From positions 1-35,601 of the forward strand of contig CALXOC010000092.1 in NCBI GenBank assembly GCA_944389915.1: 35,601 nt of DNA. The letters are read 5' to 3'. The notes beneath the pieces are model-generated. The model had not been told where the DNA came from and made no database searches. It was given only the letters and a program-made list of their open reading frames with translations. Source of the DNA: an uncultured Opitutales bacterium (lineage in GTDB: Bacteria; Verrucomicrobiota; Verrucomicrobiia; Opitutales; Intestinicryptomonadaceae). The translations under genes and the position numbers were made by a program. The first letter of the stretch is position 1; each line of letters starts with the position of its first letter. Below, one piece after another: positions 1-35,601 of the stretch.

Positions 1-1
1 A

Positions 2-1288
2 ATACGCTTCTTCATGGGGGACTCCCTCGCAAACGTGATGGGGCAATACCGCGATTGGCGGGAATCCTTGGGCTTTGTTAAAACGATGCGCAAAAAATGC
101 GAGACCTCTCCGGAACTATGGAGACTAAAGGGCGCCGCAAACTTCTGGATATGGGACGACAACGCAACAAGTCGCTTGTATGGCCGGCCCAAAATTGCAA
201 ATCCCGCGCCGCGCAATGTCCGCAAAATAGCAGAGGAAATGCTTGAATTGGGGATAGACAGGGTTCTATGGAACAACTTCGAGGACGAAAGCCGCGAAGA
301 CTGCGAATATTTAAAAAGTCTCGGTTTTCTCGTAGGCACCTACGATATTTACCGCGATGTTTTGCCCGCGGACATTGTCCACAAAATTATTCCGGAACGT
401 GTAAAACTAAGCGCTTTCCGGACAAAATTCTGGCCCGATATAGTGGCCACTGACGAGTCCGGAAAAATGTTAAATGCATGGAAAGTGCATGGACTTGACG
501 GCAATCTTTATTCCCAACACCGGGTTTGCGACATTTCCGCCCTTGAATTAACAAAGATAAACGTCCCCGCAAAGATTGCAAAAGTTCCATACACCGCCAG
601 GCTAATAGACGTGCAGGCGGGGACGCCTCCTATGGAGTGCTACAACCCAAAACATCCGGCAACAAGAAGCGAATCTGGGAAATACGTGGATATTCAAAAT
701 GAATTTCTCAAGTCTTTGGGTCTCGTTGTGGGAGTAGAATGCGGGCACGAATGCCATGTTGCCCATTACGACTATACTGAGGGCATGCGCAGCCCGGCAA
801 AATTAAGAAATCCGCAATCGGGCAGAAGAATGACCCATTCGTACAAACGCAGCGAGGTATCCGAAAACTTTGAAAAATACATGTTTAATCCGGAATACAG
901 AATTCCGCTATGGGAGTTGGCATATCACGACTGCGCTGTTAACTACTGGTATTGGGGCGACAGCTCCTGCTGCTGCCCCGACCTAATGTACAAAGCCGAT
1001 CTATTTGACGCCCTATATGCCTACCCTCCCATTTACAGCCTTGATGTGAGCCATTGGAACAAGCTAAAGGAGCGCATAGCAAAATCCTACAAGAGGGCCG
1101 CCGCGGTGGCGAGAAAGGCAGGCTTTGAAAAAATGACAAACTTCGAGTACCTGACTCCGGACAAAAAAGTCCAGCGGACAACATTCGCCAATGGCGTAAG
1201 GGTAACCGCAAATTTCTCGGACAGGGACTTCCCTACGCTCGACGGAAAAGTTATAGCCCCTTGGGATTACATAGTAGAACGGCAATAG
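2..1288 (+). CDS. GH101/GH129-like glycoside hydrolase, C-terminal part
   Basis: The reading frame is open to the left edge of the window, so this is probably the C-terminal 429 residues of a longer enzyme; the first ATG lies at 14. It resembles the C-terminal half of glycosidases related to GH101/GH129 (endo- or exo-alpha-N-acetylgalactosaminidase relatives). The supporting segments are a Gly/His/Cys-rich stretch VVGVECGHECHVAHYDY in the barrel part, the Trp/Tyr-rich AVNYWYWGDSS, and an end where FANGVRVTANFSD looks like the beta-sandwich that closes such proteins. The N-terminus is missing, so no signal peptide can be judged and catalytic residues were not assigned. It converges on a second glycoside hydrolase 45 bp away. 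The family call is from recognition of pattern only; a related uncharacterised glycosidase family is the main alternative. Confidence 0.55.
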   Translation: MRFFMGDSLANVMGQYRDWRESLGFVKTMRKKCETSPELWRLKGAANFWIWDDNATSRLYGRPKIANPAPRNVRKIAEEMLELGIDRVLWNNFEDESREDCEYLKSLGFLVGTYDIYRDVLPADIVHKIIPERVKLSAFRTKFWPDIVATDESGKMLNAWKVHGLDGNLYSQHRVCDISALELTKINVPAKIAKVPYTARLIDVQAGTPPMECYNPKHPATRSESGKYVDIQNEFLKSLGLVVGVECGHECHVAHYDYTEGMRSPAKLRNPQSGRRMTHSYKRSEVSENFEKYMFNPEYRIPLWELAYHDCAVNYWYWGDSSCCCPDLMYKADLFDALYAYPPIYSLDVSHWNKLKERIAKSYKRAAAVARKAGFEKMTNFEYLTPDKKVQRTTFANGVRVTANFSDRDFPTLDGKVIAPWDYIVERQ

Positions 1289-1333
1289 TATCCGCAAAAG
1301 GCGCATGCCAGAAAACATAATGGCGAAATTCCA

Positions 1334-3466
1334 TTAGAATTCCGCTCTTATGTTGTACATATTCTGCTGCAATTGGCGCGAGGCTTCGGCCATTTCGTAA
1401 ATCGGGGTGTCGCACACATCGACCAAACCGCATGAAAAATTCTCGCCGTCGCCGGGCCTTCCGCTTGTAACTTGGTCGCACCATCTGAACCAGTGGGCCC
1501 CGACTATGGACGGATTTTTCAATGCTCCGTTTATATAGCTTTTAAACGCCTCCACCCTCTCTTCTATGGTATTGTAAATTTTCAATGCGCCGCCGAAGGG
1601 CCCCCTGTCGAGATTTCCGAAATGAAACTCGCCTATGATGACGGGCACATCACGCGATCCCTCGGGAAGGGAAAATTTTTCAACGCTTTCCCTGTACAAA
1701 TTAAACGACAGCACATCGCAATAGTAACTTGCAACGCGTACAAGAAGATCGTTATTCGACGAGAACCTGCAGCCCATATACAACTTCCCCGGAGCAAGCT
1801 CTGCCAGAGACTTTTTGCATGTGGAAAAATATTTTTCATAAAATAATTTTTCAAACTCCCGCATATCCTCCATTGCCTGTTCGCCCTTTGGCGCGAAAGT
1901 CGTGTTTGACATAAGGGCGTCCCAATCCGCAAACTTCGCCCCCCATGCCTTATTCAGCGCGTCTATGCTATTGTTATATTTACAACGCAAGAGCTCTCCA
2001 AACACCGCCTTAGAGGCGAGGCTTGGAGACGATACCAACACCGCGCGCGCAATGGCAGAAGGATTTGCCGGCCAAGGCGGTTCGTTGTCTATATAGACTC
2101 CGAAAGAATATGGGGAATTTAAGAGTTTGCTTTTCCTCTTAAAATTAGCGAGGGTGCTCTTCTCAAATTCCGGATCAAAGAAGTCTTGAATACGCTTATG
2201 GGAATTGCCCATTTTATAATTAATAATCGGAACTTTTCCTCCGCCACTTCCTATGACGCAGGCAAAAGGAATCTTTACTAAGAGCGCCATATTTTCGGCG
2301 GGCCAGCCTAAGCTATTAAAGCCCCATTTCCGCAAACGCTCGTTGACTAAAAGCGGATATGTTGTCTCTAAAGCGCCCTCACCGTATTTCAATTCTATAT
2401 TCTTCTTCTCAAAAATATAAACATTTAAAAGCTCCTTTGAGGGATTCTTCCAATTAAGAACTTTTATCCGGTGCTTGTCTTTTGGAATTTCGTCAAAATA
2501 CTTTATGCGCTCCCCGTCAAACGGAGTTCCTTGATACAATCCCACCGCATTCACCCCGAGAGACCAAAACAAGTTTCCTTCTGGAGTTATAAAATACCAT
2601 TTCCCCTTAACTTTCTTAACCCGGAAATTCTTCGATTTGCCAAAATTTAGCTTTTCATCTACAAGCCCGCCCCACGAGTCCCTATTTGGGATTTCACCTA
2701 TGCTATCCAAGTATTTGCGTTCCTCTGAAGCGCGAAGCTTCATGTCGTCTAAACTGTGAACTTTATCCTTCCATTCCTTATGTTTAAACTGGCCGAATTT
2801 GTCGACGAACGGGAAAAACTTCTCCTTTGTAATTTTTCCGAACTCCGGATTAAAGGCGAAATATCCGTTGTAAATAGGGTTCCTTTTTATCCCTACAAAA
2901 GCGTCCTCCTTCAAAAGCCAAGGCTCTATGTGGGACAAGGGAAAGCGTTCGAGCTTAAAGTTGCTTATCTCGATTGAGCCGCCGGCAATGCGCTCGGTAA
3001 GAACAAAGCGGCATCTGATTGAGGGAATGTCGGGGAAAATTGCCTCGGCCTGATAATGCCCTTTCTCTCCATCGCGCATTCCGAAGAACCTTCCCCCAAA
3101 ACGCGTAAAGTTTCCCTTTATTGCCCCGTCAAAAACTGCGAAAAAACCTTCTCCCTTAACGTTTGCGCGCAATATGCGATAGTCAAATGACACCTTATAG
3201 CGGAATCCGGGTTTAAGCGTTCCGGTCTTCGGATATGAAAATATTTGTGGATAATCCTTCTCACCCGCAGTATCAACTGTCATAAAGCCGTCCCCGAAAG
3301 ACACGCATGAAGTTTTTATTTTTCGGGTCTCTTTCTCCTCTATTATTCTAAAATTACGAAAGACCCTATCCGCAACAGAAGGGCCATTGAAATTTTCCTC
3401 TATAACCATCTCCGCGCGCGCAACTAAAGCGAAAAAAAACAACAACAATATACAGCAATTTCTCAT
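1334..3466 (-). CDS. Secreted GH50-like glycoside hydrolase (agarase-type)
   Basis: The 710-residue protein begins with a signal peptide (residues 1-18, a Leu/Phe core ending ALVARA), so it is exported. Residues 25-180 look like a beta-rich carbohydrate-binding-like region. From about residue 280 a TIM-barrel catalytic region follows, with the agarase-like entry WYFITPEGNLFWSLGVN, then YIDNEPPW (N461-E462, candidate acid/base), IGEFHFGNLDRG (E613, candidate nucleophile), and HWFRWCDQVTSGRPGDGENF near the end. These last motifs are the typical ending of GH50 and related GH42/GH86 clan-A enzymes, which act on beta-galactans such as agarose. The actual polysaccharide is unknown; gut and soil relatives with this fold need not act on agar. 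No clear ribosome binding site precedes the ATG. It is convergent with the upstream glycosidase and transcribed alone. Confidence 0.75.
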   Translation of the reverse strand: MRNCCILLLFFFALVARAEMVIEENFNGPSVADRVFRNFRIIEEKETRKIKTSCVSFGDGFMTVDTAGEKDYPQIFSYPKTGTLKPGFRYKVSFDYRILRANVKGEGFFAVFDGAIKGNFTRFGGRFFGMRDGEKGHYQAEAIFPDIPSIRCRFVLTERIAGGSIEISNFKLERFPLSHIEPWLLKEDAFVGIKRNPIYNGYFAFNPEFGKITKEKFFPFVDKFGQFKHKEWKDKVHSLDDMKLRASEERKYLDSIGEIPNRDSWGGLVDEKLNFGKSKNFRVKKVKGKWYFITPEGNLFWSLGVNAVGLYQGTPFDGERIKYFDEIPKDKHRIKVLNWKNPSKELLNVYIFEKKNIELKYGEGALETTYPLLVNERLRKWGFNSLGWPAENMALLVKIPFACVIGSGGGKVPIINYKMGNSHKRIQDFFDPEFEKSTLANFKRKSKLLNSPYSFGVYIDNEPPWPANPSAIARAVLVSSPSLASKAVFGELLRCKYNNSIDALNKAWGAKFADWDALMSNTTFAPKGEQAMEDMREFEKLFYEKYFSTCKKSLAELAPGKLYMGCRFSSNNDLLVRVASYYCDVLSFNLYRESVEKFSLPEGSRDVPVIIGEFHFGNLDRGPFGGALKIYNTIEERVEAFKSYINGALKNPSIVGAHWFRWCDQVTSGRPGDGENFSCGLVDVCDTPIYEMAEASRQLQQNMYNIRAEF

Positions 3467-3636
3467 TCGGGCTTTTGTAATAAATATCTTATGCTAATCA
3501 ACAAAATTATGGAATATAAAGCCCAAAAGAAACCCGAATGAAATCCCTGCATCATGTGCATGGCGCCATAAGTTGCGCCTTGCATTAGCTGAATGCAAAA
3601 GCAAAAGTTGGCTGAAACCCATTATCGAAGAAGCTT

Positions 3637-3667
3637 AAAAACAAAAACGGCGCACATTAAGCGCGCC
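3637..3667 (-). terminator. Intrinsic terminator after tRNA-Ile2
   Basis: Read leftward, a 7-bp stem GGCGCGC / GTGCGCC (one G-U pair, loop TTAAT) spans 3649-3667 and is followed by GTTTTTGTTTT. It lies 21 bp past the tRNA 3' end, the right place to stop that transcript. Confidence 0.7.
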
Positions 3668-3688
3668 AAAAAATCTACAAGAAAAAAT

Positions 3689-3764
3689 TGGTGGGCCGGG
3701 AGGGGTTTGAACCCCCGACCAAGCGATTATGAGTCGCCTGCTCTAACCACTGAGCTACCGGCCC
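3689..3764 (-). tRNA. ileX: tRNA-Ile2 (anticodon CAU, lysidine type)
   Basis: A complete 76-nt cloverleaf with encoded CCA: acceptor GGGCCGG/CCGGCCC, D arm TAGCTCAGTGGTTAGAGCA, anticodon loop CTCATAA, and T arm GGGGG-TTCAAAC-CCCTC. A CAT anticodon could mean Met, fMet or the minor Ile2. The segment GTTAGAGCAGGCGACTCATA and the following ATCGCTTGG match the E. coli Ile2 (ileX) body as I remember it, so I assign the tRNA whose C34 is converted to lysidine by TilS and reads AUA. AUA codons are common in the neighbouring genes (many ata Ile codons), so this tRNA should be heavily used. It is followed by an intrinsic terminator. Confidence 0.85.
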
Positions 3765-4001
3765 TAAAAATTAAAGACAGATGTTTGGCACATTAAAGTA
3801 CACAAGGCAAGAACATTTTTTTATTGTTAAAAATTTTATTTGGACTTTTATCAATTACCGAAAATTTTTGCGCGGAGTTTCCCCTGCTTATAGCATTCCA
3901 CCAGAATCCGACCATTCAAGGCGTTTACTTCCTAATTTTAAGCGTAAAACATTTCAAATCTGGCAATACACGGCCATAAGGGCTAATAAGGCAACATTAC
4001 A

Positions 4002-4691
4002 ATGTCGGCAGATATCATAGCAAACTACATAGGAACTTTTGCGGCTTATTCGCAAAGCTACCCCCTACTATTTTGTTTATTTATTTTCATATTCATGACC
4101 ATAGAAAGCTCGTTTATACCTTTCCCAAGCGAGGCGGTAATGATACCTTCGGGATTTCTCGTGGCAAGATACGAAATGCTGACGTCGTCGCACGGGGCAG
4201 ATTTACTGATCATAATTGCAATAGGCACTCTCGGATCACTTGCCGGGGCGTATATAAACTACTGGCTCTCGGACTATCTTGGGCGACCATTCCTTCATAA
4301 ATACGGCAAATATTTCTTCTTGAAAGAATCCGCTCTCAACAGGGCCGAAGAGATATTTAGGGAATATGGGGAGGTTGTAACCTTCGTATGCAGGCTATTG
4401 CCTGCCATAAGGCAACTGATTTCCATACCTGCCGGTTTATCGCGCATGAATTTTGCGAGATTCTCATTGTTTACCGGGCTTGGGGCGGGAATATGGACGG
4501 CCATACTTGCGGGTGTTGGATATTATTTCGGATATCTCACCGACAATCTGAGCTACAAAGACATGATGGTGTCGGGAATGAAAATCATAAACGAACACTA
4601 CGCATGGATACTCGCGGCCCTCGCCCTATTTGTGGCGGCGTATTTCTATGTGCACAAAAAGATTATGGGCGAAAAAAAATCGGGCGAATAA
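4002..4691 (+). CDS. DedA-family (SNARE-associated) membrane protein
   Basis: A 229-residue polytopic membrane protein, close to the usual DedA length. The family's first motif, a membrane-entering ESSFIPFPSE (residues 35-44), is present, as is the second, CRLLPAIRQLISIPAGLSRM with its paired Arg residues flanking a Pro, followed by FARFSLFTGLGAGIW. Four or five hydrophobic spans are visible, ending in a helix near residue 200 and a Lys-rich tail. DedA proteins include undecaprenyl-phosphate or phospholipid transporters that depend on the proton motive force, so a role in lipid recycling at the inner membrane is likely but the substrate cannot be read. No Shine-Dalgarno sequence is seen before the ATG. 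It reads toward valS but is separated from it by a 134-bp gap with its own promoter, so the two are probably independent units. Confidence 0.85.
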   Translation: MSADIIANYIGTFAAYSQSYPLLFCLFIFIFMTIESSFIPFPSEAVMIPSGFLVARYEMLTSSHGADLLIIIAIGTLGSLAGAYINYWLSDYLGRPFLHKYGKYFFLKESALNRAEEIFREYGEVVTFVCRLLPAIRQLISIPAGLSRMNFARFSLFTGLGAGIWTAILAGVGYYFGYLTDNLSYKDMMVSGMKIINEHYAWILAALALFVAAYFYVHKKIMGEKKSGE

Positions 4692-4771
4692 TTTTTGCGC
4701 AACGCAAATATATCACCAATTAAAAGATCAATACGCGCGTGCGCCTAATGCGCGGAGCCCATAATAAAAGT

Positions 4772-4800
4772 TTGACTATGACGCGCGCGAATGGGATATT
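4772..4800 (+). promoter_or_regulatory. Candidate sigma70-type promoter of valS
   Basis: TTGACT (4772-4777), a 17-bp spacer and GATATT (4795-4800) place a start near 4807, about 19 bp before the valS ATG at 4826. The spacing is ideal and the -35 is near consensus. Confidence 0.6.
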
Positions 4801-4825
4801 TATCCCTTGACCGTTTTTTTTGAAG

Positions 4826-7519
4826 ATGAGCGACATTTCAAAAGCATACAATCCGTCGGAAGTTGAGGACAAGTGGTACCGCACATGGGTGGAATCGGGC
4901 TGCTTTAAGGGCGAAACGCGCAATTCGAACGCGCCGCATTACTCCATAGTAATACCTCCGCCCAATGTAACGGGCGTGCTGACAATGGGGCATGTGCTCA
5001 ATAACACCATTCAAGACATACTTATACGCCGCGCCAGGCAGGAGGGGAAATCGGCCGTATGGATTCCCGGAACAGACCATGCCGGCGTTGCGACGCAAAC
5101 AAAGGTGGACGCCTATCTCCGCTCGGAAGGCACATCCGCCCGCGAATTGGGAAGAGACAAATTTATAGAGAGGGCGAAAGCCTGGCGCGACAAACACGGA
5201 GGTATAATAATAGAGCAGCTAAAAAAGCTCGGCGCCTCTTGCGATTGGTCGCGGCTCGTCCACACGCTCGACGACGACTATTCAAAAGCCGTTCTCACCG
5301 CCTTTGTGGAGCTCTTTAAGAAGGGGCACATATATAGGGGCAAACGCATGGTAAACTGGTGCCCTGTGAATCTGACAGCCCTGTCCGACGAAGAAGTGCT
5401 GATGAAGCCCTGCAAGAGCAAGCTATATAAAATGCGCTACGAAATAGCTGAGGAACCCGGCAGATTCGTAGAGATATCGACCACCCGCCCTGAAACAATA
5501 ATGGGCGATACCGCCGTTGCCGTGAACCCAGACGACGACAGATACCGCAATTTAATAGGCAAACATTGCTGGCGCCCATTTCCGAGAGCGAAAATCCCCA
5601 TTATAGGGGATTCATACGTGGACATGAAATTTGGAACGGGTGTATTAAAGGTAACCCCCGCCCACGACCCTGCCGACTTTGAAATAGGGCAGCGCCACAA
5701 TCTCGAAATAATAGACGTGATGAATCCCGACGGCACAATGAACGAGCTTGCCGGGCCGGATTTTGCGGGAATGGACAGGTTTAAAGCCAGAGACAGGGCG
5801 GTTGAAAAGCTCAGGGAATTGGGACTCCTAATCAAGGAGGAAGACTACGAAAACAATGTGGGATATTCAGAGCGCGGAGGAGTTCCAATAGAGCCCCGGC
5901 TTTCTGACCAGTGGTTCTTGCGCTATCCGAAGATAAAAGAGGCAAAAGACGCGGTGGAATCGGGCGCCATAAAATTTTGGCCGAAGCGCTGGGAAAAGAC
6001 ATATGCGCACTGGCTTGACAACATAAGGGACTGGTGCATAAGCAGGCAAATATGGTGGGGGCACCGCATTCCCGTGTGGTATAGAAAGGGAGTGGAAAAT
6101 CCGGACATTCACAATCCCGAAGAAGTCCATGTCAGCGTTGATGGCCCATCTGACAAAGAAAATTGGGTTCAGGACGAAGACTCCCTCGACACATGGGCGA
6201 GCTCGTGGCTATGGCCATTTGCAACAATGGGCTGGCCCGATAAAAATAAGATGAAAGAGTTGGGAATGGAATATTTCTATCCCACAAGCGACCTCGTTAC
6301 GGGGCCAGACATCATATTTTTCTGGGTTGCGCGCATGATAATGGCAGGGCTTGAATTTCTCCCCGGCACAATGAGCAGCCGCATTCCGTTTAAAAACGTG
6401 TACTTTACCGGCATAATACGCGATATGCAAGGGCGCAAGATGTCAAAAAGTCTGGGAAATTCACCGGATCCGCTTGAAATAATAGCAAAATACGGATCCG
6501 ACGGCTTGCGCTTTGGAGTCATGAACTGCGCCCCTCAGGGTCAGGATATATTGTTTAGCCAAGAGCGCGTTGAGATTGGAAGAAACTTCTGCAACAAGCT
6601 CTGGAATGCCTGCCGCTTCAGGAAGATGTCGGGAGACTTGGCGGACAATTCATCGATAGCGGCTATATGCGCCCGCATTGACACAAACATGCTCGACGCC
6701 GACGACCACGCAATTCTTTCAAACCTGCTTGCAAGCGCCGAGCAAGTGCGCCGCGATTACGAATCGTATCAATTTAACTCAATTACGCAAAATCTCTATT
6801 CGTTTTTCTGGAACGACTTTTGCGGATGGTATCTTGAAGTCTCGAAATCGCGCATGGGATACGCCAAGGCGAAGCGGACCGTATTGGCAGTGCAAGATTT
6901 GTGCTTAAGGCAAACACTGCTTCTACTCCACCCATTCATGCCATTCATCACCGAAGAACTCTGGCACCAAATGGGCTACGGAAAAGACGGAGAGTTTATT
7001 CAGAATGCAAGCCCCGAATTTGCCGACGAGCTTGAAAAGTCCGGAATTGCCATAGACGAAGATTCCGCCGCAAGCGTCGCCCTGCTAAAGGATTTTGTTA
7101 CAAAAGCGAGGGCACTTAAAGCGCAATGCGCCCAAGGAACAAAACGCGACAGCATGCTCGGATTTATCCCAGCAGACGACCACGCAAAAATGCTTCTCGA
7201 AAACAATATTGACAAACTAAAGAAGCTTGTTGGCGCTCAAGAAATATCAATGGCTTCCGATTCCGGGAATTCTCCCGCTTTGCTCTCAGATATGGGAACA
7301 ATATTTATAAACGCCTCCGAAGTCGTGTCCGACGGGGCCGAAAGGAAAAAAATGCTGAAGGAGCGCGAAAAGCTCGAGGGTTTTGTGAAATCCACTTTAG
7401 CGCGCCTCGGCAATCCGAATTTTACCGCTAAGGCGCCGAAAGAGGTTGTAGACGGGGCAAAGAGGCAGCTTGCGGAGGCGAAGGCAAAAATAGAGGAAAT
7501 TGACAGGCTTCTCAAATAG
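4826..7519 (+). CDS. valS: Valyl-tRNA synthetase
   Basis: A full-length class Ia synthetase of 897 residues that charges tRNA-Val with valine in the cytoplasm. The HIGH-type signature appears as PPPNVTGVLTMGHVLNN (residues 45-61), and the KMSKS loop as K538-S542 (RKMSKSLGN). Between them lies the editing (CP1) domain, with TTRPETIMGDTAVAVNP typical of the deacylation site, followed by WCISRQIWWGHRIPVWY. The anticodon-binding domain follows and the last ~65 residues form the charged coiled coil typical of ValRS. A TTG six bases upstream could extend the frame by two codons, but the ATG at 4826 gives the usual start (MSDISKAYNPSEVEDKWY). No Shine-Dalgarno sequence is visible. It appears to be transcribed alone from a promoter at 4772-4800. 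Confidence 0.97.
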   Translation: MSDISKAYNPSEVEDKWYRTWVESGCFKGETRNSNAPHYSIVIPPPNVTGVLTMGHVLNNTIQDILIRRARQEGKSAVWIPGTDHAGVATQTKVDAYLRSEGTSARELGRDKFIERAKAWRDKHGGIIIEQLKKLGASCDWSRLVHTLDDDYSKAVLTAFVELFKKGHIYRGKRMVNWCPVNLTALSDEEVLMKPCKSKLYKMRYEIAEEPGRFVEISTTRPETIMGDTAVAVNPDDDRYRNLIGKHCWRPFPRAKIPIIGDSYVDMKFGTGVLKVTPAHDPADFEIGQRHNLEIIDVMNPDGTMNELAGPDFAGMDRFKARDRAVEKLRELGLLIKEEDYENNVGYSERGGVPIEPRLSDQWFLRYPKIKEAKDAVESGAIKFWPKRWEKTYAHWLDNIRDWCISRQIWWGHRIPVWYRKGVENPDIHNPEEVHVSVDGPSDKENWVQDEDSLDTWASSWLWPFATMGWPDKNKMKELGMEYFYPTSDLVTGPDIIFFWVARMIMAGLEFLPGTMSSRIPFKNVYFTGIIRDMQGRKMSKSLGNSPDPLEIIAKYGSDGLRFGVMNCAPQGQDILFSQERVEIGRNFCNKLWNACRFRKMSGDLADNSSIAAICARIDTNMLDADDHAILSNLLASAEQVRRDYESYQFNSITQNLYSFFWNDFCGWYLEVSKSRMGYAKAKRTVLAVQDLCLRQTLLLLHPFMPFITEELWHQMGYGKDGEFIQNASPEFADELEKSGIAIDEDSAASVALLKDFVTKARALKAQCAQGTKRDSMLGFIPADDHAKMLLENNIDKLKKLVGAQEISMASDSGNSPALLSDMGTIFINASEVVSDGAERKKMLKEREKLEGFVKSTLARLGNPNFTAKAPKEVVDGAKRQLAEAKAKIEEIDRLLK

Positions 7520-7530
7520 TAAAAAACTTC

Positions 7531-7571
7531 GCGGGCGTATTTTTTCGGACAAAAACGGACTTTGCGCCCGC
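7531..7571. other. Hairpin downstream of valS
   Basis: GCGGGCG (7531-7537) and CGCCCGC (7565-7571) form a perfect 7-bp stem with a 27-base loop, 12 bases past the valS stop. No T-run follows, so it may stabilise the mRNA end rather than act as a classical terminator. Confidence 0.35.
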
Positions 7572-7731
7572 AAGGTTGCGCTTAAAAGTTGCAATTGCCC
7601 AATTTTTTCAAGCGCGCGCATTTCGATAAACCGAAACTATTTTTACATATCCACGCAATAAATCCGCCAATATTCAAAGAGCTTGCCTATCCGATAAAAA
7701 AGTTCCCTTAACAGAAAATAGCATAAAAGCA

Positions 7732-7759
7732 TTGCCTTGAATTGTTATTTTCCTATTGT
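7732..7759 (+). promoter_or_regulatory. Candidate promoter of manA
   Basis: TTGCCT (7732-7737), a 16-bp spacer and TATTGT (7754-7759) place a start near 7766, 22 bp before the manA ATG. This also argues against the upstream in-frame TTG at 7737, which would lie before the transcript begins. Confidence 0.45.
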
Positions 7760-7787
7760 TTCCAACATTGAATTGTTTTGCGCACAG

Positions 7788-8738
7788 ATGAACTTTATAA
7801 GGCTTAAACCCATATTGCTAAAGAGAATTTGGGGAGGCCATGCCCTGCGCGAGGAATTTTCAAGAATGCTTCCGGAATCGGACGCAATAGGGGAAAGCTG
7901 GGAGATATCCGACAGGCCGGAGGCGTGTTGCATAATTGAAGGCGGAAGATTTTCCGGCATGAGCCTGCGCGATGCCATACGCGAAAATTCAGCGTATATC
8001 ATGGGGCCCGGCTGGAATCCGGATAAGAGATTTCCCATACTTGTAAAGTGGCTCGACGCCTCCTCCACGCTGAGCGTTCAGGTTCATCCCGACGAAATCG
8101 CGGCGGAGCTCTTGGGAGGCGAAAGCAAAAGCGAAAACTGGTATGTATATAAAGCCGACAAGGACGCGAAAATCGTCGTCGGTTTAAAGAGGGGCGTAAC
8201 TCCGGAACTCTTTGAACATTCGCTCGACAGCGAGCATCTTAAAGGCCTGCTTGACATAAGGGCTGCGCGCGAGGGAGATTCCATATTGATTCCCCCTGGA
8301 TGCCTGCACGCAATAGGCGGAGGCATTTTAATTTTGGAGATACAGCAGAATTCCGATACCACTTACCGGGCTTTTGACTGGAATAGGCTCGACAGCGACG
8401 GCAAGCCGCGGGCGTTGCACATTCGCGAGTCCATGAAATCGATAAACTTTGGGCTCCCCGTCCCCCACACTCTGAAAACCGGCGACGACGATTTGGAAAT
8501 ATGCAGATGCAAGCAATTTAGCATAAGGGTAATGAACCTGCCAGAAGGGAGCAAATTCTCATTTGAAGCCATGCGCCAGCCGCGAATACTAAGTGTAGTC
8601 CGCGGCTCGATAAAGTCGTCATGCGGAGGAGAATTAAGGCTGTCGGAGAGCGCCATATTGCCATATGCCCAGGCTCAAAACTTTGAAGTTGTGCAAAGCG
8701 CGAAGTTGCTTCTAACCGAAAATTTCTCAAATGGCTGA
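7788..8738 (+). CDS. manA: Mannose-6-phosphate isomerase, class I (short form)
   Basis: This 316-residue cupin enzyme interconverts mannose-6-phosphate and fructose-6-phosphate using zinc. The metal site is visible as STLSVQVHPDE near residues 89-99, and as IPPGCLHAIGGGILILEIQQNSDTTYR further on, which supplies the remaining His/Glu ligands and the active-site Arg. The length matches the short Bacillus-type enzymes rather than the ~390-residue enteric ManA. I start at the ATG at 7788 (MNFIRLKPILLKRIWGG), where similarity to the family begins; an earlier TTG would add 17 unlikely residues. A YhcH/YiaL-type gene follows after 33 bp in the same direction, so the two probably form a small sugar-handling operon. 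Confidence 0.92.
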   Translation: MNFIRLKPILLKRIWGGHALREEFSRMLPESDAIGESWEISDRPEACCIIEGGRFSGMSLRDAIRENSAYIMGPGWNPDKRFPILVKWLDASSTLSVQVHPDEIAAELLGGESKSENWYVYKADKDAKIVVGLKRGVTPELFEHSLDSEHLKGLLDIRAAREGDSILIPPGCLHAIGGGILILEIQQNSDTTYRAFDWNRLDSDGKPRALHIRESMKSINFGLPVPHTLKTGDDDLEICRCKQFSIRVMNLPEGSKFSFEAMRQPRILSVVRGSIKSSCGGELRLSESAILPYAQAQNFEVVQSAKLLLTENFSNG

Positions 8739-8771
8739 AATTTTAGCAATGCCACAATTATTGGAAGATAA

Positions 8772-9230
8772 ATGAATATCGACATACCCATAGCAAAGCC
8801 TATCGATGTTTCAGAATGCGCTGTGTCGGCAAATAAAAAGTTAAATGCCGTAATAAACTGGCTTAAAGAAAAGGAATATGAGAATCTGGCTCCCGGCAAG
8901 ACTGAAATAATGCCGGATACTTTCGCCATTTTGGGAGAAAGCAAGCTGCGCGAAAAGTCGGACGCAAAATTGGAGTCGCATAAAGTTTACACGGATCTGC
9001 AATATATTATAGACGGTGAGGAGTCTTTTGGAATTAAACCGGTGTCCCAATGCGAAAATATCTTGAAACACTACGATGCCGAACGCGACATATGCTTTTA
9101 CTCCGACGAATTTGAAAATATTCAAACCCTGCGTGCCGGACAGTTTATAATATTGCCGCCTGATTGCGCGCACGCGCCTCTGATAGGGCTCGGAAGCGTC
9201 AAAAAGTGCATTGTAAAAATCCGCCTATAA
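8772..9230 (+). CDS. YhcH/YjgK/YiaL family protein (DUF386)
   Basis: A 152-residue beta-sandwich protein of the family that includes E. coli YhcH, YiaL and EbgC. Members have been linked to sialic acid anomers, dehydro-sugar catabolism or a beta-galactosidase subunit, so a role as a sugar epimerase/anomerase or accessory enzyme is likely. The family signatures are SHKVYTDLQYIIDGEESFGI (about residues 71-90), with conserved His and acidic residues that bind metal, and PPDCAHAPLIGLGSVKKCIV at the end. It follows manA by 33 bp, suggesting shared transcription and a job in the same monosaccharide pathway. The exact sugar cannot be deduced. Confidence 0.85.
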   Translation: MNIDIPIAKPIDVSECAVSANKKLNAVINWLKEKEYENLAPGKTEIMPDTFAILGESKLREKSDAKLESHKVYTDLQYIIDGEESFGIKPVSQCENILKHYDAERDICFYSDEFENIQTLRAGQFIILPPDCAHAPLIGLGSVKKCIVKIRL

Positions 9231-9257
9231 TCCGTGCAATTTTGCGGCGAAACATAC

Positions 9258-9274
9258 CGCGCGCAGTGCGCGCG
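9258..9274. other. GC-rich hairpin between convergent genes
   Basis: CGCGCGC-AGT-GCGCGCG forms a perfect 7-bp stem between the ends of the yhcH-like gene and the flavoprotein gene. There is no T-run on either side, so bidirectional termination is possible but not shown. Confidence 0.35.
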
Positions 9275-9322
9275 CAAAAATTTGAAACTTCGCAAAACGA
9301 AACTGTGCTCAACAAAAAATTT

Positions 9323-10780
9323 TTAATCCGCAATCTGGGCAAGCTGTTCCGCCGTACTGAGAGCGTTCAGGCATATTAGGAAGTCCTCTTTTTTTGCCGG
9401 AGGATTATTTTCCAACTTAATTTTGAGATTTTTTAAACCTTCCGCGCACTTTGCAATTCCGGCCTCGCTCCTATGAACACCCGCATAAGTATCCAAAAGC
9501 TCGCCTATGCCTTTTAAAATGGCCATAGCCGATCCGTCTCCCTCGGGAATGTTTTTTAGGAAAGTCTCGCACTCGGCGCCTATGTCCTGATTGGAGGCTT
9601 TATATGCCGCCGCTGAAATTCCGGCTGCCCTTCCAAACACAAATATCTCAAGCCCCGCATTTCCGCCTATGCGATCCCTGCCGTGTATGCCCCCGCAAGC
9701 TTCTCCGGCGGCAAACAAACCGGGAAGGGAAGTAGAGGCGTCAGAGGATATTTTTATGCCGCCGAGCGTCGTATGCGCTGCAGGTTTTACTTCAACTCTA
9801 AGATTTTTATAGTCCGCCGAAACGGGTCTCAGTTTTTTATAATATTCGGGATATTTAGACTTAAAAATCGACTCTTCAACACCGGAAAAATCAAACCACA
9901 CGCCCCCGTGCCCGCAATCTCCGCCGTCTGCCACAGCCGCAGTAATAAGCTCTGCAAGCCCACGCTTCGCTGGCATGGAGACACCGGGCTTTAGCACTTC
10001 CCGCCCGCGCGAATCGATAAGCTTTGCGCCCTCGAACAGCATTGTTGTTATTATGGGAAAGCCGCGAAACTTTTCCGGATAAACCGTTACGCAAGGTTCA
10101 AACTGAACCCTCTTCATGCCAGTCAATTCCACTCCGGCATCGAGAGCCAATGCGTAGCCGGAACCTTGAAGGGACTTTGTCCACGTTGAAAATCCGTATA
10201 ACCCCGCCGCGCCGCCCGTAGTGAGAATGACACCCGGCACGCTATATGCAACCGCCCCGCCATTTTCAAAGCCCAAAGCTCCGGCAATTCTGCCGCCTTT
10301 AACAAACAGTTTTACTATTCTGGACTTTCTGAACTCCACCTGCGGGCATTTTTTCAGCTCCGTGCGGTATTTTTCAATGGCAGCTTTCCCAGTAACAGTC
10401 TTATAGTGCACAACCCGGTGAAAGCTCGACCCGAGTGAACGCAGCATATCGTAAGAACCGTCGCATTTGCGGTCGAATTTTATTCCGTCGGACTCAAGGC
10501 TCTTTGCAATATCTTTGGCGTCGGAGCAAAGGCGCCTCACAAGGGCGGGATCGTTTTCACCATTGCCGGCGCGCATAGTGTCTTCAACGAAACAATCTAC
10601 AGAGTCTTTGGAATCCATGGGAGCGCACAGGCCCATCACCTCCGTAGAAGCGCAGCCTCCCAAATCCGCTATTACAAGCTTCTTTTCGGGAGCAAGCTCA
10701 GTTATTGTCAAGGCGGCTTTCAATCCGGATAATCCGCCGCCGACAATCAGAACGTCGCTTTTTACAGAGCTTATTCCCAT
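9323..10780 (-). CDS. Fumarate-reductase/aspartate-oxidase-like FAD flavoprotein
   Basis: A 485-residue soluble flavoprotein of the succinate dehydrogenase/fumarate reductase flavoprotein superfamily. The N-terminal dinucleotide fold is VLIVGGGLSGLKAA (GxGxxG at residues 14-19). The substrate-domain signature HTTLGGIKI and the C-terminal FAD/substrate motif GLFAAGEACGGIHGRDRIGGNAGLE are intact. There is no Tat or Sec signal, so it acts in the cytoplasm, unlike flavocytochrome-type reductases. The ATG at 10780 overlaps the end of the dehydratase gene by 10 bases, so the two are translationally coupled; an earlier start would add 29 residues inside the upstream gene. Within the cluster it probably oxidises or reduces an unsaturated or 2-hydroxy acid intermediate, but the substrate is unknown. 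L-aspartate oxidase is less likely because no quinolinate genes are adjacent. Confidence 0.75.
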   Translation of the reverse strand: MGISSVKSDVLIVGGGLSGLKAALTITELAPEKKLVIADLGGCASTEVMGLCAPMDSKDSVDCFVEDTMRAGNGENDPALVRRLCSDAKDIAKSLESDGIKFDRKCDGSYDMLRSLGSSFHRVVHYKTVTGKAAIEKYRTELKKCPQVEFRKSRIVKLFVKGGRIAGALGFENGGAVAYSVPGVILTTGGAAGLYGFSTWTKSLQGSGYALALDAGVELTGMKRVQFEPCVTVYPEKFRGFPIITTMLFEGAKLIDSRGREVLKPGVSMPAKRGLAELITAAVADGGDCGHGGVWFDFSGVEESIFKSKYPEYYKKLRPVSADYKNLRVEVKPAAHTTLGGIKISSDASTSLPGLFAAGEACGGIHGRDRIGGNAGLEIFVFGRAAGISAAAYKASNQDIGAECETFLKNIPEGDGSAMAILKGIGELLDTYAGVHRSEAGIAKCAEGLKNLKIKLENNPPAKKEDFLICLNALSTAEQLAQIAD

Positions 10781-12444
10781 ACCGCACCTTTTGCAAGCGA
10801 ACCCACATTTTTTGAGAATAAGCGCAAGAACGGCGGATATTTGTCTTTTGGGAACTCCCACTTCCACTCTTTTTTGCGGGCTGAAAGCTCTTCTGGGGCA
10901 ACAAGTATGTCGAGTTTGCGGGAATCCAAATCTATGTCAATTATATCGCCGTTCCTCACCAAGGCAAGAGGCCCTCCTAAGCCGGCTTCAGGCGATACAT
11001 AACCTATGCTTAAGCCGCTTGAAGCTCCCGAAAACCTGCCGTCCGTAACAATGGCAACAGATTTGTCCAACCCCCTGCCCTTGAGCTCTTTTTGGAAAGT
11101 GTATGCTGTTGTTCCAAAGCGCGCCTTTGGCCCCAAATACCTTATTACAGCTACTTCCCCTCCTTTTATTTCGTCGGCGCGCAAGGCTTTCATCGCGTCC
11201 TCAAGCGAATCGAATACCCTTGCCGGGCCCGAGAATTTGCGCATTTTAGAATCAACCGCACCCGCCTTAATTATTCCGCCTTCCGGCGCGAGAGACCCGT
11301 AAAGAACATTCAACCCTCCGCTCGACGAATATGGATTCTCCAGAGAGCGTATGACTTCGCTGTCGTAAACTTTAGCGTCGGCGTAATTTTCCGCAATAGT
11401 CCTGCCCGTTACAGTGAGGCAGTTCCCGTTTAGCTTGGGCATCAATTCATGAAATACGGCAGCCGAACCGCCTGCCCTGTCAACATCCTGCAAGTGCCAC
11501 GGCCCGCTCGGAGACGCCCCCACTATTTGCGGAATATTGTTTGAGGCTTCGTCAAACATTCTCCACCACTCGCCCTCAAGCCCCGCCTCGGTTGCTACCG
11601 CGGGTATGTGCATAAGCAGATTTATAGATCCCGCCATGGCCATTGAGGCGGCTATTGCGTTTTCTATAGACTCTTTCGTTATAATGTCGCGCGCCCTTAT
11701 GTTTCTTCTCAACAATTCCATGACTTGCCGACCCGCCCGATATGCGCACTGAAGCAAATCGCTGCTTGTTGCGGACATCAAAGAGTTCTCGGGAAGGGAC
11801 ATTCCGAGAGCCTCCGAAACCAAACACATGCTGTTGGCGGTGGTCATTATGCCGCAAGCCCCGCAGGAGGCGTACATGCCCGATACCTCCCTGTATGCCT
11901 TGTCCTTATCGTATTTGCCCTGCATGGTTTTTCCGATATGGTCGCTCAACTCTCCGTAATTTGCGCTCTTGCCGTCTAAAAACGGCATGGGCATATAGCC
12001 TCCCGTAACCATGACAGTCGGAATATTCAGGCGCGCCGCGGCCATGAGATGCCCGGGGACTATGGAGTCGCAGGTGGAAAGCATAACCATGGCGTCGAAC
12101 ATATTGCTCTCCACTATCAGCTCGACTTCGTCGGCTATGGAGTTTCTGCTTGGAAGTTCTATATACTTTTCATTTCCAAGAACCATGCCGTCGCACACTG
12201 CAGTTGTCATCAACTCGAAGGGAAGCCCTCCGGCCTCGCGTATGCCCTGCTTTACCCTCTCACTCAAATTGCGCAAGTGCACATGCCCGGGATTATACTC
12301 GTTCCAAGAATTTACCACCGCCACTATGGGGCGGTTAAATTCCTCCTCCGTATATCCCATGCCGCGAACCAGTCCTCTGCGGCATTCGCGGGCGAGACCG
12401 TATTTCCAATTGCTGCGGCAAGATTTCAATATGTCGTTTTCCAT
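10771..12444 (-). CDS. IlvD/Edd family dehydratase, probably sugar-acid type
   Basis: A 557-residue iron-sulfur dehydratase that should convert a 2,3-dihydroxy or aldonic acid to its 2-keto-3-deoxy product. Cluster-binding and active-site regions are visible: STCDSIVPGHLMAAARLNIP (C125) and YASCGACGIMTTANSM (C197), plus VVNSWNEYNPGHVHLRNL at residues 44-60, which has the PGH form of E. coli IlvD rather than the PCN form of [2Fe-2S] arabinonate dehydratases. The usual Lys after CD is Ser here. No isoleucine/valine genes are nearby, and the neighbours are an SDR, an FAD flavoprotein and, across the promoter region, a KDG-kinase-like gene, so a catabolic sugar-acid substrate is more likely than branched-chain amino acid synthesis. 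It starts 15 bp after the SDR gene. Confidence 0.82.
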   Translation of the reverse strand: MENDILKSCRSNWKYGLARECRRGLVRGMGYTEEEFNRPIVAVVNSWNEYNPGHVHLRNLSERVKQGIREAGGLPFELMTTAVCDGMVLGNEKYIELPSRNSIADEVELIVESNMFDAMVMLSTCDSIVPGHLMAAARLNIPTVMVTGGYMPMPFLDGKSANYGELSDHIGKTMQGKYDKDKAYREVSGMYASCGACGIMTTANSMCLVSEALGMSLPENSLMSATSSDLLQCAYRAGRQVMELLRRNIRARDIITKESIENAIAASMAMAGSINLLMHIPAVATEAGLEGEWWRMFDEASNNIPQIVGASPSGPWHLQDVDRAGGSAAVFHELMPKLNGNCLTVTGRTIAENYADAKVYDSEVIRSLENPYSSSGGLNVLYGSLAPEGGIIKAGAVDSKMRKFSGPARVFDSLEDAMKALRADEIKGGEVAVIRYLGPKARFGTTAYTFQKELKGRGLDKSVAIVTDGRFSGASSGLSIGYVSPEAGLGGPLALVRNGDIIDIDLDSRKLDILVAPEELSARKKEWKWEFPKDKYPPFLRLFSKNVGSLAKGAVWE

Positions 12445-12459
12445 GTTTGTCTGTGCTTT

Positions 12460-13245
12460 TTACCTGCCTATCATGATGTCGAGAACGCCGTCTATGCTCT
12501 GGCCTCCGTCAACCACAAAAGTCTGGCCGGTAATAAAACGAGTCTTTTCAACATCCGCCAAAAACAGTATCATCGGGGTGATGTCGTCCACGCAGCCGAG
12601 GCGCCCTACGGGAATTTTGCGCTTAAACGCCTCCATTTCGTCCTCCGAATAGCGATACGACAACTTCGTCATTATAAAACCGGGCGCTATGCTATTGATG
12701 TTTATGCCATCTTTGGCTATTTCGGCCGCGAGAGATTTTGTAAACATGTTTAAGCCTGCTTTTGCCGCGCAATAAGGAAGCGCCTTGCGCTTCACATAAG
12801 TCACTATGCTGTGCACGGAGCTTATGTTTATTATGCGTCCGGGACATTTTTTTGCAAGCATGTCGCGCACGGCTATTCTCGAGCAATACGCAGCGGCGCT
12901 CAAATTGAGGTTTATCTGCGAATCCCAATAGCTCATCGGCATGTCGGCAAATCCGCCTTCGGGCATTTTCAGCGCGCCTCCGGCATTGTTGACAAGCACG
13001 TCAACACTGCCGAAATCGGATATGAACTTCTCCATCATCTCCTCGCACTGCGCGCAACTTCCCACGTCTGCGCGGTACACCTCCGATTTCATTCCGAACT
13101 CTCTGACCTTTGCCGCGGTAGCCTGCGCGCCTTCCTGATCTTTGAAGTAGTTTACTCCAACATTATAGCCTTCTTTCGCGAAGGCGATTGCAGCCGCGGC
13201 TCCTATGCCGTGGGAAGAGCCTGTTATAATAACATTTCTTGCCAT
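12460..13245 (-). CDS. SDR-family NAD(P)-dependent oxidoreductase
   Basis: A 261-residue classical short-chain dehydrogenase. The cofactor loop TGSSHGIGAA (residues 8-17), the structural NNAG (87-90) and the catalytic set S142/S143, Y158 and K162 (YCAAKAG) are all present. The acidic or basic residue that would fix NAD versus NADP preference is not clear-cut, although the loop after beta2 (VNYFKDQEGA) lacks the usual Asp. FabG-like and gluconate-5-dehydrogenase-like enzymes share this profile; in this cluster it probably oxidises a sugar or sugar acid upstream of the dehydratase. I choose the ATG at 13245 because AAGGAA lies eight bases upstream; a TTG one codon earlier is possible. A 122-bp gap containing an inverted repeat separates it from the ROK gene, so an internal promoter is plausible. 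Confidence 0.88.
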   Translation of the reverse strand: MARNVIITGSSHGIGAAAAIAFAKEGYNVGVNYFKDQEGAQATAAKVREFGMKSEVYRADVGSCAQCEEMMEKFISDFGSVDVLVNNAGGALKMPEGGFADMPMSYWDSQINLNLSAAAYCSRIAVRDMLAKKCPGRIINISSVHSIVTYVKRKALPYCAAKAGLNMFTKSLAAEIAKDGININSIAPGFIMTKLSYRYSEDEMEAFKRKIPVGRLGCVDDITPMILFLADVEKTRFITGQTFVVDGGQSIDGVLDIMIGR

Positions 13246-13271
13246 CAATTTGATTCCTTGTCTATATTATT

Positions 13272-13289
13272 TAAATCGTGTATGATTTA
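13272..13289. promoter_or_regulatory. Inverted repeat upstream of the SDR gene (candidate operator)
   Basis: TAAATC-GTGTAT-GATTTA is a perfect 6-6-6 inverted repeat centred about 35 bp upstream of the SDR start. It sits just upstream of a leftward -10-like AATATAGAC. The half-site GATTTA also occurs in the palindrome at 15436-15449, so the same regulator might bind both. Confidence 0.4.
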
Positions 13290-13367
13290 TTTTTAATGTA
13301 TATCTGCTCAATGTTTGTAAATGTAAAGCTTAATTTTAAAAAAACCGACGCCTGCATTTGCTGTGTC

Positions 13368-14510
13368 TCAAAAGAACTTCTCATAAGCCATTCTTACTCC
13401 TCCAAGAGCCGACTGCAAAGATCCCAAGGTGCTTAAGCCTATCTCAAATCTGCTCATGCGCTCTTGCGGAAGAACATTTTCCAAAGCCTTCAGCGTCTGT
13501 TTGAATAAAAAGCCGTCCTTCCTGCATTGGCCGCCGTAAAATATGAGGGCGTCTGGAGAATAAAGCTGAATCATGCTGGCAATTCCCACCGCGTTGTACG
13601 AGGCTGCAGTCGTTAAAATATCAATAGCTTCGGGATACCCGTTTTCGGCCGCGTAATCGAGAGCCGCAGCACTGTGCAGCTCAGGCCTGTCGGGAATCTT
13701 CTCCCGCGCGACGGCAGCCAGATATTCTCCGCCAGAATACGACTCCAAACAACCTCTAAAGCCGCACGTGCATATATGCTGGTTGCCGGGAATAAGCATG
13801 TGCCCTATATATCCCACCGGACACCTCGGCTGGCTGACCAGCAAGTGGCCGTTGGAAATAACGCCTGAAGCTATGCCGACGCCAAGCCCTACAGTAACAA
13901 GATTGGAATGCCCCCGCCAACGCCCGAAATGATATTCCGCAAGCACGCCGGCCGAAGCAGCTGTAACAACTGATACCGGCACTCTCGCATATTTTGCCAA
14001 TACTCCCCCCGCCGGGAGGTTGGTCCCCCACTTCACTCCCCAGTTTCCTCCGGACACAATCACTCCCGTCTCATGGTCGACGTTTCCGGAAACAGACATT
14101 CCCACTCCCTTGAGCCTGCCCCTATCCATGGGAGCTTCGTTTACTATGGTGTCGAACACCCAGCGCAGCCAGTCGAAAAACCTTTCCTCTCCGCTGTAAT
14201 ATGGGGTAGGAATTTCATTCTTATATATCGTGTTAAAATTGAGATCGCAAACAAGCATGCGAGTGCGGCTGGCTCCCAAGTCTATGCCTATGAAATACGC
14301 CGAAGCGGGATTTATGCAAATGGGTATCATAGGCCTCCCCCGTCCCGAAGGCTCCTGTTTGCGCGCAAATAAATAACCTTGCGCAACAAGGGAATCTACA
14401 ATTTTGCACATCGTTCCCCACGACACCCCCGTGCGCTTTTGAATGTCTTTCTTTGAGAAGCCGGTTTGGCCTTCCCTGACAGCGTCTGATATTATAACCG
14501 TGTTTCGCAT
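13368..14510 (-). CDS. ROK-family transcriptional regulator
   Basis: A 380-residue repressor-type ROK protein. Residues 1-60 form a winged helix (FSKKDIQKRTGVSWGTMCKIV) ending in the family linker GRGRPMIP; the remainder is an actin-like sugar kinase fold beginning FIGIDLGASRTR. The ROK zinc motif is complete: H237 and C247-T-C-G-F-R-G-C254-L-E. The kinase active site looks degenerate: the usual Asn-Asp of the NDANAA segment is replaced in VVTAASAGVLAEY, and the GEIGH Glu is Tyr (GYIGHM). It therefore most likely senses a sugar or sugar phosphate without phosphorylating it. It shares one base with the stop of the MBL gene (TAATG), so the two are co-translated, and it is a good candidate for controlling this divergent cluster. 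Confidence 0.88.
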   Translation of the reverse strand: MRNTVIISDAVREGQTGFSKKDIQKRTGVSWGTMCKIVDSLVAQGYLFARKQEPSGRGRPMIPICINPASAYFIGIDLGASRTRMLVCDLNFNTIYKNEIPTPYYSGEERFFDWLRWVFDTIVNEAPMDRGRLKGVGMSVSGNVDHETGVIVSGGNWGVKWGTNLPAGGVLAKYARVPVSVVTAASAGVLAEYHFGRWRGHSNLVTVGLGVGIASGVISNGHLLVSQPRCPVGYIGHMLIPGNQHICTCGFRGCLESYSGGEYLAAVAREKIPDRPELHSAAALDYAAENGYPEAIDILTTAASYNAVGIASMIQLYSPDALIFYGGQCRKDGFLFKQTLKALENVLPQERMSRFEIGLSTLGSLQSALGGVRMAYEKFF

Positions 14511-15379
14511 TAAGCTCCGGCCCTCAAATGGGCGTTTACAGTGAACATTGGCAGAAATATAAATGCAGGCATATGCCCTCCCATATGCCTTATGAGCTCT
14601 ATTGCAAGCTCCGGCAGCTCAACTATCCCGCGCGACTTAAAATCGCGTATTAATGCATGGTAAGTTTCGGTTAAATAGTAGCATGTATCAATATACCAGC
14701 GCGCATTCTCTTTCCCCAGCGCAAATTCGCCGCACGGCAGGTAGTCGTGCCCGGCTATAATGTTTTCGGGAGCAAGCTCTTGAAGGCGCCGTATGGAGTT
14801 GCGGTACACTTCCAAATCTTGATAAAATCCAACTCCTTGAAGAAGGGTGCCATTGGCCTGAAGGCTATCACCGCTTATGAGAGTCCGGGTCTTTTCGTCA
14901 AACCAGCATACGCAGTCGCTGTCGTGCCCCGGAGTGCAAATCAGGCGCAGGCGGCCGCCTATGAGCGCGCCGTCTTCAATTCCAAAATCCGGCTCCACGC
15001 CGCGAAGCGACGCAGACGGCGGAGGGCTGTATTTCGGGAAAGGCGCGCGTATGAGTTTGTTATATTTTAAAGGGTCGCGTATCTTGTCAAAGGACGAAGA
15101 CAAAGCTCCTATTTTTGCATTTGAAATCTCTTTGAAGCGGCAATGCCCCCCCACATGGTCTCCGTGTGAATGGGTATTCAGCAAAAGAGATATGTCATCT
15201 ACATTCAGCCCTTCATCTTTTAAGGCGGGAACAATACATTCGTCCACGATTTCCCTGCTGGCTCCGCTATCTATGAGAACATTCTCATCTGCCCTTATCA
15301 AAATAACGCCGCTCCACGAACCGCAAAAAGGCGTCTTCAACAGTTTTATTCCGGGAACAATTTCCTCAAACTTTAACAT
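14510..15379 (-). CDS. Metallo-beta-lactamase-fold hydrolase
   Basis: A 289-residue cytoplasmic metallohydrolase of the glyoxalase II/lactonase group. The dinuclear zinc motif is NTHSHGDHVGGH (H70, H72, D74, H75), with further ligands in CTPGHDSDC, LISGDSL (bridging Asp) and IIAGHDYL. No signal peptide is seen. The ATG at 15379 is preceded by AAGGAGAA at eight bases, one of the strongest ribosome binding sites in the window; an earlier in-frame start would add 18 basic residues within the promoter. It is the first gene of the leftward operon. In this setting a lactonase or thioester/ester hydrolase that opens a sugar lactone or releases an acid from CoA is plausible, but the substrate is not shown. 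Confidence 0.8.
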   Translation of the reverse strand: MLKFEEIVPGIKLLKTPFCGSWSGVILIRADENVLIDSGASREIVDECIVPALKDEGLNVDDISLLLNTHSHGDHVGGHCRFKEISNAKIGALSSSFDKIRDPLKYNKLIRAPFPKYSPPPSASLRGVEPDFGIEDGALIGGRLRLICTPGHDSDCVCWFDEKTRTLISGDSLQANGTLLQGVGFYQDLEVYRNSIRRLQELAPENIIAGHDYLPCGEFALGKENARWYIDTCYYLTETYHALIRDFKSRGIVELPELAIELIRHMGGHMPAFIFLPMFTVNAHLRAGA

Positions 15380-15409
15380 ATTTGAAATTCTCCTTGACAA
15401 AATTCTCCG

Positions 15410-15415
15410 TCTATA
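15410..15415 (-). promoter_or_regulatory. Candidate -10 element of the MBL-ROK operon
   Basis: Reading leftward the hexamer is TATAGA, followed by CGGAG, giving a start near 15403. The FNR-type palindrome is centred about 40 bases upstream of that start, the spacing of an activator at a class II promoter. No convincing -35 is present, as expected when an activator is needed. Confidence 0.4.
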
Positions 15416-15435
15416 TTTCCATCTAAAAATCACAT

Positions 15436-15449
15436 TTGATTTAAATCAA
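15436..15449. promoter_or_regulatory. FNR/CRP-type palindromic operator in the divergent promoter region
   Basis: TTGATTTAAATCAA is a perfect 14-bp palindrome and matches the FNR consensus TTGAT-N4-ATCAA exactly. It lies between the divergent MBL and fdrA genes. For the leftward promoter it would be at about -40; for fdrA it lies 25 bp from the start codon and could block or overlap the promoter. A ROK or other regulator that uses the GATTTA half-site is the alternative. Confidence 0.55.
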
Positions 15450-15473
15450 GAAAATTATTAAAAAAAAATTGCG

Positions 15474-17012
15474 ATGTCTTTAAAAACTGTAACCGTTCAT
15501 GAGAACCGCTATGCGGATTCCGTTACTCTGATGGGCATATTGGACGCCGTAAAGAGAAGGGATTCCGTAAGCTTAGCCGAAGTTCAAATGGGAACTCCAG
15601 CAAATATTGAAGCAATGAGGGAATTGGGCTTTGAAATTCCCGCGTCGGCCGGACCGAACGACCTAATAGTTGCGATAGAAGCCGACACTGAAGCGGCCTT
15701 AAAAGACGCCCACGAAGACGTAATGAACCGGCTAAACCGAAAGGGGGGCAGCAGCGACGAGACTTTCAACTCCATAGACGAAGTCGACACCTCCGACGGC
15801 TGGAACCTATGCCAAATATCCCTCCCCGGCGAATACGCCGCCGACGAAGCGGCCAAGGCCATAGAAAAAGGAATGGACGTTTTCATATTTAGCGACAACG
15901 TCTCTATTGAAGATGAGCTTCGCCTAAAGAAACTCGGCGCAGAAAAAGACGTATTGGTAATGGGTCCGGATTGCGGAGTTGGGTTTTTAGACGGAACGGC
16001 TCTTGCCACAATGAGCATTGTCGACGAAGGCCCCATAGGAATAGTTGGAGCCTCGGGAAGCGGAGCGCAGGAAGTGGCGTGCATAGTGGAAAAGGCAGGC
16101 TCCGGAATATCTGCCTTAATTGGAACCGGCGGGCGGGACCTATATCCGCAAATCGGCGGCTTGTCCATGCTCAAGGGCATGGAGCGCCTGGCGAAAGACG
16201 GGGATACGAAAGTCATAGTGCTTGTCTCGAAATTGGCCGATAGGGCGGTAATGGACAAAGTTCTATGCAGCGCCGATAAGATATCAAAACCGGTTGTTGC
16301 AATATTCTTGGGCGCGGACGAAGCACTCTTTGCCTCGCACAAGGTACATCCGGCGTTCAGCCTTGAGGAAGCTGCGCTCAAGGCGCTTGAGCTCTGTTCA
16401 ATATCATGCGGAAAATTTGCGCTTACATCAGACAAGATAGCGCAAATAGTGGAATCTGAGATGAAGAAATTTTCGGCGCAACAAAAATACATGCGCGGAA
16501 TATATTGCGGCGGAACTTTTGCCGAAGAATCCTTAATTTACCTAAAGGAGCACAATCCGGAATCGGAACTCTACTCCAATTTAAACACGCGTTATGCAAA
16601 ACGCCTTGAAGACCATCTTGTAAGCCGCGGGCATGCCTTAATAGATTTGGGCTCCGAGGAGTTTACATTAAACGCACCTCACCCAGTATTCGACCCTGAA
16701 TTGAGATTGAAACGCTTTAGGCAGGAGGCGGCAGATCCGGAAACCGCCGTAATACTTCTCGATTTCATAACGGGACCCGGCGTCCATGAAAATCCGATAT
16801 CGCCCTTTGCGGAAGCTTGCGCGGAAGCGTTAAAGGCGCGCAGCGAAGCCCTGGCTATAATAGCGTCTATATGCGGTTCAAAGAACGACCCCCAAGACAT
16901 ATCCAAATGCGCAAAAGAACTTGAAGACGCCGGAGTGATACTGACGGGAAGCAACCATCAAAGCACGCTGCTTGCAAGCGCATTTATGCGCGCGCTCGAC
17001 GAAAGGAAATAA
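15474..17012 (+). CDS. fdrA: FdrA family protein (acyl-CoA synthetase-like, AllF type)
   Basis: A 512-residue protein related to the succinyl-CoA synthetase alpha subunit. E. coli FdrA (AllF) is one of three proteins, with DUF1116 and DUF2877 partners, reported to form oxamate carbamoyltransferase in anaerobic allantoin breakdown. Visible motifs are MGPDCGVGF (163-171), the nucleotide/CoA-fold loop GIVGASGSGAQE (189-200) and IGTGGRDLYPQIGG after it; the second half carries LIDLGSEEFTLNAPHPVFDP and LLDFITGPGVHENP. It heads a tight rightward run with all three module genes in the E. coli order. The ATG has no Shine-Dalgarno sequence and follows an A-rich tract. Against the allantoin reading, no carbamate kinase, allantoinase or ureidoglycolate gene lies in the window, so the substrate is probably different. 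Confidence 0.88.
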   Translation: MSLKTVTVHENRYADSVTLMGILDAVKRRDSVSLAEVQMGTPANIEAMRELGFEIPASAGPNDLIVAIEADTEAALKDAHEDVMNRLNRKGGSSDETFNSIDEVDTSDGWNLCQISLPGEYAADEAAKAIEKGMDVFIFSDNVSIEDELRLKKLGAEKDVLVMGPDCGVGFLDGTALATMSIVDEGPIGIVGASGSGAQEVACIVEKAGSGISALIGTGGRDLYPQIGGLSMLKGMERLAKDGDTKVIVLVSKLADRAVMDKVLCSADKISKPVVAIFLGADEALFASHKVHPAFSLEEAALKALELCSISCGKFALTSDKIAQIVESEMKKFSAQQKYMRGIYCGGTFAEESLIYLKEHNPESELYSNLNTRYAKRLEDHLVSRGHALIDLGSEEFTLNAPHPVFDPELRLKRFRQEAADPETAVILLDFITGPGVHENPISPFAEACAEALKARSEALAIIASICGSKNDPQDISKCAKELEDAGVILTGSNHQSTLLASAFMRALDERK

Positions 17013-17016
17013 CCCC

Positions 17017-17184
17017 ATGAAAGACAAAAATTGCAAGTGCAAAAAACTGAAAGTAGTAAACCTCGGGTTGCAGACCTTCGCGGAATCCCTGCGGCGCCAA
17101 GGCGTAAAGGTTGCGCAGATTAACTGGCGCCCGCCTGTCAAGCTCGACAAGGAGATGAAAGACTTGCTCGACTCGCTTTTATAA
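17017..17184 (+). CDS. 55-aa FdrA-associated small protein
   Basis: A tiny gene starting four bases after the fdrA stop and ending 16 bases before the DUF1116 gene. The protein starts with a basic, Cys-containing MKDKNCKCKKLK and has the core KVVNLGLQTFAESLRRQGVK followed by VAQINWRPP. A closely similar NxGLxxFAxxLxxQGxxVxxVDWRPP segment is, as I recall it, found as a terminal extension in some FdrA-type proteins and as a separate small gene in others. That makes this a split-off accessory segment of the complex rather than a random frame. Its tight packing between two module genes supports it being real. Its biochemical role is unknown; a cofactor- or subunit-docking piece is a guess. Confidence 0.75.
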   Translation: MKDKNCKCKKLKVVNLGLQTFAESLRRQGVKVAQINWRPPVKLDKEMKDLLDSLL

Positions 17185-17200
17185 CAGAAAATACATAATT

Positions 17201-18457
17201 ATGGGAATCAAAGAAAAAATCGAAAAGGCAAACGAAAAGGCCGTCAGCGAACTTATCGACGCCAATCCCGTGTGGGTCGACATACTTCCTGCCGGCGAAG
17301 TAATAGACGGATTGGAGCCGAATATGATTCTCCATTCCGGCCCGCCTATAGAATACAAGGACATGGTGCCACTCCACAAGCGCGGAATGGTAAGCGGAGC
17401 TCTATTTGAAGGCCTGGCCAAGAGCGAAGCCGAAGCGGTTGCAAAACTTGAAAGCGGAGAAATAAAAGTCAGCAGCGCGCTCGACCACAACACCGTTGGG
17501 GCGGGAACAGGAATTATAACATCGTCGGTTGCGATGATGGTTGTAGAAAACAAAAAGACCGGCGTGCGCGCGGCAACCTTCCCTGCGGAAGGGCCTTTCC
17601 AGGGCGGACTGTGCGGTTGGGGTTTATACACGGAAGATATTGCCGCAAATTTGCGCTACATGAAAAACGAGCTCTTTCCCGTCATGCGCGAACTTTTGCA
17701 CAAACGCGGAGGGCTGCCAATCAAGCCCATACTCGCCGAAGGCATGCAGATGGGTGACGAGAACCACACTCGCCAAAGCGCCGCAGATTTGATATTTAAC
17801 ACCCAAATCCTGCCCGACCTGTTCCGCATGGACATAGACAAGCCCACCTTGCTAAAAGTCATGGACTACATAGTGCAGACTCCGCGCTTCTTCCACTGCT
17901 ACGGCCAGGGCGCAAGCATGTCGGCTCTCTTGTCTGCAAAGGGAACTCCATATTCAACGATGACGGTCGCCTTCGGAGGCAACGGAGTGGAATTCGGCAT
18001 CAAAGTTGCCGGAATGGGCGACGAATGGTTCACCGCTCCCGCAATGATGATGAAGGGTCGCTATACATCATCAAAGTTTAGCGAGAAGGACCAGCTGCCT
18101 TGGATAGGCGACAGCTGTGTTGTGGAGTGCGCCGGACTCGGCGGCATTGCCGCCGCGGCAAGCCCCATTGTTTGCAACCTCAGGGGAATGAAGCTTAAAG
18201 ACGCCATAGCGCTAACGCGCGAAATGCAGCAAATATGCATAAGCTCCAATCCCAACTATCCCATACCAAACCTCGACTTCGATTTTCTCCCATGCGGAAT
18301 AGACATTCGCAAAGCCATAAAGACCGGCATAACTCCGGAGATACACGGCGGAATGTTCAACCACGAAGGAGGCCTTATAGGAGCCGGAAGCGCGCGAATC
18401 CCCATGATGTGCTTTGAAAAAGCGCTAAAGGCATTCGCGGCAAAATATCGCGAGTAA
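17201..18457 (+). CDS. allG: DUF1116 protein, AllG (YlbE)-like
   Basis: A 418-residue protein collinear with E. coli AllG/YlbE (oxamate carbamoyltransferase complex). Shared features are the opening ANPVWVDILPAGEVIDGL, then MILHSGPPIEYKDMVPLHKR, the middle LAEGMQMGDENHTRQSA, IKVAGMGDEWFTAPAMMMKG, and the ending DIRKAIKTGITPEIHGGM with NHEGGLIGAGSARIPMMCFE. The conserved MGDE-H and GDS segments are presumably part of the active site. No signal or membrane segment is present. It lies directly between the small FdrA-associated gene and the DUF2877 gene, an arrangement that fixes its role as part of the three-protein module. Whether the substrate is oxamate or another carbamoyl or acyl acid is open; the gene symbol refers to the family. 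Confidence 0.88.
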   Translation: MGIKEKIEKANEKAVSELIDANPVWVDILPAGEVIDGLEPNMILHSGPPIEYKDMVPLHKRGMVSGALFEGLAKSEAEAVAKLESGEIKVSSALDHNTVGAGTGIITSSVAMMVVENKKTGVRAATFPAEGPFQGGLCGWGLYTEDIAANLRYMKNELFPVMRELLHKRGGLPIKPILAEGMQMGDENHTRQSAADLIFNTQILPDLFRMDIDKPTLLKVMDYIVQTPRFFHCYGQGASMSALLSAKGTPYSTMTVAFGGNGVEFGIKVAGMGDEWFTAPAMMMKGRYTSSKFSEKDQLPWIGDSCVVECAGLGGIAAAASPIVCNLRGMKLKDAIALTREMQQICISSNPNYPIPNLDFDFLPCGIDIRKAIKTGITPEIHGGMFNHEGGLIGAGSARIPMMCFEKALKAFAAKYRE

Positions 18458-18498
18458 CGCATAACTGGCAAAATTTTCCGCGCCCAGATTTAATTTCT

Positions 18499-19332
18499 AT
18501 GAAAGCAATAATAGCCGTAGAAACGCGCCTGGGACCGGATTTAAAGAATGCGCCCGCCCTAAGGGGCCGGGTGCATTCTGTTTTCAGCCGCTCATTCAAC
18601 GTCGCTTTTGGAGACGAAATTCTAACGGTGCATGCCGATGGGCAAAGCGGAATTCCCGACTCTCTGCTTCTGAAACCGGAAGATTTTGCTGGACTTCGCA
18701 CGGAAGCTTTTGAATGCGCATTTTGGACTTCGAGCGGCCTGCTCTTAGACGGCACAAAAATAGATACCGCTTCGGCACCAGACAAGGGCAACTTTTTTGG
18801 ATCCGAATTTGTTGCCGCATCAAAGCCGGAAATTGTGGAACGCATCCATTCCATCGGCTTCTGCCACAAGCTCGAAGGCAAGGGAGATTCAATATCCCGA
18901 GACATAGCCGCATGCCTTGCAAAAGGGAATCTTGCATCTTGCGAAAAATTGCTGGCAAAGGCCATAGGCCTCGGGCCGGGACTCACGCCTTCAGCCGACG
19001 ACGCAATACTGGGAATTGCCGCCGCCGCCTTCAGATATTTCGCGGATAAAAATATTCCCACTAAATTTTCCCAAGCCGCATACCGGATATCTGAAAATCG
19101 CACAAGCGACATAAGCCGCAAATACCTTAAATGCGCCTCCCAGGGCAGATTCGCAATTCCGCTCATAAGAGTTGTTGATTCGCTCCTTTCATCCGGCGCG
19201 CAAGTAGACTACCAAGCGCTTGCCAAACTTCTTGCATCGGGCCACTCTTCGGGAAAAGACACGCTGCGCGGCGCAATATTGGCGGCAGAAGCGCTTGCAG
19301 CCCCCGACACCTACGGAATTAACGACGCTTAA
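18499..19332 (+). CDS. allH: DUF2877 protein, AllH (YlbF)-like
   Basis: A 277-residue protein with the family hallmark GLGPGLTPSADDAILGIAAA (about residues 156-175) and the N-terminal RGRVHSVFSRSFNVAF. It is the third member of the FdrA/AllG/AllH module, 41 bp after the DUF1116 gene. The C-terminal half is helical (LLSSGAQVDYQALAKLLASG-HSSGKD), ending in the family's HSSG-D segment. The reaction step carried by this subunit is not known. Oddly, codons 16-27 coincide with a long GC-rich palindrome whose arms are also found 5 kb downstream; see the repeat at 18545-18578. A near-palindrome in the 84-bp gap after the stop may end or regulate the transcript before the kinase gene. Confidence 0.85.
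   Translation: MKAIIAVETRLGPDLKNAPALRGRVHSVFSRSFNVAFGDEILTVHADGQSGIPDSLLLKPEDFAGLRTEAFECAFWTSSGLLLDGTKIDTASAPDKGNFFGSEFVAASKPEIVERIHSIGFCHKLEGKGDSISRDIAACLAKGNLASCEKLLAKAIGLGPGLTPSADDAILGIAAAAFRYFADKNIPTKFSQAAYRISENRTSDISRKYLKCASQGRFAIPLIRVVDSLLSSGAQVDYQALAKLLASGHSSGKDTLRGAILAAEALAAPDTYGINDA
18545..18578. repeat. Palindromic repeat copy 1 (inside the allH-like gene)
   Basis: Arms AGAATGCGCCC (18545-18555) and GGGTGCATTCT (18569-18579 region) pair with one G-T wobble, and the inner GCCCT/AGGGGC extends the stem. Both arms recur at 23483-23512. Because the right arm encodes part of a conserved GRVHSVF segment, coincidence with coding constraint cannot be excluded. Confidence 0.45.
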
Positions 19333-19338
19333 AGACGC

Positions 19339-19365
19339 AAAAAATTCAACAATGGTGAATTTTTT
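19339..19365. promoter_or_regulatory. Near-palindrome before the kinase gene (operator or weak terminator)
   Basis: TTCAACAATGGTGAA is a near-perfect 15-bp palindrome (one mismatched pair) flanked by six A on the left and a run of T on the right, so the inverted repeat spans 27 bp. It lies 52 bp before the kinase ATG. Regulators of the IclR/KdgR type bind comparable sites, and an IclR gene follows downstream. The A/T flanks could equally form a weak bidirectional terminator. Confidence 0.45.
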
Positions 19366-19416
19366 TTGGCAAATAGAAATTTGACGCGCCAAAACGCGCA
19401 ATGTTATTTTTCTGCC

Positions 19417-20502
19417 ATGCTTTTAACATTTGGAGAAATAATGCTTAGAATATCAACCCGGGAACCGCTGACGCTGAGCCAGATATTGCCCGGAACAGTG
19501 GAGGCCACTTTCGGCGGCGCAGAATCGAATGTTGCATTCTCATACTCGCGGCTCGGGGGGAAATCCTCGTTTCTTACGGCGCTTCCCGACAATAAGGTTG
19601 CAAAAGCCGCTATGGCGCAACTGAAATCGCAGGACGTCGACGTATCGGGAGTAAAATATGTGAACGGCGGCCGAATGGGAATTTTCTACCTTGAAAAGGG
19701 CGCAAACCAACGCCCGAGCTCAGTCACCTACGACCGCTCAGAATCGGCATTCTCAAAATGTCCCTTTGAAGACTCCGATTTTGAGAGGGCTCTCGAAGGC
19801 GTTTATAGGGTACATATCACCGGCATAACGCCGGCGCTATCAAAAAAGTGTTTTGAAGCCTCCAAGCGCCTCGCCGAATTGGCGCACTCAAAGGGAATAA
19901 AGCTCTCCTGCGATCTCAACTTCCGCAACAAGCTATGGAAATGGGAGAATGGCACAACTCCAAGGGAACTGGCAAGAAAATCGATGCCGGAGATATTGAA
20001 GTTTGCAGACGTGATAATAGGGAACGAGGAAGACGCCTACGATGTTCTCAACATAGCTCTTGGAAATACAGACCTCGGAGCCGGAAAGTTGGATTTGTCG
20101 CGCTACGGACAAGTTGCGCGCTCTATTGCCTGCAAATTTCCTGAAGCAAAGAAAATCGCCCTCACGCTTAGAGAGAGCGTATCTGCCGATTACAATATGT
20201 GGGGCGCAATGATGCTCGATGCAGAAAGCGGGGAAATATGCCAGGCGCCCATGTCAAACGGCGAATACCGCCCCTATGAAATCAGAGACATAGTCGACCG
20301 CGTCGGCGGAGGCGATTCCTTTGCGGCGGCGCTGCTATACGCCCTCGATATTGAAAAATTTGAAAACAATTACGATACTCTCGCATTCGCGGTGGCGTCG
20401 TCGTGTTTAGCCCATTCAATATTCGGGGACTATAACTACGCGACGAAATCAGATGTGATGTCGCTTATGAAAGGTTCCGTTTCCGGACGCGTTCAGCGCT
20501 AA
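19417..20502 (+). CDS. kdgK: PfkB-family sugar kinase, 2-keto-3-deoxygluconate kinase-like
   Basis: A 361-residue ribokinase-fold enzyme. The N-terminal LLTFGEIMLRISTREPLTLS and GGAESNVAFSYSRLGGKSSF, together with the length, match 2-dehydro-3-deoxygluconokinases, which phosphorylate KDG with ATP to give KDPG for aldolase cleavage. The C-terminal PfkB signature DRVGGGDSFAAALLYAL contains the catalytic base D300 and the anion hole. I start at the ATG at 19417, where family similarity begins; an in-frame start at 19366 adds 17 unsupported residues. No KDPG aldolase gene is seen in the window. It is in the rightward run with the FdrA module and just before the IclR regulator, so its substrate is probably the 2-keto-3-deoxy acid made by the IlvD-type dehydratase. 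Other PfkB substrates remain possible. Confidence 0.8.
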   Translation: MLLTFGEIMLRISTREPLTLSQILPGTVEATFGGAESNVAFSYSRLGGKSSFLTALPDNKVAKAAMAQLKSQDVDVSGVKYVNGGRMGIFYLEKGANQRPSSVTYDRSESAFSKCPFEDSDFERALEGVYRVHITGITPALSKKCFEASKRLAELAHSKGIKLSCDLNFRNKLWKWENGTTPRELARKSMPEILKFADVIIGNEEDAYDVLNIALGNTDLGAGKLDLSRYGQVARSIACKFPEAKKIALTLRESVSADYNMWGAMMLDAESGEICQAPMSNGEYRPYEIRDIVDRVGGGDSFAAALLYALDIEKFENNYDTLAFAVASSCLAHSIFGDYNYATKSDVMSLMKGSVSGRVQR

Positions 20503-20545
20503 GCGCTCTTGCAAATTGCAGAAATATTTTCTATGAGTTTTGCCG

Positions 20546-21343
20546 ATGAATAAAAAAGCCGGCAAAACCAAGCGCGTTAAGTTGATATCGTCGCTGTCCA
20601 AGGGATTAAAGATAATCGATATTCTCACGCCCGTAGAAAAGGGTTTCAAGCTAAAGGATATCGCGCGGGAATCCGGCATGGCGGCGCCGGCTCTCATTCC
20701 GTACATAAGGACGCTTGCGGCATGCGGTTGGTGCTACAGGGACGGCCGCTCAAAGCGATATTTTCTATCCCAGAAAAAAAAGGACGCCTTTGTAAACTAT
20801 TCCGACGACGCCCGCTCATATATCGCCCGCGCAGCGGAAGCCCCCATGCAAAAATTGTTCAAAAGATTTAACGAAAATATTCTGCTTGCGGTGCGCCGTG
20901 CCGACAGGGTCGTTTTCTTCAACAAACTTGAAAGCCGCAGAAGCTCAAGAATCGAAGTGGACCAGCTTCCGGATTATCCCCTGCATGCAACCGCCGCTGG
21001 GCGCGCAATATTGGCTTTCGAAAATCCCGATTATATAAGGGAGTATTTATACGGGGCCAAGTATGAATTGTACACTAAATACACGATACCCAACAGGGCA
21101 AAACTTGAGGTCGAGCTCGACCTCACGCGCGAACGCGGCTACGCTTTCAACAACCGCGAGTTTGAGGATTTTATAATGGCAATTTCCGCTCCAATTTATA
21201 TGGATTCATCGCCGAGGGCATCCATTACAATGCAGCTGCCGGAGTCCCGCTACACCGCAAGCGACTGCCATAAAATGGCAAAATACCTCAGGACCTGCGC
21301 CGACAGGATAAGCGACAAGCTTGCCAAACACAAGGCAATATAG
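20546..21343 (+). CDS. IclR-family transcriptional regulator
   Basis: A 265-residue regulator with a winged helix in residues 10-80 (SSLSKGLKIIDILTPVEKGF, then LKDIARESGM and LIPYIRTLAACGWCYRDG). The IclR effector domain follows, with LHATAAGRAILAF, an extended substrate pocket and MAISAPIYMDSS. Members usually bind a small organic acid or a keto-sugar acid; KdgR-type proteins bind KDG. It sits 43 bp after the kinase gene and converges with the MFS gene, so it is the last gene of the run and a likely local regulator. The ATG at 20546 is preferred over a TTG two codons upstream. A candidate operator lies ahead of the kinase gene. Confidence 0.9.
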   Translation: MNKKAGKTKRVKLISSLSKGLKIIDILTPVEKGFKLKDIARESGMAAPALIPYIRTLAACGWCYRDGRSKRYFLSQKKKDAFVNYSDDARSYIARAAEAPMQKLFKRFNENILLAVRRADRVVFFNKLESRRSSRIEVDQLPDYPLHATAAGRAILAFENPDYIREYLYGAKYELYTKYTIPNRAKLEVELDLTRERGYAFNNREFEDFIMAISAPIYMDSSPRASITMQLPESRYTASDCHKMAKYLRTCADRISDKLAKHKAI

Positions 21344-21400
21344 CATCGGCGCAATAGACAAATCCTGCAATATCGCCAGGCATATGTTACAACGGATATC

Positions 21401-21418
21401 GGCTTTGCAAGCAAAGCC
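21401..21418. other. Perfect inverted repeat between convergent IclR and MFS genes
   Basis: GGCTTTGC-AA-GCAAAGCC is an 8-bp perfect inverted repeat. A second hairpin, CCGCA-AAA-TGCGG, lies at 21437-21449. They occupy the 131-bp gap where the two transcripts meet and probably help end them, but there is no T-run. Confidence 0.4.
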
Positions 21419-21474
21419 CGCAATAATTGCCACACACCGCAAAATGCGGACAGCACGCTTTGCCTAAGAAGCCG

Positions 21475-22767
21475 CTAAGCGTTATTTGCATCAAAAGCCA
21501 TCGCGCGGGCGCAATCGCGGGCATAGAATAGCTTGTATATAACAAAGAGCAGCAATCCAAAAAATAGCCATACCGTAGACAGCATTGCAATTCCGAGCGA
21601 CAGGCCAAAATGCGGTTTCATAATTCCCAAAACCCACGGAGAGAACGAACCGAGGCAGAAGCCCAAAAAGAGCATGATGCCGGTTGCGGACCCCCTGTAT
21701 TTTACGGGGATCACATCGTAAAGCACGGGATATATATTGGCGTCGTAAAAACCGCGCCAAAATCCGAACCCCGCAAATCCGAGGAATACCCATATTATTT
21801 CATCGGAAAATCCCATGAGGGCTATAAATGGAGAGGCCAACAAGAATCCCATGCTTTGCAGCAGCACCCTGTATTGAGCCTTCTTTGCCGCGAGCTTATC
21901 GGAGAGCCAACCCGCTATCAGTATTCCGGCAAACGCCGTGATATGCGTATAGAATACAGCATTGAAACCGGCCGCAGCATTGGACATTCCGAACTTCTCC
22001 TGAAGATAAAGCGTAGACCAAGTCAGATAGCCCTGCACCACGAATATAAGCCCGGCAAAGGAGAGGGTAAGAACTATGGCAGTTGGAACGGTGAAGAATA
22101 TTTTTATCGCCTCCCATAGCGAAGGCCTGCTTTTTTTACGCTCTCTCAACTGCTCAGCAGACATGGGCGCAACCTTGTCTTTAAGCCGCCACATTATAAT
22201 AAATGATAAAACAAGGCCTATGGAACCGAATAAGAAAAATGCAGGCCTCCATCCCCACCTGTCCCCTATCCAACCGGCAATAAGGCCGCTTACAATTATT
22301 CCAAAGTATTGCGATGTTGTGTGAATGCTCATCGCTTTCGCCCTGGTGTCCTTATCGTGGTAATCCGATATCATTGCGTAGTTTGAGGGGGCAAAACACC
22401 CTTCGCCCAAACCGGTAGCGGCGCTTCTAAAAATTATGAACAGCCAAAACCCAGTACAAGCCCCGGAAATCACGGTGGCCGCGCTCCACAGCATGATGCT
22501 GAATACTATAATCCACTTCTTGCTGAAATTGTCCGCCAAAAAACCCGTTATGGGAAAACATATCGCCAACACCCATAAAAAGATTGTTCCAATCAGCCCC
22601 GCATCCGCCGGAGTCAGGCTTAGCGATTCCGATATTTTCTCCAACAATGTGTTATAAAGTTGGCGGTCGGCCTGATTAAACCAATAGGCAAACCACAATA
22701 GAATCAAAACCTCCCATTTGTAAAATCCGCCCTTGTTGCTCGCGTTTACAGATATATTTTCAGACAT
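21475..22767 (-). CDS. MFS transporter (organic-acid/sugar-acid type)
   Basis: A 430-residue, 12-helix major facilitator transporter in the inner membrane. After a short polar start (MSENISVNASNKGGFYKWE) the first helix carries WFAYWFNQADRQLYNT. The MFS loop 2-3 signature is GFLADNFSKKW, and GLGEGCFAPSNYAMISDYHDK with TSQYFGIIVSGLIAGW resembles ACS- and spinster-type families that carry hexuronates, phthalate-like or other organic anions. Its position at the end of the sugar-acid cluster suggests it imports the substrate. The ATG at 22767 is preferred: the in-frame start at 22839 adds 24 residues that form a spurious extra hydrophobic segment. There is no Shine-Dalgarno sequence; a 15-bp palindrome lies 32 bp upstream. 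Confidence 0.87.
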   Translation of the reverse strand: MSENISVNASNKGGFYKWEVLILLWFAYWFNQADRQLYNTLLEKISESLSLTPADAGLIGTIFLWVLAICFPITGFLADNFSKKWIIVFSIMLWSAATVISGACTGFWLFIIFRSAATGLGEGCFAPSNYAMISDYHDKDTRAKAMSIHTTSQYFGIIVSGLIAGWIGDRWGWRPAFFLFGSIGLVLSFIIMWRLKDKVAPMSAEQLRERKKSRPSLWEAIKIFFTVPTAIVLTLSFAGLIFVVQGYLTWSTLYLQEKFGMSNAAAGFNAVFYTHITAFAGILIAGWLSDKLAAKKAQYRVLLQSMGFLLASPFIALMGFSDEIIWVFLGFAGFGFWRGFYDANIYPVLYDVIPVKYRGSATGIMLFLGFCLGSFSPWVLGIMKPHFGLSLGIAMLSTVWLFFGLLLFVIYKLFYARDCARAMAFDANNA

Positions 22768-22798
22768 GGAAAACAAGATAAGCATATGGGGCAAATTC

Positions 22799-22813
22799 GC
22801 AAATATTATTTGC
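22799..22813. promoter_or_regulatory. Palindrome upstream of the MFS gene (candidate operator)
   Basis: GCAAAT-ATT-ATTTGC is a perfect 6-3-6 inverted repeat 32 bp upstream of the transporter start codon, placed where a repressor would cover the promoter. It differs from the motif before the kinase gene. Confidence 0.35.
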
Positions 22814-22839
22814 AAAATGCTCTTAAAAAAAACTCCCAT

Positions 22840-23481
22840 TTTTCTGCTATTGCGGCAAAATTTGAGTTAAATATTTTCCCTGTTTTTAACAAACAAATGC
22901 ACAATGCTTTTTTTAAACTTGTGATGAAAATGCGCGCCCTATATAAAAAATATCCCGCACGGGTGCATATGGAAAAAAATCGGCCTATGCAAACGCCATG
23001 GCAATCTTTGCGCAAATGTCGGAATTTCATATCGTTCCAAAACAGCTATTAAAAATGAACGCCTTTTCGCGCGCACGCGCACAACTGAACTTTTCCATAT
23101 CCGCATTCGCTCGTTTCTTTATTTAGTGCATGTCGGATTTTGACTCTATCTGAAAATATTGCAGCATAATCCGCCCCAAAATAAAAATTGCGGAAATGCG
23201 CCTATTTAATTATTAAAAAAAAGAAAATGATTTAATGATTGCTCAATTTTTATGCGCATAAGATTGGAATCCTTAAATAAAAAACACTGCGGGGATTCAA
23301 ATTAACAGCATCTTTTTTTACGATAATATAGAACCAACTATAATAAATTTTAACTTTATTGAATCAATATAAATCGTTTAAATAATATTTTTAATATTAT
23401 TAATATATAAATTCAAACAAAAAAGGTTACACCAAATCATACTAAACTATACGGAAATACCGCCGCGCCGAAGTTTCGCCG
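22840..23481. other. Gene-free, AT-rich stretch
   Basis: No convincing gene lies between the MFS gene and the large lipoprotein gene, which converge on nothing here: both are leftward, so this holds the MFS promoter region and the 3' side of the lipoprotein gene. From about 23170 the sequence becomes very A/T-rich. It contains a 21-bp AT-only palindrome and ends at the hairpin that follows the lipoprotein stop. The 88-codon frame at 22786-23052 has no family features or start signal. Confidence 0.6.
23381..23401. repeat. AT-only 21-bp palindrome
   Basis: AATAATATT-TTT-AATATTATT is a perfect 9-3-9 inverted repeat inside the AT-rich stretch. Such sites can be protein binding or bending sites; A/T richness makes chance repeats more likely. 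Confidence 0.35.
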
Positions 23482-23513
23482 TAGAATGCGCCCAGAAGCT
23501 GGGGTGCATTCTA
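23482..23513. repeat. Palindromic repeat copy 2 (after the lipoprotein gene)
   Basis: TAGAATGC at 23482 and GCATTCTA at the right end pair perfectly, extended through CGCCC/GGGGT, giving a stem of about 14 bp. It begins seven bases past the stop of the 841-aa gene and would form a 3' hairpin in that transcript, though no T-run follows. The arms AGAATGCGCCC and GGGTGCATTCT are identical to those at 18545-18579. Confidence 0.6.
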
Positions 23514-23519
23514 TGATTT

Positions 23520-26045
23520 CTATTCATAAATCAAAGTGGACGTTATTTCACCCACAGCAGACGAAGTTCTAAATCTTATCCAATACCCCCTGAGGTCCTC
23601 TCCGAATTTCTTTGTGAAAAGCTTTCCGCCCCTTATTGAAATTCTTTCATATTTTACCCAGAGCCCGGTGCCGTCTATGTCGACCTCCACATCAAGCTCG
23701 GTGTCGGTGTCCGAAACAACTCTCAGCGTCTTTTTATCGTAGCCCGTAAGGAGGTAAGGATCCGACACCCCGCCTTTGGGCACACTGGCTTTGTACCACG
23801 GGCTTCCTATTCCCACGGGTTTGCCGAGCTTCCAAAGATCGTCTATGACGCCCGCCCACAATGCGAACTTCCCGTCTTCGGAAACTATTATGTGCGGATT
23901 CCCTATATTCTTCGCGCTGTCGGAAATGCCGCTGAAAATCATTAAACCCCTATATGAGCAGAAATCAAAGATTTTAAAGTTGTGCGTTGCTATTGGGCGT
24001 ATTTTGGCAAATCCCTGCGCGTTTACGGCTGGCAGCTCGTAGAAGGTTCCGGCGCAGTTCAGCAGATCGCGCTCGGTTGCAACCTCGCGCGCCAGGCGCG
24101 GAGTTCCAAATATGCTTTTGCCGTCATACAAAGTATTTCTCGGAAGCCTGTAACGCTTTCCCTCTTCTATTATCAGAACGGAGTCGGCGTCGTACGCTAT
24201 TCCCTTGGGCTCATAGGAGCTTGCCTTGATTTTATTCGCGTCGATTTTATCGTCTCTGGCAAGTTCCATTTTGGAATTTAAAGAATATACACCAAGCCCG
24301 GAAATATTTTTGCCATTATTTTCCCATGCAAACGCGCCAAGTTTAGCCGTATTGATATCGAGCGACCTCAACAGGGCCGCAGAGCCGTTCTCCATTTCCC
24401 CAGCGCGCATAATGCCGTTAAATATGCCGGGCATTTTTTCCGTCCGGAGGTCGGGATTAGAAAGATTGAAGTGCGCCGTAAAGCTTTTGGCGTCGGAAAG
24501 AGGGCGAACCTTTATCCATTCGGCGCCGGGAAGAAGTACAAACTTTGAAGAGTTTGCGGGAATCTCCACCGTCTCAAACTTTTCAAATTTATTTTTCCCG
24601 TCCGATTTTAATATATCTACTTTTAAGGCATTGTCAGTCTTATGGTCTAATACAAGCAAAGCGCTTTTAAACCCGCCAACAAGCATTGGATCCGATATGG
24701 TGCCTCCCTTTACGTCCTCGCGGAGAAACACGCTGCCGCGTCCGGCTGCCGGGCCGAGCCTGTCAATGTCAGGCTCCTTTAAAAACCAGAAATTTGAATT
24801 GGAATTAAGCGGGGAGAGGTCTTTGCCTTTAAGGTCTCTTTTATTAAGAAACTCCTTCTGGGCGGAATCGTCGCAGCCGAATACCAATGCGCCTCTCCAT
24901 TTGCAAAAATCGCCTATTACCTTCAAATAGGACGAACGCATGCGAATGCCGGATGTGTCCGACGCCGAAAATGCGGGAGGAAAGCGCCAAAAAGCCCCAT
25001 GCATGGTCATTAGAAAATCTTTGCCTCCTATATCCCGAATGCGCGGCCATTCTGTATTCCAGCCGTGCGAGCCGTCGTAAGAGTGGCTCGCTTTAGGCAA
25101 GCGGAAAGACGACCATTTGCCGCCGTCATTCAACATTAGTATGACCGATTTCGGATCCCAGCCGAGCGCCCAGATTGGAGTCTTCATAGGATCTGGAGAC
25201 CCGTAAATCCCGCCGGGACCAGTAATCTCGGTAAATTGGCAAATTCTAATGGGAGTCCAATCTGCATCTCCGGGAGTCCATTCGGCAAGAGCTCCAGATT
25301 TCAAAGTTGGATCTTTCTCTATAAGGGGATGGTGAACTCCATTGTTGGCATAAAAAGCCTTGCCGAATCCGGAGTAAAAACCCTTACCGTGATACCCGTG
25401 AAGATTTGACTTTTTTGCTTGGAGAATCTCGGCGCCGCTTGTGTCGAATTTTTTCGCGTGCTCCTTTAAATTGCCGTCGCGTATCAGCTCCTTTACATTT
25501 AGAGATTCAACGTCCACTTCATAAAGGCCCTCCTCCATGGTGGCAAAATAAATCTTCCCGCCCGGATCGCTTATGGAGCGGGCGTTGCCGGTAAGTCTGC
25601 CAGGCATGGCGCTTCTGGAAATTGGACGCACAACTCCATTGCCGTCTATTGCGTAACAGCCTATAAACAACTGATTGGACTCTTTATGTATCATGCGGTT
25701 TGCATGCGTTCCGCCAAGACTTTCCTTGCGGATATGCATGTCGAGTTCCGGAGTTATTTCATAGAGCTTGTCGCTAGACTCAAATACACAATGCGGCCCA
25801 TATGTAACCGCCCATAGCTTTCCCGCCCACGGCACCACCGCACCGGTTCCGCATTCGCCTTCCTCGTTCCACATCGCCAAATGCGGATAGACTCCGGATA
25901 TGCACAACCTGTCGGATTCCAAGGGAGCTGCTTCAATATTTGAAACCGAGCCTTCAGAACATACGTTTTTTTGTAGGCATCCGGTAAGCAAAACAGCTAT
26001 TATAGGAAAAAACGGCGCGCACGCCGCATTCAATATTTTTGGCAT
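23520..26045 (-). CDS. Large lipoprotein of unknown function with internal duplication
   Basis: An 841-residue protein with a lipoprotein signal (hydrophobic residues 10-20, lipobox LTGC, lipidated C23), so it should be anchored in the envelope. I do not recognise a family. The first ~330 residues have short repeated strands (GKIYFATMEEGLYEVDVES, GKLWAVTYGPHCVFE) reminiscent of a beta-propeller that reports values. Residues ~335-530 and ~645-841 are related: both have a GAFWRFPP/GTFYELPA strand, DFCKWRGALVFGCDDSA versus DFCSYRGLMIFSGISDSA, and KGGTISDPMLVGGF versus KGGVSDPYLLTGYD. The ATG at 26045 has GAGGA eight bases upstream. It stands alone between the tRNA-Glu terminator and a 3' hairpin. 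A polysaccharide-binding or sensing role is possible but is only a guess. Confidence 0.75.
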   Translation of the reverse strand: MPKILNAACAPFFPIIAVLLTGCLQKNVCSEGSVSNIEAAPLESDRLCISGVYPHLAMWNEEGECGTGAVVPWAGKLWAVTYGPHCVFESSDKLYEITPELDMHIRKESLGGTHANRMIHKESNQLFIGCYAIDGNGVVRPISRSAMPGRLTGNARSISDPGGKIYFATMEEGLYEVDVESLNVKELIRDGNLKEHAKKFDTSGAEILQAKKSNLHGYHGKGFYSGFGKAFYANNGVHHPLIEKDPTLKSGALAEWTPGDADWTPIRICQFTEITGPGGIYGSPDPMKTPIWALGWDPKSVILMLNDGGKWSSFRLPKASHSYDGSHGWNTEWPRIRDIGGKDFLMTMHGAFWRFPPAFSASDTSGIRMRSSYLKVIGDFCKWRGALVFGCDDSAQKEFLNKRDLKGKDLSPLNSNSNFWFLKEPDIDRLGPAAGRGSVFLREDVKGGTISDPMLVGGFKSALLVLDHKTDNALKVDILKSDGKNKFEKFETVEIPANSSKFVLLPGAEWIKVRPLSDAKSFTAHFNLSNPDLRTEKMPGIFNGIMRAGEMENGSAALLRSLDINTAKLGAFAWENNGKNISGLGVYSLNSKMELARDDKIDANKIKASSYEPKGIAYDADSVLIIEEGKRYRLPRNTLYDGKSIFGTPRLAREVATERDLLNCAGTFYELPAVNAQGFAKIRPIATHNFKIFDFCSYRGLMIFSGISDSAKNIGNPHIIVSEDGKFALWAGVIDDLWKLGKPVGIGSPWYKASVPKGGVSDPYLLTGYDKKTLRVVSDTDTELDVEVDIDGTGLWVKYERISIRGGKLFTKKFGEDLRGYWIRFRTSSAVGEITSTLIYE

Positions 26046-26247
26046 TTCTCAAATCCTCAAAGTTTAGAATTACAATTACTAAATAAATATATACTGCTGA
26101 TATTGGAAATTTAAAGTAAAAATTTGAGTTATAAATTAATTATAGAAGCAAACATGCGCAAGAATAACCCCTATGATTTCACAACATTAAATATGCAATC
26201 ATCTAATGCAATTTGGCATTAAAAAACATATTTGAGAAAGCATATGC

Positions 26248-26275
26248 AAAAAATGCCCAGACTTTGAGTCTGGGC
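26248..26275 (-). terminator. Intrinsic terminator after tRNA-Glu
   Basis: Reading leftward, GCCCAGACT-CAA-AGTCTGGGC (9-bp perfect stem, 26255-26275) is followed by ATTTTTTG. It lies about 41 bases past the tRNA 3' end. Confidence 0.85.
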
Positions 26276-26316
26276 TAAGTCTGCCTGCATTTGTAGAGGC
26301 TGTTTCAATAATCCTT

Positions 26317-26393
26317 TGGCGTCCCCACGGGGATTCGAACCCCGGTTCTAGGAATGAAAATCCTATGTCCTGACCGGGCTAGACGATAGGGAC
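26317..26393 (-). tRNA. gltT: tRNA-Glu (anticodon UUC)
   Basis: A complete 77-nt cloverleaf with encoded CCA. Acceptor GTCCCTA pairs with TGGGGAC, the D arm carries TCGTCTAGCCCGGTCAGGAC, the anticodon loop is ATTTTCA with TTC, and the T arm is CGGGG-TTCGAAT-CCCCG. The body is close to the bacterial tRNA-Glu consensus. It has its own promoter-like elements upstream and an intrinsic terminator downstream. Confidence 0.95.
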
Positions 26394-26418
26394 CGTCCAA
26401 AGAATTTTGAAGTTGCAC

Positions 26419-26446
26419 ACCATACGCAAACACAATGCCATAGCAA
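26419..26446 (-). promoter_or_regulatory. Candidate promoter of tRNA-Glu
   Basis: Reading leftward, TTGCTA (26446-26441), a 16-bp spacer and TATGGT (26424-26419) place a start near 26412, about 19 bp before the mature tRNA. Confidence 0.5.
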
Positions 26447-26513
26447 GCTTTTTTTTTAAAACACGCAGCTATGAAATAAATATTTTTTCAAAAGTTCCCA
26501 AAGTTCTTTTCTC

Positions 26514-27164
26514 ATGCAAAAAGAAATAGCATATAATACACCCCATATGAGCGACAAAATAGTACTATTTCCATGCGAACCTTGCGCGCCCTTTGAATAT
26601 TCCCTGAGCTATTCATGGAAAATGACATGCTCCTGTGTGGAGTTTAATTCCGATCAAAAAGACGAATCAAATTATGAGGGAGAAGTCGTATCGGAAGGAA
26701 GCTCATGGTTCATAGATTCGTGGAGAGGAGCATGCCACAATGTGAATAGAGTTCCGCCATGCCAAGACTTCGGAGCAACATCGCTCTACGAATGCGCCGG
26801 TATCTTTAACCGCCTTATAACGGACTTAAAATTTTCAATTGACGCCTCCAAAGTTGCGCCTGGCGCACACAAACTTATGCTAAAAAAGCATCTATTCAAC
26901 AGCATTTATTCCATAGGCGAAGACTGCAGTCAAAATTATGACAATTCATACATATCCACAACCATAGACATCGTTCAAATTTATGCGACAGGAAATCCCA
27001 ATATGAATGCCGGCGCCTCCGCCCAAGCAACAGCAAGCAATGTTCATACGCTCGAATGGGACGTCCCAATAGGAAAATCTATGGGAGTTATCATTGAATA
27101 TTGCGGCTGCGGTTGCGATGAAACAATACCTTCCCAAACCATAAAAGACGAATCTTTATTATGA
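26514..27164 (+). CDS. Cys-rich protein of unknown function
   Basis: A 216-residue protein I do not recognise. It carries more than ten Cys residues, several in pairs (FPCEPC, MTCSC, YCGCGCDE at the end), and a mixed beta-looking sequence without signal peptide or membrane segment, which suggests metal or disulfide structure. The start is uncertain: ATG at 26514 or at 26547 (MSDKIVLFPCEPC). TATAAT at 26532-26537 would fit a near-leaderless transcript from the second start. It overlaps the next gene by four bases (ATGA), so the two are co-translated. The pair sits right beside tRNA-Glu, and small Cys-rich gene pairs like the partner are common in phage genomes, so a prophage or island remnant is possible. 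Confidence 0.6.
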   Translation: MQKEIAYNTPHMSDKIVLFPCEPCAPFEYSLSYSWKMTCSCVEFNSDQKDESNYEGEVVSEGSSWFIDSWRGACHNVNRVPPCQDFGATSLYECAGIFNRLITDLKFSIDASKVAPGAHKLMLKKHLFNSIYSIGEDCSQNYDNSYISTTIDIVQIYATGNPNMNAGASAQATASNVHTLEWDVPIGKSMGVIIEYCGCGCDETIPSQTIKDESLL

Positions 27165-27409
27165 GAATATTAAAATCCGCCACTTTTATAGACCCTGCCA
27201 TGCGTTTTGCAAAATCTGCCGCGATATGGGCATATGAAGGATTCCCTATGCCTGACTCGGAAGCATACAGCATGCGGGAAAAAGAATGCGCAAAATGTCC
27301 CCACTGGGATCCCGCCGCCTTCGGCGCATACGGCAAATGCAAAATTTGCGGTTGCTCAAAACTTAAACTAAAATTTAAGACCGAAAGCTGCCCCATGGGA
27401 AAATGGTGA
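27161..27409 (+). CDS. Small zinc-ribbon-like protein (phage-type)
   Basis: An 82-residue protein whose second half is a zinc-ribbon-like knuckle: C43-x2-C46, PHWDPAAFGAYGKC60, C63-G-C65 and C77-PMGKW. The pattern CxxCxxW...GxCxxCGCxxxxK...CPxGKW is, as I recall it, widespread in phage structural regions as a small accessory protein of unknown function. The first 40 residues look helical. It follows the Cys-rich gene with a four-base ATGA overlap and ends 59 bp before the convergent Gfo/Idh/MocA gene. Binding of zinc by six Cys is probable; the partner and role are unknown. Confidence 0.7.
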   Translation: MRILKSATFIDPAMRFAKSAAIWAYEGFPMPDSEAYSMREKECAKCPHWDPAAFGAYGKCKICGCSKLKLKFKTESCPMGKW

Positions 27410-27468
27410 AATAATATCCAATTTCACCATGTAGCCGCACGGAAAGGTTTCGACAATACGCGATAGTT

Positions 27469-28548
27469 TTAGAAGGTTACCATTTTCCCAGTGCGAGCGG
27501 ATTCATCAGCCGCCAAAACAATCTTTAAACTGTTGATAGCGTCGTCTATATGCTGGCTCAAATCCACATCGTTTATAATGGCGTTGTACAGGAAGAGCTG
27601 CTCGCGGGCGCAAAGTTCGTCGTGGGTAGGCTCGTCGGAAGTATTCAGCCATTTGTCGGGTTCGGAAAAATTTCCGTCCGCATCGGTAGCGGAACTATGT
27701 ATCAACAGGCTTTCCGTTTTTGTGTGCGAATCTATATTGTCGGAGTTGCCCGAGCACGCCGCAGTTTTGGCGGCAATCGATACACAACCCTTAGGACCTA
27801 TCACGTCTTTTACAAAGAAGGCGTTTGTCGACATCATCGGCCCCCACCCCGCCTCGTACCAGCCAACAGATCCGTCGGCAAACTCAACCTGGAGCTGCCC
27901 GTAATTGCGCTCGTTCTCGCCTATCTCGGAACTCACTCTGGCCGACACCCCGCTGACTCTCACGGGTTTTGAGCGCGTCATCTGGCACATAACATCAATA
28001 TAGTGCACACCGCAATCAACTATGGGAGTAAGAGAATTCAGCAAGCGCTTATGGGTCTCCCAATTTTTGCCGTGGGACTGCTGGTTTAAATTCATTCTCA
28101 TTACAAGAGGCTTGCCCAATCCCTGCGCAAGCTCGACAAATTTTATCCATGAAGGGTGGTGCCGCAAAATGTATCCGACCACCACTTTTTTCCCGAGCTT
28201 TTTTGCGAGAGCCGCAACTCTCTCGGCGCCTTCCACGGTTGAAGCTATGGGCTTTTCCACAAAAACATGGCACCCCGCATTTAAGGCTTCAACGGCAAAA
28301 GCCTCGTGCGTATTTGGGTATGTGCATATAGACACCGCATCGGGCTTTAGCTCCTTCAGCGCCAAGGCAAAATCCTCATAATGGGGATAGTTTGTGCCAA
28401 ACTTGGCGTTAAAATCGCGAGCGGGCTCCGGATAGCGATCCACTATGCCCACAAGCTCGAATTCGTCCAATTTGTTATAGGCTCTCGCATGCGAAGCGCC
28501 CATATTTCCAAATCCAACCGATAACACTCTAATCTTTTTCATACTCAT
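27469..28548 (-). CDS. Gfo/Idh/MocA family oxidoreductase
   Basis: A 359-residue NAD(P)-dependent sugar oxidoreductase. The N-terminal Rossmann loop is VLSVGFGNMGASHARAY, followed by CTYPNTHEAFAVEALNAGCH and the family motif VFVEKPIA with the conserved Lys; the second domain includes HYIDVMCQMT. These enzymes oxidise or reduce sugars, inositols or related polyols; the substrate is not readable. Its start overlaps the AraC stop by four bases (ATGA), so regulator and enzyme are co-translated. Two ATGs (28548 and 28542) are close together; I use the first because it forms the overlap. Confidence 0.9.
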   Translation of the reverse strand: MSMKKIRVLSVGFGNMGASHARAYNKLDEFELVGIVDRYPEPARDFNAKFGTNYPHYEDFALALKELKPDAVSICTYPNTHEAFAVEALNAGCHVFVEKPIASTVEGAERVAALAKKLGKKVVVGYILRHHPSWIKFVELAQGLGKPLVMRMNLNQQSHGKNWETHKRLLNSLTPIVDCGVHYIDVMCQMTRSKPVRVSGVSARVSSEIGENERNYGQLQVEFADGSVGWYEAGWGPMMSTNAFFVKDVIGPKGCVSIAAKTAACSGNSDNIDSHTKTESLLIHSSATDADGNFSEPDKWLNTSDEPTHDELCAREQLFLYNAIINDVDLSQHIDDAINSLKIVLAADESARTGKMVTF

Positions 28549-29465
28549 TGCTTTTTCAAAATTTTTTGCCCCCTCCGCGCAGAAGCGACCGCAGTGTGCT
28601 GCGACAACCCCGCATGCTGATCGAGGGCCGGATTGCGGACGCGCTTCCTAAAATCCGACGGGGTACATTCGTATTTGTCGCGAAATTTTCTGCAAAAATA
28701 AGGAAGGTCAGAAAAGCCGCAGGTCTCGGAGATCTCTCCCGTGGAGAAAGACGAGTTTTCAAGCAGCCATTTTGCGTATCGCAAACGGGCGTCGTTTATA
28801 AATTCGGTCGGAGTACAGTTCATGTACTTGCGCATGGCTCTGTTTATATACGACATGTCCCTGCCGCATATCTCCCTGAATTTTGGAAGCCCCATCGCCA
28901 AATTTTCCGGATTGCGTATTCGCCCGCAAGCGTCGCTCAACCAATCGGGAGTGTCACCGGGCAAAGCCGAAACAAAGGCATTTTTAACCTGCCAGTACAA
29001 ATTGAGCAGGAAGCGGTAGATTGCCGTCAAAGAGTCATTCTGCCACGCCAATTCAGACGCCGCCTTGTTTAGATAGGATGTCTCAAATGGCGTTAGCTTC
29101 AAAGATATTCCAAAAAATTTCTCCCTGTAAAACTCCTCCTCCTCCGAGAGCACATCGCGCTTGAACCTCTCCATCACCTGCCTGTCTATGGCAATGTAGG
29201 TAAAATCCATCTGAATATTTTTATCAGGATCCAAAACGTGGACTTCACCGGGCTTTGATATGTACAAAAAATTCTTGGCAAAATATCGCTCCTTGCCTCC
29301 GGACAGCAGCAGTCCACTCCCGCTCTTAACCCATAAAATTTCCACAAAATCATGCTTGTGCAATCCAACGGAATGCGCTTTGTCCGTCTTGCCGTGCACA
29401 ACTCTAAAATACTTACTTCCACGTAAATGCGACTGCGTAGTAAATTCGGTAACAAGCTTGTTCAT
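28545..29465 (-). CDS. AraC-family transcriptional regulator
   Basis: A 306-residue regulator. Residues ~20-100 form a cupin ligand-binding domain (HSVGLHKHDFVEILWVKSGS, then ISKPGEVHVLDPD). The C-terminal double helix-turn-helix runs from about 215 to 285 (RDMSYINRAMRKYMNCTPTE, DARLRYAKWLLENSSFSTGE, CGFSDLPYFCRKFRDKYECT). Such proteins usually bind a sugar and activate adjacent genes. It is translationally coupled to the Gfo/Idh/MocA enzyme gene, a typical sugar-responsive pair. GAGGAA lies six bases before the ATG. Confidence 0.92.
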   Translation of the reverse strand: MNKLVTEFTTQSHLRGSKYFRVVHGKTDKAHSVGLHKHDFVEILWVKSGSGLLLSGGKERYFAKNFLYISKPGEVHVLDPDKNIQMDFTYIAIDRQVMERFKRDVLSEEEEFYREKFFGISLKLTPFETSYLNKAASELAWQNDSLTAIYRFLLNLYWQVKNAFVSALPGDTPDWLSDACGRIRNPENLAMGLPKFREICGRDMSYINRAMRKYMNCTPTEFINDARLRYAKWLLENSSFSTGEISETCGFSDLPYFCRKFRDKYECTPSDFRKRVRNPALDQHAGLSQHTAVASARRGQKILKKQ

Positions 29466-29572
29466 TGTTTTTCCTCAGGCGAAATCTCCGTTTTTACGGC
29501 GCCAACTCTACACAAGGCCCTTAAATGTAAAAGAAAAATCTCGGCAATCACAGTGAAATGTCAAAATAATGC

Positions 29573-29623
29573 AAATAAGTCGATACGCATACTTTTTTAA
29601 GGCCCTGCAAAATAGACTTATTT
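29573..29623. repeat. 9-bp inverted repeat spanning the end of the transglycosylase gene
   Basis: AAATAAGTC (29573-29581) and GACTTATTT (29615-29623) are perfect inverted copies separated by 33 bp; the right copy contains the transglycosylase stop codon. In the leftward transcript it would make an AT-rich stem with a long loop. It may form part of a terminator before the AraC promoter. Confidence 0.35.
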
Positions 29624-30355
29624 TTTCCCAATATTCATATGCAATTTTAGCTTTTTAATAAAGTCCTTTTCCTTCGCGGCCCCGTGCAAAGTATTGTAAA
29701 CACGCTTGTAATACCGCGCCAGCGCCGCAGTATCCGACGCCTCGGGCACGGGTTTGCCAGACTCCGCGTATTTTATCCTGGCAAATACGGCGCAAAGCTC
29801 GTCGCTCTTTTGCAACTCTTCAAATTTCAACGCGCCCGCGGCGTCTCCGTATCGTTTAAGCACTGCGCTATAAAGCGCGGGATATTTGTTTTTTATAACC
29901 CTGTTCCATAAATCCCTAAACGTCCCGTACTCCACTTGGAATAAGCCTATGGCGTCGCCTCCGGAAGCTTGAAATCTCGGCTTAAAGTCGCTCTCCACCG
30001 CGGCCGTCCCCAACAGAAGCACGGCGACGTTTCCGTCGTAAAACGCGTCTCTCTTTCCAAGCGCCGAATCTATAAATCTGCATGCATTCTCCACTATTTT
30101 AGACACCTGCACAACATCGAGTTTGCGCGAAGGCTCGGAGTATCTGCTTTTCAACATTGCCAAATATTTCAGTTCCTCCGGAGTGCGGGCGCGATATGCG
30201 CAATTCCATGAAGAGTCTCTTATAAACAGCATCAGAACCAGAAACACGAACATTCCCGATGCAAATTTGTACTTTCGCGCCAAACGCAATAGCGCCCTCA
30301 GCGCTACGCGCGCAATGCCAATGTATTCCGATGCTTTTTTTGCACGACCCCGCAT
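29618..30355 (-). CDS. Membrane-anchored lytic transglycosylase (SLT-like)
   Basis: A 245-residue protein with a basic N-terminus, one membrane helix (residues ~33-45, FASGMFVFLVLMLF) and a periplasmic domain. The SLT-type catalytic signature is GTAAVESDFKPRF with E121, followed by GDAIGLFQVEYGTF, so it should cleave the peptidoglycan glycan chain non-hydrolytically. The C-terminal ALARYYKRVYNTLHGA is reminiscent of phage-associated muralytic enzymes. The start codon shares one base with the stop of ogt (TAATG). It is the last of four overlapping genes that begin with a Septu-like pair. Whether it belongs functionally to that system or is only transcribed with it is not known. Confidence 0.78.
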   Translation of the reverse strand: MRGRAKKASEYIGIARVALRALLRLARKYKFASGMFVFLVLMLFIRDSSWNCAYRARTPEELKYLAMLKSRYSEPSRKLDVVQVSKIVENACRFIDSALGKRDAFYDGNVAVLLLGTAAVESDFKPRFQASGGDAIGLFQVEYGTFRDLWNRVIKNKYPALYSAVLKRYGDAAGALKFEELQKSDELCAVFARIKYAESGKPVPEASDTAALARYYKRVYNTLHGAAKEKDFIKKLKLHMNIGKK

Positions 30356-30834
30356 TACTTCTTGCGCATTTTTAAAGCGAACCTGCTTTCCAATTCCAAA
30401 AGTTTCGCCTTTATTTCAAGCCCCGCGCCGAATCCCACAAGAGAGCCGTCGGCCCCTATCACTCTGTGGCAGGGTATAAATATGGGAATGGGGTTCCTGT
30501 TATTTGCCATTCCTACCGCCCGGGCGGCTTTAGGGTTGCCGCATAGTCGGGCTATGTCGCCGTAGCTCGCGGTGCTTGCATAAGGTATCCTAAGCAGGGC
30601 TCTCCAAACCTTTAACATAAAGGCGCTGCCCATGGGCATTAAAGGAATGTTAAACTCCCTAAGCTCGCCGGAAAAATACAAATTAAGCTGCATAAACGCC
30701 TCTTTTAAAATTCGCAAATCCGCACTATTGGCGGAGCGGCATTCGCTGCCTTCCAAAAACTGCAAGCGCGTAACGGCGCCGTTGCACGCCGTTATAGATA
30801 TGGGGCCGACTATGGTGTTTTCCGATATTGTCAT
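30355..30834 (-). CDS. ogt: Methylated-DNA-protein-cysteine methyltransferase
   Basis: A 159-residue DNA repair protein that transfers alkyl groups from O6-alkylguanine or O4-alkylthymine to its own cysteine. The acceptor motif is IPCHRV (C122), preceded by the helix ARAVGMANNRNPIP that enters the DNA minor groove, and by VWRALLRIPYASTASYGDIA. There is no Ada metal-binding domain, so it is the Ogt/AGT type. I start at the ATG at 30834 where the family begins and which overlaps the HNH gene by four bases; a longer frame would reach into that gene. It shares one base with the following transglycosylase gene. Confidence 0.93.
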   Translation of the reverse strand: MTISENTIVGPISITACNGAVTRLQFLEGSECRSANSADLRILKEAFMQLNLYFSGELREFNIPLMPMGSAFMLKVWRALLRIPYASTASYGDIARLCGNPKAARAVGMANNRNPIPIFIPCHRVIGADGSLVGFGAGLEIKAKLLELESRFALKMRKK

Positions 30835-31517
30835 GCGGATTTTTTCCCCGCGCCCGCGCTCCAAGCTCTTATGGCAGCCGACGCCGCAGATATGAAAGGA
30901 GGCAAGCGGCCATTTATTTCCCTCAAAATGTCGTCAGCCGAAATCCCCGACGACAACATTCTAACCGTCTCGAACATCGCAAGCTTTCTAAGGGACACCA
31001 GCGTGGACACGTTGAGGCGCAAGAATTCTATGCTCTGCCTTGCAAGCTCAATATCATCAGGATCGCCGAGTTCTGGATTTGCCTTCACCAGCCCGCTGAA
31101 GGAATAACTAAAGAGAGTTTCGCATTTGGGGTCGTAAGGCGACACCACGCGGTTTGAACCGCGGGCGTGTCCGCAATGCAAGAGCGAATCGTGCATAATT
31201 CCCAAGTCGTCGGTAAAGGCCGCGCTGTCTTTGGGCGGATCTTTTATACATGAAGCCGCCATATTTGAATACTCCAAAGTTTTTGCGGAAAACCCGCCCA
31301 ACTGCGGCTCTATATGTTCTATATGGGAATTATCCATTCCTATCCGGCTTTCGCAGTAGCAGCACAAGCGCTTCTGCCTCTCAATCAGAGACTCCTTCAG
31401 CGCAAGTTTTACGCGCCTCTCCTTTAGGCGCGAATAATTTGCGCCTTTATGCGCTCTCTTCCAAGCCTTGAAACTATCTGGAGCCTCGGATTCTAAAGGT
31501 TGCTGAATGTGTCTCAT
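30831..31517 (-). CDS. ptuB: HNH nuclease of the TIGR02646 / PtuB (Septu) type
   Basis: A 228-residue HNH-type endonuclease of the retron-associated TIGR02646/PtuB family. The zinc/catalytic motif is LCCYCESRIGMDNSHIEHIEPQ (CxxC at 52-55, H65 and H68), followed by LEYSNMAASC (N85, C90) and later HCGHARGSNRVVSPYDPKC. In Septu defence, PtuB acts with an ATPase PtuA to cut nucleic acid during phage infection; the same pair is also an effector of some retrons. It overlaps the ATPase gene by four bases (ATGA, 31514-31517) and the ogt gene by four. Start at the ATG at 31517 (MRHIQQPLE); an upstream in-frame start lies inside the ATPase gene. No reverse transcriptase is in the window. Confidence 0.85.
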   Translation of the reverse strand: MRHIQQPLESEAPDSFKAWKRAHKGANYSRLKERRVKLALKESLIERQKRLCCYCESRIGMDNSHIEHIEPQLGGFSAKTLEYSNMAASCIKDPPKDSAAFTDDLGIMHDSLLHCGHARGSNRVVSPYDPKCETLFSYSFSGLVKANPELGDPDDIELARQSIEFLRLNVSTLVSLRKLAMFETVRMLSSGISADDILREINGRLPPFISAASAAIRAWSAGAGKKSA

Positions 31518-32833
31518 TTCTTTTCGGCACCCTCTCCCGACAGCGCCCTTAAAAGGTATTCGCATCTCAATACGTCGGGATCGTTTGGAATTTCGCGGCT
31601 GAGCTGTTTTATGAGAGCCTCGGCTTCGCCGAAACTGCCGGAATCTACCAGCGAATACATCTCCGATATTTTAGCGGCAATGGCGTCGTTGCGCTTGGCG
31701 TTGAGAATCGAATTTAAAATGTGCGCCGGATCCCTTCCGAAGGGAGATTCCACCTCCTCAAACTTTCCGGATTCACGCGTGTCGTTGAGCTTGTATAGGC
31801 TTCTTGACGCCGCCATGACCGACGGCGAATGCGACGATATTATAAATTGCGAGTTGGGAAATATTCTCGGAAGCTTTTCGGCTATTGCCGCCTGCCAATC
31901 GGGATGCAAGTGTATGTCGATTTCGTCTATCAATATGATTGCCGGAGTCTCAAGGGGATTCTTTCTCCATGGATTGGCAACCACCATGCGCATGGCAATG
32001 TCGGATATTAGCGCAATTAAAGTCTTTTCTCCCTCCGACAACAAACTAACCGGAACGTTTTTTGACTCTAAAAACAACTCTCCGTCCCTTACGTAAAATC
32101 CGGAAAATGTCTGGGAAAAATCCGACAGCGCCTTTCTCACGAAACCAAGAGCTGCATAGCGCTCGTTTATTTCATCTCTGCGGATATTGCCCTTGCGAAG
32201 CGGCATTTCAGAAGCGCGCTCCATCTCAGACTCTCTCTCGGACAATTCGGACGCAAACCACGATGCGAAATTTTTAAAATTTGCCCCGGCGGAAAAGGCC
32301 TTCTTGTAAATAGACGTCCGGTCCGAAACGCGTCCAGGCAGCGGAGACGGGGTGCCGGAGCTGTCGCGATTCGCTCCGTAATAGGCAAAAACTGGTATGT
32401 CTATTTTCGCCCCTTTCGGCGAGTCGAGTATAATGCGCATATCCGATCCATATTTGGCGGCCTGGCTCATATCGCTTTTGGCGCGGGGCAATATTTGTTC
32501 CTGCCGCGGGGAGCGGACATTGTCGGCTATCTTTACCAAGGTTAAGGTCATATCCGACTTCTTGTCGGAATCCGACGACAAAACCAATGTAATTTTCGAG
32601 TAATCCGCCCCTATAGATATATCGGAATTGCGTATGCGCTTAGCTTGTGCCGGCAATGTTGAGATTCTTACAGGCAGCCAAGACAACATTATTGCCACGG
32701 CTTCCAAAACCGTGGATTTTCCGCTCCCGTTCTTGCCCGCAAATACCGTAACCGGACATTGAAAATCTATAAGCTCATTTCGCAAACCGCGAAAATTCTC
32801 AATTTTCATTCGCCTTATTTTCACGGCAAACAT
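31514..32833 (-). CDS. ptuA: PtuA-like AAA ATPase of a Septu-type defence system
   Basis: A 439-residue ABC/SMC-type ATPase of the kind used by Septu and retron systems. It begins VKIRRMKIENFRGL, then Walker A FAGKNGSGKST (residues 31-41), the signature SLLSEGEKTLIALISDIAMR, Walker B PAIILIDEIDIHLHPDWQ and the H-loop FIISSHSPSV. A middle coiled section (ELSERESEMERASEMPLR) separates the lobes, and the C-terminal ~90 residues (LNAKRNDAIAAKISEMYSLV, SGSFGEAEALIKQLSREIPN) form helical repeats as in PtuA. It is paired with and overlaps a PtuB-like HNH gene. The ATG at 32833 is preferred; TTG at 32845 or the ATG at 32809 are alternatives. The paired HNH gene makes Septu the best reading; a different ATPase-nuclease system is the alternative. 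Confidence 0.8.
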   Translation of the reverse strand: MFAVKIRRMKIENFRGLRNELIDFQCPVTVFAGKNGSGKSTVLEAVAIMLSWLPVRISTLPAQAKRIRNSDISIGADYSKITLVLSSDSDKKSDMTLTLVKIADNVRSPRQEQILPRAKSDMSQAAKYGSDMRIILDSPKGAKIDIPVFAYYGANRDSSGTPSPLPGRVSDRTSIYKKAFSAGANFKNFASWFASELSERESEMERASEMPLRKGNIRRDEINERYAALGFVRKALSDFSQTFSGFYVRDGELFLESKNVPVSLLSEGEKTLIALISDIAMRMVVANPWRKNPLETPAIILIDEIDIHLHPDWQAAIAEKLPRIFPNSQFIISSHSPSVMAASRSLYKLNDTRESGKFEEVESPFGRDPAHILNSILNAKRNDAIAAKISEMYSLVDSGSFGEAEALIKQLSREIPNDPDVLRCEYLLRALSGEGAEKK

Positions 32834-32953
32834 CTTAAGGTTCAAAAGCGCGCAAAATCAACCAAAAACTTGGCTTGGCATTTTATGGCGCACAACAACA
32901 GCATATTGCCGCCTAATTTTCATTCCCAAAACAAAACTCCAAAATACGAGCAT

Positions 32954-32983
32954 AAAAAACGCCCCTGTAAAAAAGAGGGGCGT
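32954..32983 (-). terminator. Intrinsic terminator of the CBM-like gene
   Basis: Reading leftward, ACGCCCCT and AGGGGCGT form a perfect 8-bp stem (loop of nine), followed by TTTTTATG. It lies 60 bp past the stop of the gene at 33043 and upstream of ptuA, so the defence operon must start from its own promoter after it. Confidence 0.85.
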
Positions 32984-33042
32984 AAACATATAATACCCTT
33001 TGGTGCAATTTATAATTGTACCTTAGTTGGGATAATCCGAGC

Positions 33043-33453
33043 TTAAAATTCGGGACGGCAAATTATGGAGTCGCCGGCATTGACAAGATAGTCTTCTCCG
33101 GAGCACCATTGATTGTCATTCAAGAGAACCTTGAACGCAACTGAACCGTTGGGAACAAGCTGCTCCCAGAGCCATTCGTCCTCGCCCATGCACTGCATGG
33201 GAACACCCTTCTGCCAGTCAAGACCCGCTCCCATACCGCGTATGAAAAGCTGATTGCCCCAACCCGCATTGAATTTTACGATAACTCTTGTAGCCTTTGT
33301 ACCTTTTTTTGCGCCGCACCGGCAGGAGCACTTGTCCGAGGCCTCCTTAGCAGAAACCTTTGCCGGAGCGCATTTTTTAGCCGCCGGTTTTCTTGTCCTT
33401 GAAAGCTCGGCTTTGGGTTTTGTTGTAGTTTTCTTTTCTTTCTTTACAGGCAT
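33043..33453 (-). CDS. Lys-rich tailed protein with starch/glycogen-binding-like domain
   Basis: A 136-residue protein in two parts. Residues 1-55 are very rich in Lys, Ala, Thr and Pro (VKKEKKTTTKPKAELSRTRK) with a Cys cluster (CSCRCGAKKG), like a histone H1-type or nucleic-acid-binding tail. Residues ~58-136 form a compact beta domain: ATRVIVKFNAGWGNQLFIRG, then MGEDEWLWEQLVPNGSVAFK and VLLNDNQWCSGEDYLVNAGD, resembling a CBM20/CBM48 type starch-binding fold. No signal peptide is seen, so it is cytoplasmic. The ATG has a good AAAGGA seven bases upstream. The combination is unusual: it may tie glycogen or a sugar signal to DNA, or the tail may merely bind anionic surfaces. It has its own terminator. 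Confidence 0.65.
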   Translation of the reverse strand: MPVKKEKKTTTKPKAELSRTRKPAAKKCAPAKVSAKEASDKCSCRCGAKKGTKATRVIVKFNAGWGNQLFIRGMGAGLDWQKGVPMQCMGEDEWLWEQLVPNGSVAFKVLLNDNQWCSGEDYLVNAGDSIICRPEF

Positions 33454-33684
33454 TTTTATATCCTTTCCGGGGTATTATTCCCCATTTATGAATAGTTATT
33501 CAAATTTCTCTGAAAGTTTACAAGCATTTTTTATCTATAGTTCCAAGGGTCAAATATTAGAACTTCGAATAAAAACGCTTTTAATTCTTTATCGGCTATA
33601 GAAGAGAAATTTTAATGAGCTTAGCGGTATTTAACCCCATATTCAAAATATTAAAGATATCAATTCGCACCTTCAAACAGCCAA

Positions 33685-35322
33685 TTACTGTTCCTGTATA
33701 TTGGCGCTTTTGGCCTCCTTATTGATTTCGTCGCTCATTACCGTGTAGGCAAGCATTGCGGCAGATTGATTCTCCTGCGCCTTTTCGATATCCGACAGCT
33801 CCTTGGCATTTGTCGAATTTTCCGCGGGGGGGGTAAATTTCTTGAGATAAACTATGTAGCCGTTCTCGCCGTATGTCTGCATTGACGACACCTGGCCCTC
33901 CTTAAGCGAGAGCAGAATCGACGTTATAACATTATATGCGCGCATAATCGACGAATTCGACACGGGCGGGTTTGCTATCGAAAAAGTCCGGAAATCGTCA
34001 ACGCTTGCGCCGGACTGTTTTGCAGTTTCTATGAATGATTTCCCGTCTTTTACCGCAACTTTTAACGCTTCGCTGAGAGTCTTGCCCCTCTCGGAAAACA
34101 GCTTCTGCTTTTCCGCATTGACATAGTCTTCCTCCACGCGCTTTTTCACATCGCCAAATTTTGGAAGGTACGACGATAACTTCTCGTTCAAAATTACAAT
34201 CCACACATTTTCGTTTGAGATAATTGCGTCGGAGAAGAAATTATTGGAATCCAGCTTGAAGGCTGAAGCGGCAACCTCCATCGGCAAGCCTTCGGGCAAT
34301 TTTACGTCGGTCAGGCGCATGGCAGGCATCTTTTTTGTTTCCAGCTTCGATTCGGCTATCAATTTTTTTAGCTCCGCGGAAGCCATCTTTGCGCCCGAAT
34401 TATAAATTTTCATGGCAAAATCCTCGGCAGCTTGGGCGGCTTTGCGCGTTGAGGCGTCAACAAGGTAGTCCGCCTTAACCTTCTGCTTTACTTCGGCAAG
34501 GGGCTTTATAACTGTCTTGCCGTCCTTTAACTCTGTATATTTTTTCGCATTTGCCCCGTAATATGCCGACAAATCCGCGTCGGTTGGAGCCTTGACTTGC
34601 GCCGCATAGTCTTTCACGGGAAATATTACCGCCTCTATAATGACTCCATCTCCCACTCTGTACGCCTCAATATTGTCTTTGAAGTACTTTTGGAGCTTTG
34701 CCTCCGAAGTCTCTATGCGGGGATTAAATTTCTCATACGACAAACTCGCCAAATCAAAATTCCACGTTCCGTAATATTGGTTGTACTGCCTTTTCACCTC
34801 GCTCTTTAAGACATATCCCGGGCCGCCTATGAGTTCGGCAACCTTATGGGCGAGGGCGTTGCGGGACAATATTCCTATCAAATCGGCCTCCGACATTCTT
34901 CCGGACGCCAGGTTTTGAGAGACAAAATCCTTCCATTTTAACTCGTCAAATTGCCCTGCAGAATTTTTAAAAAATGGCGCGGAATGTATGTAGTTTTTAA
35001 GATCATTTTCGCTTACCGAACGCATGCCGAGCTTTTCAGCCGTATAGAACAGGTATGCTTGAGTTAAAATCACTTCAGAAGTAGGCTGTACCCCCTGCAA
35101 TAGGGCCTCGTAAAAAGCGCACGTCTGAAGCTGCTGCACGGAATTTGGATTTGAAAAGTCATATCCGAAGAAGTTTTTGTGGCTGTCCCACGAGCGGTTT
35201 CTATCGCCGAGGAAAGGAACCTGGCCTATGGTGAATACAAATGCAATTATGATGGCCACCAGCAAAACGCTAAAAACCGATTTATGGTGCTTTTGGAGAA
35301 CTGTTTGAATCCAAGTAATCAT
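33685..35322 (-). CDS. PpiD/SurA-like membrane-anchored periplasmic chaperone
   Basis: A 545-residue protein with a basic N-terminus and one membrane helix (residues ~15-32, [20 protein letters not shown]), then a large periplasmic region. Residues ~35-200 resemble the SurA/PpiD N-terminal chaperone fold ([40 protein letters not shown]), which holds unfolded outer membrane or secreted proteins. The middle contains long helical segments ([20 protein letters not shown]); I could not see a clean parvulin catalytic motif, so prolyl isomerase activity is doubtful. It is leftward and alone. Its neighbour upstream, across a small palindrome, is the divergent nucleotidyltransferase. Confidence 0.7.
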
Positions 35323-35414
35323 GTCTATATCTTTTTAAAGGATTAATGTTTTACGCTCATATTCGCTCATGTCAACATTTGAAAAAACGCCATCCGACTT
35401 TTTTGCGTATTTGC

Positions 35415-35428
35415 CAAGTACATACTTG
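35415..35428. promoter_or_regulatory. Palindrome in the divergent gap before the nucleotidyltransferase
   Basis: CAAGTA-CA-TACTTG is a perfect 6-2-6 inverted repeat about 14 bp upstream of the first possible start codon of the rightward gene. It may be an operator for one of the two divergent genes. Confidence 0.3.
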
Positions 35429-35441
35429 TAAAATTTCCGCC

Positions 35442-35601
35442 ATGCGCTTTCATTCACCAATAATGATGGATTACCGCACAGGCGAAGCACCTAAAAACAG
35501 CGCAAACTCCGCCCTGATTCTATGCGCAGGATACGGCACGCGCCTGCGGCCGCTTACCGACATTATGCCAAAACCCCTTCTTCCGGTCAAAGGAAAGCCT
35601 T
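35442..35601 (+). CDS. Sugar-phosphate nucleotidyltransferase, N-terminal fragment
   Basis: The first ~53 residues of a protein cut by the right edge of the window. Residues [20 protein letters not shown] and [11 protein letters not shown] carry the nucleotide-binding signature [10 protein letters not shown]...PKPLLP of NTP-transferases such as mannose-1-phosphate guanylyltransferase and the MurNAc-1-phosphate uridylyltransferase MurU group. Three in-frame starts exist (35442, 35463, 35466); I give the first. The specificity cannot be set from the fragment. Confidence 0.8.

Follow-up and report, generated by a model that had tools for sequence, protein, structure and literature searches.

Closest described systems

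The three-subunit AllFGH enzyme of E. coli is described as the oxamic transcarbamylase, with OXTCase activity (PMC11326118). Route III (2,4-diketo) pathways are known for L-rhamnose, L-fucose, and pentoses and use an aldose 1-dehydrogenase, a lactonase, an acid-sugar dehydratase, a 4-dehydrogenase, and an FAH hydrolase to yield pyruvate and lactate or glycolate (PMC6336799). For the microcompartment pathway of fucose and rhamnose in Planctomycetes and Verrucomicrobia, lactyl phosphate is predicted to arise from lactaldehyde via lactyl-CoA (PMC8857213).

The window, which is the whole 35,601-nucleotide contig of an Opitutales-like draft genome (93.7% complete), resembles the E. coli system in encoding FdrA, AllG, and AllH in order, with common core residues, and in belonging to a system where a kinase for the putative phosphorylated product is encoded nearby. 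It differs in that its AllG belongs to a separate clade and in that genes for IlvD, an FrdA-like flavoprotein, an SDR, and an MBL hydrolase replace the allantoin genes, while the operons of relatives have an AckA-type kinase rather than the carbamate kinase AllK. Cleavage of a C-C bond is proposed here, whereas in E. coli a C-N bond is cleaved. With Route III, the locus would share the trunk logic, the subsequent dehydrogenation at C4, and a C-C cleavage that releases pyruvate, but the window genome gave no FAH match; phosphate instead of water is proposed to enter via the AllFGH-type module, and the FrdA-like flavoprotein is proposed to stand in for an SDR as the 4-dehydrogenase. In the window genome, the microcompartment (BMC) locus encodes a kinase with the same active-site signature as the operon kinases of relatives; however, lactyl phosphate would arise here from phosphorolysis of a diketo acid. 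Among the matches listed in the open-license PMC literature, no paper proposing such phosphorolysis was found.

Gene content of the locus

Twenty window proteins (ORFs up to 29465) were scanned against Pfam and NCBIfam (Table 1). An initial annotation had placed FdrA, AllG, and AllH together and in order and had reported neither allantoin genes nor carbamate kinase; the first point was borne out by the family matches and the second held among the 20 proteins scanned. Its divergent partners (MBL, SDR, IlvD, and FrdA-like) were also correct, but the list was incomplete, as the ROK gene was missed. The KDG kinase-like, IclR, and MFS genes downstream lay about where they had been placed, and the gene content supports its general view of an AllFGH-type module inside a locus of sugar-acid oxidation and dehydration.

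Table 1. Features of the central part of the window
Feature	Position	Strand	Basis
FrdA-like flavoprotein	9323..10780	-	PF00890 E 4.3e-41; ORF opens to 10867
IlvD/EDD-family dehydratase	10771..12444	-	PF00920 E 9.4e-105; PF24877
SDR dehydrogenase	12460..13248	-	PF13561/PF00106
ROK-family protein	13368..14510	-	PF00480 E 7.7e-38; between MBL and SDR
MBL-fold hydrolase	14510..15379	-	PF00753 E 1.1e-25; ORF opens to 15433
Intergenic region, two divergent gene sets	15380..15473	.	sequence
FdrA (AllF-type, succinyl-CoA-synthetase-like)	15474..17012	+	PF00549; NCBIfam 'acyl-CoA synthetase FdrA'
AllG (DUF1116), acyl-type clade	17201..18457	+	PF06545 E 1.7e-65
AllH (DUF2877)	18499..19332	+	PF11392 E 1.4e-23
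PfkB kinase, 2-keto-3-deoxygluconate-kinase-like	19366..20502	+	PF00294
IclR-family regulator	20540..21343	+	PF01614, PF09339
MFS transporter	21475..22839	-	PF07690 E 2e-55

Two NCBIfam scores were below the model cutoffs, namely, 556 bits for IlvD against ilvD (cutoff, 618) and 405.7 bits for FdrA against "acyl-CoA synthetase FdrA" (cutoff, 433). Judged by eye, the FrdA-like gene probably starts at ∼10780, overlapping the end of IlvD by ∼10 bases, and the shared promoter region spans ∼94 bp if the MBL start is the ATG near 15379. Promoter-like sites numbered 29 against a mean of 17.5 in shuffles, with nothing specific among them, and no operator-like repeat was found in 15300 to 15520. From its sequence, the ROK-family protein is probably a regulator; its N terminus gave a weak MarR_2 match, below the cutoff. 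The MFS transporter is predicted to carry a sugar or sugar acid, and probably does so.

Conservation of the neighborhood

Absence of the neighborhood from relatives had been set beforehand as a refuting test. The neighborhood was found to be conserved in dozens of loci of anaerobic, gut-type bacteria, in Verrucomicrobiota, Lentisphaerota, Planctomycetota, and Bacillota, and the initial reading is therefore left unrefuted by this test. A chance neighborhood was ruled out by the same recurrence of the gene set. In the AllG tree, the window clade (here the acyl clade) and the E. coli-side clade were split with support of 100/99, and AllG of the window did not group with E. coli AllG.

Loci were considered well flanked when at least 4 kb was available on both sides of AllG. 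The 28 such loci of the acyl clade contained FdrA in 28 cases, SDR, IlvD, and FrdA-like in 27 each, MBL in 25, AckA in 22, and carbamate kinase in none, whereas the 12 on the E. coli side contained no IlvD, FrdA-like, or AckA gene and carbamate kinase in 4. Across all 43 acyl-clade loci, an AckA-family gene was present in 31 and an AllC homologue in 1, with carbamate kinase and AllD each in 0. The initial annotation had assigned the module "a carbamoyl or acyl group"; given the frequency of the AckA-family gene and the lack of carbamate kinase in these 43 loci, the acyl half of that statement is favored and the carbamoyl half is not.

The tally gave one label to each ORF and undercounted fused ORFs. 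AllH was found in 28 of the 43 acyl-clade loci (29 when the fused L021 ORF is counted) and not in the second copy on contig C44 (L003) or in L007, which counts against the pathway proposed below; FdrA on the E. coli side was found in 18/22 loci, or 20/22 once the fusions in L103 and L108 are included. Duplicates L049, L050, L051, L112, and L122 (of L004, L005, L007, L013, and L010, respectively) were dropped, and outside the 43 are also the outlier L114 and L119, a single FdrA-AllG ORF at a contig end with no tree position.

A sample independent of the neighboring genes was drawn from the class of the Lachnospiraceae draft G096, where PF06545 occurred in 24 of 391 genomes and 27 of 30 places were used, omitting the AllG fragments G461:C286 and G109:C64; the place in G096 itself is L036. 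AckA was present in L114 and in 5 of the 6 acyl-clade loci (L112 being kept among the six) but in none of the 19 on the E. coli side. A separate AllG lineage, L116 to L118, had AckA, IlvD, and KDPG aldolase in all three loci and FrdA-like in two, with the contig of the third (L118) ending ∼100 bases past FdrA. An aldose 1-epimerase was encoded near the L116 and L117 loci. L116 gave no MBL match, and an Amidohydro_2-like protein (PF04909; 25.2 bits; cutoff, 26.4) adjoined its FrdA-like protein.

Not all members of the E. coli-side clade are of the carbamoyl type. L094, which represents a large clostridial subgroup, is flanked by CoA-transferase, PucR, Cyclase, and CN_hydrolase genes, and for this reason the label E. 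coli side was preferred.

Proposed pathway

We lean toward reading the cluster as oxidative, nonphosphorylative aldose catabolism that ends in phosphorolytic cleavage by FdrA-AllG-AllH, followed by ATP formation by a kinase. The SDR, as an aldose 1-dehydrogenase, would convert an unphosphorylated aldose (or its acid) to the lactone, which the MBL hydrolase, as an aldonolactonase, would open to the aldonate; IlvD, as an aldonate dehydratase, would then yield 2-keto-3-deoxyaldonate, and the FrdA-like flavoprotein would oxidize this at C4 to 2,4-diketo-3-deoxyaldonate. FdrA-AllG-AllH would cleave the 1,3-diketone according to R-CO-CH2-CO-COO- + Pi -> R-CO-OPO3 + pyruvate. This would be a carbon analogue of what AllFGH catalyzes (oxalurate + Pi -> carbamoyl phosphate + oxamate), with CH2 for NH and R for NH2, such that 2,4-diketo-3-deoxyaldonate would be isosteric with oxalurate and pyruvate with oxamate. 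Finally, the 2-hydroxyacyl phosphate (lactoyl, glycoloyl, or glyceroyl) would be used by the divergent AckA-family enzyme to form ATP and the 2-hydroxyacid; its gene lies within the operon in most relatives and, in the window genome, in a microcompartment locus. We infer every reaction, the order of the steps, the sugar, and the flavoprotein step.

A wider proposal is more tentative, and we give it somewhat less than an even chance. The acyl-clade FdrA-AllG-AllH may be a cofactor-independent C-C phosphorolase (no thiamine diphosphate, no CoA) that converts 2,4-diketo acids to pyruvate and 2-hydroxyacyl phosphate with substrate-level ATP; in that case, all AllFGH-family enzymes would be phosphorolases of X-CO-(NH/CH2)-CO-COO-, with allantoin degradation only one branch. 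The textbook phosphorolytic C-C cleavage is that of phosphoketolase, which needs thiamine diphosphate. If the proposal is true, phosphorolytic C-C cleavage would gain an added reaction type, anaerobes would conserve energy of 1,3-diketone cleavage that is lost in the known hydrolytic diketo pathways, and ATP would be gained from sugar without prior ATP spent on phosphorylation. Proteins now named oxamate carbamoyltransferase or acyl-CoA synthetase would be given a function, and a subfamily of acetate kinases would be explained.

Phosphorylation as a proposed side branch

The initial annotation had made phosphorylation a step of the pathway; this branch is accessory, with PfkB in 20 and KDPG aldolase in 23 of the 43 acyl-clade loci. 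The nearest solved structure to the window PfkB protein was 2afb, a 2-keto-3-deoxygluconate kinase (E = 1.4e-67; residues 18 to 378), and its G.GD catalytic motif reads GGGD. One KDPG aldolase match was found in the window genome, on contig C164, and a single ORF in L021 encodes AllH fused to KDPG aldolase. These observations are consistent with a semiphosphorylative Entner-Doudoroff pathway (SDR, lactonase, IlvD, KDG kinase, and KDPG aldolase), beside which FrdA-like, FdrA-AllG-AllH, and AckA would make up their own module, acting on another substrate and having only the regulation in common with it. However, about half of the loci have no kinase or no aldolase, and IlvD, FrdA-like, and AllG also occur together in L116 and L117, where PfkB gave no match, so this arrangement is considered unlikely. 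In the proposed phosphorolytic pathway, the kinase and the aldolase fit only as a side branch, which would act as a parallel outlet for the 2-keto-3-deoxy acid.

The FdrA-AllG-AllH module

The nearest solved structure to FdrA was 3dmy, E. coli FdrA (E = 5.7e-68), and 3clq was the only solved-structure match for AllG (E = 6.7e-63). The AlphaFold model of AllH (mean pLDDT, 95.3) had no match in the PDB at E <= 0.001 by Foldseek, and the best VIA-align Z score was 4.7 over 75 residues. A plain OXTCase or allantoin module was rejected, there being no linked carbamate kinase and the AllG belonging to the other clade.

A true carbamoyltransferase could also serve the degradation of an N- or O-carbamoylated (ureido) sugar acid, with the AckA-like protein as the carbamate kinase. 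The OXTCase activity of the homologous E. coli enzyme (PMC11326118) would fit this, as would the core residues of FdrA, AllG, and AllH, which were invariant across both clades. Elsewhere in AllG, however, 20 positions were clade specific at the 90% level: position 136 was Gly in 43/43 acyl-clade sequences versus Lys/Arg in 21/22 on the E. coli side, and positions 139 and 260 were Gly in 43/43 versus Lys/Arg in 22/22 (L097 was an E. coli-side locus in this comparison). The constant company of IlvD and FrdA-like and the lack of carbamate kinase in the acyl-clade loci also argue against it, and the best match to the arcC model in the window draft genome was 19.5 bits, below the cutoff. At E <= 0.001, this model matched 13 of 17 genomes; three of the matches were strong (307 to 363 bits; 1 over the cutoff), none of them in the window's genus. 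Weak matches say little, since it also matched 14/14 control genomes. A carbamoyl role of the module in this clade is unlikely, and the ureido sugar acid pathway as a whole appears quite improbable.

FdrA resembles succinyl-CoA synthetase alpha, and AckA-family kinases commonly follow a phosphotransacylase, but by a crude motif test, neither GHAG, which we take to be the succinyl-CoA synthetase phosphohistidine loop, nor G.TG..G, presumably the CoA loop, was found in the first 120 residues of any of 57 FdrA rows. A phosphotransacylase that exchanges the CoA of an acyl-CoA for phosphate, with AckA-like making ATP as in Pta-AckA and with FrdA-like and IlvD in a separate part of the pathway, is therefore very improbable, all the more as the substrates in the assay of the E. 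coli enzyme were carbamoyl phosphate and oxamate (PMC11326118).

The acetate kinase-family enzyme

Gene linkage and clade separation were accompanied by replacement of the kinase and by switches in its active site. R91K, L122 to A/V/S, and D148E, at what are presumably pocket positions, were found in 31/31 distinct operon kinases versus 0/17 ordinary acetate kinases, which were canonical at R91, L122, and D148 in 17/17 rows (E. coli R91, L122, and D150). The signature type and the ordinary acetate kinases were split at 100/100 in the kinase tree. AckA of L011 (199 aa, cut by the contig end) was counted as present and left out of the signature count. A separate, ordinary acetate kinase was also present in 13/13 genomes checked, all of which had been selected because they contain the operon.

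A point against the proposed pathway is the lack of an AckA-family kinase in the window locus itself. The only acetate kinase of the window genome, on contig C27, carries the signature and adjoins PduL, three BMC-H, EutN, and an aldehyde dehydrogenase, a type of microcompartment locus predicted to convert lactyl-CoA to lactyl phosphate and then lactate (PMC8857213). All three changes were found in 10/10 kinases of the window-genome type, 9 from its genus and 1 from another. The microcompartment kinase was present in 9 of the 13 listed members of the genus, 5 of these having no AllG match, which also counts against the proposed pathway. A signature-type kinase was encoded elsewhere in the genomes of the six well-flanked acyl-clade loci without AckA (the window, L004, L005, L007, L010, and L121, the last from the same genome as L009, that of Oligosphaera ethanolica DSM 24202).

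Oxidation and dehydration enzymes

By family, the SDR, lactonase-type MBL, and IlvD trunk of Route III is present. The catalytic-type Tyr and Lys of the SDR were found in 34/34 rows, HxHxDH of the MBL hydrolase in 32/32, and four invariant Cys of IlvD in 35/35. FAH (PF01557) gave no match in 14 of 17 genomes, the window draft genome included, which favors the proposed pathway; its presence in 3 counts against it. In the FrdA-like protein, SdhA R286, which we take to be the catalytic Arg, was replaced by Lys, and H242, presumably the His of the second carboxylate site, was replaced by Glu (35/35 rows each), leaving the protein without these catalytic residues of fumarate reductase, succinate dehydrogenase, and aspartate oxidase; SdhA H354 and the C-terminal Arg were kept in 35/35. 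The usual targets of FrdA-family enzymes are C-C bonds adjacent to carboxylates, and the putative role in C4 oxidation was thus assigned by elimination. The 4-dehydrogenase could instead be the SDR, with a different role for the flavoprotein.

Other neighboring genes

The family scan of neighbor genes covered 78 of 157 genes and the best 25 of 86 families. Glycosidase neighbors included GH43 genes and, over 76 residues, a weak match to an alpha-1,6-mannanase; these do not fix the sugar. In L004, the genes of 275, 360, 481, and 503 aa encode a class II aldolase, a protein without an NCBIfam match, a GlcD-like oxidase, and an FGGY kinase, respectively. The L029 locus extends into genes for LarA lactate racemase (604.7 bits; cutoff, 460), EtfB, EtfA, and a GlcD-type dehydrogenase. 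This lactate clue was confined to one AllG subclade, with LarA in L029 and EtfB, EtfA, and GlcD in both L029 and L031.

Gene content and conservation of the locus

Open reading frames and domain matches bore out the genes listed for the window in the initial annotation, and the locus itself proved real and unusual, although a ROK-family gene had been overlooked. The FdrA and divergent MBL genes start ~94 bases apart, the MBL start being a probable one. The window spans all of contig C92 in a draft genome of 2.21 Mb and 218 contigs, whose closest module-bearing relatives are Opitutales/Verrucomicrobiaceae drafts. A second FdrA-AllG pair, accompanied by MBL and MFS genes, was found on contig C44; its AllG is 89% identical to that of the window. 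AllH was not seen with this copy, nor was a second close IlvD seen in searches of the window genome.

A genome scan with AllG alone, reaching close relatives only, yielded 35 loci (60 to 94% identical) that belong, according to their record titles, to Verrucomicrobiota, Lentisphaerota, Planctomycetota, and Bacillota. AllG was patchy among relatives, occurring in 4 of 88 genomes including the window's own, all of one genus. Neighbors were tallied from gene calls and HMMs built from window-type proteins, with a carbamate kinase HMM made from E. coli AllK and YahI. The AllG clade containing the window (acyl clade) comprised 43 loci after removal of duplicates, with FdrA in 40, FrdA-like flavoprotein in 35, IlvD in 35, SDR in 34, MBL in 32, acetate-kinase-family AckA in 31, AllH in 28 (it was not seen in some loci), KDPG aldolase in 23, and PfkB in 20; the HMM tally found carbamate kinase in none of the 43. 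For loci with at least 4 kb on either side of AllG (28 acyl clade and 12 E. coli side), the acyl-clade counts were FdrA 28, IlvD 27, FrdA-like 27, SDR 27, MBL 25, AllH 24, AckA 22, aldolase 16, PfkB 15, and carbamate kinase 0. Of the 22 loci in the E. coli-side clade, among them allG and yahG of E. coli itself, none had IlvD, FrdA-like, MBL, SDR, or AckA, and 5 had carbamate kinase (4 of the 12 well-flanked loci).

An independent sample, covering the class to which Lachnospiraceae draft G096 belongs (presumably Clostridia), was taken regardless of neighbors. AllG was present in 24 of 391 genomes at 30 places, 27 of which were fetched. Nineteen loci fell on the E. coli side (AckA 0/19, IlvD 0/19, carbamate kinase 3/19) and six in the acyl clade (AckA 5/6, IlvD 6/6); one of these six, L115, ends shortly past AllG. 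L119, a fused FdrA-AllG frame at a contig end, was left unplaced, and L114, a long-branched AllG outlier, had AckA and no IlvD or FrdA-like match. Loci L116 to L118 formed a distinct lineage in the AllG tree that retained AckA, IlvD, and KDPG aldolase; FrdA-like was present in L116 and L117, and the L118 sequence stops near FdrA. L116 gave no MBL match, and an Amidohydro_2-like protein (25.2 bits, just below the 26.4 cutoff) adjoins its FrdA-like gene. Aldose 1-epimerase occurred in L116 and L117, and in acyl-clade locus L121 a DHDPS-family protein sits between MBL and IlvD.

Within the E. coli-side clade, a large group of clostridial AllFGH loci (L093 to L102, L104 to L107, and L110) had a carbamate kinase neighbor in 1 of 15 cases. 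Genes similar in size to the neighbors of its representative, L094, were seen in many of these loci; the group represents a further AllFGH context.

An operon-type acetate kinase

The commonest neighbor family missing from the window (cluster c6; 26 of 36 loci, often directly 3' of AllG) belongs to the acetate-kinase family (PF00871; E values of 3.2e-96 and 3.3e-102 for two representatives). Judged by sequence, it is distinct from ordinary acetate kinase, because all 13 genomes checked, each picked for having the operon, hold both; their PF00871 scores were 484 to 547 bits for the ordinary versus 290 to 345 bits for the operon type. A kinase tree separated the two kinds with support of 100/100. 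At E. coli positions 91, 122, and 150 (the last presumably 148 in Methanosarcina numbering), ordinary kinases had R, L, and D in 17/17 rows, and operon kinases K, A/V/S, and E in 31/31 distinct loci (32 rows with duplicate L112). In the alignment, a solved propionate kinase retained the ordinary LHNP, DTAFH, and GTRSGD segments.

The operon-type kinase is absent at the window locus. The single acetate kinase match in the draft genome, on contig C27, bears the operon-type signature, falls inside that side of the tree, and belongs to a microcompartment locus (L048), whose gene set recurs by similarity in the same order in the three genus mates inspected; L168 has a class II aldolase gene next after the microcompartment genes. 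For comparable Planctomycetota-Verrucomicrobiota microcompartments, one account describes fucose/rhamnose carbon passing via lactaldehyde, lactyl-CoA, and lactyl phosphate to lactate, a route given there as a prediction for these genomes (PMC8857213). The C27-type kinase was found in 9 of 13 listed genus members, and since 5 of the 9 lacked an AllG match, this kinase is not exclusive to the module. Six well-flanked acyl-clade loci were without AckA: the window, L004, L005, and L007, whose genomes carry the C27-type kinase; L010, whose genome has an operon-type kinase on a different contig; and L121, from the same genome as L009, which has one.

Proposed chemistry

E. coli AllFGH is described as interconverting oxalurate plus phosphate and carbamoyl phosphate plus oxamate (PMC11326118). 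Exchanging NH for CH2 and NH2 for R would turn oxalurate into a 2,4-diketo acid, oxamate into pyruvate, and carbamoyl phosphate into an acyl phosphate, a reaction that predicts an acetate-kinase-family kinase in place of carbamate kinase. SDR, lactonase, and acid-sugar dehydratase form the trunk of non-phosphorylative pathways, and in Route III as outlined there a FAH-family hydrolase splits the 2,4-dioxo acid to pyruvate and glycolate or lactate (PMC6336799). No FAH-family match was found in 14 of 17 module genomes, among them those of the window and of three genus mates; the family is present in G088, G089, and G095. Because FAH is mostly absent and these genes are left over, FrdA-like and FdrA-AllG-AllH-AckA would, by elimination, fill the two missing steps.

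A FrdA-like protein acting as fumarate reductase or aspartate oxidase is unlikely. In alignment with SdhA and NadB, H354 and the C-terminal Arg were kept in 35/35 rows, and SdhA H242 and R286 were replaced by Glu and Lys, respectively, in 35/35. Set against the known structures, this pattern would retain one carboxylate clamp and alter the other and the catalytic Arg, which argues against either activity; a monocarboxylate substrate is suggested.

A CoA-dependent reaction is disfavored by a crude motif test, the succinyl-CoA synthetase alpha motifs GHAG and G.TG..G being absent from all 57 FdrA rows. Residues kept at 95% or more in each clade were H403, R411, D391, and K272 of FdrA; D186, H189, R191, W276, D304, and E309 of AllG; and G157, G159, G161, T163, P164, D167, D168, T202, and S251 of AllH. 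At 20 AllG positions the clades differed at a level of at least 90% in each clade, and at five of these the difference held without exception across 43 acyl-clade and 22 E. coli-side rows (acyl residue first: G139R, I147V, G260R, K268R, and W301D). Three single FdrA-AllG frames of 999 to 1,046 aa, to all appearances natural fusions of two module subunits, are in line with a complex.

The operon of L029 extends into lactate racemase LarA, EtfB, EtfA, and a GlcD-type dehydrogenase, and that of L031, in the same AllG subclade, into EtfB, EtfA, and GlcD homologues (by cluster membership, GlcD also by profile match), apparently as for lactate oxidation. The KDG kinase is near solved structure 2afb, and the window genome has one KDPG aldolase match, on contig C164.

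The initial annotation had the module handle a carbamoyl or acyl group; the carbamoyl half is unlikely for the acyl clade. From linkage and sequence, the module is best read as forming an acyl phosphate, probably by cleaving a diketo acid, within an oxidative sugar pathway, with the specific cleavage reaction standing at about an even chance. No proposal of such a reading was found among the open-licence papers listed.

Coordinates of features in the window and compared loci
Sequence	Position	Feature	Basis
Window	15474	FdrA start	sequence
Window	probably ~15379	Divergent MBL gene start	ORF start inspection
Window	14-1288	GH129-like/DUF5696 protein at contig start	
Window	21391-21483	Imperfect inverted repeat between IclR and MFS; 27-nt arms, 74% complementary	
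Window	23520-26045	841-aa ORF; no Pfam match at E 0.001	
L048 (C27)	5869-10003	Microcompartment locus	PduL, three BMC-H, one EutN, aldehyde dehydrogenase, acetate kinase
L021	12420-13862	Single ORF, AllH then KDPG aldolase; natural fusion or assembly effect	
L094	4367-13332	AllFGH neighbors: CoA-transferase family III, PucR regulator, PF04199 cyclase, CN_hydrolase	
L103	9294-12293	FdrA-AllG single ORF	
L108	7694-10705	FdrA-AllG single ORF	
L119	1061-4198	FdrA-AllG single ORF	
L114	8489-14142	AllG-FdrA pair, operon-type acetate kinase, hormone-sensitive-lipase-like gene	

In locus L014, too, a DUF5696 gene is found near the operon, and L015 has a homologue (cluster c24).
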